The translations under genes and the position numbers were made by a program. From NCBI GenBank assembly GCA_963662155.1, contig OY759261.1, positions 1,817,227 through 1,881,226 of the forward strand: a stretch of DNA of 64,000 bases, given 5' to 3'. A model generated the notes under the pieces. The model saw only the letters and a list, made by a program, of their open reading frames with translations, had not been told where the DNA came from and ran no database searches. This DNA comes from Lamellibrachia columna. Taxonomy: Eukaryota; Annelida; Polychaeta; Sabellida; Siboglinidae. Positions 1-64,000 of this stretch are shown piece by piece; the stretch's first letter is position 1; each line of letters starts with the position of its first letter.

Positions 1-508
1 AAGTTGCTGTAGTAGTATTAATAGTAATGGTAGTATTAGTATTAGTATAATTATTATTAGTATTATTATTGGCACTAGTAGAGGCAGTAATAGTAGTAGC
101 AGCAGTAGTAGTATTAGTAAAAGTATTAGTAGTAGTATTACTGACATTAGTTGTAGCAGTAGTAGTAGTAGTAGTATAAACAGTAATAGTAATAGTAGTA
201 GTAAAAATATTAATAAAATGGGTTGTAGTATTAATAGTTGCACTAGAATGTTTATAGTAGTAGTAGAACTTAGTAGTAGTAGTTGTAGTAGTAGTAATAG
301 AAGTATTAGTACTTGATGTTGTCTATGTAGAAGGACATGTCGGAGATTAATTCCGGTAGCAGAAGTCTCACCAAAATCTATATTAATACAAGCGCTGGTA
401 CAACTAACCATAATTGCCGTTGAATGTTTTTCAATATTTTACCACATGAATATATAGTAATGGAAATGTTAGGTGGGAATATTGAAATGTGATAAATGTT
501 TGTTTTAG

Positions 509-598
509 CATGTCCTCCTAATTGTGACGTTTGCTCCAGTCCTACAACTTGCACAGTTTGCACATATGGATACAAGTTGGAAAATAACTTTTGTAACG
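509..598 (+). CDS. Exon A1: 30-residue furin-like Cys-rich repeat, type A
   Basis: This is the first complete exon in the window. The frame starts with CA, which completes a GCA Ala codon split by the upstream intron, and ends with a lone G before GTAAGT. Numbering the split Ala as residue 1, type A reads ACPxNCxVCSSPTTC and then TVCTYGYKLENNxCN, with cysteines at 2, 6, 9, 15, 18 and 29. The spacing C-x3-C-x2-C-x5-C-x2-C-x2-GY-x6-C is that of furin-like or growth-factor-receptor Cys-rich repeats, which are disulphide-bonded extracellular modules. A1 has Pro4, Asp7 and Phe28. Reading through the donor gives a stop after two codons. The frame of the other ORF over this stretch lacks conserved cysteines. 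Confidence 0.88.
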
Positions 599-1112
599 GT
601 AAGTAATATAAATTTATGTTGAATTGGTAGTAGTAAATGTAAAGACGTATTTGCAGAGTTAGAAGTGTTAGAAATTGTAGTTGTGGTAGATGTTGTAGCA
701 GTTGTGCATTAGGTAGTTACAGAAGTAGTAACATTATAAGAAGTTGTAGTTTCAGTATTACTAGTAGTTGTAATAGTAAAAGTAACAAGAAGTAGTTGTA
801 GTAGTAGTAGTTGTAGTAGACGTAGAAGTAGTAATTGTAGAATTTGTATTAAAATATTAATATTATAAATGATAGTAATAGTAATAATAGTAGTACTATT
901 AATACTAGTAGTAGTAGTAGCCACGGTAGTATTTTTAATAATAGTATTAGTATTATTCGAATTATAAACAGTTGTAATCCAGGTGGTTGTAGTAATAGAT
1001 CCATTTGTAATCGTAGTTGTAGTAGTAGTAGAAGTAATAATAATAATAATAATAATAGTAGTAGTTTTAGTAATATTATTAGTATAAGTATTACTTGATG
1101 TTGTCTTTGTAG

Positions 1113-1208
1113 AAGAACAAGTTTGAGATTTATTCAGATAGCCGTAGTCTCACCAAAATCAATATTAATGCAAGTGCTGTTACAACTAACCAAAATTACA
1201 GTGGAATA
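1113..1208 (+). other. Conserved 96-bp intronic block, A-to-B intron copy
   Basis: It follows TTGATGTTGTCTTTGTAG, which resembles a 3' splice site. It aligns without gaps to the block at 2685-2780 although the surrounding trinucleotide runs differ in length. It recurs in every A-to-B intron. Entered in phase 1 it gives a stop within five codons, so it is not a normal coding exon; a poison exon or an RNA-level element is possible. Confidence 0.45.
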
Positions 1209-1474
1209 TTTTTTTATGTTTTACTACAAGAAGAAAATGGTAGTATTATTAATAGTAGTTGAAGTGGTATTTTTATTAACAGTACCATTAATATTTGTAA
1301 GGATAGTAGAAATATTTGTATATTAATGGAAAAATTTGAAGCAGTAGAAGAAGGTAAAATTGATGTAGAATTTCAGGCATTGTTTCTACTACAACTACAA
1401 AATTGCAATGTCTATGCAAACAAGTGATGGATCTTTCACAGGGAATAATCATTTGTGATATTGGTTTGTTTTAG

Positions 1475-1564
1475 CATGTCCTGATAACTGTGAAATCTGC
1501 ACCAGTCCTACAACGTGCACAATTTGCAAGAGTGGATACGTGTTGGAAAATGACGTTTGTTACG
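1475..1564 (+). CDS. Exon B1: Cys-rich repeat, type B
   Basis: The acceptor is TTTGTTTTAG and the donor GTAAGT. Type B reads ACPDNCEICTSPTTC and then TICKSGYVLENDVCY, with the same six cysteines as type A but a distinct Lys19-Ser20 in place of Thr-Tyr and Asp27. B1 matches this consensus. The exon is 90 nt, phase 1-1. Confidence 0.88.
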
Positions 1565-2151
1565 GTAAGTATTAGATTTTTTGTGGTATTTGTAGTAGAT
1601 AATTTAGAAAACCTATTCACAGAGTCAGTAACAGCAGTTATTGCATTTGAGGTAGATGTTGAAGCAGTTGTACTTGATATAGTTGCAGGTGTTGTTGTTG
1701 TTGTAGTAGTAGAAGTAGTAATAAAATTAATAGTTGTAGTAGCAGCAGCAATAATAGTAGTAATAGTAGTAGTAAAATATTAGTACTATTATTAAGAGAA
1801 AACGTAGTTGTAGTAATATTAGCAGTAGTAGAAAAAGTAGTTGCAATAGTAGTAGTAGTTGCCTTTGTTGTCTAGGTTGTAATAATAATTAGTAGTAGAA
1901 ATATAAGCAAAAGTAGTTGTATTGGTAGTGGTATTGAATGTTGTAGTGGTAATGGAATTGGAATTAAAAGTAGTATTAATGATTGTAGCTGTATTTGTGT
2001 TCTTAGTAGTAGAAGTTGTAGAAGTAGGTATATTTGACGTAGAATTGAAGGCATTGTTTCTTCTACAACAACAAAAACTTTACTATGTATATGCAAACAA
2101 GAAACGGATATGTTACGGGGAATAATCAGTTTTGATATTTGTTTGTTTTAG

Positions 2152-2241
2152 CATGTCCTGTTAACTGTGACGTGTGCACCAGTCCTACAACGTGCACAAC
2201 TTGTTTGTATGGATACATGTTGGAAAATAACCTTTGTTACG
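2152..2241 (+). CDS. Exon C1: Cys-rich repeat, type C
   Basis: Type C reads ACPVNCDVCTSPTTC and then TTCLYGYMLENNLCY. It is the most uniform class: ten of the twelve C exons look identical by eye at the nucleotide level. The donor is GTAAGTAG, so a retained intron ends translation at once. Confidence 0.88.
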
Positions 2242-2684
2242 GTAAGTAGTGGAATTTATTGTGGTATTGGTAGTAGTTAATTTTGTAAACCTATTCGTCG
2301 AGTTAGTTATAATAGCATTTGCTTTTGAAGTAGATGTTGTACTTGATGTAGTTGAAGTTGCTGTAGTAGTATTAATAGTAATAGTAGTATTAGTATAATT
2401 ATTATTAGTATTATTATTGGCATTAGTAGTAGAAGAAGTAATAGTAGTAGCAGCAGTAGTAGTATTAGTATAAGTATTAGTAGTTGTATTACTGACATTA
2501 GTTGTAGCAGTAGTAGTAGTAGTAGTAGTATAAACAGTAATAGTAATAGTAGTAGTAAAAATATTAATAAAATGGGTTGTAGTATTAATAGTTGCACTAT
2601 AATATTTATAGTAGTAGTAGAACTTAGTAGTAGCAGTTGTAGTAGTAATAATAGAAGTATTAGTACTTGATGTTGTGTATGTAG

Positions 2685-2780
2685 AAGGACATGTCGGAGA
2701 TTAATTCCGGTAGCAGAAGTCTCACCAAAATCTATATTAATACAAGCGCTGGTACAACTAACCATAATTGCCGTTGAATG
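2685..2780 (+). other. Conserved 96-bp intronic block, C-to-A intron copy
   Basis: This is the counterpart of the block in A-to-B introns, with the shared core AGTCTCACCAAAATC. It is present in most C-to-A introns and absent from B-to-C introns. Entered in phase 1 it also reaches a stop (TAA) after six codons. Confidence 0.45.
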
Positions 2781-2863
2781 TTTTTCAATATTTTACCACA
2801 ATGGTAAAATGGTAATGGAAATGTTAGGTGGGAATATTGAAATGTGATAAATGTTTGTTTTAG

Positions 2864-2953
2864 CATGTCCTGTTAACTGTGAAGTGTGCTCCAGTCCTAC
2901 AACTTGCACAGTTTGCACATATGGATACAAGTTGGAAAATAACGTTTGTAACG
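2864..2953 (+). CDS. Exon A2: Cys-rich repeat, type A
   Basis: Val4, Glu7, Val28: this is the alpha subtype of A. The upstream intron has the variant CCACAATGGTAAAATGG, shared only with the intron before A9, which suggests those two units are close relatives. Confidence 0.87.
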
Positions 2954-3388
2954 GTAAGTAATAGAAATTTATTTTGTATTGGTAGTAGTAAATGTAAAGA
3001 CCTATTGGCAGAGTTAGAAGTGTTAGAAATTGTAGTTGTGGTAGATGTTGTAGCAGTTGTGCATTAGGTAGTTACAGAAGTAGTAACATTATAAGATGTT
3101 GTAGTTTCAGTATTACTAGTAGTTGTAATAGTAAAAGTAACAAGAAGTAGTTGTAGTAGTAGTAGTTGTAGTAGACGTAGAAGTAGTAATTGTAGAATTT
3201 GTATTAAAATATTAATATTATAAATGATAGTAATAGTAATAGTAGTAGTAATATTAATACTAGTAGTAGTAGTAGCCACGGTAGTATTTTTAATAATAGT
3301 ATTAGTATTATTCGAATTATAGACAGTTGTAATTCAGGTGGTTGTAGTAATACATCCAGTTGTAATCGTAGTTGTAGTAGTAGTAGAA

Positions 3389-3424
<36 letters not shown>

Positions 3425-3841
3425 GTAGTAGTTTTTGTAATATTATTAGTGTAAGTATTACTTGATGTTGTCTTTGTAGAAGAACAAGTTTGAGATTTAT
3501 ACAGATAGCAGTAGTCTCACCAAAATCAATATTAATGCAAGTGCTGGTACAACTAACCAAAATTACAGTAGAATATTTTTTTATGTTTTACTACAAGAAG
3601 AAAATTGTAGTATTATTAATAGTAGTTGAAGTGGTATTTTTATTAACAGTACCATTAATATTTGTAAGGATAGTAGAAATATTTGTATATTAATGGAAAA
3701 ATTTGAAGCAGTAGAAGAAGATAAAATTGATGTAGAATTTCAGGCATTGTTTCTACTACAACTACAAAATTGCAATGTCTATGCAAACAAGTGATGGATC
3801 TTTCACAGGGAATAATCATTTGTGATATTGGTTTGTTTTAG

Positions 3842-3931
3842 CATGTCCTGATAACTGTGAAATCTGCACCAGTCCTACAACGTGCACAATTTGCAAGAGT
3901 GGATACGTGTTGGAAAATGACGTTTGTTACG
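3842..3931 (+). CDS. Exon B2: Cys-rich repeat, type B
   Basis: Same protein as B1. It follows an alpha-type A exon yet carries the B form that normally goes with beta-type A exons, so a recombination point probably lies in the A2-B2 intron. Confidence 0.87.
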
Positions 3932-4515
3932 GTAAGTAGTAGATTTTTTGTGGTATTTGCAGTAGATAATTTAGAAAACCTATTCACAGAGTCAGTAACA
4001 GCAGTTATTGCATTTGAGGTAGATGTTGAAGCAGTTGTACTTGATATAGTTGCAGGTGTTGTTGTTGTAGTAGTAGAAGTAGTAATAAAATTAATAGTTG
4101 TAGTAGCAGCAGCAATAATAGTAGTAATAGTAGTAGTAAAATATTAGTACTATTATTAAGAGAAAACGTAGTTGTAGTAATATTAGCAGTAGTAGAAAAA
4201 GTAGTTGCAATAGTAGTAGTAGTTGCCTTTGTTGTCTAGGTTGTAATTATAATTAGTAGTAGAAATATCAGCAAAAGTAGTTGTATTGGTAGTGGTATTG
4301 AATGTTGTAGTGGTAATGGAATTGGAATTAAAAGTAGTATTAATGATTGTAGCTGTATTTGTGTTCTTAGTAGTAGAAGTTGTAGAAGTAGGTATATTTG
4401 ACGTAGAATTGAAGGCATTGTTTCTTCTACAACAACAAAAACTTTACTATGTATATGCAAACAAGAAACGGATATGTTACGGGGAATAATCAGTTTTGAT
4501 ATTTGTTTGTTTTAG

Positions 4516-4605
4516 CATGTCCTGTTAACTGTGACGTGTGCACCAGTCCTACAACGTGCACAACTTGTTTGTATGGATACATGTTGGAAAATAACCTTTG
4601 TTACG
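4516..4605 (+). CDS. Exon C2: Cys-rich repeat, type C
   Basis: Identical to the type C consensus, with Tyr30 and the split Gly/Ala codon base at the end. Good TTTTAG acceptor and GTAAGT donor. Confidence 0.87.
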
Positions 4606-5226
4606 GTAAGTAGTGGAATTTGTTGTGGTATTGGTAGTAGTTAATTTTGTAAACCTATTCGTCGAGTTAGTTATAATAGCATTTGCTTTTGAAGTAGATG
4701 TTGTACTTGATGTAGTTGAAGTTGCTGTAGTAGTATTAATAGTAATAGTAGTATTAGTATAATTATTATTAGTATTATTATTGGCATTAGTAGTAGAAGA
4801 AGTAATAGTAGTAGCAGCAGTAGTAGTATTAGTATAAGTATTAGTAGTTGTATTACTGACATTAGTTGTAGCAGTAGTAGTAGTAGTAGTAGTATAAACA
4901 GTAATAGTAATAGTAGTAGTAAAAATATTAATAAAATGGGTTGTAGCATTAATAGTTGCACTATAATATTTATAGTAGTAGTAGAACTTAGTAGTAGTAG
5001 TTGTAGTAGTAATAATATAAGTATTAGTACTTGATGTTGTGTATGTAGAAGGACATGTCGGAGATTAATTGCGGTAGCAGAAGTCTCACCAAAATCTATA
5101 TTAATACAAGCGCTGGTACAACTAACCATAATTGCCGTTGAATGTTTTTCAATATTTTACCACAAGAATATATAGTAATGGAAATGTTAGGTGGGAATAT
5201 TGAAATGTGATAAATGTTTGTTTTAG

Positions 5227-5316
5227 CATGTCCTGTTAACTGTGAAGTGTGCTCCAGTCCTACAACTTGCACAGTTTGCACATATGGATACAAGTTGGAA
5301 AATAACGTTTGTAACG
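5227..5316 (+). CDS. Exon A3: Cys-rich repeat, type A
   Basis: Alpha subtype (Val4, Glu7, Val28). The upstream intron has CCACAAGAATATATAG, shared with the introns before A4 and A10. Confidence 0.87.
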
Positions 5317-6192
5317 GTAAGTAATAGAAATTTATTTTGTATTGGTAGTAGTAAATGTAAAGACGTATTTGCAGAGTTAGAAGTGTTAGAAATTGTAGTT
5401 GTGGTAGATGTTGTAGCAGTTGTGCAATAGGTAGTTACAGAAGTAGTAACATTATAAGATGTTGTAGTTTCAGTATTACTAGTAGTTGTAATAGTAAAAG
5501 TAACAAGAAGTAGTTGTAGTAGTAGTAGTTGTAGTAGACGTAGAAGTAGTAATTGTAGAATTTGTATTTAAATATTAATATTATAAATGATAGTAATAGT
5601 AATAGTAGTAGTAATATTAATACTAGTAGTAGTAGTAGCCACGGTAGTATTTTTAATAATAGTATTAGTATTATTCGAATTATAGACAGTTGTAATTCAG
5701 GTGGTTGTAGTAATAGATCCAGTTGTAATCGTAGTTGTAGTAGTAGTAGAAGTAATAATAATAATAATAATAGTAGTAGTTTTAGTAATATTATTAGTAT
5801 AAGTATTACTTGATGTTGTCTTTGTAGAAGAACAAGTTTGAGATTCATACAGATAGCAGTAGTCTCACCAAAATCAATATTAATGCAAGTGCTGGTACAA
5901 CTAACCAAAATTACAGTGGAATATTTTTTTATGTTTTACTACAAGAAGAAAATGGTAGTATTATTAATAGTAGTTGAAGTGGTATTTTTATTAACAGTAC
6001 CATTAATATTTGTAAGGATAGAAGACATATTTGTTTATTAATGGAAGAATTTGAAGCAGTAGAAGAAGGTAAAATTGATGTAGAATTTCAGGCATTGTTT
6101 CTACTACAACAACTACAAAATTGCAATGTCTATGTAAAAAAGTGATGGATCTTTCACCGGGAATAATCATTTGTGATATTGGTTTGTTTTAG

Positions 6193-6282
6193 CATGTCCT
6201 GATTACTGTGAAATATGCACCAGTCCTACAACGTGCACAATTTGCAAGAGTGGATTCGTGTTGGAAAATGACGTTTGTTACG
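6193..6282 (+). CDS. Exon B3: Cys-rich repeat, type B
   Basis: Tyr5 replaces Asn5 and Phe22 replaces Tyr22; both changes recur together in B4 and B9, defining a B subtype. Confidence 0.87.
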
Positions 6283-6869
6283 GTAAGTAGAAGATTTTTT
6301 GTGGTATTGGTAGTAGATAATTTAGAAAACCTATTCACAGAGTCAGTAACAGCAGTTATTGCATTTGAGGTAGATGTTGAAGCAGTTGTACTTGATATAG
6401 TTGCAGGTGTTGTTGTTGTAGTAGTAGTAGAAGTAGTAATAAAATTAATAGTTGTAGTAGCAGCAGCAATAATAGTAGTAATAGTAGTAGTCAAATATTA
6501 GTACTATTATTAAGAGAAAACGTAGTTGTAGTAATATTAGCAGTAGTAGAAAAAGTAGTTGCAATAGTAGTAGTAGTTGCCGTTGTTGTCTAGGTTGTAA
6601 TAATAATTAGTAGTAGAAATATAAGCAACAGTAGTTGTATTGGTAGTGGTATTGAATGTTGTAGTGGTAATGGAATTGGAATTAAAAGTAGTATTAATGA
6701 TTGTAGCTGTATTTGTGTTCTTAGTAGTAGAAGTTGTAGAAGTAGGTATATTTGACGTAGAATTGAAGGCATTGTTTCTTCTACAACAACAAAAACTTTA
6801 CTATGTATATGCAAACAAGAAACGGATATGTTACGGGGAATAATCAGTTTTGATATTTGTTTGTTTTAG

Positions 6870-6959
6870 CATGTCCTGTTAACTGTGACGTGTGCACCAG
6901 TCCTACAACGTGCACAACTTGTTTGTATGGATACATGTTGGAAAATAACCTTTGTTACG
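6870..6959 (+). CDS. Exon C3: Cys-rich repeat, type C
   Basis: Type C consensus. The whole unit from A3 to A4 is almost a copy of the next unit (A4 to A5 start), pointing to a recent tandem duplication. Confidence 0.87.
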
Positions 6960-7580
6960 GTAAGTAGTGGAATTTGTTGTGGTATTGGTAGTAGTTAATT
7001 TTGTAAACCTATTCGTCGAGTTAGTTATAATAGCATTTGCTTTTGAAGTAGATGTTGTACTTGATGTAGTTGAAGTTGCTGTAGTAGTATTAATAGTAAT
7101 AGTAGTATTAGTATAATTATTATTAGTATTATTATTGGCATTAGTAGTAGAAGAAGTAATAGTAGTAGCAGCAGTAGTAGTATTAGTATAAGTATTAGTA
7201 GTTGTATTACTGACATTAGTTGTAGCAGTAGTAGTAGTAGTAGTAGTATAAACAGTAATAGTAATAGTAGTAGTAAAAATATTAATAAAATGGGTTGTAG
7301 CATTAATAGTTGCACTATAATATTTATAGTAGTAGTAGAACTTAGTAGTAGTAGTTGTAGTAGTAATAATATAAGTATTAGTACTTGATGTTGTGTATGT
7401 AGAAGGACATGTCGGAGATTAATTGCGGTAGCAGAAGTCTCACCAAAATCTATATTAATACAAGCGCTGGTACAACTAACCATAATTGCCGTTGAATGTT
7501 TTTCAATATTTTACCACAAGAATATATAGTAATGGAAATGTTAGGTGGGAATATTGAAATGTGATAAATGTTTGTTTTAG

Positions 7581-7670
7581 CATGTCCTGTTAACTGTGAA
7601 GTGTGCTCCAGTCCTACAACTTGCACAGTTTGCACATATGGATACAAGTTGGAAAATAACGTTTGTAACG
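7581..7670 (+). CDS. Exon A4: Cys-rich repeat, type A
   Basis: Alpha subtype, same as A3 by eye, including the flanking intron sequence. Confidence 0.87.
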
Positions 7671-8546
7671 GTAAGTAATAGAAATTTATTTTGTATTGGT
7701 AGTAGTAAATGTAAAGACGTATTTGCAGAGTTAGAAGTGTTAGAAATTGTAGTTGTGGTAGATGTTGTAGCAGTTGTGCAATAGGTAGTTACAGAAGTAG
7801 TAACATTATAAGATGTTGTAGTTTCAGTATTACTAGTAGTTGTAATAGTAAAAGTAACAAGAAGTAGTTGTAGTAGTAGTAGTTGTAGTAGACGTAGAAG
7901 TAGTAATTGTAGAATTTGTATTAAAATATTAATATTATAAATGATAGTAATAGTAATAGTAGTAGTAATATTAATACTAGTAGTAGTAGTAGCCACGGTA
8001 GTATTTTTAATAATAGTATTAGTATTATTCGAATTATAGACAGTTGTAATTCAGGTGGTTGTAGTAATAGATCCAGTTGTAATCGTAGTTGTAGTAGTAG
8101 TAGAAGTAATAATAATAATAATAATAGTAGTAGTTTTAGTAATATTATTAGTATAAGTATTACTTGATGTTGTCTTTGTAGAAGAACAAGTTTGAGATTC
8201 ATACAGATAGCAGTAGTCTCACCAAAATCAATATTAATGCAAGTGCTGGTACAACTAACCAAAATTACAGTGGAATATTTTTTTATGTTTTACTACAAGA
8301 AGAAAATGGTAGTATTATTAATAGTAGTTGAAGTGGTATTTTTATTAACAGTACCATTAATATTTGTAAGGATAGAAGACATATTTGTTTATTAATGGAA
8401 GAATTTGAAGCAGTAGAAGAAGGTAAAATTGATGTAGAATTTCAGGCATTGTTTCTACTACAACAACTACAAAATTGCAATGTCTATGTAAACAAGTGAT
8501 GGATCTTTCACCGGGAATAATCATTTGTGATATTGGTTTGTTTTAG

Positions 8547-8636
8547 CATGTCCTGATTACTGTGAAATATGCACCAGTCCTACAACGTGCATAATTTGCA
8601 AGAGTGGATTCGTGTTGGAAAATGACGTTTGTTACG
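8547..8636 (+). CDS. Exon B4: Cys-rich repeat, type B
   Basis: Tyr5 and Phe22 as in B3, plus Ile16 in place of Thr16 (ACA to ATA). The cysteines and both splice sites are kept. Confidence 0.87.
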
Positions 8637-9223
8637 GTAAGTAGAAGATTTTTTGTGGTATTGGTAGTAGATAATTTAGAAAACCTATTCACAGAGTCAG
8701 TAACAGCAGTTATTGCATTTGAGGTAGATGTTGAAGCAGTTGTACTTGATATAGTTGCAGGTGTTGTTGTTGTAGTAGTAGTAGAAGTAGTAATAAAATT
8801 AATAGTTGTAGTAGCAGCAGCAATAATAGTAGTAATAGTAGTAGTCAAATATTAGTACTATTATTAAGAGAAAACGTAGTTGTAGTAATATTAGCAGTAG
8901 TAGAAAAAGTAGTTGCAATAGTAGTAGTAGTTGCCGTTGTTGTCTAGGTTGTAATAATAATTAGTAGTAGAAATATAAGCAACAGTAGTTGTATTGGTAG
9001 TGGTATTGAATGTTGTAGTGGTAATGGAATTGGAATTAAAAGTAGTATTAATGATTGTAGCTGTATTTGTGTTCTTAGTAGTAGAAGTTGTAGAAGTAGG
9101 TATATTTGACGTAGAATTGAAGGCATTGTTTCTTCTACAACAACAAAAACTTTACTATGTATATGCAAACAAGAAACGGATATGTTACGGGGAATAATCA
9201 GTTTTGATATTTGTTTGTTTTAG

Positions 9224-9313
9224 CATGTCCTGTTAACTGTGACGTGTGCACCAGTCCTACAACGTGCACAACTTGTTTGTATGGATACATGTTGGAAAAT
9301 AACCTTTGTTACG
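9224..9313 (+). CDS. Exon C4: Cys-rich repeat, type C
   Basis: Type C consensus. The following intron changes to the GGTAGTATTAGTATTAG form typical of beta units, so the alpha-to-beta switch falls here. Confidence 0.87.
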
Positions 9314-9937
9314 GTAAGTAGTGGAATTTGTTGTGGTATTGGTAGTAGTTAATTTTGTAAACCTATTCGTCGAGTTAGTTATAATAGCATTTGCTTTTGA
9401 AGTAGATGTTGTACTTGATGTAGTTGAAGTTGCTGTAGTAGTATTAATAGTAATGGTAGTATTAGTATTAGTATAATTATTATTAGTATTATTATTGGCA
9501 TTAGTAGTGGCAGTAATAGTAGTAGCAGCAGTTGTAGTATTAGTAAAAGTATTAGTAGTAGTATTACTGACATTAGTTGTAGCAGTAGTAGTAGTAGTAG
9601 TAGTATAAACAGTAATAGTAATAGTAGTAGTAAAAATATTAATAAAATGGGTTGTAATATTAATAGTTGCACTAGAATGTTTATAGTAGTAGTAGAACTT
9701 AGTAGTAGTAGTTGTAGTAGTAATAATAGAAGTATTAATACTTGATGTTGTCTATGTAGAAGGACATGTCGGAGATTAATTCCGGTAACAGAAGTCTCAC
9801 CAAAATCTATATTAATACAAGCGCTGGTACAACTAACCATAATTGCCGTTGAATGTTTTTCAATATTTTACCACATGAATATATAGTAATGGAAATGTTA
9901 GGTGGGAATATTGAAATGTGATAAATGTTTGTTTTAG

Positions 9938-10027
9938 CATGTCCTGCTAACTGTGACGTGTGCTCTAGTCCTACAACTTGCACAGTTTGCACATATGGAT
10001 ACAAGTTGGAAAATAACTTTTGTAACG
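9938..10027 (+). CDS. Exon A5: Cys-rich repeat, type A
   Basis: Beta subtype with Ala4, Asp7 and Phe28. Ser10 is encoded by TCT rather than TCC, a silent change. Confidence 0.87.
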
Positions 10028-10906
10028 GTAAGTAATATAAATTTATGTTGAATTGGTAGTAGTAAATGTAAAGACGTATTTGCAGAGTTAGAAGTGTTAG
10101 AAATTGTAGTTGTGGTAGATGTTGTAGCAGTTGTGCATTAGGTAGTTACAGAAGTAGTAACATTATAAGAAGTTGTAGTTTCAGTATTACTAGTAGTTGT
10201 AATAGTAAAAGTAACAAGAAGTAGTTGTAGTAGTAGTAGTTGTAGTAGACGTAGAAGTAGTAATTGTAGAATTTGTATTAAAATATTAATATTATAAATG
10301 ATAGTAATAGTAATAATAGTAGTACTATTAATACTAGTAGTAGTAGTAGCCACGGTAGTATTTTTAATAATAGTATTAGTATTATTCGAATTATAGACAG
10401 TTGTAATTCAGGTGGTTGTAGTAATAGATCCAGTTGTAATCGTAGTTGTAGTAGTAGTAGAAGTAATAATAATAATAATAATAATAATAGTAGTAGTTTT
10501 AATAATATTATTAGTATAAGTATTACTTGATGTTGTCTTTGTAGAAGAACAAGTTTGAGATTTATACAGATAGCAGTAGTCTCACCAAAATCAATATTAA
10601 TGCAAGTGCTGGTACAACTAACCAAAATTACAGTGGAATATTTTTTTATGTTTTACTACAAGAAGAAAATGGTAGTATTATTAATAGTAGTTGAAGTGGT
10701 ATTTTTATTAACAGTACCATTAATATTTGTAAGGATAGTAGAAATATTTGTATATTAATGGAAAAATTTGAAGCAGTAGAAGAAGGTAAAATTGATGTAG
10801 AATTTCAGGCATTGTTTCTACTACAACTACAAAATTGCAATGTCTATGCAAACAAGTGATGGATCTTTCACAGGGAATAATCATTTGTGATATTGGTTTG
10901 TTTTAG

Positions 10907-10996
10907 CATGTCCTGATAACTGTGAAATCTGCACCAGTCCTACAACGTGCACAATTTGCAAGAGTGGATACGTGTTGGAAAATGACGTTTGTTACG
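10907..10996 (+). CDS. Exon B5: Cys-rich repeat, type B
   Basis: Type B consensus. The downstream intron starts with a variant TTTTGTTTTGTATTTG stretch. Confidence 0.87.
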
Positions 10997-11582
10997 GTAA
11001 GTAGTAGATTTTGTTTTGTATTTGTAGTAGATAATTTAGAAAACCTATTCACAGAGTCAGTAACAGCAGTTATTGCATTTGAGGTAGATGTTGAAGCAGT
11101 TGTACACTTGATATTGTTGCAGGTGTTGTTGTTGTTGTAGTAGTAGAAGTAGTAATAAAATTAATAGTTGTAGTAGCAGCAGCAATAATAGTAGTAATAG
11201 TAGTAGTAAAATATTAGTACTATTATTAAGAGAAAACGTAGTTGTAGTAATATTAGCAGTAGTAGAAAAAGTAGTTGCAATAGTAGTAGTAGTTGCCGTT
11301 GTTGTCTAGGTTGTAATAATAATTAGTAGTAGAAATATAAGCAAAAGTAGTTGTATTGGTAGTGGTATTGAATGTTGTAGTGGTAATGGAATTGGAATTA
11401 AAAGTAGTATTAATGATTGTAGCTGTATTTGTGTTCTTAGTAGTAGAAGTTGTAGAAGTAGGTATATTTGACGTAGAATTGAAGGCATTGTTTCTTCTAC
11501 AACAACAAAAACGTTATGTATATGCAAACAAGAAACGGATATGTTACGGGGAATAATCAGTTTTGATATTTGTTTGTTTTAG

Positions 11583-11672
11583 CATGTCCTGTTAACTGTG
11601 ACGTGTGCACCAGTCCTACAACGTGCACAACTTGTTTGTATGGATACATGTTGGAAAATAACCTTTGTTACG
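11583..11672 (+). CDS. Exon C5: Cys-rich repeat, type C
   Basis: Type C consensus. The intron just upstream has lost three bases around ACGTTATG, well outside the acceptor. Confidence 0.87.
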
Positions 11673-12293
11673 GTAAGTAGTGGAATTTGTTGTGGTATTG
11701 GTAGTAGTTAATTTTGTAAACCTATTCGTCGAGTTAGTTATAATAGCATTTGCTTTTGAAGTAGATGTTGTACTTGATGTAGTTGAAGTTGCTGTAGTAG
11801 TATTAATAGTAATGGTAGTATTAGTATTAGTATAATTATTATTAGTATTATTATTGGCACTAGTAGAGGCAGTAATAGTAGTAGCAGCAGTAGTAGTATT
11901 AGTAAAAGTATTAGTAGTAGTATTACTGACATAAGTTGTAGCAGTAGTAGTAGTAGTAGTATAAACAGTAATAGTAATAGTAGTAGTAAAAATATTAATA
12001 AAATGGGTTGTAGTATTAATAGTTGCACTAGAATGTTTATAGTAGTAGTAGAACTTAGTAGTAGTAGTTGTAGTAGTAGTAATAGAAGTATTAGTACTTG
12101 ATGTTGTCTATGTAGAAGGACATGTCGGAGATTAATTCCGGTAGCAGAAGTCTCACCAAAATCTATATTAATACAAGCGCTGGTACAACTAACCATAATT
12201 GCCGTTGAATGTTTTTCAATATTTTACCACATGAATATATAGTAATGGAAATGTTAGGTGGGAATATTGAAATGTGATAAATGTTTGTTTTAG

Positions 12294-12383
12294 CATGTCC
12301 TCCTAACTGTGACGTGTGCTCCAGTCCTACAACTTGCACAGTTTGCACATATGGATACAAGTTGGAAAATAACTTTTGTAACG
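12294..12383 (+). CDS. Exon A6: Cys-rich repeat, type A
   Basis: Beta subtype with Pro4, Asp7, Phe28. Confidence 0.87.
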
Positions 12384-13259
12384 GTAAGTAATATAAATTT
12401 ATGTTGAATTGGTAGTAGTAAATGTAAAGACGTATTTGCAGAGTTAGAAGTGTTAGAAATTGTAGTTGTGGTAGATGTTGTAGCAGTTGTGCATTAGGTA
12501 GTTACAGAAGTAGTAACATTATAAGAAGTTGTAGTTTCAGTATTACTAGTAGTTGTAATAGTAAAAGTAACAAGAAGTAGTTGTAATAGTAGTAGTTGTA
12601 GTAGACGTAGAAGTAGTAATTGTAGAATTTGTATTAAAATATTAATATTATAAATGATAGTAATAGTAATAATAGTAGTACTATTAATACTAGTAGTAGT
12701 AGTAGCCACGGTAGTATTTTTAATAATAGTATTAGTATTATTCGAATTATAAACAGTTGTAATCCAGGTGGTTGTAGTAATAGATCCAGTTGTAATCGTA
12801 GTTGTAGTAGTAGTAGAAGTAATAATAATAATAATAATAATAGTAGTAGTTTTAGTAATATTATTAGTATAAGTATTATTTGATGTTGTCTTTGTAGAAG
12901 AACAAGTTTGAGATTTATTCAGATAGCCGTAGTCTCACCAAAATCAATATTAATGCAAGTGCTGTTACAACTAACCAAAATTACAGTGGAATATTTTTTT
13001 ATGTTTTACCACAAGAAGAAAATGGTAGTATTATTAATAGTAGTTGAAGTGGTATTTTTATTAACAGTACCATTAATATTTGTAAGGATAGTAGAAATAT
13101 TTGTATATTAATGGAAAAATTTGAAGCAGTAGAAGAAGGTAAAATTGATGTAGAATTTCAGGCATTGTTTCTACTACAACTACAAAATTGCAATGTCTAT
13201 GCAAACAAGTGATGGATCTTTCACAGGGAATAATCATTTGTGATATTGGTTTGTTTTAG

Positions 13260-13349
13260 CATGTCCTGATAACTGTGAAATCTGCACCAGTCCTACAACG
13301 TGCACAATTTGCAAGAGTGGATACGTGTTGGAAAATGACGTTTGTTACG
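13260..13349 (+). CDS. Exon B6: Cys-rich repeat, type B
   Basis: Type B consensus; donor GTAAGTATTAG as in B1, B7 and B8. Confidence 0.87.
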
Positions 13350-13936
13350 GTAAGTATTAGATTTTTTGTGGTATTTGTAGTAGATAATTTAGAAAACCTA
13401 TTCACAGAGTCAGTAACAGCAGTTATTGCATTTGAGGTAGATGTTGAAGCAGTTGTACTTGATATAGTTGCAGGTGTTGTTGTTGTTGTAGTAGTAGAAG
13501 TAGTAATAAAATTAATAGTTGTAGTAGCAGCAGCAATAATAGTAGTAATAGTAGTAGTAAAATATTAGTACTATTATTAAGAGAAAACGTAGTTGTAGTA
13601 ATATTAGCAGTAGTAGAAAAAGTAGTTGCAATAGTAGTAGTAGTTGCCTTTGTTGTCTAGGTTGTAATAATAATTAGTAGTAGAAATATAAGCAAAAGTA
13701 GTTGTATTGGTAGTGGTATTGAATGTTGTAGTGGTAATGGAATTGGAATTAAAAGTAGTATTAATGATTGTAGCTGTATTTGTGTTCTTAGTAGTAGAAG
13801 TTGTAGAAGTAGGTATATTTGACGTAGAATTGAAGGCATTGTTTCTTCTACAACAACAAAAACTTTACTATGTATATGCAAACAAGAAACGGATATGTTA
13901 CGGGGAATAATCAGTTTTGATATTTGTTTGTTTTAG

Positions 13937-14026
13937 CATGTCCTGTTAACTGTGACGTGTGCACCAGTCCTACAACGTGCACAACTTGTTTGTATGGATA
14001 CATGTTGGAAAATAACCTTTGTTACG
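13937..14026 (+). CDS. Exon C6: Cys-rich repeat, type C
   Basis: Type C consensus. The following intron matches bases 1-508 of the window closely, linking this unit to the first one. Confidence 0.87.
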
Positions 14027-14647
14027 GTAAGTAGTGGAATTTGTTGTGGTATTGGTAGTAGTTAATTTTGTAAACCTATTCGTCGAGTTAGTTATAATAG
14101 CATTTGCTTTTGAAGTAGATGTTGTACTTGATGTAGTTGAAGTTGCTGTAGTAGTATTAATAGTAATGGTAGTATTAGTATTAGTATAATTATTATTAGT
14201 ATTATTATTGGCACTAGTAGAGGCAGTAATAGTAGTAGCAGCAGTAGTAGTATTAGTAAAAGTATTAGTAGTAGTATTACTGACATTAGTTGTAGCAGTA
14301 GTAGTAGTAGTAGTATAAACAGTAATAGTAATAGTAGTAGTAAAAATATTAATAAAATGGGTTGTAGTATTAATAGTTGCACTAGAATGTTTATAGTAGT
14401 AGTAGAACTTAGTAGTAGTAGTTGTAGTAGTAGTAATAGAAGTATTAGTACTTGATGTTGTCTATGTAGAAGGACATGTCGGAGATTAATTCCGGTAGCA
14501 GAAGTCTCACCAAAATCTATATTAATACAAGCGCTGGTACAACTAACCATAATTGCCGTTGAATGTTTTTCAATATTTTACCACATGAATATATAGTAAT
14601 GGAAATGTTAGGTGGGAATATTGAAATGTGATAAATGTTTGTTTTAG

Positions 14648-14737
14648 CATGTCCTCCTAACTGTGACGTTTGCTCCAGTCCTACAACTTGCACAGTTTGC
14701 ACATATGGATACAAGTTGGAAAATAACTTTTGTAACG
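14648..14737 (+). CDS. Exon A7: Cys-rich repeat, type A
   Basis: Beta subtype with Pro4; Val8 is GTT as in A1, another link between this unit and the first. Confidence 0.87.
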
Positions 14738-15613
14738 GTAAGTAATATAAATTTATGTTGAATTGGTAGTAGTAAATGTAAAGACGTATTTGCAGAGTTA
14801 GAAGTGTTAGAAATTGTAGTTGTGGTAGATGTTGTAACAGTTGTGCATTAGGTAGTTACAGAAGTAGTAACATTATAAGAAGTTGTAGTTTCAGTATTAC
14901 TAGTAGTTGTAATAGTAAAAGTAACAAGAAGTAGTTGTAGTAGTAGTAGTTGTAGTAGACGTAGAAGTAGTAATTGTAGAATTTGTATTAAAATATTAAT
15001 ATTATAAATGATAGTAATAGTAATAATAGTAGTACTATTAATACTAGTAGTAGTAGTAGCCACGGTAGTATTTTTAATAATAGTATTAGTATTATTCGAA
15101 TTATAAACAGTTGTAATCCAGGTGGTTGTAGTAATAGATCCAGTTGTAATCGTAGTTGTAGTAGTAGTAGAAGTAATAATAATAATAATAATAATAGTAG
15201 TAGTTTTAGTAATATTATTAGTATAAGTATTACTTGATGTTGTCTTTGTAGAAGAACAAGTTTGAGATTTATTCAGATAGCCGTAGTCTCACCAAAATCA
15301 ATATTAATGCAAGTGCTGTTACAACTAACCAAAATTACAGTGGAATATTTTTTTATGTTTTACTACAAGAAGAAAATGGTAGTATTATTAATAGTAGTTG
15401 AAGTGGTATTTTTATTAACAGTACCATTAATATTTGTAAGGATAGTAGAAATATTTGTATATTAATGGAAAAATTTGAAGCAGTAGAAGAAGGTAAAATT
15501 GATGTAGAATTTCAGGCATTGTTTCTACTACAACTACAAAATTGCAATGTCTATGCAAACAAGTGATGGATCTTTCACAGGGAATAATCATTTGTGATAT
15601 TGGTTTGTTTTAG

Positions 15614-15703
15614 CATGTCCTGATAACTGTGAAATCTGCACCAGTCCTACAACGTGCACAATTTGCAAGAGTGGATACGTGTTGGAAAATGACGTTTGTT
15701 ACG
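15614..15703 (+). CDS. Exon B7: Cys-rich repeat, type B
   Basis: Type B consensus with GTAAGTATTAG donor. Confidence 0.87.
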
Positions 15704-16290
15704 GTAAGTATTAGATTTTTTGTGGTATTTGTAGTAGATAATTTAGAAAACCTATTCACAGAGTCAGTAACAGCAGTTATTGCATTTGAGGTAGATGTTG
15801 AAGCAGTTGTACTTGATATAGTTGCAGGTGTTGTTGTTGTTGTAGTAGTAGAAGTAGTAATAAAATTAATAGTTGTAGTAGCAGCAGCAATAATAGTAGT
15901 AATAGTAGTAGTAAAATATTAGTACTATTATTAAGAGAAAACGTAGTTGTAGTAATATTAGCAGTAGTAGAAAAAGTAGTTGCAATAGTAGTAGTAGTTG
16001 CCTTTGTTGTCTAGGTTGTAATAATAATTAGTAGTAGAAATATAAGCAAAAGTAGTTGTATTGGTAGTGGTATTGAATGTTGTAGTGGTAATGGAATTGG
16101 AATTAAAAGTAGTATTAATGATTGTAGCTGTATTTGTGTTCTTAGTAGTAGAAGTTGTAGAAGTAGGTATATTTGACGTAGAATTGAAGGCATTGTTTCT
16201 TCTACAACAACAAAAACTTTACTATGTATATGCAAACAAGAAACGGATATGTTACGGGGAATAATCAGTTTTGATATTTGTTTGTTTTAG

Positions 16291-16380
16291 CATGTCCTGT
16301 TAACTGTGACGTGTGCACCAGTCCTACAACGTGCACAACTTGTTTGTATGGATACATGTTGGAAAATAACCTTTGTTACG
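16291..16380 (+). CDS. Exon C7: Cys-rich repeat, type C
   Basis: Type C consensus, intact splice sites. Confidence 0.87.
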
Positions 16381-17001
16381 GTAAGTAGTGGAATTTGTTG
16401 TGGTATTGGTAGTAGTTAATTTTGTAAACCTATTCGTCGAGTTAGTTATAATAGCATTTGCTTTTGAAGTAGATGTTGTACTTGATGTAGTTGAAGTTGC
16501 TGTAGTAGTATTAATAGTAATGGTAGTATTAGTATTAGTATAATTATTATTAGTATTATTATTGGCATTAGTAGTGGCAGTAATAGTAGTAGCAGCAGTA
16601 GTAGTATTAGTAAAAGTATTAGTAGTAGTATTACTGACATTAGTTGTAGCAGTAGTAGTAGTAGTAGTATAAACAGTAATAGTAATAGTAGTAGTAAAAA
16701 TATTAATAAAATGGGTTGTAGTATTAATAGTTGCACTAGAATGTTTATAGTAGTAGTAGAACTTAGTAGTAGTAGTTGTAGTAGTAATAATAGAAGTATT
16801 AGTACTTGATGTTGTCTATGTAGAAGGACATGTCGGAGATTAATTCCGGTAGCAGAAGTCTCACCAAAATCTATATTAATACAAGCGCTGGTAAAACTAA
16901 CCATAATTGCCGTTGAATGTTTTTCAATATTTTACCACATGAATATATAGTAATGGAAATGTTAGGTGGGAATATTGAAATGTGATAAATGTTTGTTTTA
17001 G

Positions 17002-17091
17002 CATGTCCTGCTAACTGTGACGTGTGCTCCAGTCCTACAACTTGCACAGTTTGCACATATGGATACAAGTTGGAAAATAACTTTTGTAACG
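17002..17091 (+). CDS. Exon A8: Cys-rich repeat, type A
   Basis: Beta subtype with Ala4 as in A5. The next intron is the longest regular A-to-B intron (927 bp) because of an AAT expansion at about 17,528-17,598. Confidence 0.87.
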
Positions 17092-17526
17092 GTAAGTAAT
17101 ATAAATTTATGTTGAATTGGTAGTAGTAAATGTAAAGACGTATTTGCAGAGTTAGAAGTGTTAGAAATTGTAGTTGTGGTAGATGTTGTAGCAGTTGTGC
17201 ATTAGGTAGTTACAGAAGTAGTAACATTATAAGAAGTTGTAGTTTCAGTATTACTAGTAGTTGTAATAGTAAAAGTAACAAGAAGTAGTTGTAGTAGTAG
17301 TAGTTGTAGTAGACGTAGAAGTAGTAATTGTAGAATTTGTATTAAAATATTAATATTATAAATGATAGTAATAGTAATAATAGTAGTACTATTAATACTA
17401 GTAGTAGTAGTAGCCACGGTAGTATTTTTAATAATAGTATTAGTATTATTCGAATTATAGACAGTTGTAATTCAGGTGGTTGTAGTAATAGATCCAGTTG
17501 TAATCGTAGTTGTAGTAGTAGTAGAA

Positions 17527-17527
<1 letters not shown>

Positions 17528-17598
<71 letters not shown>
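17528..17598. repeat. Expanded (AAT)n run in the A8-B8 intron
   Basis: Other units have roughly 6-10 AAT units at the same place; here there are over 20. It accounts for the long 2,405-bp period of this unit. Confidence 0.85.
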
Positions 17599-18018
17599 GT
17601 AGTAGTAGTTTTAGTAATAGTATTAGTATAAGTATTACTTGATGTTGTCTTTGTAGAAGAACAAGTTTGAGATTTATACAGATAGTAGTAGTCTCACCAA
17701 AATCAATATTAATGCAAGTGCTGGTACAACTAACCAAAATTACAGTGGAATATTTTTTTATGTTTTACTACAAGAAGAAAATGGTAGTATTATTAATAGA
17801 AGTTGAAGTGGTATTTTTATTAACAGTACCATTAATATTTGTAAGGATAGTAGAAATATTTGTATATTAATGGAAAAATTTGAAGCAGTAGAATAAGGTA
17901 AAATTGATGTAGAATTTCAGGCATTGTTTCTACTACAACTACAAAATTGCAATGTCTATGCAAACAAGTGATGGATCTTTCACAGGGAATAATCATTTGT
18001 GATATTGGTTTGTTTTAG

Positions 18019-18108
18019 CATGTCCTGATAACTGTGAAATCTGCACCAGTCCTACAACGTGCACAATTTGCAAGAGTGGATACGTGTTGGAAAATGACGT
18101 TTGTTACG
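18019..18108 (+). CDS. Exon B8: Cys-rich repeat, type B
   Basis: Type B consensus. Confidence 0.87.
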
Positions 18109-18694
18109 GTAAGTATTAGATTTTTTGTGGTATTTGTAGTAGATAATTTAGAAAACCTATTCACAGAGTCAGTAACAGCAGTTATTGCATTTGAGGTAGA
18201 TGTTGAAGCAGTTGTACTTGATATAGTTGCAGGTGTTGTTGTTGTAGTAGTAGTAGAAATAGTAATAAAATTAATAGTTGTAGTAGCAGCAGCAATAATA
18301 GTAGTAATAGTAGTAGTAAAATATTAGTACTATTATTAAGAGAAAACGTAGTTGTAGTAATATTAGCAGTAGTAGAAAAAGTAGTTGCAATAGTAGTAGT
18401 AGTTGCCTTTGTTGTCTAGGTTGTAATAATAATTAGTAGTAGAAATATAAGCAAAAGTAGTTGTATTGGTAGTGGTATTGAATGTTGTAGTGGTAATGGA
18501 ATTGGAATTAAAAGTAGTATTAATGATTGTAGCTGTATTTGTGTTCTTAGTAGTAGAAGTTGTAGAAGTAGGTATATTTGACGTAGAATTGAAGGCATTG
18601 TTTCTTCTACAACAACAAAAATTTACTATGTATATGCAAACAAGAAACGGATATGTTACGGGGAATAATCAGTTTTGATATTTGTTTGTTTTAG

Positions 18695-18784
18695 CATGTC
18701 CTGTTAACTGTGACGTGTGCACCAGTCCTACAACGTGCACAACTTGTTTGTATGGATACATGTTGGAAAATAACCTTTGTTACG
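18695..18784 (+). CDS. Exon C8: Cys-rich repeat, type C
   Basis: Type C consensus. The upstream intron has lost one base (AAAATTTACTATG), as has that before C9, marking C8 and C9 as sister units. Confidence 0.87.
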
Positions 18785-19406
18785 GTAAGTAGTGGAATTT
18801 GTTGTGGTATTGGTAGTAGTTAATTTTGTAAACCTATTCGTCGAGTTAGTTATAATAGCATTTGCTTTTGAAGTAGATGTTGTACTTGATGTAGTTGAAG
18901 TTGCTGTAGTAGTATTAATAGTAATAGTAGTATTAGTATAATTATTATTAGTATTATTATTGGCATTAGTAGTAGAAGAAGTAATAGTAGTAGCAGCAGT
19001 AGTAGTATTAGTATAAGTATTAGTAGTTGTTTTACTGACATTAGTTGTAGCAGTAGTAGTAGTAGTAGTAGTATAAACAGTAATAGTAATAGTAGTAGTA
19101 AAAATATTAATAAAATAGGTTGTAATATTAATAGTTGCACTATAATATTTATAGTAGTAGTAGAACTTAGTAGTAGTAGTTGTAGTAGTAATAATAGAAG
19201 TATTAGTACTTGATATTGTGTATGTAGAAGGACATGTCGGAGATTAATTGCGGTAGCAGAAGTCTCACCAAAATCTATATTAATACAAGCGCTGGTACAA
19301 CTAACCATAATTGCCGTTGAATGTTTTTCAATATTTTACCACAATGGTAAAATGGTAATGGAAATGTTAGGTGGGAATATTGAAATGTGATAAATGTTTG
19401 TTTTAG

Positions 19407-19496
19407 CATGTCCTGTTAACTGTGAAGTGTGCTCCAGTCCTACAACTTGCACAGTTTGCACATATGGATACAAGTTGGAAAATAACGTTTGTAACG
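19407..19496 (+). CDS. Exon A9: Cys-rich repeat, type A
   Basis: Alpha subtype (Val4, Glu7, Val28). Confidence 0.87.
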
Positions 19497-20372
19497 GTAA
19501 GTAATAGAAATTTATTTTCTATTGGTAGTAGTAAATGTAAAGACCAATTGGCAGAGTTAGAAGTGTTAGAAATTTTACTTGTGGTAGATGTTGTAGCAAT
19601 TGTGCATTAGGTAGTTACAGAAGTAGTAACATTATAAGATGTTGTAGTTTCAGTATTACTAGTAGTTGTAATAGTAAAAGTAACAAGAAGTAGTTGTAGT
19701 AGTAGTAGTTGTAGTAGACGTAAAAGTAGTAATTGTAGAATTTGTATTAAAATATTAATATTATAAATTATAGTAATAGTAATAGTAGTAGTAATATTAA
19801 TACTAGTAGTAGTAGTAGCCACGGTAGTATTTTTAATAATAGTATTAGTATTATTCGAATTATAGACAGTTGTAATTCAGGTGGTTGTAGTAATAGATCC
19901 AGTTGTAATCGTAGTTGTAGTAGTAGTAATAATAATAATAATAATAATAATAGTAGTAATTTTAGTAATATTATTAGTATAAGTATTACTTGATGTTGTC
20001 TTTGTAGAAGAACAAGTTTGAGATTCATACAGATAGCAGTAGTCTCACCAAAATCAATATTAATGCAAGTGCTGGTACAACTAACCAAAATTACAGTGGA
20101 ACATTTTTTTATGTTTTACTACAAGAAGAAAATGGTAGTATTATTAATAGTAGTTGAAGTGGTATTTTTATTAACAGTACCATTAATATTTGTAAGGAGA
20201 GAAGACATATTTGTTTATTAATGGAAGAATTTGAAGCTGTAGAAGAAGGTAAAATTGATGTAGAATTTCAGGCATTGTTTCTACTACAACAACTTCAAAA
20301 TTGCAATGTCTATGCAAACAAGTGATGGATCTTTCACCGGGAATAATCATTTGTGATATTGGTTTGTTTTAG

Positions 20373-20462
20373 CATGTCCTGATTACTGTGAAATATGCAC
20401 CAGTCCTACAACGTGCACAATTTGCAAGAGTGGATTCGTGTTGGAAAATGACGTTTGTTACG
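20373..20462 (+). CDS. Exon B9: Cys-rich repeat, type B
   Basis: Tyr5/Phe22 subtype, as in B3 and B4. Confidence 0.87.
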
Positions 20463-21048
20463 GTAAGTAGTAGATTTGTTGTGGTATTGGTAGTAGATAA
20501 TTTAGAAAACCTATTCACAGAGTCAGTAACAGCAGTTATTGCATTTGAGGTAGATGTTGAAGCAGTTGTACTTGATATAGTTGCAGGTGTTGTTGTTGTA
20601 GTAGTAGTAGAAGTAGTAATAAAATTAATAGTTGTAGTAGCAGCAGCAATAATAGTAGTAATAGTAGTAGTCAAATATTAGTACTATTATTAAGAGAAAA
20701 CGTAGTTGTAGTAATATTAGCAGTAGTAGAAAAAGTAGTTGCAATAGTAGTAGTAGTTGCCTTTGTTGTCTAGGTTGTAATAATAATTAGTAGTAGAAAT
20801 ATAAGCAAAAGTAGTTGTATTGGTAGTGGTATTGAATGTTGTAGTGGTAATGGAATTGGAATTAAAAGTAGTATTAATGATTGTAGCTGTATTTGTGTTC
20901 TTAGTAGTAGAAGTTGTAGAAGTAGGTATATTTGACGTAGAATTGAAGGCATTGTTTCTTCTACAACAACAAAAATTTACTATGTATATGCAAACAAGAA
21001 ACGGATATGTTACGGGGAATAATCAGTTTTGATATTTTTTTGTTTTAG

Positions 21049-21138
21049 CATGTCCTGTTAACTGTGACGTGTGCACCAGTCCTACAACGTGCACAACTTG
21101 TTTGTATGGATACATGTTGGAAAATAACCTTTGTTACG
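21049..21138 (+). CDS. Exon C9: Cys-rich repeat, type C
   Basis: Type C consensus. The polypyrimidine tract is slightly altered to GATATTTTTTTGTTTTAG. Confidence 0.87.
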
Positions 21139-21765
21139 GTAAGTAGTGGAATTTGTTGTGGTATTGGTAGTAGTTAATTTTGTAAACCTATTCTTCGAGT
21201 TAGTTATAATAGCATTTGCTTTTGAAGTAGATGTTGTACTTGATGTAGTTGAAGTTGCTGTAGTAGTATTAATAGTAATAGTAGTATTAGTATAATTATT
21301 ATTAGTATTATTATTGGCATTAGTAGTAGAAGAAGTAATAGTAGTAGCAGCAGTAGTAGTATTAGTATAAGTATTAGTAGTTGTATTACTGACATTAGTT
21401 GTAGCAGTAGTAGTAGTAGTAGTTGTAGTAGTATAAACAGTAATAATAATGGTAGTAGTAAAAATATTAATAAAATGGGTTGTAGTATTAATAGTTGCAC
21501 TATAATATTTATAGTAGTAGTAGAACTTAGTAGTAGTAGTTGTAGTAGTAATAATAGAAGTATTAGTACTTGATGTTGTGTATGTAGAAGGACATGTCGG
21601 AGATTAATTCCGGTAGCAGAAGTCTCACCAAAATCTATATTAATACAAGCGCTGGTACAACTAACCATAATTGCCGTTGAATGTTTTTCAATATTTTACC
21701 ACAAGAATATATAGTAATGGAAATGTTAGGTGGGAATATTGAAATGTGATAAATGTTTGTTTTAG

Positions 21766-21855
21766 CATGTCCTGTTAACTGTGAAGTGTGCTCCAGTCCT
21801 ACAACTTGCACAGTTTGCACATATGGATACAAGTTGGAAAATAACGTTTGTAACG
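21766..21855 (+). CDS. Exon A10: Cys-rich repeat, type A
   Basis: Alpha subtype. The preceding intron has a small extra GTTGTAGTA segment near 21,420. Confidence 0.87.
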
Positions 21856-22743
21856 GTAAGTAATAGAAATTTATGTTGTATTGGTAGTAGTAAATGTAAA
21901 GACCTATTGGCAGAGTTAGAAGTGTTAGAAATTGTAGTTGTGGTAGATGTTGTAGCAGTTGTGCATTAGGTAGTTACAGAAGTAGTAACATTATAAGATG
22001 TTGTAGTTTCAGTATTACTAGTAGTTGTAATAGTAAAAGTAACAAGAAGTAGTTGTAGTAGTAGTAGTTGTAGTAGACGTAGAAGTAGTAATTGTAGAAT
22101 TTGTATTAAAATATTAATATTATAAATGATAGTAATAGTAATAGTAGTAGTAATATTAATACTAGTAGTAGTAGTAGCCACGGTAGTATTTTTAATAATA
22201 GTATTAGTATTATTCGAATTATAGACAGTTGTAATTCAGGTGGTTGTAGTAATAGATCCAGTTGTAATCGTAGTTGTAGTAGTAGTAGAAGTAATTATAA
22301 TAATAATAATAATAATAATAATAGTAGTAGTTTTAGTAATATTATTAGTATAAGTATTACTTGATGTTGTCTTTATAGAAGAACAAGTTTGAGATTTATA
22401 CAGATAGCAGTAGTCTCACCAAAATCAATATTAATGCAAGTGCTGGTACAACTAACCAAAATTACCGTGGAATATTTTTTTATGTTTTACTACAAGAAGA
22501 AAATGGTAGTATTATTAATAGTAGTTGAAGTGGTATTTTTATTAACAGTACCATTAATATTTGTAAGGATAGTAGACATATTTGTTTATTAATGGAAGAA
22601 TTTGAAGCAGTAGAAGAAGGTAAAATTGATGTAGAATTTCAGGCATTGTTTCTACTACAACAACTACAAAATTGCAATGTCTATGCAAACAAGTGATGGA
22701 TCTTTCACCGGGAATAATTATTTGTGATATTGGTTTGTTTTAG

Positions 22744-22833
22744 CATGTCCTGATAACTGTGAAATGTGCACGAGTCCTACAACGTGCACAATTTGCAAGA
22801 GTGGATACGTGTTGGAAAATGACGTTTGTTACG
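22744..22833 (+). CDS. Exon B10: Cys-rich repeat, type B
   Basis: Met8 replaces Ile8, the form shared by all B exons from here to the right end of the array. Confidence 0.87.
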
Positions 22834-23426
22834 GTAAGTAGTAGATTTTTTGTGGTATTGGTAGTAGATAATTTAGAAAACCTATTCACAGAGTCAGTAA
22901 CAGCAGTTATTGCATTTGAGGTAGATGTTGAAGCAGTTGTACTTGATATAGTTGCAGGTGTTGTTGTTGTTGTAGTAGTAGAAGTAGTAAAACAATTAAT
23001 AGTTGTAGTAGCAGCAGCAATAATAGTAGTAATATAAGTAGTAAAATATTAGTACTATTATTAAGAGAAAACGTAGTTATATTAATATTAGCAGTAGTAG
23101 AAAAAGTAGTTGCAATAGTAGTAGTAGTTGCCGTTGTTGTCTAGGTTGTAATAATAATTAGTAGTAGAAATATAATGAAGAGTAGTTGTATTGGTAGTGG
23201 TATTGAATGTTGTAGTGGTAATGGAATTGGAATTAAAAGTAGTATTAATGATTGTAGCTGTATTTGTGTTCTTAATAGTAGAAGTTGTAACAGTAGAACT
23301 AGGAATATTTGACGTAGAATTGTAGGCATTGTTTCTTCTGCAACAACAAAAACTTTACTATGTATATGCATACAAGTAACGGATATGTTACGGGGAATAA
23401 TAAGTTTTGATATTTGTTTGTTTTAG

Positions 23427-23516
23427 CATGTCCTGTTAACTGTGACGTGTGCACCAGTCCTACAACGTGCACAACTTGTTTGTATGGATACATGTTGGAA
23501 AATAACCTTTGTTTCG
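23427..23516 (+). CDS. Exon C10: Cys-rich repeat, type C
   Basis: Phe30 (TTC) replaces Tyr30. The unit flanks are more diverged than in the units to the left. Confidence 0.87.
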
Positions 23517-24137
23517 GTAAGTAGTGGAATTTGTTGTGGTATTGGTAGTAGTTAATTTTGTAAACCTATTCGTCGAGTTAGTTATAATAGCATTTGCTTT
23601 TGAAGTAGATGTTGTACTTGATGTAGTTGAAGTTGCTGTAGTAGTATTAATAGTAATGGTAGTATTAGTATTAGTATAATTATTATTAGTATTATTATTG
23701 GCACTAGTAGAGGCAGTAATAGTAGTAGCAGCAGTAGTAGTATTAGTAAAAGTATTAGTAGTAGTATTACTGACATTAGTTGTAGCAGTAGTAGTAGTAG
23801 TAGTATAAACAGTAATAGTAATAGTAGTAGTAAAAATATTAATAAAATGGGTTGTAGTATTAATAGTTGCACTAGAATGTTTATAGTAGTAGTAGAACTT
23901 AGTAGTAGTAGTTGTAGTAGTAATAATAGAAGTATTAGTACTTGATGTTGTCTATGTAGAAGGACATGTCGGAGATTAATTCCGGTAGCAGAAGTCTCAC
24001 CAAAATCTATATTAATACAAGCGCTGGTACAACTAACCATAATTGCCGTTGAATGTTTTTCAATATTTTACCACATGAATATATAGTAATGGAAATGTTA
24101 GGTGGGAATATTGAAATGTGATAAATGTTTGTTTTAG

Positions 24138-24227
24138 CATGTCCTCCTAACTGTGACGTGTGCTCCAGTCCTACAACTTGCACAGTTTGCACATATGGAT
24201 ACAAGTTGGAAAATAACTTTTGTAACG
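24138..24227 (+). CDS. Exon A11: Cys-rich repeat, type A
   Basis: Beta subtype with Pro4, Asp7, Phe28; an isolated beta copy among diverged units. Confidence 0.87.
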
Positions 24228-25104
24228 GTAAGTAATATAAATTTATGTTGAATTGGTAGTAGTAAATGTAAAGACGTATTTGCAGAGTTAGAAGTGTTAG
24301 AAATTGTAGTTGTGGTAGATGTTGTAGCAGTTGTGCATTAGGTAGTTACAGAAGTAGTAACATTATAAGAAGTTGTAGTTTCAGTATTACTAGTAGTTGT
24401 AATAGTAAAAGTAACAAGAAGTAGTTGTAGTAGTAGTAGTTGTAGTAGACGTAGAAGTAGTAATTGTAGAATTTGTATTAAAATATTAATATTATAAATG
24501 ATAGTAATAGTAATAGTAGTAGTAATATTAATACTAGTAGTAGTAGTAGCCACGGTAGTATTTTTAATAATAGTATTAGTATTATTCGAATTATAGACAG
24601 TTGTAATTCAGGTGGTTGTAGTAATAGATCCAGTTGTAATCATAGTTGTAGTAGTAGTAGTAGAAGTAATAATAATAATAATAGTAGTAGTTTTAGTAAT
24701 ATTATTAGTATAAGTATTACTTGATGTTGTCTTTTTTAGAAAAACAAGTTTGAGATTCATACATATAGCAGTAGTCTCACCAAAATCAATATTAATGCAA
24801 GTGCTGGTACAACTAACCAAAATTACAGTGGAATATTTTTTTATGTTTTACTACAAGAAGAAAATGGTAGTATTATTAATAGTAGTTGAAGTGGTATTTT
24901 TATTAACAGTACCATTAATATTTGTAAGGAGAGTAGACATATTTGTTTATTAATGGAATAATTTGAAGCAGTAGAAGAAGGTAAAATTGATGTAGAATTT
25001 CAGGCATTGTTTCTACTACAACAACTACAAAATTGCAATGTCTATGCAAACAAGTGATGGATCTTTCACCGGGAATAATCATTTGTGATATTGGTTTGTT
25101 TTAG

Positions 25105-25194
25105 CATGTCCTGATAACTGTGAAATGTGCACCAGTCCTACAACGTGCACAATTTGCAAGAGTGGATACGTGTTGGAAAATGACGTTTGTTACG
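25105..25194 (+). CDS. Exon B11: Cys-rich repeat, type B
   Basis: Met8 form, otherwise type B consensus. Confidence 0.87.
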
Positions 25195-25787
25195 GTAAGT
25201 AGTAGAATTTTTGTGGTATTGGTAGTAGATAATTTAGAAAACCTATTCACAGAGTCAGTAACAGCAGTTATTGCATTTGAGGTAGATGTTGAAGCAGTTG
25301 TACTGGATATAGTTGCAGGTGTTGTTGTTGTTGTAGTAGTAGAAGTAGTAATAAAATTAATAGTTGCAGTAGCAGCAGCAATAATAGTAGTAATAGTAGT
25401 AGTAAAATATTAGTACTATTATTAAGAGAAAACGTAGTTGTAATAATATTAGTAGTAGTAGAAAAAGTAGTTGCAATAGTAGTAGTAGTTGCCGTTGTTG
25501 TCTAGGTTGTAATAATAATTAGTAGTAGAAATATAAGCAACAGTAGTTGTATTGGTAGTGGTATTGAATGTTGTAATGGTAATGGAATTGGAATTAGAAG
25601 TAGTATTAATGATTGTAGCTGTATTTGTGTTCTTAGTAGTAGAAGTTGTAGCAGTAGAAGTAGGTATATTTGACGTAGAATTGAAGGCATTGTTTCTTCT
25701 ACAACAACAAAAACTTTACTATGTATTTGCAAACAAGAAACGGATATGTTACAGGGAATAATCAGTTTTGATATTTGTTTGTTTTAG

Positions 25788-25877
25788 CATGTCCTGTTAA
25801 CTGTGACGTGTGCACCAGTCCTACAACGTGCACAACTTGTTTGTATGGATACATGTTGGAAAATAACCTTTGTTACG
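25788..25877 (+). CDS. Exon C11: Cys-rich repeat, type C
   Basis: The protein is type C consensus, but the downstream intron begins like an A intron (GTAAGTAATATAAATTTAT) and is only 536 bp, so the donor side looks like a recombinant. Confidence 0.87.
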
Positions 25878-26413
25878 GTAAGTAATATAAATTTATATTG
25901 TATTGGTAGTAGTTGCTGTAGTAGTATTAATAGTAATAGTAGTATTATTATTGGTATAATTAGTATTAGTATTATTATTGGTATTAGTAGTAGCAGTAAT
26001 AGTAGTAGTAGCAGTAGTAGTATTAGTATAAGTATTAGTAGTAGTATTACTGACATTAGTTGTAGCAGTAGTTGTAGTAGTATAAACAGTAATAGTAATA
26101 GTAGTAGTAAAAATATTAATAAAATGGGTAGTAGTATTAATAGTTGCACTAGAATGTTTATAGTAGTAGTAGAATTTAATAGTAGTAGTTGTAGTAGTAA
26201 TAATATAAATATTACTACTTGATGTTGTCTATGTAGAAGGACATGTCGGAGATTAATTCCGGTAGCAGAAGTCTCACCAAAATCGATATTAATACAAGCG
26301 CTGGTACACCTAACCATAATTGCCGTTGAATGTTTTCAATATGTTACCACAAGAATATAAAGTAATGGAAATGTTAGGTGGGAATATTGAAATGTGATAA
26401 ATGTTTGTTTTAG

Positions 26414-26503
26414 CATGTCCTGTTAACTGTGACGTGTGCTCCAGTCCTACAACTTGCACAGTTTGCACATATGGATACAAGTTGGAAAATAACGTTTGTA
26501 ACG
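26414..26503 (+). CDS. Exon A12: Cys-rich repeat, type A
   Basis: Val4, Asp7, Val28: intermediate between alpha and beta and possibly ancestral-like. Confidence 0.87.
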
Positions 26504-27402
26504 GTAAGTAATATAAATTTATATTGTATTGGTAGTAGTAAATGTAAAGACGTATTGGCAGATTTAGAAGTGTTAGAAATTGTAGTTGTGGTAGATGTTG
26601 TAGCAGTTGTGCATTAGGTAGTTACAGAAGTAGTAACATTATAAGAAGTAATAGTTTCAGTATTACTAGTAGTTGTAGTAGTAAAAGTAACAAGAAGTAG
26701 TTGTAGTAGAAGTAGTAGTAGTAGTAGTAGACGTAGAAGTAGTAATTATAGAATTAGTAGTAAAAATATTAATATTAGAAATAATAGTAATAGTAATAGT
26801 AGTAGTAATACTATTACTAGTAGTAGTAGTAGCCGCGGTAGTATTTTTGTTAATAATAGTATTAGTAGTATTCGAATCATTGACAGTTGTAGAACAGGTG
26901 GTTGTAGTAATATATCCAGTAGTAATCGTAGTTGTAGTAGTAGTAGAAGTAATACTAATGATAATAATACTAATAATAATAGTTGTAGTTTTACTAATAT
27001 TATTTGTATGAGTATTTCTTGATGTTGTCTTTTTAGAAGAACAAGTTTGAGATTTATACAGATAGCAGAAGTCTCACTAAAATCAATATTAATACAAGCG
27101 CTGGTACAACTAACCAAAATTGCAGTGGACTATTTTTTTATGTTTTAGTACAAGAAGAAAATGGTAGTATTATTAATAGTAGTTGTAGTGGTATTTTTTT
27201 TTAACAGTACCATTAATATTTGAAAGGATAGTAGAAATATTTGTTTATTAATGGAAGAATTTGAAGCAGTGGAAGAAGGTAAAATTGATGTAGAATTTCA
27301 GGCATTGTTTCTTCTGCAACAACTACAACATTGCAATGTCTATGCAAACAAGTGATGGATCTTTTACCGGGAATAATCATTTGTGATATTGGTTTGTTTT
27401 AG

Positions 27403-27492
27403 CATGTCCTGATAACTGTGAAATGTGCACAAGTCCTACAACGTGCATAATTTGCAAGAGTGGATACGTGTTGGAAAATGACGTTTGTTACG
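27403..27492 (+). CDS. Exon B12: Cys-rich repeat, type B
   Basis: Met8 and Ile16; donor GTAAGA instead of GTAAGT. It is followed directly by another B exon, without C and A exons between. Confidence 0.86.
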
Positions 27493-27774
27493 GTAAGAAG
27501 TAGATTTTTTTGTGGTATTGGTAGTAGATAATTTTGAAAACCTATTCACAGAGTCAGTAATAGCAGTTATTGCATTTGAGGTAGAGGGTGAAGCAGTTGT
27601 ACTTAATGTAGTTGCAGGTGGTGTTGTTGTTGTAGTAGTAGAAGTAGTATTATCATTAGTAGTTGTAGTAGCAGCAGCAGTAATAGTAGTAATACTAGTA
27701 GTAAACATATTAGTACTATTATTAAGAGAAAACGTAGTTGTAGTAATATTAGCAGTAGAAGAAAAAGTATTTGC

Positions 27775-27809
<35 letters not shown>

Positions 27810-28478
27810 ACGTAGAAGTAGTAATTGTAGAATTAGTAGTAAAAATATTAATATTAGAAATAATTGTAATAGTAATAGTAGTAGTAATACTATTTCTAGT
27901 AGTAGTAGTAGACGCGGTAGAATTTTTTAATAATAGTATTAGTAGTATTCGAATTATTGACAGTTGTAGAACAGGTGGTTGTATTAATATATCCAGTAGT
28001 AATCGTAGTTGTAGTAGTAGTAGAAGTAATACTAATAATAATAATACTAATAATAATAGTTGTAGTTTTAGTAATATTATTTGTATGAGTATTTCTTGAT
28101 GTTGTCTTTTTAGAAGAACATGTTTGAGGTTTATACAGATAGCAGAAGTCTCACCAAAATCAATATTAATACAAGCGCTGGTACAACTAACCAAAATTGC
28201 AGTGGACTATTTTTTTATGTTTTACTACAAGAAGAAAATGGTAGTATTATTAGTAGTAGTTGTAGTTGTATTTTTATTAACAGTACCATTAATATTTGAA
28301 AGGATAGTAGAAATATTTGTTTATTAATGGAAGAATTTGAAGCAGTATAAGAAGGTAAAATTGATGTAGAATTTCAGACATTGTTTCTTCTACAACAACT
28401 ACAACATTGCAATGTCTATGCAAACAAGTGATGGATCTTTTACCGGGAATAATCATTTGTGATCTTGGTTTGTTTTAG

Positions 28479-28568
28479 CATGTCCTGATAACTGTGAAAT
28501 GTGCACCAGTCCTACAACGTGCACAATTTGCAAGAGTGGATACGTGTTGGAAAATGACGTTTGTTACG
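28479..28568 (+). CDS. Exon B13: Cys-rich repeat, type B
   Basis: Met8 form with donor GTAAGA. The 986-bp intron before it starts as a B intron and changes to an A intron in a GTA run at about 27,776-27,812. Confidence 0.86.
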
Positions 28569-29162
28569 GTAAGAAGTAGATTTTTTTGTGGTATTGGTAG
28601 TAGATAATTTAGAAAACCTATTCACAGAGTCAGTAACAGCAGTTATTGCATTTGAGCTAGATGTTGAAGCAGTTGTACTTGATATAGTTGCAGGTGTTGT
28701 TGTTGGTGTAGTAGTAGAAGTAGTAATACAATTAATAGTTGTAGTAGCAGCAGCAATAATAGTAGTAATAGTAGTAGTAAAATATTAGTACTATTATTAA
28801 GAGAAAACGTAGTTGTAGTAATATTAGCAGTAGTAGAAAAAGTAGTTGCAATAGTAGTAGTAGTTGCCGTTGTTGACTAGGTTGTAATAGTAAACAGTAG
28901 TAGAAATATAAGCAACAGTAGTTGTATTGGTAGTGGTATTGAATGTTGTAGTGGTAATGGCATTTGAATTAAAAGTAGTATTAATGATTGTAGCTGTATT
29001 TGTGTTCTTAGTAGTAGAAGTTGTAGCAGTAGAAGTAGGTATATTTGACGTAGAATTGAAGGCATTGTTTCTTCTACAACAACAAAAACATTACTATATA
29101 TATGCAAACAAGAAACGGATATGTTACGGGGAATAATAATTTTTTATATTTGTTTGTTTTAG

Positions 29163-29252
29163 CATGTCCTGTTAACTGTGACGTGTGCACCAGTTCTACA
29201 ACGTGTACAACTTGTTTGTATGGATACATGTTGGAAAATAACCTTTGTTGCG
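29163..29252 (+). CDS. Exon C12: Cys-rich repeat, type C, with an extra cysteine
   Basis: Ser12 replaces Pro12, and TGC replaces TAC at residue 30, giving adjacent Cys29-Cys30 and an odd number of cysteines (seven). This is the only exon in the array with a changed cysteine count. Confidence 0.84.
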
Positions 29253-29876
29253 GTAAGTAGTGGAATTTGTTGTGGTATTGGTAGTAGTTAATTTTGAAAA
29301 CCTATTCGCCGAGTTAGTTATAATAGCAATTGCTTTTGAAGTAGATGTTGTACTTGATGTAGTTGAAGTTGATTTTATAGTATTAATAGTAATAGTAGTA
29401 TTAATATTGGTATAATTATTATTAGTATTATTATTGGCATTAATAGTAGCAGTAATAGTAGTAGTAGCAGTAGTAGTATTAGTATAAGTATTAGTAGTAG
29501 TATTACTGACATTAGTTGTAGCAGTAGTAGTAGTAGTAGTAGTATAAAGAGTAATAGTAATAGTTGTAGTAAAAATATGAATAAAATGGGTAGTAGTAAT
29601 AATAGTTGCACTAGAATGTTTATAGTAGTAGTAGAACTTAGTAGTAGTAGTTGTAGTAGTAATAATAGAAGTATTAGTACTTGATGTTGTCTATGTAGAT
29701 GGACATGTCGGAGATTAATTCCGGTAGCAGAAGTCTCACCAAAATCTATATTAATACAAGCGCTGGTACAACTAACCATAATTGCCGTTGAATGTTTTTC
29801 AATATGTTACCACAAGAATATAAAGTAATGGATATGTTAGGTGGGAATATTGAAATGTGATAAATGTTTGTTTTAG

Positions 29877-29966
29877 CATGTCCTGTTAACTGTGACGTGT
29901 GCTCCAGTCCTACAACTTGCACAGTTTGCACATATGGATACAAGTTGGAAAAAAACGTTTGTAACG
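29877..29966 (+). CDS. Exon A13: Cys-rich repeat, type A
   Basis: Val4, Asp7, Lys26 (AAA for AAT) and Val28. It is the last complete exon of the array. Confidence 0.86.
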
Positions 29967-30862
29967 GTAAGTAATATAAATTTATGTTGTATTGGTAGTA
30001 GTAAATGTAAAGACCTATTGGCAGAGTTAGAAGTGTTAGAAATTGTAGTTGTGGTAGATGTTGTAGCAGTTGTGCATTAGGTAGTTACAGATGTTGTAAC
30101 ATTAGTAGAAGTAGTAGTTTCTGTATTACTAGTAGTTGTAGTAGTAAAATTAGCAAGAAGTAGTTGTAGTAGAAGTAGTAGTAGTAGTAGTAGTAGACGT
30201 AGAAGTAGTAATTGTAGAATTAGTAGTAAAAATATTAATATTTGAAATAATAGTAATAGTAATAGTAGTAGTAATACTATTTATAGTAGTAGTAGTAGTA
30301 GCCGCGGTAGTATTTTGTAATATTAGTAGTAGCAGTAGTCGATTTATTGGCAGTTGTATTTCAGGTAATTGTACTAATAGATCCATTATTAGTAGAAGTA
30401 GTAATAGTAGAAGTAATAAAAATAATAATACTAATAGTAGTAGTAGTAGTTTAAGTAATATTATTAATATAAGTAGTACTTGATGTTGTCTTTGTAGAAG
30501 AACATGTTTGAGGTTCATTCAGATAGCAGTAGTCTCACCAAAATCAACATTAATACAAGCCCTGGTACAACTAACCAAAATTGCAGTGAAATGTTTTTTT
30601 ATGTTTTACTACAAGAAGAACATGGTTGTATTAGTAATAGTAGTTGTAGTGGCATTGTTATTAACAGTACCATTAATATTTGAAAGGATATTAGAAGTAG
30701 TTTATTATTAATGGATTAATTTGAAGCAGTAGAAGAAGGTAAAATTGATGTAGAATTCCAGGCATTGTTTCTACTACAACAACTACAAAATTGCAATGTC
30801 TATGCAAACAATCAATGTACCTTTTACCGGGAATATTCATTTGTGATATTGGTTGGTTTTAG

Positions 30863-30927
30863 CATGTCCTGTTAACTGTGAAATGTGCACAAGTTCTACA
30901 ACGTGCACAATTTGCAAGAGTGGATAC

Positions 30928-30939
<12 letters not shown>
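30863..30939 (+). CDS. Exon B14: truncated Cys-rich repeat ending in a stop
   Basis: It starts as a type B exon (Val4, Glu7, Met8, Ser12) after a TTTTAG acceptor and stays homologous through GGATACGT (to 30,929). The sequence then changes to an unrelated block, giving GYVIK and TAA at 30,937-30,939. The sixth cysteine and the donor are lost. AATAAA overlaps the stop at 30,935-30,940. It could be a broken exon that is skipped, or a terminal exon with its own poly(A) signal. Both are inference. Confidence 0.6.
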
Positions 30940-31185
<246 letters not shown>

Positions 31186-31398
31186 TAGTAGCAGCAGCAA
31201 TAATAGCAGTAAAAAATTTAGTACTATTAATAAGAGTAAACGTAGTAGTAGTAATATTAGCAATAGTAGAAAATAGTTGTAGTTGTAGTAGTTACCGTTG
31301 CTGTCTACGTAGTAGTAGTAATTAGTAGTAGAAATATTAGCAATAATAGTTGTATTGGTAGTTGTATTGAATGTTGTAGTGTTAATGGAAATGGTATT

Positions 31399-31815
31399 AA
31401 AATACAATAATTTATATAAACTAACAACCAACTGTGTAATCTACTACTGTTTTTTTCAACATCAACAGAATCATGTACGTCATAGACATAATCATATTAC
31501 ACGTTATCCTGGCGCGTTCGCCATGTGTGACACTTCTCGCAATGGTCGTGTAATCATTAATACCATTGTACTATAATAGCCAGTTAAAGTGTTTAATTTA
31601 CTGAATGTATATCGTACACAATACATACATATAGAATTTCATAATCACCAATGCAAAGAAAATCAATAATAACCAACGCCTCGCTACACTGCGAGTATAA
31701 CTCAAAGTAAAATGAAATAACAGTGAAAACGATTCACATTATAGCTCGAACGCAGATCACATATCGCTCGATAACGCTTCACCTATCACTTGAATGTCGT
31801 CCACACCCTAGTTGT
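31399..31815. other. Unique AT-rich stretch, no gene seen
   Basis: Array homology ends at about 31,398. Nothing recognisable follows until the SINE tail; the short open frames have no family features. Confidence 0.5.
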
Positions 31816-31900
31816 GTCTCAAGTCTCAAGTCTCAAGTGGTTTACTCCAAACAGCCCAAACTTGGGCTAACGCAGGAGTTTGTGGTGGACTGTGCGCATG
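31816..31900 (-). mobile_element. SINE 3' tail fragment, minus orientation
   Basis: Read on the minus strand this gives AACTCCTGCGTTAGCCCAAG, then TTTGGGCTGTTTGGAGTAAA, ending in three ACTTGAG units. The tail of the SINE at 61,815-61,996 has the same order of motifs and the same ACTTGAG ending. The tRNA-like head is absent. Confidence 0.65.
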
Positions 31901-32114
31901 CGCTGTGGGTGGTACGTTCGATTAAAAGACTAGTATAATTAATGTTGCTGAAATGGATTTATCTGATAGTTTTATTTATTTTATGTATAGGATGTTTAAC
32001 GAAAATTTTTAATAGGTTGGTTGTGTGTATGGATACTGTCGCTGCCTTGCCACATGCACACATAGACAGTCTCCATACCCACACCATGGATAAGTTTACG
32101 CTGAGCACTGTGTT

Positions 32115-32537
32115 TTAAAGGCAGTTTAGGTGAGGAGGTGTTGTGAAAGGGAGTTCCATAATAGCTTCTTGAAATGATTTTGGGTTTTTTATGTTGGTAA
32201 TTTTTGATGGAATCATATTCCATATGCGAATGGCTCTGGGATAAAATGAAAAGACCATTGCATTTATACGACACTTGGGGGCTATGTATTGTCCACGGGT
32301 TCGAGAGCGAGTTAGTAGGCCCGGAGGGGGGGTGATCTCAATAATGTTGTTTAGAATTTTGTAGAAGGTAGTGGCTTGTTTGATAATGCGCCTTCGTTCG
32401 AGGGTTGGCCATCCAAGGGCAGTAATTAGATCTGCTGGGTTTGTGTTCCGTCTGTAATCATTTTTAACAATTCCGTCTGTAATCATGGTTCCCAGACAAT
32501 CCATCTTTTCCTGTCGCTGAACCGACCACGCCCTCAC
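32115..32537 (-). pseudogene. Non-LTR retrotransposon fragment (C-terminal end of ORF2)
   Basis: From about residue 25 the frame reads NDYRRNTNPADLITALGWP, then TLERRR and, near the end, FYPRAIRIWNMIP. This is the usual tail of LINE reverse transcriptase proteins of CR1/L2-like elements in invertebrates (YRR..., LxWPTLxxRR, PRxIRxWNxLP). Upstream RT motifs are missing, so it is a 5'-truncated copy. The first ~24 residues probably are not part of the element, since the genomic sequence there has a duplicated TCCGTCTGTAATCAT. Confidence 0.75.
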
Positions 32538-32589
32538 GCCCAGCTCGCCCTCTGCTGCCTGTAAGTCTCTCGGCTGTACAGCCCAAGCA

Positions 32590-32660
32590 GGTTGCCAGTC
32601 GTTATATCCCTAGCTGGTTGCCAGTCGTTATATCCCAAGCTGGTTGCCAGTCGCTTCTGG
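32590..32660. repeat. 26-bp direct repeats, about 2.7 copies
   Basis: GGTTGCCAGTCGTTATATCC starts at 32,590 and 32,616, and a partial copy at 32,642. Confidence 0.75.
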
Positions 32661-32712
32661 CATTGTTGAAATTGTGTTGTGTCACGCAGCTTTCTACTGA
32701 CCCATAATTTCA

Positions 32713-33724
32713 GTATTGCAGTATAGTTGCCTTCTCACAACTTATCACCGGCCGTCTCTTAACTATTGTAGTATAACTGCCTTCTCGCAATTTGTCACCT
32801 TAACTATTGCAGCCGCCTCCTCGCGAACTAAAATCGACCGACCGTCTTTTAACGATTGCAGCCGCCTCCTCGCGAATTACAATCGACCGGCCGTCTCTTA
32901 ACTGCGCAGCCGCCTCCTCGCGAACTACAATCGATCGACCGTCTCTTAACTATTGCAGCCGCCTCCTCGCGAACTACAATCGATCGACCGTCTCTTAACT
33001 ATTGCAGCCGCCTCCTCGCTAACTACAATCGACCGACCGTCTGTTAACTATTGCAGCCGCCTCCTCGCGAACTACAATCGACCGACCGTCTCTTAACTAT
33101 TGCAGCCGCCTCCTCGCGAAATACAATCGATCGACCGCCTCTTAACTATTGCAGCCGCCTCCTCGCGAACTACAATCGATCGACCGTCTCTTAACTATTG
33201 CAGCCGCCTCCTCGCGAACTACAATCGATCGACCGTCTCTTAACTATTGCAGCCGCCTCCTCGCGAACTAAAATCGACCGACCGTCTTTTAACGATTGCA
33301 GCCGCCTCCTCGCGAATTACAATCGACCGGCCGTCTCTTAACTGCGCAGCCGCCTCCTCGCGAACTACAATCGATCGACCGTCTCTTAACTATTGCAGCC
33401 GCCTCCTCGCGAACTACAATCGATCGACCGTCTCTTAACTATTGCAGCCGCCTCCTCGCTAACTACAATCGACCGACCGTCTGTTAACTATTGCAGCCGC
33501 CTCCTCGCGAACTACAATCGACCGACCGTCTCTTAACTATTGCAGCTGCCTCCTCGCGAAATACAATCGATCGACCGCCTCTTAACTATTGCAGCCGCCT
33601 CCTCGCGAACTACAATCGATCGACCTTCTCTTAACTATTGCAGCCGCCTCCTCGCGAACTACAATCGATCGACCGTCTCTTAACTATTGCAGCCGCCTCC
33701 TCGCGAACTACAATCGATCGACCC
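32713..33724. repeat. 49-bp minisatellite with a 440-bp higher-order duplication
   Basis: The unit is TATTGCAGCCGCCTCCTCGC plus GAACTACAATCGATCGACCG plus TCTCTTAAC. Left-edge units are diverged (TATTGTAGTATAACTGCC). The variant order in 32,807-33,246 is repeated in 33,247-33,686, so a block of nine units was duplicated. The short open frames across it are by-products of the repeat. Confidence 0.9.
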
Positions 33725-33947
33725 ATGTTAGAACAGTCCCCTGCGTATATATATAGTCTACCAGTCAAAGATACGCTTCAGTAAACATTACCGGCCTGTT
33801 ACCTAACATAATGCCCATTGCTAGGACTACTGCCTAGCCTGGGTCGACAATAACTATATAACCCTTGTTACGTAAGATAGTGTACTTTACCACGACTGCA
33901 GCACAACCACAAAATAAATTTAAAATATACACACTGTCATAAGTGCT
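33725..33947. other. Short unique stretch, no gene seen
   Basis: It contains TATATATATAG and no coding signal. It could be a promoter-like or terminal part of an unrecognised element. Confidence 0.3.
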
Positions 33948-33998
33948 GTCATAAAATAAAATGTATAATATACACATTGTCACAAGTAGTAGTAGTAA

Positions 33999-34082
<84 letters not shown>

Positions 34083-34110
34083 AAGTAGTAGTAGAACTTT
34101 ATTCAGAATA
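33948..34110. repeat. Second copy of the GTCATAAAATAAAATG block with (TAG)n
   Basis: It is offset exactly 3,020 bp from the block at 30,928 and followed by the same GTAGTAGTAGTAATAG and a long TAG run. Confidence 0.8.
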
Positions 34111-34174
34111 ACAAATTTGTTTATTACAATTTAAATATAATAATGCCCAATTAGTTTGTCATTGATTACTGTTT

Positions 34175-34334
34175 TAAAATATACATTTATTAGTAGCATT
34201 AGCAGTAATAATATATCAGTAATACTTGTAGTATTAATACTAATATTAATAGTTGTAGTTGTAGAAGTTATAGTAGTAGTAGTAGTAGTAGTAGTAGAAG
34301 TAGTATTAGAAGTAGCAACATAAGTTATAGTAGC

Positions 34335-34421
<87 letters not shown>

Positions 34422-34529
34422 TGTTGTTGTATTAGTAGTACTTGTAGTTGTAGTAATAGTAGTAGCAGTAGATGAAATAGAAGTAGTAGTAGTAGTAGTA
34501 GTTGTTGTAGAACTAGGAGTACTATTAGC

Positions 34530-34576
<47 letters not shown>

Positions 34577-34600
34577 AAGTATTAGTAGTAGTATTATTAT

Positions 34601-34650
<50 letters not shown>

Positions 34651-34745
34651 ATAATATAAGTAATATTAGTATTACGAATAGTATTCTAAAAAAGTAGTAG
34701 TAATAGTAGTAGGAGTAGTAGTAATATTAGTAATAGTAGTAGTAA

Positions 34746-34834
<89 letters not shown>

Positions 34835-34858
34835 GTAGTAGTAGTAGTAGTAGTAGGG
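34175..34858. repeat. TAG/TTA trinucleotide-rich tract
   Basis: The composition is like the array introns, including AGAAGTAG and GTAGCAGTAG variants, then a pure (ATT)n block at about 34,748-34,835. No array exon or TTTTAGCATG acceptor is present. Confidence 0.85.
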
Positions 34859-34969
34859 AGGGATTATGTCGGTTAAATGATTGACCTAAAACGTCAATGT
34901 CTCTGTCTGTCGGTCGGTATGTATGTCTGTCTCTCTGTGTATCTGTGTGTCTGTGTGTCTGTCTCTCTG

Positions 34970-35206
<237 letters not shown>

Positions 35207-35254
35207 GACAAACCGACAGACAGACAGGTTGTGTTAGTTGTGTCATTTTTTCAG

Positions 35255-35517
35255 GCGAGGTGGGCAAATACTTCTTTCCACTCACGCGTTCACCTGCATC
35301 TACCGGTCACACGAAGTGCATGCGGTGGTACCAGGCAGAGAAAGATAAGCTGAGCGACATCAACCTGCGTTTGAGAGGAACTCTGCTGTGTCCATGCGAC
35401 CTACATTTGCTGATAATCGACGGTCGCTGGAAGTTCGATTGGAAGAACTACGTGTCCAAACCGGGACAAATTCGACTGTGTTACTACGAACGGCAGCCAA
35501 GTGAACAGTCGAGTCAG
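35255..35517 (+). CDS. AMOP domain exon 1
   Basis: The acceptor is TCATTTTTTCAG and the donor GTGAGA after AGTCAG. The 263-nt exon enters in phase 1 and leaves in phase 0. It encodes [14 protein letters not shown], then [13 protein letters not shown], then [16 protein letters not shown]. The C-x2-W and Cys-Pro-Cys motifs are the hallmark of the first half of the AMOP domain, an extracellular adhesion-associated module found in MUC4, SUSD2 and isthmin-like proteins. GC content is well above the surrounding DNA. The entry phase equals the exit phase of the Cys-rich exons upstream, so splicing from the array would keep the frame and give Gly at the junction. Confidence 0.85.
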
Positions 35518-36294
35518 GTGAGATATACGGGCAACTGGGATCAGGTCAACTCCGGCTAGCTTGCTCTCACGAATCAACGTAATTTTGATAGTCTGCATTT
35601 CTCTCCTATGTTGTTAGTTTCGCTTCGCCTTTGTTTTCTTCGATGGTTTCTTCCTCGGCCCTTCACTTGTCCATCTCTCATATTGGACGGGAAACGGCGC
35701 GAAACAACAAGAAAAACGTTTACTTTTTCTTGAATACTTCGTTTTCTCGTGGGCGTCGTTTTATCTATATGGTCGTTCCAAATTGAATTTGACATTACAC
35801 TATGATCACTCTTCGTAAACACGTAGGAACAACTGTTACGTAATTGAGTATGCTTGGAAAAGTTCTACAAACAAGTCATGTCTACCTCTTTGTAACATGA
35901 TTTCCCACGAATTTCTTGGTGGATTTAGTACAGACACGCTTTGTTTGAATGATGTCTTAAATGCGCCAATCTAGTTCTTTATATTGATCATCCGTTGACT
36001 TGATCTTTGAGATTCACCGACCAGAGTGTTTTAACTATCCCACGACAATACCTTGAACTGTACGGACTTTATAGAATACAGTCATTTACATACAAGAAAA
36101 ATTTGTAAATGATGCAGGTGCAATTAAATAATATGTAATTTTGGAAGCAGTGTTTTTTCTGCCAATTGCACCAAATGGGAGGGAAAAAATTCGTGCGTTC
36201 GTGGGGGCGTACGAACGTACGTGCGTGCGCGCGACATTTGTTCAAATGCATGTGGTGTATTTTGTATATGTCCATCCGGGTACATTGTCTTTTA
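35518..36294. other. AMOP intron, left part: nothing recognised
   Basis: No coding exon, RNA gene or repeat is seen here. Confidence 0.5.
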
Positions 36295-36615
36295 TATGGA
36301 TGGATGGATGGATGGATGGATGGAGTGATGGTTGTATGGATGTATGATTAAATTAGTGGATAGATAGATGGATGGATGAATAAATTAGTGGATTGATGAA
36401 TGGATGGATGAGTAAATTAGTGGATGGTTGAATGAGTAAATTAATGGATGGGGTGGATGGATGGATGTTAAGTAAATTATTGAGGGAACGAATGGATGGC
36501 TAAATTATTGGATGGATGTATGGTGGGTGGGTGGGTGGCTAGACGGATGCGGAAATGAATGGGTGGATGGGCGGATGAGTTAATTAATGAATGGACGGAT
36601 GGGCGGATGGGCGGA
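36295..36615. repeat. Degenerate (TGGA)n tract
   Basis: Runs of TGGATGGATGGA are broken by TAAATTAGTGGA and GGTGGGTGGG variants. It lies inside the AMOP intron. Confidence 0.85.
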
Positions 36616-36829
36616 AGGAAGGGATAGTGTGCTACCGACCTAAATAATTAAAGTGTATTTCACACTCAAAGAACAGGCTCGAAAGTCTTAGTCTTAACAC
36701 CCATATGATGTATATTACTTATCGTACGTTAATCGTTTCGCTTTTTAGCATACTTCGGGTGTCATACATTTAGCATCCGTGAGATATGTCATGCACGTAG
36801 ATTATTTGAGGTGTTCTGTGTTAGAATAC

Positions 36830-37100
36830 ATCAGATGGATCATATATTTACAATAGACGTGGTGTATCCTGAACTTAGCATGAACTGATGTGTATCTTGT
36901 AGACATGATTCAACTCATGTACTTGATGAGGTTGCATGTTATTATGTTAACGCAAAGGTAGTGTTTTTCGTATACACAAGGGGTCGTGTACTTAGCATAA
37001 ACGAGGTTGTTTGTGGATTAGCATACACGAGGTGGATCCTGTACTTAGCATAAATGGGATGGGTTCAATGCGTAGTATACATGTGTTCTGTAATAACAGA
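36830..37100. repeat. Degenerate direct repeats with TGTACTTAGCATAAA core
   Basis: CCTGAACTTAGCATGAAC, GTACTTAGCATAAACGAGG and GTACTTAGCATAAATGGG recur with irregular spacing. Confidence 0.5.
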
Positions 37101-37369
37101 CATCATGTTCGTGCTGCCTTGAAACGGTTGTTCGTGATTTAACTAAATTGATCACATACATGCATTCGCATAGAGCCACAATGTGGTTAATTAGCTAATG
37201 CAGGTTTATTTGCCATTCATTGTGACAAAATGAGTCTTGTTGACGTGGAAGTGGCTCGAAAGCAAGAAGTTGATAGCAACCAGTCACGGTACTGCATTAC
37301 AAGTTTGGCCGACTGACAATACCACAGACCAAGTACGAGTCATATTCAGGAATCCTATACTTATTGCAG

Positions 37370-37580
37370 TACTGTTGCTACGACCGCATGGGGGCGCTCA
37401 TCACCGCAAAGAACGGCAGCGGAGGTCAGCTGTTTCTGTATCACCCGCGAAACCCCGCCGAACACCGAGTTCACGACGTGCTGCCCAAGAAATGGTGCTG
37501 CGACCAATCGAAAAACTGCGGCAAATTCTACGAGGTGCGCCCGATGAACAACTGCCTCGAAACCACGCCACCAACAGTCG
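37370..37580 (+). CDS. AMOP domain exon 2
   Basis: The acceptor is ATACTTATTGCAG and the donor GTAAGT. It enters in phase 0, matching exon 1, and leaves in phase 1 (211 nt). It encodes YCCYDRMGALITAKNG, then HPRNPAEHRVHDVLPKKWCC, then NCGKFYEVRPMNNC and TPPTVG. CCYD, WCC, the Cys before YEVRP, and RPxxxC are the expected second-half AMOP features. Both halves together make a complete module framed by phase-1 introns, as is common for shuffled extracellular domains. A VWD domain, which often follows AMOP in MUC4-like proteins, is not visible in the window. Confidence 0.87.
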
Positions 37581-37799
37581 GTAAGTTTACATAATTAAAG
37601 AGCCAAACATACACACTGGTAGGTCAGAAATGGGCATAGGGAATGGATTTTATTTCGAACATTTACTGTAATTTATCAATTATAACCTACGTTAATAATA
37701 ACATTGGAGAGGTGAAGACCGAGTTGGCATACACAAGCTAATGTATAAATTAAGTTGTATGCACAATACAAACCTAGGAAAAACGTGTTAAATCCGTCA

Positions 37800-38090
37800 T
37801 ATGAATCCACGTCACACAAATAAGCATTGTATAAAGTACATGTTCTGTGGACGTATATGTAATCAGATGTTATGTAAAGAACATTTTCTGTGGACGTGGA
37901 TACGATCATAAATTATATTAACTAAAGAAAGTTTTATGTGGACGTGTATACGAACAGATGTTGTGTAAAGTACGTTTATTGTGGACGTGTATACAATTGA
38001 ATGCTACGTAAACTACGTTTTCTGTGGACGTGTATGCAATTGGATGTTATGCAAATTACGTTTCTTTGGACGTGTATACGATTGGATATT
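37800..38090. repeat. Degenerate tandem repeat, about 43 bp, GTGGACGTGTATAC core
   Basis: There are at least six copies of CTGTGGACGTGTATACGA followed by ATGTTATGTAAAGTACG. A related stray copy lies at about 44,590 (TTTTATGTTGACGTGCCTGTG). Confidence 0.7.
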
Positions 38091-38499
38091 CTGTGATGAA
38101 AATCTTACGGGTGTCGACACGACTGCAACATACCACCAGTGCAAATACAAAACAGTAAATGCTATTATGCCAACGCAATATCCGTGATAACTTGCAATAG
38201 GTCACGAATACTGTAATTGTACTAATAAGTACAAATATTTTAGATGGCTCAATTTATTATATTTGTGTTGTACCACATAGAGGTGTTTTTGGATAGAAAG
38301 CGTCTATGCATAACAAAATAAACACACACTAGCTACATTTCAGTAACATTGTATCTATCCAGATATGTTGTTTTGTGGAAGATTTGCTACATTGCACTAA
38401 CATTGCTGCGCACTGCTTCAATAAAAAAGAGCACTGACCTATTTAACACTGTAGGCCAGTGTACACAAGACTGATTTTTCAACCCGTGCAATGCCGAAT

Positions 38500-38915
38500 A
38501 AATCTGCTAATCTAATAATATATTAATCAAAGTGTATGTTTGTCTGTGTATATATTGTGCCTTATGTACATAAATCTAATATATCAGCTATGCTTAATGC
38601 ATGAAACAAACAGAAACCGATAGGAATTTTCTAAGACGAAGTGTTAACAATTACACATAATAAATAAACATAAATATTACACACAAAAACACGTTTTGTA
38701 GACGAATAATAAATAGAATTAAAGTAAAATGTGTTATTAGTTGCGCCTAATATCATTGACGTTTATGTGGGCTTACACTGTCAACATTATAGGTGGTCCA
38801 GTGAATTTAGGGAATTTCATTATCCGACATAATTCTCACAGATTTTTATGTCCACTCCGTCACACCACATAACGTGACGAAGTGGACATGTTCATGCTTC
38901 AATCGCTGCTGATGT
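38500..38915. repeat. Duplicated segment, left copy
   Basis: Motifs such as AACCGATAGGAA, AAGACGAAGTG, TAATATCATTGACG and AATTTAGGGAAT occur in the same order at 43,960-44,590. The sequence between the copies holds the 88-bp satellite and several inserted pieces. Confidence 0.7.
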
Positions 38916-38966
38916 TATTGTAAAAGGTGTAGCCAAGAGGCAGGAACAGCTATTTGGGGAAAGTGT

Positions 38967-40198
38967 ACATACTTCTTACCCTTGCCAAAGAGCACTGACA
39001 CACGGTCACACCAAAAACAGATGTTCCACAAACTCTCTTTCACCTGATGCAAGCACATACTTCTTACCCTTGCCAAAGAGCACTGACACACGGTCACACC
39101 AAAAACAGATGTTCCACAAACTCTCTTTCACCTGATGCAAGCACATACTTCTTACCCTTGCCAAAGAGCACTGACACACGGTCACACCAAAAACAGATGT
39201 TCCACAAACTCTCTTTCACCTGATGCAAGCACATACTTCTTACCCTTGCCAAAGAGCACTGACACACGGTCACACCAAAAACAGATGTTCCACAAACTCT
39301 CTTTCACCTGATGCAAGCACATACTTCTTACCCTTGCCAAAGAGCACTGACACACGGTCACACCAAAAACAGATGTTCCACAAACTCTCTTTCACCTGAT
39401 GCAAGCACATACTTCTTACCCTTGCCAAAGAGCACTGACACACGGTCACACCCAAAACAGATGTTCCCCAAACTCTCTTTCACCTGATGCAAGCACATAC
39501 TTCTTACCCTTGCCGAAGAGCACTGACACACGGTCACACCAAAAACAGATGTTCCACAAACTCTCTTTCACCTGATGCAAGCACATACTTCTTACCCTTG
39601 CCAAAGAGCACTGACACACGGTCACACCCAAAACAGATGTTCCCCAAACTCTCTTTCACCTGATGCAAGCACATACTTCTTACCCTTGCCGAAGAGCACT
39701 GACACACGGTCACACCAAAAACAGATGTTCCACAAACTCTCTTTCACCTGATGCAAGCACATACTTCTTACCCTTGCCAAAGAGCACTGACACACGGTCA
39801 CACCCAAAACAGATGTTCCACAAACTCTCTTTCACCTGATGCAAGCACATACTTCTTACCCTTGCCGAAGAGCACTGACACACGGTCACACCCAAAACAG
39901 ATGTTCCCCAAACTCTCTTTCACCTGATGCAAGCACATACTTCTTACCCTTGCCGAAGGGCACTGACACACGGTCACACCCAAAACAGATGTTCCCCAAA
40001 CTCTCTTTCACCTGATGCAAGCACATACTTCTTACCCTTGCCGAAGAGCACTGACACACGGTCACACCCAAAACAGATGTTCCCCAAACTCTCTTTCACC
40101 TGATGCAAGCACATACTTCTTACCCTTGCCGAAGAGCACTGACACACGGTCACACCCAAAACAGATGTTCCCCAAACTCCCTTTCACCTGATGCAGCA
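38967..40198. repeat. 88-bp minisatellite, 14 copies
   Basis: The unit runs from ACATACTTCTTACCCTTGCC through AAAGAGCACTGACACACGG to CACCTGATGCAAGC; it starts at 38,967, 39,055, 39,143 and so on every 88 bp. Left copies are uniform (CCAAAAAC, TTCCACAAA, GCCAAAG); right copies carry CCCAAAAC, TTCCCCAAA and GCCGAAG. Read on the minus strand it contains CDRVSVLFGKGKKYVL, which resembles the GCDxxSxFxGKGK motif of the protein family at 42,731-43,179, so the satellite probably arose from coding sequence. Because 88 is not a multiple of three, the frame shifts in each copy and no long protein results. Confidence 0.9.
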
Positions 40199-40754
40199 TA
40201 TACTTTTCGTGTGTTTTCCGCAGCTCGATACCCCGTCGACTCCCGGTGTATTTGTGTTTACAATGAAATGGGGACACGCTCATGCAGACCTTTCTCTGTT
40301 CGTATAAATACACCAACTACTTGGTAGGTTGGTAACGGGCAATCCAATTTTATTCATACCCAACAAGGATTGCCGCTGTGCACACAATAATAGTGACTAA
40401 GTCTGCCACAAATTGTGCACAGCCTGGTATTTAGCTGGTGTGTATGACCAATTAGTAAACAATACCAGATAAGATTTAACATTAGTGATATTTTCTACTA
40501 TAGCTAGCAACTACCGAAGACAGTCTTTACCAAAAAACCCTTGCTGCTCTTAAACAAAGCGACAGCATACAAAGAGGGAAAAAATACCTATGTGCAGAAA
40601 AGCATACATAATTATATGTATATAGTGCTAGCTAGAGTATTTACAATGATATACACAAAAGTGGGGGAATAAACCCCCCGGCCCCACCTGTGTGCAGGTG
40701 GTGGCCCAACCCCCACTAAAGGGCTGCACAACATTTGGCCGGAGCCAGTAGATA
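40199..40754. other. No gene seen
   Basis: Only a short continuation of the repeat edge and AT-rich sequence with a CCCCCCGGCCCC patch near 40,675. Confidence 0.4.
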
Positions 40755-41285
40755 CTATTTAGTTGTGTTGATCAGGTGATGGAGAGCGGACGCGCTTTCG
40801 ATGTCGACGGCGAGCAGGCTCAGCTGAAGTGCTGGCGACAGGACCATGAGTCGACTGCGCAATCGTGGCTGGACCATGAGTCGACTGCGCAATCGTGGCA
40901 GGACAATGAGTCGACTGCGTAATCGTGGCAGGACCATGAGTCGACTGCATACCCGAGGCAGGACCATGAGTCGACTACATAGCCGAGACAGGACCATGAG
41001 TCGACTGCTCACGGCGGAATTCATCGAATTTATCATCGATCTTTGCCATCATTGTGGCCAACAGATTTGCCATCAATGCATTGGATACACCAGCATCTTG
41101 GGGGGGGGTTGGCCATCCGGTGTTGGAGCCTCAGTCGTGCCTGGAGCAGTTGTTTCTGCTATCTTTGGCCGCCCCTGTGCCGATGGTTTTGGCATGTTCT
41201 GGAAGTATATATATATATATATGCTGCTACCAACCGGTAGAATGCAAATTAATAACATGCCCACTGAAAATTTGGTATTTGTCAC
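40755..41285 (-). pseudogene. Gag-like or hypothetical ORF with 10-residue repeats, broken
   Basis: On the minus strand the readable protein runs NMPKPSAQGRPKIAETTAP, a Pro-rich stretch, then NALMANLLATMMAKIDDKFD (a short predicted helix), then six copies of QSTHGPATIA and a basic end RRRHRKRVRSPSPDQHN with a stop. A frameshift falls in a run of nine Cs (41,100-41,108) and one repeat has TAG for CAG near 40,970. The layout (Pro-rich, helix, basic tail) resembles the first ORF of some transposable elements, but I recognise no family. Confidence 0.4.
40841..41020. repeat. 30-bp minisatellite, 6 copies
   Basis: GGACCATGAGTCGACTGCGC plus AATCGTGGCA repeats at 40,841, 40,871, 40,901, 40,931, 40,961 and 40,991. 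Being a multiple of three, it keeps frames open on both strands. Confidence 0.92.
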
Positions 41286-41621
41286 ACCACCATATCTGTG
41301 ATGGGCAGTGCAGTATAATGCTGCGATGGAGAAAACCCTAAATACTAGCCATCTTCAGTGTGTGTAATAATTGTGTGTAAGTTAGTGATAAATAATTTAT
41401 ACGTAGAGGGTAGAATCCTTGTAATAAGGTCACGCAGCTCACATGGATAAGCAATCGAAAGGCTACTATCAGTAGACAAAGGACAGAGTGGAGCCCCTAT
41501 AAGCTGTTAAGTGTCACTGTGTAAACAATGCCATGGGTCGCGGCTGACCTGCATATGAGAACAGCTGTTGGGACTCCTAACCGTTACAATTCAAATTAGG
41601 TTTCCTGACATTGTCAACTTG

Positions 41622-42329
41622 CTACTTTAGAGCTGCCACGATTCCCCGACGGAGAGAGAAATAATACCGTTGTAAACCCTCGGGAGTGAGGTGAACACCG
41701 TCACACAGAAGCGATGGCAACATGGAATTAAAGCGTTGGTGTTTCAACACAGACATACGAGTATTTGGCACTGCTATGCGTGAACACATTCGTTTTAGTG
41801 TGTTGTTAAACAACTCGGCTTTAACTGTGAAATCTGTTGTCTTAGCTTTAAAGCGCCCAGGCCCCCTGGGCAGCACAGGGCAGAACAACACGGATTTAAC
41901 TCCGAAGTCGTTTACGCAGCGCATAGCTAGCCGAAATAGGTCAAGTGCCAATTGCGGTGCATCTGCACTTACATTGTCGATGTCGCACGTGCCGATTTCA
42001 AAGATGACCAAATCGTAAGTTTTCTTGGAAAGTTTTCTGAATATGCCGTTGCCGACCAGTTTGGAGATTGTTGCTCCACCCCGACCGCAGAGATTGTTGC
42101 TCCACCCCGACCGCAGAGATTGTTGCTCCACCCCGACCGCAGAGATTGTTGCTCCACCCCGACCGCAGATATTGTTGCTCCACCCCGACCGCAGAGATTG
42201 TTGCTCCACCCCGACCGCAGAAAGTTGGGTGCGCAACGGGTTAAACTCAAAGTTGTCTCTATTAGTTTTACGAATGAATTGCTCGAGTCGAGCCACGAAA
42301 CTGTGACCTGTGATTAGCACGTGCGACAT
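41622..42329 (-). CDS. SGNH/GDSL hydrolase-like protein, 235 aa, intact
   Basis: It starts MSHVLITGHSFVARLEQF, placing the block I Ser at residue 10 (GHS in place of GDS). VIFEIGTCDI near residue 110 stands where block III (GxND) is expected, and DGVHLTPEG near residue 210 gives the block V Asp and His. These are the catalytic elements of SGNH hydrolases, which cleave esters. No signal peptide is seen. Residues about 36-88 are encoded by a 26-bp minisatellite and are extra compared with the fold. Stand-alone SGNH ORFs of this kind are often part of repetitive elements in invertebrate genomes; the neighbouring gag-like ORF on the same strand fits that, but it is inference. Loss of the usual Asn of block III leaves activity uncertain. 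Confidence 0.68.
   Translation of the reverse strand: MSHVLITGHSFVARLEQFIRKTNRDNFEFNPLRTQLSAVGVEQQSLRSGWSNNICGRGGATISAVGVEQQSLRSGWSNNLCGRGGATISKLVGNGIFRKLSKKTYDLVIFEIGTCDIDNVSADAPQLALDLFRLAMRCVNDFGVKSVLFCPVLPRGPGRFKAKTTDFTVKAELFNNTLKRMCSRIAVPNTRMSVLKHQRFNSMLPSLLCDGVHLTPEGLQRYYFSLRRGIVAALK
42065..42220. repeat. 26-bp minisatellite inside the SGNH ORF, 6 copies
   Basis: AGATTGTTGCTCCACCCCGA plus CCGCAG starts every 26 bp from 42,065. Six copies make 156 bp, exactly 52 codons, so the host frame is kept although one unit is not a multiple of three. The protein cycles through three readings: SAVGVEQQ, SLRSGWSNN and ICGRGGAT. Confidence 0.92.
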
Positions 42330-42730
42330 TTTTAGAACTTGTACGGTGACCTATTTACGAAGCAAACTCACCGAGCTTCTCACGGCCTCGAGGGTGAAAT
42401 CTCCTTTTGCTGGCTCACCATTCAATAAATTCAGAAGCTCGGATTATGTTCGTATGGCGCAGCGAAGAAAAGTGATTCAAAACATGGTCCCGCTCGCTAT
42501 CTGCAAATTTCCCCAGCGTGCACCGCTGGCCAGTAATATTTCCCGAAAAAGTCACATGATCGGTTGATGTAATTGGGCCCGCTTAATTAAGCGCCTTACC
42601 TATAGAGGGGTGTGCAGGATAGAGATGGGAACAGGTTGTTTGTTAAACACACCTAGCTAATCAGCTAGGTGCTCGCTGCCCAGCCCCACAAAAAGGCTTT
42701 TCATCCTATAGGCCAAAAATTCATATTACC
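42330..42730. other. No gene seen
   Basis: One short open frame without recognisable features; AGCTAATCAGCTAGGTGC near 42,653 is a small inverted repeat. Confidence 0.4.
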
Positions 42731-43179
42731 GTTGCCGAAGTGCATTGACACACGGTCACACCAAAAACAGAAATAGCATGGTTGAACAGCAGGTAGGTTT
42801 TAGGAGCTCCGATTTTCTGGATGTTGCCAACGTTGACACAGGAAGTCAGGCCTCGCTCCATGTACACGTGTGTGCAATTGGCCTAGTTCACAAGCATTAC
42901 CAGGATGTCAGTGTCTGTGGCGAAAACATGCACTGGATAGGAAACCTCCTGGTCGGTTGAGACAATCAGTCTGCTGGTATTTGACAGAATGGTTTGCAAT
43001 ACATTGTGGCAATAATTAAGATGAGGCATGTCTTGTTGGTTAGCTAACTTGGATTCCTGAGAAAGATGTGTTGAGGGACTAGTGGCTTCATGTTGGCATC
43101 GAACAGTAAGCTCCTGAGCCCGTGCAGCCATGTTGGTAACCCGGTCATCCCTCTTCATCCTGGTGTCTGTAAATGGCAC
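42731..43179 (-). pseudogene. Degraded invertebrate repetitive protein family, C-terminal part (DTD and GKGK motifs)
   Basis: Minus-strand reading gives AQELTVRCQHEATSPS, then VFATDTDILVMLVN, a stop, then NCTHVYMERGLTS, and after a frameshift AISVFGCDRVSMHFGNGN. The order TDTD-x-L-V-M-L, then GCDxxSxxFGKGK is that of a widespread uncharacterised family in cnidarian, mollusc and lancelet genomes, whose N-terminal part resembles the ORF at 47,169. One stop and one frameshift mark it as dead. Its last recognised segment is also the ancestor-like sequence of the 88-bp satellite. Confidence 0.55.
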
Positions 43180-43401
43180 CCCGACCAGATGTGCTGCTGC
43201 AACTCTTCCAACTTCGAAAGTATCACCACCGTTGACGTTACACAGCCGTGACTACTCCAGTTGAGATATCGATCAGGTTCAGTTCTAAAATCCCGGCGCT
43301 GGTCGGATGTAAATGAGTTTACACCAGCGAATTCCTCGAGCGCTGGTCATATCGGAATACTTTGGGGAAGTGCACTTTATCATGTTAGAATCCGTGATGC
43401 C

Positions 43402-43680
43402 TTAACCGTGAGCGATGCCTCCATTCACCTTTATCATTCTCATCAGACACTGGGTTGGTCTTATGCTGAGAGGAGCTGTGGGAGCAGGCACAACAAGATA
43501 CTCACTGCTGCTTATGGCAGGAAATACATCAGTTTCATATGCTGTAATCCTGATTGCGTTACTGACCAGCATAGCTGCCATTTTAATAATCACATCCACC
43601 GAGTGTCCACTTTTTTGTGCAGCCCATTTCTTCTTCAGGATGTGGTAAGCTTTATTTCGAAAGCAGACCACATTCAACAA
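43402..43680 (-). other. Open frame of unknown meaning, minus strand
   Basis: 92 codons without a recognised motif, upstream of the degraded family member on the same strand. It might belong to it, but overlapping plus-strand frames are equally long, so coding status is unclear. Confidence 0.2.
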
Positions 43681-43959
43681 ACCACTGAGACATGCTACAA
43701 CAATGTAGATCCATATATGGCATCAAACCTTTGTTTCAACCAAGTACAACAGTAACCTGGCTGAATGTGTTACTCTACTCTAACCGTTTCCTGCGGTTTC
43801 GCACCTGATTAGAGTCAAACAATAAATATATACATGATGATTCTAGACTGCCTTAGTGGTGTTGGTTGGATATTGCATGGTGGAAAACCATATCCTAGAC
43901 ATTAACATTTACCCTCTAGCATAAGTGGTAAAGAAGTTATGGAGTTAATCGACGGGTTG

Positions 43960-44590
43960 CCGTTATCTTTGATATATCAACTGTGCTTCATGCATGATAC
44001 AAAGATAAACCGATAGGAAAGTTTTAAGACGAAGTGCTGAACATAAAATCACACACATAAATATAAAGAAGTACTTTTTTTGTAAAAAGTTAATACGATC
44101 ATAAATGTTATGTCATAATTCGAAGCAGTGGCAGTTCGACTGCAATATAACCACCAATGCCATTCGAGTGTTGTAACATGGTTATGGTCAGCATGGCTTT
44201 TGTACCGACGGAGATAACTACACGTGCACCTGTCTGACCGGCTTTTATGGAACTACCTGCGGGATATGTATGTGTAAATAATTTTACGTATAGTTTGCAA
44301 CGCGTGGATTGATAACACCCGTACAAATGTGTAATTCCAAGATATTATGAGCTGACTGTATAATTATACCTTGACTTGATAATTGTTATATAATATGCTA
44401 AAAGTTCATGCGTGACGCAGTGCGCTTACAATTTGTGGACAGGAGAAACAAAATGAACTAAAATATGTTATTAGTTGAGCATAATATCATTGACGGTCCC
44501 TGTGGGTTTAGACTGCCACAACTGTTAGTGGTGCAGTAAATTTAGGGAATGTCATTATCAGTTTTCAATCGCTGTTGATGTTGTGTAATG
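43960..44590. repeat. Duplicated segment, right copy
   Basis: Counterpart of 38,500-38,915. It also has GACTGCAATATAACCACCAATGC at 44,139, similar to GACTGCAACATACCACCAGTGC at 38,120, so the duplicated unit included the EGF-like region or its relic. Confidence 0.65.
44129..44277 (+). pseudogene. EGF-like domain exon, probably damaged
   Basis: The frame reads HGYGQHGFC, then TDGDNYTCTCLTGFYGTTC; C-x-C-x8-C with the aromatic and Gly residues is the second half of an EGF-like domain. A GTATGT donor follows at 44,278 and leaves phase 1. Directly upstream in the same frame is TAA, so the first half (DCNITTN...) is joined only across a stop or frameshift. It lies on the same strand as, and downstream of, the AMOP exons and could be, or have been, the next module of that gene. 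Confidence 0.5.
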
Positions 44591-44802
44591 TACGTTTTAT
44601 GTTGACGTGCCTGTGATCAGGTGTTTCAATACTATTCGATCATTCTTTCTATGTTTTGTCAATAAGCTCAGTCACATAATATATCACTTTATACATGTTT
44701 ATGTGCTATATATTATTACAACATGACATAGTTCGATGACATTGGTGTGGCGATGTAGTGTCAATGTTTAATCAAATGTTAATGTCTTTTTGTCACCAGC
44801 AG

Positions 44803-45060
44803 TTCAACCGTGACACGCGGTGTCCGTGCTTCATGTCGACCAGGCCGGGAGGTGCTTTGGCGTATGACCCAGTCAACCACGGTTGTGTCTCAGCTCAGGC
44901 GAATTGAAGGTTGTGTCCCTCAGTGAGACAACACCGGCACAGTTGGACCGTGGAATACGTCGTTACACGTCGTCTGGCGTCAACGAGTCGATGATGTCGT
45001 ATTATTCCACACATCCTAGAGTTGTTTTGTGCTTGAAATATTATAACTGGCTGCAATAAA
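44803..45060 (+). other. Candidate terminal exon with poly(A) signal
   Basis: CTTTTTGTCACCAGCAG is a good acceptor. Entered in phase 1 the frame stops after three codons; other phases stay open for about 30-45 codons without recognised features. AATAAA is at 45,055-45,060. This is a weak proposal for the 3' end of the AMOP gene. Confidence 0.25.
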
Positions 45061-45139
45061 CACCGTGTTGTGTTGGTCGTTGTTCGTTGGTTCAATTGTA
45101 GTTAGTACACACACGCTCATATGTGAAACACTAGTGCTT

Positions 45140-46615
45140 GCACTGGCCTATAATTTGAGCCAAAGCCCGGCCCGCAATTATCAGTTATAATCCAAGCCCG
45201 GCCCAGGCACACAAACAATCTTAAAACCCAGCCCGGCCGAGGCCCGCAAGCTAGGATTTAGGCCCAAGGCAAATTCAGACCTTTAATGTTTGGCCCAGGC
45301 CCGGCCCGCACGTTTCAGGCCCAGGCCCGGCCCATACCCACGGGTCAAAGACGAGTAAGCCCGCAAGCCCGCTAATTAAAAAAAAAACCTTAGAATATAA
45401 ACGAAACACAAATATACTGTACATACGTACTGTTATTATTGTTAAGTATCATAACATATTTTTATATATGGCTTTAATTTATTGGTTTATGGTTAGGGTA
45501 GGATATTTGTTTATCTAACTCCAACTTAACCCTAATGCAAACCTTAACACTAATTTAAATTGTTAATTGAATAAGCTCAACTAAGTTAACTTAATTTAGT
45601 TAATTAATGTTACAAGTAAGGGCAGTTAATTTGGTATTACTTGATATTTCAATTAAATGTCACCCACTGGCACTGACACCCAGTGACATTTCCAACAGGC
45701 CTGCAGTCACTAGCCTGAGACGTGTGAATTAGTACAAGTGTGAATGAATCAGTACTGGGAAAATTGTAGACACTAAGCAGTAGACACTAGTTAACACAAT
45801 TGAAAAATACCAGCTACCAACTGGGGTGGGCACTGGGCAGTGGGCATTTGCCAGTGAGCAGGTCATTCAGTCAGGCAAGATTTCGAGGGAAGACAATAGA
45901 ATGTCCACTGGTAGGGTCAAAGGGTGATACATTGGCGGTTAATCATGGCTCTGCAAATGTGTCTAAAGTAAACATTTGGGGCTGGCTACTTCCAGCCAAG
46001 TGAACTTATGGGCCATTAGATCTATGCAAAAGGCTACATTCATACCAAAAATATGCATATGTAACATCTGTATTATGAATGTATTATGTAGTAGTAATAT
46101 GTGTTGTGTAATGGGTTTACTGTGTATGCAATACTATGCATTAATTTGCTATTATATGAAATGTCTCTATTAAAAGAATGAACATTATTAAAATTATATC
46201 ATTGGAAGTCCCATTGTTGAAAAGCGGTTAAACTACATTCCAGTATATAAAGCACTGGTGTTGTTCATAATTCCATGCAAGGTCTCAATTTGCAACTATT
46301 TAATACTAAAGAAATAATGTTAAACACTCATTAACCGAAAATACAAGTGTTTATTAATATTAAAATAAACAATCTGGGTTTTGTATTAATATTTTTTACG
46401 AGTTCCAGGCCCAGCCCAGGCCTGGCCCGGCACGCTCACACTAGGCCCAGGCCAGGCCCAAACCCGATGTGGTTAATATTTTTTCAGCCCAGGCCCAGCC
46501 CGGGCCCGCAAAATATAAGCCCAGACCCGGCCCGCGCAATTTTGTAGAGGCCCGGCCCGGCCCAGCCCGCGGGCTGCGGGCCGGGCTGGGCTTTGGCCCA
46601 AAGCCCGGCCCGAGC
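45140..46615. mobile_element. GGCCC-rich element, probable non-autonomous DNA transposon
   Basis: Both ends (45,140-45,370 and 46,390-46,615) are dense in GGCCCGGCCC and GGCCCAGGCCC motifs, and both have CCAAAGCCCGGCCCG. The AT-rich centre has no ORF of note. At the right end CCGGGCTGGGCTTTGG and CCCAAAGCCCGGCCC form a strong hairpin. Such sub-terminal arrays are seen in some hAT-type elements; I did not find target-site duplications. Confidence 0.45.
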
Positions 46616-46639
46616 AAATGAGATGCTATTGGAAAGGTA

Positions 46640-47140
46640 TTTGAATATACTTTCCATAGGTGTTACAGTTAACAGATCATTATGCAAGAATGACGTCATT
46701 ATGACATCATACCTGAACAAAGTTATATAATTGTTCAACATTTTAGTCCACAGGCCAGATTGGTGAACCTCCTACAGAATTTTCGCCATATTGTTTTTCA
46801 TACACATGTGAAGTTCAGCTGTTTGCTACATGGGAATTGCTGCAATCGTGTATTTTTGGTGGTTCAATACAACCAGTGTCATTCGCAAAGCTTGAAAGTT
46901 AGGATTGGTTATGGCTAGATAAAAGTCCATTTTATCAACACATATCCACCGACCATAGCATAAACGGTATAATTCCAAATGTATTATTGTTAGTATATAA
47001 CTGTGCAAGAATGACATCATTATGACATCATGCCTGAACTATGTTATAGAAATTACTAAACATTTTAGTCTATAGGCCAGACAGGGGAACCCCTACAACG
47101 GAATATCACGTAGAGAATTTACGCCACAATGTTTTGTAGG
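46640..47140. repeat. Direct duplication, about 350 bp apart
   Basis: GCAAGAATGACGTCATTATG at 46,683 and GCAAGAATGACATCATTATG at 47,003 start similar stretches, including ACATTTTAGTCCACAGGCCAG and ACATTTTAGTCTATAGGCCAG. Confidence 0.7.
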
Positions 47141-47168
47141 AAATAATGGCATACACTGCGGGCTAAGT

Positions 47169-48194
47169 GTGTCTACGTCAGATTCACCAGCATTACGAAA
47201 TCCAGTTGAATTGACTATTGAACAGACGATCAATCGCCATGCGAAGGCCAGGGGAGGCATCATTGGATTCTGCAGAAACTATCCAGCCTACTACCGATGG
47301 CGTATGACCAGACATGCCATAGCAGGCTACGTAGAAACCATATTGGACATGGCAGGAATAACATGTACTGAAGATATGGCACACAAAGACCTTCGGTCAT
47401 CACAGATCCGACGTGGTAAGAAAGGCCTTCAGACACTGAAAAATGCTTTTCACAATTTCATGAATCTATTTGAAGTTGAGGTCATGGAAGATCAGTTTTC
47501 CATTTATTCTGGCGCACGAGCCCAAGCTGAAGTTGCGAATGATATCTTGAATGTTGAAGCAGTTGTCAAAGCAGCATTCAAAACCTTTATCCAGAAGAGG
47601 CTTGTTGCGAAAACGATCAGATTCCATGCATCTCTTCTAAGACAGTCTTTACAGACGTTTGGTTCTCTTGAAAAGACCAATAAACTAAAGTCCTCGAAGA
47701 TAGTCCAAATATCAGCACAACTGAATCTCTTTGAACAGCAGCTAATTATCTCTGAAGACAACAACTTTAATTTATAGAAGGTACGGCAATATCCACTTGG
47801 TTCCACTTTAGCTTCCAGTGATGGGCTTCCAGTAAAGACAGAGAAGGCCAAACTGATGCACCAGCTTGAAGATGATGCCGCGCTGGTTCACCGTCTTTGC
47901 CTTGATGACTTGGGTACACACGTAGTCGACTGAAAGGCCCTACTGCATGCAGTCACTGTTCTGCCTCAGATATTTTGAGAGTTGTCTAAGGAACTGTTCG
48001 GCGTGCTGCCCAAGGTAAAGAGGGTGGAATTTGTGACCGACACCTACAAAGACAACTCAATCAAGTCAGCTGAAAGAAGACGACGAGGAACTTCGGATGC
48101 ACACCTCGTTAAATGCACACAGCAACACTGCCAAAAGAACGAAAATCACTTATATCAAACAAACAGCACTAAGAATCGCTGGAAGGATGTCTAG
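47169..48194 (+). pseudogene. Repetitive invertebrate protein family, N-terminal and middle part
   Basis: The first 202 codons read VELTIEQTINRHAKARGGII, then GFCRNYPAYYRWRMTRH, and further on HKDLRSSQIRRGKKGLQ. After a stop at 47,775 the same protein continues in other frames: SSDGLPVKTEKAKLMHQLED near 47,815 and VLPKVKRVEFVTDTYKDNSI near 48,010, ending with an Arg-rich stretch. This order (GGIIGFxRNxxAYxRWxxTRH, KTxKAxLLHxLE, VDFVxDxYxxxSIKxxERxRRG) is known from an uncharacterised, often repetitive family in marine invertebrates. At least two disabling changes are present. The C-terminal half of a family member lies separately at 42,731-43,179 on the other strand. Confidence 0.6.
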
Positions 48195-48948
48195 TGTGTT
48201 GGTAATTACACATTGCTCCGACTCATGGGTGTATCAGTACAGAGGAGAACTCCCAAGAGTTTCACTACATGCATAGTTACACATATTAAACGTACACCAA
48301 CATCTACATTTAATTTATTATTAGTTATAAAGACCTATATTCTATATGTGAACTATGAACCCATGCAGATATGCAACGAATATAAAAATGCATGCATAAT
48401 ATGTGTGGGTGGATACAGCTTTACAACTTCTACATTTTATTGATTATACCTACATATAATACATAATAACGGTTAGTATCACTTGTAAAGAAAACAACCT
48501 TAACAGTTATATATGTATATTAATGATTTAATTTGTTATTTTACCATGTCTTTGTTGTTACCCTGATGCAATAAATTCCCCAAATGAGTTACCAGTTCAG
48601 TCACCAGGTGCCATTATTCATAATAGTGAAAAGACCCGGATGCATAGCAGCCATTTGCATATGAAGCTGGGGACACTTGCAATTGCAGACACTTTGAGTT
48701 AACTTTGATTCTATATTTAGATCAAGGTTGTGAATGAGATGTTTTTACCGTTACCAGAAATTGGCTTTACCATTACCAAACATTCTCATTGTCACGGTAC
48801 ACTACAGTCACTTTAAAGACTGGTAAAGATATGGCACAATAATTATATTAAACTCGATATTTCTGCACAAATGTTTCAGCTCAAGCTTTGCTGCTTCTTG
48901 TGTGCATTAGCATAAAAATATGAATCATACTAGTGAAAAAAACAATAC
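48195..48948. other. No gene seen
   Basis: AT-rich sequence with no recognisable coding, RNA or repeat feature. Confidence 0.4.
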
Positions 48949-49392
48949 AAATTAAACAAATATTGTTTACAAGTTACGTTACCGTTATTGGGCACTTTGC
49001 GCGATAATGATCCATATACTTGTATAGCAAAAAGCCCCGACCAGTATTATAATACTTGCCATGGACGTGCGTACCAATTTTGTTCGGTGGCGTCGTTTTG
49101 TCGTCAATAATTGCATGTATTTAATTAAAAATAAACACAAACTTTATAACAATTTATTTGCACTGAATCAATTAAATTAGTATTAGTGATTTATAATATA
49201 TATTCCTTGCGCAAAAATGTCTTCGTATTTTTGTGATAACGTAAATGACAATTGACCTTTAGGCCCCCTATGATTTTGGCTATGACAATGCATGATATAA
49301 CTATGATTATGACTATGTACAAAACCTAGAGTCGGTAAGACGCGATATGCTCACTTTTCTGTCAGATTTGATCGAATTTCGCTTGAAGAAAA
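48949..49392. repeat. Dispersed repeat, copy 1
   Basis: From CAAATTAAACAAATATTG to GATTTGATCGAATTTCG. It matches 51,491-51,908 over nearly the whole length; copy 2 lacks about 25 bp around the CTTGCGCAAAAATGTCTTCG segment. Confidence 0.85.
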
Positions 49393-50180
49393 TTTGTCAC
49401 ATTGGAGCCACCTTTTCAGTTATGCATCAAAGCTACATTCTACGGCTGAACAACACAGTGTAATTTTGCCAGGGACATAATTTTCTGAGATAATAAACCC
49501 CCCATAATTTGTGGGAAAGGAGCACAGACTGCTATTTTGACTTTATACTTTACTTAACGTGCCCGTCCGTGCATTCTGGATTGCCGTTGCAAATATCATT
49601 ATGTATAAGTTTTAATTAATTTACTGTAACATTCGTTAATTTCGTCATATTTGATGTAACAAGCTTGCAGACACAGTTTCATGGCTACAATTCTGGAGCA
49701 TTGTTGCATTTACTTGATTGTTTGGCTAATCAAAACATTAGGGCTATAGTTAGCCGAGGCTACCGTTATATGCAGTAACATTTCATTGGTTATCAATTCC
49801 AAATGCGCCATCTGTTGGATAATTAAAAAAGCAAAACCGTTCGACAGATGGTGTTATTAGTCAACAGTAGATGTGAGGAAGCTGGCGTGAATCACTGGCC
49901 AGCATCTCAATGTACGTCAGAAATAGTTGCATCCACTGGCATGACACATATGATAGTACTGTGTATAGTACTGTGAACATAGAAATGTAAAGTATATGCC
50001 AGATTGATTTAATTAGTTTTCAATAATTAGTAAGTAGTAAGTCATTAGGGCGCTTTTAATTGATATATTAAACACCCAGGTTAGCAACAGAAAAGCAAGG
50101 TTCAAAAAGCTTGTAGCTAATCCACCCAAGTGGATTTTTACAAGGTCCATATTTTGCCAAAGATTGATGATAATGTTTAA
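49393..50180. other. No gene seen
   Basis: AT-rich; nothing recognised. Confidence 0.4.
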
Positions 50181-50300
50181 AGCACTTCCGCCCCTCATAT
50201 TGTCCTGACATTTGATGATAATGTTTAAAGCACTTCCTCTGATTCTCTAATCCTGACATTTGATGATAATGTTTAAAAAACACTTCCTCTAATCCTCACA
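50180..50300. repeat. Short tandem repeat, about 54-60 bp, 3 copies
   Basis: TGATGATAATGTTTAAAGCA followed by CTTCC occurs at about 50,166, 50,213 and 50,261 with slight spacing changes. Confidence 0.75.
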
Positions 50301-50844
50301 TTTGCTAAATTGCTTTGACCTCGGAGGTCAACGAAACTCGTGAACGGGAAGAACCCAGGGAACCCTGGATGGACCCAGCTCCAAAAAGTTAAGTTGCAGA
50401 TTTGTCCAGTGGTTTGGACGGAGGTTGGCTTAGCAAGTTGAACCAATGGAAAATCGTATTGGGTATTTATTATATTATTTAATTATAGCTACTCTAGTGA
50501 CGACGTCTGAATTTGGTACAGAGTATAAATACATTGTTTTTCATTGTTAATTTGTCTGTCTCCTCGGGTAAATCGAGAGGTTTAATAGGAATCATTTACA
50601 GTTTATATTAATACATCGCTGGCTGATGTGTCTCAGAGTCCGCGACGCTGGACGACATGATCCGTCTATGCGCACACGTTTTGTTTGCTTCTTATAATAA
50701 TAATAATAGTAATAATAATTAACTTCTATGACGTCTATATTCTCAAGTACCTGAGCTCAGAGGTGCAACAAAACAGAATCATTGAGCATAATCGTGAACA
50801 GAGACGCGCAGAATTCATTATCAGAACGAGGGGCAACCGAAGAT

Positions 50845-51486
50845 TTATTGTGGAAATGCAATTTTGAATAAATATGTTATGATTTTTTTTCGGAAGATAG
50901 CTATAGTTTCAGATGTTTTCAATGTTATGGGGAGTTCATTCCAGACCCTAGGCGCAGCGACAGGGAAAGCATGTTTGCCCAAGTTAAGTTTTGTTTTAGG
51001 CACAATAAGTTGTTGTGAAATTGATGATCTAAGCTGCCTAGGGATATTTGAAAGAGGCAGGAGACTAGCCAAGTAGGGTGGTTGTCGTGTAGATAGAGCA
51101 CGAAATGTAAGAGTGGACAGCTTAAAAGAAATTCGATAAGAAACTGGAAGCCAGTGTAACTGTGAAAGTAGTAGTGACGGTGATGAAAACCGAGGCGCCC
51201 TGAGAACCACACGTGCCAGACAATTTTGTACTCGTTGAAGTTTAGCCATGTCTCTTTTAGCAATGATATTCAGTAGTGAGTTACGGCGGCTACTAATTAG
51301 TGCTGTTGATATTGTTTTAGCAGTAGATATAGATATATAGATATAGATATGTGACGCCGAATTCGACAGAGATCACGAATATGATAGAAACAGGATTTAC
51401 ATACTTGAGAAATATGCTGACGAAAGTTTAATTCACTATCAAAGACATCACCTAGATTAAGAACACTATCTGATGGGAATGTTTCA
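50845..51486 (-). pseudogene. LINE (CR1/L2-like) reverse-transcriptase C-terminal part
   Basis: An open frame of 134 codons reads LQRVQNCLARVVLRAPRFS, then LHWLPVSYRISFKLSTLTFR, and AFPVAAPRVWNELPITLK. Further upstream, in a different frame, SVLNLGDVFDSELNFRQHI and HIRDLCRIRRH are also typical of this part of LINE ORF2. A TATAGATA repeat at about 51,326-51,350 splits the two. It is a 5'-truncated, inactive copy. A TAA/AAT run at 50,694-50,720 may be the 3' tail. Confidence 0.8.
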
Positions 51487-51490
51487 CTGT

Positions 51491-51908
51491 CAAATTAAAC
51501 AAATATGTTTTACAAGTTACGTTACCATTACTGGGCACTTTGCGCGATAATGTTCCATATACTTGTATAGCAGAAAGCCCCGACCAGTATTATAATACTT
51601 GCCATGCACGTGCGCACCAATTTTGTTCGGTGGCGTCGTTTTGTCCTCAATAATTGCATGTATTTAATTAAAATTAAACACAAACTTTCTAACAATTTAG
51701 TTGCACTGAATCGATTAAGTTACTATTAGTGATTTATACTATATATTCCTCGTATTTTTGTGATATCGGAAATGACAATTGACCTTTAAGCCCCCTATGA
51801 ATTTGGCTATGACAAAGCATGCCATGACTATGATTATGACTATGTACAAAACCTAAAGTCGGTAAGACGCGATATGCTCACCTTTCTGTCAGATTTGATC
51901 GAATTTCG
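51491..51908. repeat. Dispersed repeat, copy 2
   Basis: Partner of 48,949-49,392. The two copies lie in the same orientation, flanking the LINE remnant. Confidence 0.85.
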
Positions 51909-52148
51909 CCCCCAGTGGCAGCTATTTATTTTCTATGTGTCTAGCATTGATTTTTACATATTGTTATTACTACCACGCCGGTGAGATTCGAACATTGTTT
52001 TGATAACATTGTCTGGAATGCCCGGAGCTGTTCTACTGTGTTATTGGTTTTATATGTTTGTATATTTTTGTGACTTTTATTCTGGTGTCACACCTGTACC
52101 CACATAACATGGTGATCTACACTCGGCGGGAACTGTTCAACCATAACA

Positions 52149-52911
52149 TTGCTAGTGTTACTGGCGGCAAGCAAGTTGTTCGACACGATTGAGGACAATG
52201 GAATATGTGCGGTCACACGAGGGTGCAGAGCCGGTCGCAATCGCCAACGTACAATTCGTCCAACACTTGGACGTCGAACCGGCTTTGTACCCACTGACCA
52301 CCAACGCGGCGTTAACAACGTGAACATTATATGACTGAAACCGACAAACTGTCAAACTCAAAGGGGACTACAAACCGTTGCCAACCATTGTGTGAAGCGT
52401 TCCCCCCAACGTGGCATTGATCAATGCAAGATCTGCCCGAAATAAGACGCTCACAATAAACGAGAACATCATCGAACACGAATGGGATGTGTTTGCCATC
52501 ACCGAGACGTGGCCCAATAAGACCGGAGACGAAGCGATCATTGCGGAATTGACACCTCTTGGCTATACCTTCCAACACGTAACACGTGCCTCTGGTCGCG
52601 GCGGTGGAGTTTCCGTCGTACACCGCAACACATTCAATACTAAGAGCCTTCTAAAGCTGCCGTTCACAACCATCGAACTTCTCCGTCTACAATTCATCAA
52701 CCCGCATTTGTTGACATACAACGTCTGGGTCGCTTATCATCCGCCTTCATCAAGTAAGACATCTGGAACAACATCGAACTTTTACGCTGAACTCGAGCAT
52801 CTATTCATCGAGGCATCCATCTTCGTCATTCCTACCGTCATTGCTGGTGAATTCAACGTTCATTTTGACGACCATATTAAATCAGAACCAATTCGCATTC
52901 TACTTGAATGA
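52149..52911 (+). pseudogene. LINE ORF2 start with AP-endonuclease domain, truncated
   Basis: 52,149-52,334 reads TRGCRAGRNRQRTIRPTLG, the Arg-rich lead-in common before LINE endonucleases. 52,411-52,911 reads NARSARNKTLTINENIIEHE, then WDVFAITETW (metal-binding Glu), then RGGGVSVV and VIAGEFNVHF. These are endonuclease/exonuclease/phosphatase-fold motifs; the usual GDFN is GEFN here. The frame is cut at 52,911 by an oppositely oriented LINE end, so the RT part is missing. A frameshift lies between the two parts. Confidence 0.8.
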
Positions 52912-53480
52912 ATGAATAAATGAATGAATAACTTTATTTTGGCTCTCGAAGTATGACTTTATGGGATAGCGATTTGATGAAATTGCCTTGTTGGATAACC
53001 ATGATAAGCAGCATTTTGTAAAAATAGTGATTAAAAAAATATAAGAACGCGTTTTGCATAAATGTTTGAAAAAATGTCAAGCTTTGACGCGCGAAAATGT
53101 CTTCAATTTGGAGTAGGTTGAAAGATTTCGTTATAGGTTCCGTGTGCGAGTTGTATTTACTGGATAGTCAATTTGTATCAAAACCCCACGATAAAACGCT
53201 GTAGCCCAATTAAAGAATTATACATAGTCTTTAATATGCATCCGGGAAGTGCTTTAGTTTATTCATGACTCCTGAATTTCTTCATATTTTATTTGATATT
53301 CTGTCAATTTGTGGAATCCAGTCTAAAATATCAAAGTCGTCCGAAAAGAGTGGTATCATCAGCATATAGTATCACCTTGAATGTATTGCTAGCAAGATGA
53401 ATATCATTTATTTATTGAGAATAAATAATAGGAGACCTAGTATTGTCCTCTGCGGGACACCCGATGAGATCGTTAATTTG
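52911..53480 (-). pseudogene. LINE 3' part with YADD reverse-transcriptase motif and (ATTC)n tail
   Basis: On the minus strand [16 protein letters not shown] (53,410-53,465) and, after an in-frame stop, [23 protein letters not shown] in broken-up form (YADD catalytic box at about 53,350) identify an RT palm. Many stops follow. The element ends with AATAAAGTTATTCATTCATT at 52,911-52,945, the simple-repeat 3' end used by several LINE clades. Its insertion point is the break of the endonuclease frame at 52,911. Confidence 0.7.
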
Positions 53481-53554
53481 TCAGATATTATATCATCGAA
53501 TTGGACAAATTGGCGTCTTTCGGAAAGACGCTTAATTAGATAAATTAGCGGATA

Positions 53555-54230
<676 letters not shown>

Positions 54231-54289
54231 AATAACATAGTAATACTAATACTATATAAAATACTTCTATTGCGCTACAATACAATTTC

Positions 54290-54425
54290 CATTAACTGAA
54301 ATAAGACAACTTGGTACACTAGACGGGGAGGTTTCAAACTGGAAATCAGTTTTGAGTGGGGGACCACAGGGATCAGTATTAGGACCTTTATTATAATAAA
54401 TATATCAATGACGTGGACAGTAATA
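54290..54425 (+). pseudogene. LINE reverse-transcriptase remnant
   Basis: Plus-strand reading gives WKSVLSGGPQGSVLGPLL, the conserved RT motif before the catalytic Asp pair, followed by ATCAATGACGTGGAC (the usual INDVD) after a frameshift. Nothing else of the element is recognisable. Confidence 0.7.
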
Positions 54426-54937
54426 ATACACTAAAACGTGCTATTTATACAGAAAGAGGACTAGTTTAGTAAACAAAGGCCAACCTATGTTATATAAGTT
54501 GAGTTTGGACGCAAACAGCAAGGCCAATATCCTATTGGCAAGTATAGGAATAGTTGTTTTCCAGTATATTATCATTTGGCGAACGAAGTTTGCTAGAATT
54601 CGACACTCGTCACGTAGAGAGTTGTCTAACAGTATAGGGCAGTCCATGGATTAAGATGGCGTGATATTCTCAATTGTAGTTGCAAATGTTTATATTTTAG
54701 TAACTCTTATAGGTTCATGTACCTCAAACCGTGATTTTGTTTCCCTTTAAGATGAGATAAAATTATAGTTTCTAAGATATTGAATGGGTATGACAATATG
54801 AATAGAAATGCGTGTTCTTACTTAAGAAATAAAGTAGAATTAGAGGACACAGAATAGAAGAAGAGAAGAATCTCTGTATATTTGATATAAGAAAGTACTC
54901 TTATCACAGAGGACAATACATGATCGGAACAGATTAT
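54426..54937. other. No gene seen; partial dispersed repeat
   Basis: TTCATGTACCTCAAACCGTG and TAAGATATTGAATGGG at about 54,714-54,790 resemble TTGATGTACCCCAAATCATG and AAGATATTGAATCG at 58,675-58,750. Confidence 0.45.
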
Positions 54938-56593
54938 CTACGGTTTTGTAAATGCTAGCAGCGTGAATATGCTTAAAAGGAAAATGACAAATATATCAGA
55001 AGGGCGGGCTGCACATGAATGACAATTTTTTGGACTATCGATAAACCAATGACTTCCTTGGCCACTTGCAAGCTGGGCTTTTGTCTTGGGCAATCTTGTT
55101 AAGTCAGTTGTCGTTGCTGACTCAACATGATTGCCAGTCCGTGTAACATGATGACTGACGTCACTGGTGACGATGCTTGCAATCATCGTAGCCTCCAGGG
55201 TGTTGTCCAGCGTCGGGGTAACTGCTGCAAGGGGTGACATCGTAGCCTCCAGGGTGTTGTCCAGCGTCGGGGTAACTGCTACAAGGGGTGACATCGTAGC
55301 CTCCAGGGTGTTGTCCAGCGTCGGGGTAACTGCTGCAAGGGGTGACGTCGTAACCTCCAGGGTGTTGTCCAGCGTCGGGGTAACTGCTGCAAGGGGTGAC
55401 GTCGTAACCTCCAGGGTGTTGTCCAGCGTCGGGGTAACTGCTGCAAGGGGTGACATCGTAGCCTCCAGGGTGTTGTCCAGCGTCGGGGTAACTGCTACAA
55501 GGGGTGACATCGTAACCTCCATTGTGTTGTCCAGCGTCGGGGTAAATGCTGCAAGGGGTGACATCGTAGCCTCCAGGGTGTTGTCCAGCGTCGGGGTAAC
55601 TGCTGCAAGGGGTGACATCGTAGCCTCCAGGGTGTTGTCCAGCGCTGGGGTAACTGCTGCAAGGGGTGACGTCGTAACCTCCAGGGTGTTGTCCTGCGTT
55701 GGGATAACTGCTGCAAGGGGCAACATCGTAGCCTTCAGGGTGTTGTCCAGCGTCGGGGTAACTGCTGCAAGGGGTGACATCGTAGCCTCCAGGGTGTTGT
55801 CCAGCGTCGGGGTAACTGCTACAAGGGGTGACATCGTAGCCTCCAGGGTGTTGTCCTGCGTTGGGATAACTGCTGCAAGGGGTGACATCGTAGCCTCCAG
55901 GGTGTTGTCCAGCGTCGGGGTAAATGCTGCAAGGGGTGACATCGTAGCCTCCAGGGTGTTGTCCAGCGTCGGGGTAACTGCTGCAAGGGGTGACATCGTA
56001 GCCTCCAGGGTGTTGTCCAGCGTCGGGGTAAATGCTGCAAGGGGTGACATCGTAGCCTCCAGGGTGTTGTCCAGCGTCGGGGTAACTGCTGCAAGGGGTG
56101 ACATCGTAGCCTCCAGGGTGTTGTCCAGCGTCGGGATAACTGCTGCAAGGGGTGACATCGTAGCCTCCAGGGTGTTGTCCAGCGTCGGGGTAACTGCTGC
56201 AAGGGGTGACATCGTAGCCTCCAGGGTGTTGTCCAGCGTTGGGATAACTGCTGCAAGGGGTGACATCGTAGCCTCCAGGGTGTTGTCCAGCGTCGGGATA
56301 ACTGCTGCAAGGGGTGACATCGTAGCCTCCAGGGTGTTGTCCAGCGTCGGGGTAACTGCTGCAAGGGGTGACATCGTAGCCTCCAGGGTGTTGTCCAGCG
56401 TCGGGGAAACTGCTGCAAGGGGTGACATCGTAGCATCCAGGGTGTTGTCCAGCGTTGGGGGTAACTGCTGCAAGGGGTAACATCGTAGCCTCCAGGGTGT
56501 TGTAAGCGTAGGGGTAACTGCAGTAAGGGGTGACATCGTAGCCTCCAGGGTGTTGTCTAACGTCGGGGTAACTGCTGCAAGGGGTGACATCAA
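54938..56593 (-). other. Alternative 551-codon frame over the same minisatellite
   Basis: It reads SPLAAVTPTLDNTLEATM repeated, followed by an 83-residue unique tail ending in a hydrophobic stretch (DIFVIFLLSIFTLLAF), which could be a membrane or GPI-attachment signal. The unique tail is the main argument for this frame; the excess of amino-acid-changing differences between repeats argues against it. Confidence 0.3.
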
Positions 56594-56606
56594 TGTTGGA
56601 CTTCAC
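55161..56606 (-). CDS. 18-residue tandem-repeat protein, frame GYDVTPCSSYPDAGQHPG
   Basis: A 54-bp minisatellite of about 26 copies is open on the minus strand in this frame for 481 codons (and in two others). Most recurring base differences are silent here: GGC/GGT Gly, TAC/TAT Tyr, GAT/GAC Asp, TGC/TGT Cys and GCT/GCA Ala, while the same differences change Ala/Val, Thr/Ile, Met/Thr and Leu/Gln in the 551-codon frame at 54,938-56,593. That favours this frame as the one once or still translated. The protein starts MKSNIDVTPCSSYPD and ends CKHRHQ; near repeat 3 small indels shift the frame locally and back. No known domain. Possible low-complexity secreted protein; function unknown. Confidence 0.45.
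   Translation of the reverse strand: MKSNIDVTPCSSYPDVRQHPGGYDVTPYCSYPYAYNTLEATMLPLAAVTPNAGQHPGCYDVTPCSSFPDAGQHPGGYDVTPCSSYPDAGQHPGGYDVTPCSSYPDAGQHPGGYDVTPCSSYPNAGQHPGGYDVTPCSSYPDAGQHPGGYDVTPCSSYPDAGQHPGGYDVTPCSSYPDAGQHPGGYDVTPCSIYPDAGQHPGGYDVTPCSSYPDAGQHPGGYDVTPCSIYPDAGQHPGGYDVTPCSSYPNAGQHPGGYDVTPCSSYPDAGQHPGGYDVTPCSSYPDAGQHPEGYDVAPCSSYPNAGQHPGGYDVTPCSSYPSAGQHPGGYDVTPCSSYPDAGQHPGGYDVTPCSIYPDAGQHNGGYDVTPCSSYPDAGQHPGGYDVTPCSSYPDAGQHPGGYDVTPCSSYPDAGQHPGGYDVTPCSSYPDAGQHPGGYDVTPCSSYPDAGQHPGGYDVTPCSSYPDAGQHPGGYDDCKHRHQ
55190..56592. repeat. 54-bp minisatellite, about 26 copies
   Basis: The plus-strand unit is GTAGCCTCCAGGGTGTTGTC plus CAGCGTCGGGGTAACTGCTG plus CAAGGGGTGACATC. The last units at the right (56,450-56,560) are more diverged and have indels. 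Confidence 0.95.
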
Positions 56607-56954
56607 GCGTCGTCCATTTGTCGTTGCGACAGTGTTTCTGTCTTATAAGCGACATTCCGTCTACAGTATTTATTTTAGCTGAAAAATTCGCTCAGGTGCA
56701 ATTTACGTTCGGCTTACGGTTACAGTTGTCACTTTGGATATTCTCATAGTAGGCCACACGTCAGCCAGTATTAGACGATTAGTATATGCTATGATTTGTC
56801 ACATAATATTGTCTAAACAATTGAATTTGCCTGCACACTAGTGGTGCTTAGTGTTTATAATAATGCACTACTGAATTTATTAAATAAATTAATAATGTGT
56901 TTGTATACAGTATATTGTTTTTTTTCTCCAATTAAAACCCATCTTCAGTATAAA
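56607..56954. other. No gene seen
   Basis: Unique sequence between two repeats. Confidence 0.4.
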
Positions 56955-56959
56955 GCAAA

Positions 56960-57122
56960 AACATTTGAAATAAATTCAAATGCATTTGCAAATGTGTACC
57001 CAAAGCATTTGCATTTGCATTTGAATGCGTTCCTGAAACATAGCATTTGCATTCGCATTTGCATTCGCATTTGCATTTGAATCAAGTGAAACATTTGCAT
57101 TCAAATGCGTTGACATGCATTT

Positions 57123-57125
<3 letters not shown>
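56960..57125. repeat. Degenerate CATTTG/CATTCG hexamer repeat
   Basis: GCATTTGCATTTGCATTTGA and CATTCGCATTTGCATTCGC runs. Confidence 0.8.

Positions 57126-57188
<63 letters not shown>
57126..57188. repeat. (TA)n microsatellite
   Basis: About 60 bp of AT alternation directly before the dispersed repeat copy 2. Confidence 0.95.
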
Positions 57189-57190
<2 letters not shown>

Positions 57191-57690
57191 ATGACCTCTG
57201 ATGCAGGTTCGTGAATGATTGATATTGTTTTGGTATTTGTTATAGTAAATATACACACTGCTGTCAAAAACAAAATATGACATTTCACAGGTTCATACAT
57301 TAAAGAGGCAACGAAGTCATGTTTACAAGTGATGTCGTGACGATGGAACAAAGGTGTTTGATAAATTGATGGGCGTTATTCGGCTTGATTACTACGCGAT
57401 GGTGTAAGATTACTACGCGATGGTGTAAGATTACTACGCGATGGTGTAACGTTTCGTCTCATTTGCTGTCTTCATGAGTCGGTCGATTGGTTGGTTTCTG
57501 TAAGTGACTGTTTCAGAGAGCATGCACTGAATTGTACTAAACTGTGTTACAGGCGTGCACAGGCACATAAATAATCGTGTGTGAAACTAATTCACATCAG
57601 CAGTGATGTAAATTCGATGATGCAACATTCTGAGTTAACGAACCTGTCTCAGATTGAATTGATGCATATATTATAGAACGACTTACCTAA
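57188..57690. repeat. Dispersed repeat next to (TA)n, copy 2
   Basis: Partner of 53,707-54,230, with a local triplication of GATTACTACGCGATGGTGTA at 57,388-57,448. Confidence 0.8.
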
Positions 57691-58072
57691 CATAGCACTT
57701 TTTCCGCGTGTATGTTGAAGGATGCTTGCATCATCTCAAGATCTGGAGCATATGACACCCTCACACAAACGCACGCGCACGCGCACACGCATATATACCG
57801 ACTAATAAAAGTGGCAACAATCCAACCGTGCGATATGTTTTATAATATACTTCATCATAGCGAGCGTAGCTGGCGAAGTCAGCGTAGCTGGCGAAGCGAG
57901 CAGTCTCTAACGTAAGTGTGTATGTCAGTGACAATACCTTAGGCTTTTCGTGTTGAGCAGCCATGACATGGCTCCAGTGGCAGTCGCCAGGTTTTTATAG
58001 CAACGGGAATTGAATTCGCTTCGTAACTTTTTTCAAATGATAGCCCCAAAACATATAAACAATACAACACCA

Positions 58073-58288
<216 letters not shown>

Positions 58289-59457
58289 AATAAAATGTTA
58301 GTTTTATTTCTAACCCGTTTATAACGTGTAATAAGAAATATTGTTAAGTTCTTCATCAAAGTAATAGACGAGGTTTCAGTTTAGCCGGATAAGTAAGTTG
58401 AACTGCTGATGTGACCCAATCGAGAGTAACACACGCCAAAGATACGTGAACAGTGCGCGTGTTTTCTCGTTGGAAACAGCATATTTTACGTAAATGTAAC
58501 CAGAAAATAGTATAATGCAGTGAACAATTGTATTCTAGAAATCAATTGAAGTAATGTTTCCTACATAAGTTGATAAAAACTAACCGCGTATGTAATATTC
58601 AGAACATTGTTAAGTAAATCGGCCGACTCGGTGAAGCGTTTCAAATTGATTATGGATGTCAATAAGAACATCAGGTTGATGTACCCCAAATCATGATTTA
58701 TGTTTCCCATTAAGATCAGATCAAAATGATTTTTTTAAGATATTGAATCGAAGGTGTAAAAGTAAAGATGTTTACCTGGCCCTATACTCTCATCAACACA
58801 AAACAACAACATCGACTGTGTCTAAAATTATTAGTTCTTCACCATAATTATGTTCTAAAATAATGATAAAGTTTTCCAACGATACGAAACATGATAACAT
58901 TTCGTTGATATGTTAATCAGTTGGAAACAAATAAATTTCCTATCTCTAGATTAGCCATCGGTTGATATTTGGCGCCACTAGCACAACTCTTACTCTCCAA
59001 GATTTCATTCGCTAGGTGACTAAAGTAAACAAGCTAATTATATACACCCTCACACGATCTCCGATCTGTGGCAGTGTACGAAGAGCATTTTGAAAAAGGA
59101 GTTGAATTTATAATGATGGACAAAACCCCGCGAGGAAATGGGTTGGCGCTGGTCAACCTGAGGATGTGAGCGCGCCACTCCCATGATAGTCTTCACGACC
59201 ATGTAATCAGATATGGGGTATGGATAGCGACATGCTATGTGTCGTTCCGCAATGGCAGATAGGCAGGTTATAATTAGCGTAGTCTCCCTTAGGTAACGAG
59301 ACCTCCCGGCAGTAACTTGTCAGTAGACACGACGAAGCCATTATCGCTTTACTGCGACTCTGTAACGTGCATCGATTGTGTTACACTCATCATGAGCTTT
59401 AACACGGCGCAGTCTTCAATAGACCACGAACTAGAAATAATACTTTAAACAGTCAGT
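58289..59457. other. No gene seen; possible leader or LTR of the gypsy element
   Basis: The right part precedes gag and could hold a 5' LTR, but I could not find a matching 3' LTR in the window. Confidence 0.3.
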
Positions 59458-60600
59458 TTGTCTAGAAACGTTAGCGGTAAAATGGAAAGAAAATCACATG
59501 CTACCAGTAAACCTAATTCCGCGGAGCTTCCTAAAAACCCGCGAGAGCGCGCCACAAGCATTGACATTACCAAAGATCCGCGCTATGGCGCTACAAGCGC
59601 ACCAGACTGGCTTATCACGTTCTTGTCAAAGCAAGGAGAACGCGAGTTTAAACGCGAACAGCAGGAACGGGAGCGCGCACGCTATAAAAGACAATGACTA
59701 TCTATGCCAGACCCTTAACAATACGTGTTCGCAACAATTCACCACAACGAACGCAGCAACGGCACAAATGACGAGTCTAATGATTCACAGACTCAACGCA
59801 CTGAGACCAACATCCAATGTACTTCTACCGGCCCACACGCTAAAACTAGACCTCCTGAGCCAATGGCAGCAGATGTAACATTACGAGAACTAGCAGCATA
59901 GAGGCGATCATGGGAAGTTTTCGTAGAGCTAGAACATCTTGACCGTCTCCCAGCACGCCAACATATGGCCATTTTGCGCACAAGTCTCTCTATTGAAATG
60001 CGTGCTACATTGCAATTGGCCATCGGAATATACAACTATGACGATATAACCGTCACAGTGATCTTAGACCGAATCCAGGAACATGTTTGATCCAAACGAA
60101 ATGTTACACTGGATATGGTCGCACTAGAAGAACGCCAGCAAGAGAAAGGCGAGCCATTCGACCAATTTTATATTGCTTTAACGAGAGATTACTAACAACG
60201 CAGATCTTTGCCAGCAATGCATAGACGATCGTCTTTATGTTGGGAATTCGTGATCCACAAACAAGACGAAAGTTGTTAACATACACGCCTCCCTCTTCTC
60301 TACAGACAACAGTTGATGTCTGCAGGAGTGATGAATCAGCAAGGAATTATGAAGCTGAACTTGCGATCAATGACCAATGCCACACGAAGATCAACAAAAT
60401 TGGAAAGAAAACATGACAACGTGGAAAACCGAGACATAGCTCCACTTCAAAACACAACTAGAGATGTGGTTATTGTGGCAAATCGGCTCATAAAATGCAT
60501 GATGAATGTTTTGCACGATACAGTTAGTGTTCAGTCTTCAACAAAATATGCTACGTGTTGCCGTCAAAAAAAATTCACACGGTTAAAAACAAAAATATGT
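59458..60600 (+). pseudogene. gag region of the gypsy element
   Basis: It begins MERKSHATSKPNSAELP within a Glu/Arg-rich ORF (59,458-59,697). A gag-like core follows in shifted frames (VFVELEHLDRLPARQHMAIL at about 59,920, then ALEERQQEKGEPFDQFY at about 60,120). CGYCGKSAHKMHDEC at about 60,466-60,510 resembles a CCHC zinc knuckle. At least three frameshifts. Confidence 0.7.
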
Positions 60601-61124
60601 TGACCACAATGAGTCAGATTCGCATGTTGGACATTTTGGGAAAGACAAAACACTGTCGTGCTCCGCGCATCAAGGTACATCTTCACCATAACGATGATGC
60701 TGGCGTTATCACAACAGCAGAGGCAACACTAGATACAGGGGCCGAAGGAACTGTTGCAGGGCTTGATATCCTAAACCAAACAGGGTTAAACAATGGAAAC
60801 ACATGTCGCCCTCCTGAAGACACAATTATTGCTGCTAATGATACATTATTCGAATGCGGTGGCACAGTGGACCTTCACATTCATGCAGCGGACAAATCTA
60901 CGAAAGAGACGGTTCTTATCTGCAAAGAGCAAACAGGACTTCTACTGGCTTGGTATGTGTGCCGAGACTTGGGAATCGTGCCGAATTATTACCCCAAACC
61001 AATTCGTGCCATAACACGATTAAGTCTAACAAAATCGCCAGGAAAGGTTGCTACAGAACACGAGTCATCCGGCGGGCGAACACGCATGCGTAATGACTTA
61101 CTTAAGGAATTTAAAGGCGTGTAA
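60555..61124 (+). pseudogene. Retroviral-type aspartic protease region
   Basis: A 189-codon frame contains ATLDTGAEGTVAGLDIL, with the DTG active site followed by A-E-G, and GLLLAWYVCRDLGIV toward the end, where protease gives way to the linker to RT. It is open itself but separated by stops from the rest of pol. Confidence 0.78.
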
Positions 61125-61129
61125 GACAC

Positions 61130-61812
61130 AAGCGACCAACTGAAGACAATGTTGGGTGAACCAATGAAAATCCATTTGAACGAAAACGTTGAAACTTGCA
61201 ATATTCGCCACTCGCTCCATTCCATTTGCATGGCGTGATGAAATCAAAGCAAATTTCAACCAAATGACAAGACAAGGCATTGTCAATCCATTAGGAGACG
61301 TTGCCACCAGATGGTGTTATCCGCTTGTGGTAGTAGAAAAACCAAGACGGGGCATACGTCTATGTGGACCTCACCCGTATCAATAGATTCGTTCGTCGAC
61401 CAATTCATCCTATGACAACACCGAAAGAGGCTGTCTACAACATCAACCCTGGCTCAAAATACGTCACGACAATTAACCCAAAACAAGGGTATTGGTAAAT
61501 ACCCCTAACACCTAAATGTAAATAACTCACGACTTTCTTGACTCCTTGGGGACACTCTCTGTCCTCAACCGGTGATGAATATTGCCGACTCGGCGACATA
61601 GCCATGGCCGGCTGAAGCAAAATCGAAAATGTCATGGATGACGTCATTGTGCACGACAAAACCTTTGAGCAGCACTTCGAAAGAATTCACTCAATGTTGC
61701 TCCGCTGTAGAGAGCACATCATTACACTTAACCCCAACAAGTTCATGTCCGCGGAGAATGAGGTAGATAACGTTGGCTTCACGATCATGGCAGAAGGCGT
61801 CAACACAGATCA
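61130..61812 (+). pseudogene. Reverse transcriptase, N-terminal and palm part
   Basis: In several frames: RDEIKANFNQMTRQGIVNPL, then VVVEKPRRGIRLC, then RRPIHPMTTPKEAVYNI, and VMDDVIVHDKTFEQHFERIH at 61,630 (the x-x-DD catalytic box in the form MDDV). Several frameshifts. Interrupted by the SINE at about 61,813. Confidence 0.82.
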
Positions 61813-61814
61813 GG

Positions 61815-61996
61815 AGCGTGGTCTAATGGTTAGAGCACCCTCCTATCGATCGAGAGGACGGTGGTTCGATTCCACCTCCGCCGTTCACCCCACTTTGCCC
61901 GTGTCTTTCGGAAGAGACACTAAAAGCCGTTGGTCCAAACTCCTGCATTAGCTCAAGATTGGGCTGTTTGGAATATAACTACTTGAGACTTGAGGA
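61815..61996 (+). mobile_element. tRNA-derived SINE inserted in the gypsy RT
   Basis: The head has an A box (TGGTCTAATGG, 61,819-61,829) and a B box (GGTTCGATTCC, 61,863-61,873) at tRNA-like spacing, so it carries an internal Pol III promoter. The body has GTGTCTTTCGGAAGAGACAC, and the end ACTTGAGACTTGAG. The tail matches the minus-strand fragment at 31,816-31,900. The head is not a functional tRNA: the acceptor stem is not closed. Confidence 0.8.
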
Positions 61997-62050
61997 GAAG
62001 CTGAAAGTAATACCCGAATTTCCTACACCAACCTGCTTGACATAATTGTT

Positions 62051-62832
62051 ATGGGTCTTATCAATCAGCTTGGTGACTTCACAACGAAGGTCAGTGCAAC
62101 TGCTGATCCATTGTCTGAGCTACTGAAGAGCAAGAACGAGTTCCGATGGATTGAAACACACGCCACAACCTTTCAAGTTACCAAGAACGCGTTTGTATAT
62201 GCGCCTACACTAGCGCACTTCGATCCAACAAAACCAACGACGCTACCTTACAGATGCATCGTGACGCAAAGGTATTGGCTATGCTCTCTTGCAACAACAT
62301 GCAGACAAATGGTGACAAATGGTGACTCATTCAATGCGGATCACGCTTTCTTACAGACACAGAAAGTGACCATGCCATGGTGGCAATACTGGCAGCCACT
62401 TGGGCAAGGAAGAAGTGCCGTATTCAACTACTCGGATTGCCCCATTTCGAGTTACTCGTCGATCACAAACCATTGGTGGAAATTCTTGATCGCCATCGCC
62501 TTGACGATATCGACAACACGCGTATTCAACGTCTCAAAGAAACGACGTCACTCTTCTCGTTTACGACACGCTGGACAAAGGGCAAAGATCATTGTTTCCC
62601 GGATGCTATGTCACGTGCACCTATTTCGGATCCACGGGATGATCAGGAAGTAGAAGAAGAAGAAGTAGAGCGCCGTGTTCACGCGGTCACCAGTAATTCA
62701 TCCAGAATGGTACACGAAGACGATCAAGTTGAGCAAGAGAACCTGTGTGACCCGAGACTTCATCGACTTCCAACAGAATGGTACATGAATACAATCAAGA
62801 CGAGCAAGAGCACCTGGGTGACCCGATACTAG
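62051..62832 (+). pseudogene. RT thumb/connection and RNase H part
   Basis: MGLINQLGDFTTKVSATADP and LSELLKSKNEFRWIETH follow the SINE, then PTLAHFDPTKPTTL, where RNase H begins. In another frame LLVDHKPLVEILDRHRLDDI and TRWTKGKDHCFPDAMSRAP at 62,450-62,620 are the RNase H end of Ty3-type pol. A ~70-bp stretch at 62,705-62,840 is tandemly duplicated (AATGGTACACGAAGACGATC and AATGGTACATGAATACAATC). Confidence 0.82.
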
Positions 62833-62835
62833 ATC

Positions 62836-63100
62836 GACTTCGAACAGTCGTGCTCTATTATAAAAATTACAAGGCTCTAATAGACAACGTCTAGAATGGC
62901 TTCCCATTTTCAAGAGACAAAGCTCACGCTAGTGTCACACCATTTTGGAACATCAGAACCGAGCTCTCTGTAGACGACGAGATAGTCCTATATGGACCTC
63001 GCATTATCGTGCCCAAGTCAGCTCAGCGTGAAGTCATAGCACGTCTTCACGACTCTCACCAAGAAACTGATAGAACGAAAATCCGGGCGCGGCAAAACGT
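62836..63100 (+). pseudogene. Integrase N-terminal part, truncated
   Basis: It reads VTPFWNIRTELSVDDEIVLY, then GPRIIVPKSAQREVIARLHD and SHQETDRTKIRARQNV. The R-x-x-L-S, RxIVP and LHDSHQ pattern precedes or includes the first His pair of the HHCC zinc finger. The catalytic core is missing because the sequence switches to antisense polymerase. Confidence 0.75.
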
Positions 63101-63104
63101 TAGC

Positions 63105-64000
63105 TTACACACCGCCAACCACGTGAGCTTTGTCGAGCTGATACAGATCTTTATTCTTCTCGTTGAAAAGCGTAAAGTAGATCTTCTCCTGAAGATCACT
63201 GAACAGGTAGAACAAGGTCGGATCAGGTACGTTGATGCCTTTCTTGAACATGTCTATGTCACGTTTCTGGTGGAAGGCAAACTGTATGTGAATAGCCTGC
63301 AGAAAGGGAACCACATCCCGATCGTTGTACCAGACGAGAAAGTCTCGCAAAGTCGTCGTACCTTTCTCAAGCCACGCCTCTTGGCAACTGGCGTAATCCT
63401 CGTCGAAAATACCCTAGTTCTACAATCGACTGAAGAAGGCCTCTTTCGGTGGAAGGTAGGCGTCGTCGAGCCTTCCCAAACACTCCATGTACTCGAAAAG
63501 GAAATGACCTTTCGTGACCCCGCATCCGTACGATTTCAGATACTTATCGTAGCTGAAACCCGGGGCTATGTAGTTGGTCATGTCTACGAATTTCAGCTGA
63601 TCCTTAGACAGACACTTCAACGTGTTGTTGCAGTTGATGACGAAAAAGGACCCGACACCATCTTTCTCTTCTTTCTCTTTGTCTTCTCCTTCTTTTTCCT
63701 CTGTCTTTGATGTGGACAGGAAGTAGGGTATGATGAACTGTTTGATGGCGTTCAGATCGTACTTACCCGAATTGAACCCTATGACGAGTAATGGATGCAT
63801 CCATCAATAAAATTGCCCCATCAGTGTTTTGTATGGATTGGTCGGTGGTCGCGACTCCTTTTCACTGGTGACATCACTATCCTCGGGTGATCATGCTACG
63901 TCATCATCCTTGGGTGATCATACAGCATGCTCCCGTTCGTCCAGGTCCGGTTGTGCTTCTGTGAGTTGTTCCAACACATTCTCGTAAGATTCTTTGATCT
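63105..64000 (-). pseudogene. Protein-primed family B DNA polymerase fragment (Polinton/Maverick-like)
   Basis: From the window edge inward: YENVLEQLTEAQPDLDEREH, stops at about 63,926, then LLVIGFNSGKYDLNAIKQFI (exonuclease motif with Asn and Asp), VDMTNYIAPGFSYDKYLKSY, CGVTKGHFLFEYMECLGRLD, and after a frameshift near 63,415 DYASCQEAWLEKG and VWYNDRDVVPFLQAIHIQFA. These are conserved segments of the DNA_pol_B_2 family carried by Polinton/Maverick elements. The polymerase palm lies beyond the junction and is absent. An acidic-basic run TEEKEGEDKEKEEKDG interrupts the domain near 63,690. It is a dead fragment. Confidence 0.78.

Follow-up and report, generated by a model that had tools for sequence, protein, structure and literature searches.

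The kringle-IV-2 (KIV-2) coding repeat of LPA consists of near-identical units with two exons each. The alternative exons of Dscam are diverged, and the furin-like family has a six-cysteine spacing. Large tandem exon arrays are described for Dscam, whose exons are mutually exclusive (PMC1397879), and NIDO-AMOP-VWD proteins exist, MUC4 being one reported example (PMC5354666). Nidogen domains are reported to be expanded in Riftia (PMC8789280), and in another vestimentiferan TSP1, chitin-binding and similar domains are described as enriched among the proteins of the tube matrix (PMC8476170). Here we describe a locus of the deep-sea tubeworm Lamellibrachia columna that is best read, with a probability of roughly 0.8, as a coding tandem-exon array inside one gene with an apparent signal peptide, a NIDO head and a cysteine-rich stalk. 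The window, i.e. the whole 64-kb stretch of DNA that was analysed, is chr1 (C1):1,817,227-1,881,226.

The first-pass annotation had reported 38 intact exons in the window, and a search for TTTTAG, a CA...G exon of 88-98 nt and GTAAG recovered all of them: 38 matches from 509 to 29966, all exactly 90 bp, on the plus strand and open if entered in phase 1. The exons are phase 1-1, share one cysteine spacing and contain no stop; spliced together, they give 1,140 stop-free residues, the very number that had been proposed. A looser pattern (TTTTAG, an open phase-1 frame of 60-150 nt with at least six cysteines, GTAAG), applied to positions 1-30939, again matches 38 times on the plus strand, with no match on the minus strand, in the reversed sequence or in 100 first-order Markov simulations. 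The claim of at least 39 symmetric exons has to be reduced to 38 intact copies of 39, since the last one (30864-30939) retains its acceptor, has lost its donor and reads into an in-frame stop. Neither Rfam nor tRNA scans of the window gave any match. Three alternating exon types, upstream NIDO exons, an inverted block and a duplicated 3′ end did not feature in the earlier annotation. The array and its exons are as follows, the intact exons having been located by the splice-pattern search and the B-B pair by type order as well:

509..29966, plus strand: portion of the tandem exon array inside the window (38 intact exons of 90 bp, phase 1-1); the array extends 83 kb further left
509..598, plus strand: array exon type A
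1475..1564, plus strand: array exon type B
2152..2241, plus strand: array exon type C
2864..2953, plus strand: array exon type A
3842..3931, plus strand: array exon type B
4516..4605, plus strand: array exon type C
5227..5316, plus strand: array exon type A
6193..6282, plus strand: array exon type B
6870..6959, plus strand: array exon type C
7581..7670, plus strand: array exon type A
8547..8636, plus strand: array exon type B
9224..9313, plus strand: array exon type C
9938..10027, plus strand: array exon type A
10907..10996, plus strand: array exon type B
11583..11672, plus strand: array exon type C
12294..12383, plus strand: array exon type A
13260..13349, plus strand: array exon type B
13937..14026, plus strand: array exon type C
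14648..14737, plus strand: array exon type A
15614..15703, plus strand: array exon type B
16291..16380, plus strand: array exon type C
17002..17091, plus strand: array exon type A
18019..18108, plus strand: array exon type B
18695..18784, plus strand: array exon type C
19407..19496, plus strand: array exon type A
20373..20462, plus strand: array exon type B
21049..21138, plus strand: array exon type C
21766..21855, plus strand: array exon type A
22744..22833, plus strand: array exon type B
23427..23516, plus strand: array exon type C
24138..24227, plus strand: array exon type A
25105..25194, plus strand: array exon type B
25788..25877, plus strand: array exon type C
26414..26503, plus strand: array exon type A
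27403..27492, plus strand: array exon type B, first of the B-B pair
28479..28568, plus strand: array exon type B, second of the B-B pair
29163..29252, plus strand: array exon type C, one extra cysteine at the end
29877..29966, plus strand: array exon type A, last intact
30864..30939, plus strand: truncated array exon that has its acceptor but no donor, with an in-frame stop

As had been suspected, the array runs past the left edge of the window. The main array spans 113,036 bp and comprises 137 consecutive intact exons, of which the window contains 38; this copy number is that of one haplotype of one animal in one HiFi assembly, where mis-assembly is possible. Besides the main array, four intact exons lie in a downstream copy and four in an inverted block, along with truncated or partial ones, and the intact copies in the 254-kb stretch read total 141. 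A tblastn count without the splice-site and length filter adds only two plus-strand copies, both truncated, so no broken copy of at least 30 bits had been missed through filtering; beyond the intact exons, the unfiltered count yields only truncated or inverted copies. Genome-wide, the acceptor motif has 145 forward and 7 reverse matches, versus 1 and 2 for a control, and a search for diverged copies elsewhere in the genome scored 150 of 955 candidates.

The array is a higher-order repeat of satellite-like organisation: exon types A, B and C form trios of ~2.35 kb, and the introns are built largely of GTA-type trinucleotide repeats. Adjacent trios are 96.5-100% identical in aligned bases, with 36 distinct sequences among 43 trios, and mean trio identity drops toward the array edges on the whole. 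These comparisons leave aside two of the 45 A-to-A intervals of the main array, which fall outside 1.8-3.0 kb, one containing the inverted block and the other two B exons. There are 11, 11 and 6 haplotypes for the 48, 47 and 46 exons of types A, B and C, respectively. Unequal exchange or conversion would homogenise the units of such an array.

Each exon encodes a module of 30 residues with six cysteines, spaced 3-2-5-2-10 in 140 of the 141 intact copies of the 254-kb stretch; the remaining copy has an extra terminal cysteine. The furin-like assignment made at first pass holds for the spacing with its CxxC pairs, but not for the profile: in the domain search that had been proposed as a check, the array translation reaches 18.5 bits with Furin-like_2, below the cut-off of 28. 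It passes the Pfam VSP (Giardia) profile at 86.2 bits (cut-off 31.4), and R-spondin-1 matches it in the PDB at E 0.01. The spacing and a weak similarity hint at a furin-like module, while the likeness to VSP probably reflects a common motif grammar; homology to VSP is not claimed. Protein searches, one of which scored 8000 candidates, returned no close relative of the array. The best array-type matches are only 27-44% identical (length ranges about 297-945, 313-996 and 627-1995 aa), and the array alone as query found one distant protein in one search and three in another, two of them from Blepharisma.

Reading the assembly leftward, as the first-pass annotation had advised, placed the gene start at chr1:1,717,731. 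An apparent signal peptide, judged by eye, lies at C1:1717731, upstream of the array and in phase with it, and four NIDO exons (C1:1717731-1730486) give a complete NIDO domain (135 bits, cut-off 25; model 3-185 of 186). The splice phases of the head exons are 0, 0, 0 and then 1 into the 1-1 array. The spliced model is open, with no internal stop, at 4,643 aa from 145 exons and 4,801 aa from 150 exons, and it is open with zero array exons too (533 aa). The frame is kept whatever the number of modules, zero included, since the array exons are phase 1-1 and the flanking exons also meet at phase 1. A start codon with a signal peptide at C1:1725641 was dropped because comparison with tubeworm relatives pointed to a further NIDO exon upstream, at C1:1717731, whose signal peptide is the better one; a 479-aa joined query and one protein-relative search had been built with the rejected start, and the tubeworm relatives listed are those whose matches are free of long T or S runs. 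NIDO matches in the L. columna genome number at least 152.

The array might be a dead or selfish satellite, in which an exon-intron trio was amplified within an intron and is intact only through recent expansion and homogenisation. Its higher-order repeat, identical neighbours, inverted block and rearranged 3′ end resemble satellite DNA; exons of types A and B are pairwise at least as diverse as introns (0.023 versus 0.018 and 0.014 versus 0.014, respectively), and two of the six array-type copies seen at a paralogous locus lack some cysteines. Nevertheless, we regard this as very improbable, and recent homogenisation alone as a cause of exon intactness is disfavoured by a variant test on the 43 complete trios, with exon expectations taken from the introns. 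Synonymous exon variants occur at the intron rate (8 versus 8.0 expected), while non-synonymous ones are about halved (14 versus 27.2; at non-Cys codons, 14 versus 21.7). Cysteine losses (5.5 expected) and stops (2.4 expected) are both absent; together, 0 versus 7.9 corresponds to a Poisson P of 0.0004, or, relative to all 22 exon variants, to P 0.0055. Gap columns number 0 of 270 in exons and 337 of 2081 in introns. With non-synonymous variants at about half of the intron expectation and cysteine losses, stops and indels absent, dN/dS within exon types is not near one, the value that the first-pass annotation had named as speaking against a coding role. The synonymous share of variants alone, 10 of 35, is not significant (P 0.18), and between exon types dN exceeds dS in two of the three pairs. 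The exon copies are under selective constraint, and a coding array under purifying selection is the most likely reading of these sequences. A second possibility, also unlikely if slightly less so, is that exons of the same array are chosen or skipped under regulation, Dscam-like or as cassettes, such that isoforms and not genomic copy number set length and sequence. All intact exons are symmetric, which makes skipping harmless to the frame, and three sequence types are present; yet copies within a type are nearly identical, so exon choice would add little diversity, and the 43 aligned trios have common splice sites, the copies having been picked by AG and GTAAG.

A weightier alternative, which we place somewhat short of even odds, alters only the tail of the main reading. 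It holds that the array is coding but belongs to a gene that stops shortly downstream; the AMOP and TSP1 exons would then be the surviving half of an adjacent NIDO-AMOP-TSP1 gene, and the truncated exon with its stop would be either the true end or a scar. The AMOP exons are:

35255..35517, plus strand: first exon of the AMOP domain (phase 1 to 0), in phase with the array, putatively of the same gene
37370..37580, plus strand: second exon of the AMOP domain (phase 0 to 1), in phase with the array, putatively of the same gene

Joined, the two exons score 25.2 bits for AMOP (cut-off 25), and one exon alone 14.5 bits; the second half of this AMOP matches a strong AMOP encoded in this genome at 36% identity (E 9e-14). 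The search with the 479-aa joined query reported no AMOP, and a genome-wide AMOP search gave 34 matches that do not include the one in the window. Other NIDO-AMOP loci of C1 have NIDO exons of their own, which adjoin an AMOP exon at five other loci and are missing beside the window AMOP; at the paralogous locus, the NIDO-furin exons are followed by a distinct NIDO-AMOP gene. Consistent with an early end, too, the truncated exon with its stop is present in both copies of the array's 3′ end, its 3′ sequence recurring at ~33950, and AATAAA overlaps the stop in the window (by eye). In contrast, both AMOP exons are undamaged and match the array in phase, and exon 1 has a dN/dS of ~0.34 against two same-chromosome AMOP exons (0.042/0.123; 0.063/0.183). 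Moreover, nothing in the 254 kb read matches the N-terminal parts of two tubeworm NIDO-AMOP proteins, P0006 and P0003, better than E 1.0, and the TSP1 exons downstream of AMOP follow the order of an L. satsuma protein. An AMOP/TSP1 C-terminal tail of the array gene, in phase as it is, must be called uncertain. An EGF exon lies at C1:1909371-1909484, the frame being open with these ends. On the plus strand, no GDPH-type VWD motif was found in the readable stretches from window position 37,574 to chr1:1,931,200, and Pfam scans of window positions 37,000-56,802 gave no further domain of the array gene; the matches below the cut-off were Decapeptide, Exo_endo_phos and pRN1_helical only.

Under the reading of a coding array in one gene, a NIDO domain of four exons, headed by an apparent signal peptide, would be followed by at least 137 symmetric 90-bp exons, each giving one 30-residue, six-Cys furin/VSP-like module, and the AMOP and TSP1 exons would form the C-terminus. 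The product would most likely be secreted, with a cysteine-rich stalk of ~4,100 residues in a total of ~4,600, and may be of the extracellular-matrix type. Unequal exchange of ~2.35-kb three-exon units would add, remove and homogenise copies, as in a coding satellite; with all exons presumably spliced constitutively, protein length would follow exon number, and it may vary between individuals. For the more specific proposal, a protein-coding satellite that evolves like satellite DNA and yet forms the body of one secreted protein, its length differing from worm to worm by 90-residue blocks, the odds appear balanced. The array resembles satellite DNA in its higher-order repeats and stretches of identical units, as well as in an inversion and a duplicated end. 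Amino-acid changes on a constant cysteine framework account for most of the differences among the three module types, a pattern that would be in keeping with a diversifying binding surface.

If expressed, the locus would offer a natural test of how far length drifts in a protein whose repeats each correspond to one self-contained symmetric exon, with at least 137 near-identical cassettes in a single gene. Gene finders that look for long ORFs would miss the array, since its exons have 30 codons and its introns are full of trinucleotide repeats. The head of the array gene belongs to the nidogen family, reported as expanded in Riftia (PMC8789280). The sequenced L. columna specimen is described as having public RNA-seq (BioProject PRJEB68010; PMC13080331), and the coding claim is therefore testable at once.

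Compared with known systems, the array shares a six-Cys module with CxxC pairs with furin-like and growth-factor-receptor repeats (R-spondin, PCSK5) and with the CXXC repeats of Giardia VSPs, whereas its fixed 30-residue period, 3-2-5-2-10 spacing and one exon per module set it apart. In common with MUC4 and the tubeworm proteins P0003 and P0006, the array gene has a NIDO head, and AMOP exons lie downstream in phase; unlike them, it has a giant array of cysteine-rich modules between NIDO and its putatively linked AMOP. With Dscam it has a large tandem exon array in common, but in place of diverged alternative exons there are 11, 11 and 6 haplotypes for 48, 47 and 46 exons, and the homogenised copies are probably all included. 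The closest known design appears to be LPA KIV-2, where tandem genomic units each add in-frame disulfide-rich modules, as they do here. The tandem units of the array, known from one haplotype, carry complete symmetric exons (137 intact, 90 bp, phase 1-1), and adjacent trios, at 96.5-100% identity, are homogenised by a process that we infer. Unlike in LPA KIV-2, however, each 30-aa module has a single exon, the repeat unit is 2.35 kb long and contains a trio of exon types, the introns are largely GTA-type repeats and at least 137 exons stand on one haplotype.

The window was scanned for TTTTAG followed by CA...G and then GTAAG, which yields 38 array exons between window positions 509 and 29966; all are 90 bp long and open in phase 1-1 (one base carried in at entry, one base over at exit). 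Spliced together, they encode 1,140 residues with no stop, as the first-pass annotation had proposed. A looser pattern (60-150 nt that are open in phase 1, encode at least six cysteines and are flanked by TTTTAG and GTAAG) gives 38 matches on the array strand and none on the opposite strand, in the reversed sequence or in 100 Markov simulations. The earlier count of at least 39 exons holds for the 38 intact ones; the 39th copy (window 30864) retains its acceptor but has lost its donor and runs into an in-frame stop. The sequence that breaks this copy (CATAAAATAAAATG..., window 30927-30990) recurs 3 kb downstream at window 33950-34010, and an AATAAA overlaps the stop; a rearrangement scar and an alternative last exon are the candidate readings. 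GTA/AGT-type trinucleotide repeats are abundant in the introns of the array.

The array does pass the left edge of the window. In the 254,200 bases read on chromosome 1 (C1:1677001-1931200), there are 141 intact array exons, a lower bound since the 7,500 N among these bases may conceal additional ones. An unbroken row of 137 covers 113,036 bp (C1:1734157-1847192), and only 38 of these lie in the window. The other four lie approximately 56 kb downstream (C1:1905636-1907903), where the 3' end of the array recurs in diverged form; this stretch is about 88% identical to window 29446-31818 and also contains the truncated exon and its in-frame stop. When copies of at least 30 bits were counted by tblastn with no splice-site or length filter, the plus strand held 143 (141 intact, 2 truncated) and the minus strand six, all in one inverted block:

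C1:1793661-1797754, left of the window, minus strand: inverted block in the array, 4 intact and 2 partial exons

The genome searched comprises 879,693,805 bases in 30 contigs, of which C1 is 72,698,866 bases, and the window occupies C1:1817227-1881226; the genome report gives 879.73 Mb, 15 chromosomes and 72.70 Mb for chromosome 1 (PMC13080331). Beyond the array locus, the sole match among those listed (150 of 955 candidates scored) is a diverged paralogue at C1:2022771-2033222.

The exons are of three types that alternate A-B-C (48, 47 and 46 copies, respectively), with a single irregularity, B-B at window 27403/28479. One such trio with its introns is about 2.35 kb long. Among the 43 complete trios aligned (2 of 45 intervals were excluded), adjacent ones are 96.5-100% identical over aligned bases; there are 36 distinct sequences, and 17 of 903 pairs are identical. 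Mean trio identity falls on the whole toward both array ends, with dips also inside, as expected from unequal exchange in a higher-order repeat.

The exons are under constraint when the introns of the array serve as the neutral yardstick. Across the 43 trios, 8 synonymous variants were found versus 8.0 expected at the intron rate, while non-synonymous variants number 14 versus 21.7 expected at non-cysteine codons, or 27.2 with cysteine codons included. Thus, dN/dS among copies within types, on which the first-pass annotation had made its reading depend in part, is not near one. There are no cysteine losses (5.5 expected) and no stops (2.4 expected); jointly, the Poisson P is 0.0004, or P is 0.0055 when they are assessed as a fraction of the 22 variants in exons. 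This result is little altered when intron positions close to gaps or within trinucleotide runs are removed. Gap columns amount to 0/270 in exons versus 337/2081 in introns, and TTTTAG and GTAAGT are invariant save for a gap in one aligned donor, with AG, GTAAG and the 90-bp length having been part of the pattern by which copies were picked; by the unfiltered tblastn count, this filter concealed no broken copy of at least 30 bits except the two truncated ones. Over all 141 exons, 35 variants were found versus 62.9 expected, and cysteine losses or stops 0 versus 13.1, although the synonymous share by itself is not significant (10/35, P 0.18). What counts against a coding reading is that pairwise diversity in type A (0.023 versus 0.018 in adjoining introns) and type B (0.014 versus 0.014) is not lower than in the introns; only type C is (0.005 versus 0.020). 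In comparisons of the type consensuses, the dN and dS values are 0.235 and 0.154 for A-B, 0.157 and 0.173 for A-C, and 0.180 and 0.088 for B-C; hence, the residues between cysteines may be free or diversifying, a hint rather than a test with about 18 synonymous sites.

To the left of the window, upstream of the array, are four exons encoding a nidogen-like (NIDO) domain:

C1:1717731-1717946, array strand: NIDO exon 1, starting MVLLDIRLPLLALCALLPAKSLGGG, a putative signal peptide by eye
C1:1725779-1726048, array strand: NIDO exon 2
C1:1729626-1729760, array strand: NIDO exon 3
C1:1730336-1730486, array strand: NIDO exon 4, leaving in phase 1

Their junctions are in phases 0, 0 and 0, with exit phase 1, and the joined exons score 135 bits against Pfam NIDO (model 3-185 of 186). 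The full join of 145 exons (4,643 aa) is open, as is the join including the downstream array copy and an EGF exon (150 exons, 4,801 aa). With zero array exons, the frame is still open (533 aa); thus, the array is a frame-neutral insert, which agrees with the earlier claim that skipping or copy-number change preserves the frame. Among 8000 candidates scored, the flanking domains have their best-matching protein relatives in Lamellibrachia satsuma.

Where the gene ends is less clear. The exons that bear on its tail, and on a second NIDO-furin unit to the right, are as follows:

Window 35255-35517, plus strand: AMOP exon 1, entered in phase 1
Window 37370-37580, plus strand: AMOP exon 2, forming an AMOP domain when joined to exon 1
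C1:1909371, array strand: EGF exon, in phase, downstream
C1:1910719 and 1911554, array strand: TSP1 exons, in phase, downstream
C1:2022769-2033222: paralogous NIDO-furin unit, six module copies visible

Joined, the AMOP exons reach 25.2 bits (Pfam cut-off 25, model 2-108 of 143), and exon 2 alone 14.5 bits; AMOP is not reported for the 479-aa joined query, and the 34 matches from an AMOP search of the whole genome do not include the window AMOP. The second half of the window AMOP shares 36% identity (E 9e-14) with an AMOP on contig C14, and exon 1 looks coding from its dN/dS against two other C1 copies (0.042/0.123 and 0.063/0.183). Its membership in the array gene is nevertheless uncertain, because at five other C1 loci an AMOP exon has NIDO exons near it, which the window AMOP lacks, and because the paralogous locus has a separate NIDO-AMOP gene from about C1:2056493, after the NIDO-furin exons. 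In the 254 kb read, no match better than E 1.0 was obtained with the N-terminal parts of the tubeworm NIDO-AMOP proteins P0006 and P0003. The window AMOP may be either a fused tail of the array gene or a remnant of a neighbour. In the paralogous unit, 2 of the 6 visible module copies have lost cysteines, illustrating what decay looks like. Genome-wide, at least 152 NIDO and at least 34 AMOP matches, many clustered on C1, C9 and C14, indicate a large NIDO-AMOP family in Lamellibrachia columna.

The remainder of the window contains three minisatellites: 19 copies of a 49-bp unit (32799-33723), 14 of an 88-bp unit (38967-40205) and 26 of a 54-bp unit (55184-56591), the last with three open frames of more than 400 codons each. 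A 242-aa frame on the minus strand (41622-42350) remains open through a 26-bp repeat run and has a weak GDSL-lipase match (26.1 bits, under cut-off). An EGF-like sequence (44165-44262, plus), with an in-frame stop immediately upstream by eye, is possibly a decayed exon. A reverse-transcriptase RNase H domain (62326-62832, plus; 27 bits, above cut-off) identifies, by homology, retrotransposon remains. Open frames at 63105-63803 (minus) have no Pfam match; judged by a sequence motif, they seem to resemble the protein-primed DNA polymerase, of family B, that Maverick-type elements encode. On the mitochondrial contig, TGA is read as Trp, and the residues replacing expected Ser and Met suggest that AGA is presumably Ser and ATA Met; the order is taken to be nad3-nad2-cox1-cox2, with names other than COX1 assigned by recognition.

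Most likely, splicing would include all modules, and the product would be a secreted protein in which a NIDO head is followed by a stalk of 137 or more six-cysteine modules of 30 residues each; exons of the inverted block would merely be missing from the transcript. Unequal exchange of trios would alter copy number with the frame unbroken. What the sequence shows is the anatomy, the phases and the constraint; copy number may be polymorphic, and a matrix role is suggested by Riftia, for which an expansion of nidogen domains is reported (PMC8789280), and by Paraescarpia, in which TSP1-containing tube proteins are reported (PMC8476170).

Furin-like proteins, R-spondin and PCSK5 are the comparator families for the modules, drawn in part from profile, structure and protein searches. 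The titles and abstract openings found by literature search do not describe this array. Coding tandem repeats of whole exons are known as a kind, the model case being LPA KIV-2 (PMC11462820, PMC11201333). The tubeworm array differs from LPA KIV-2 in its size, its one-module exons, its trio-level higher-order structure and its host gene.
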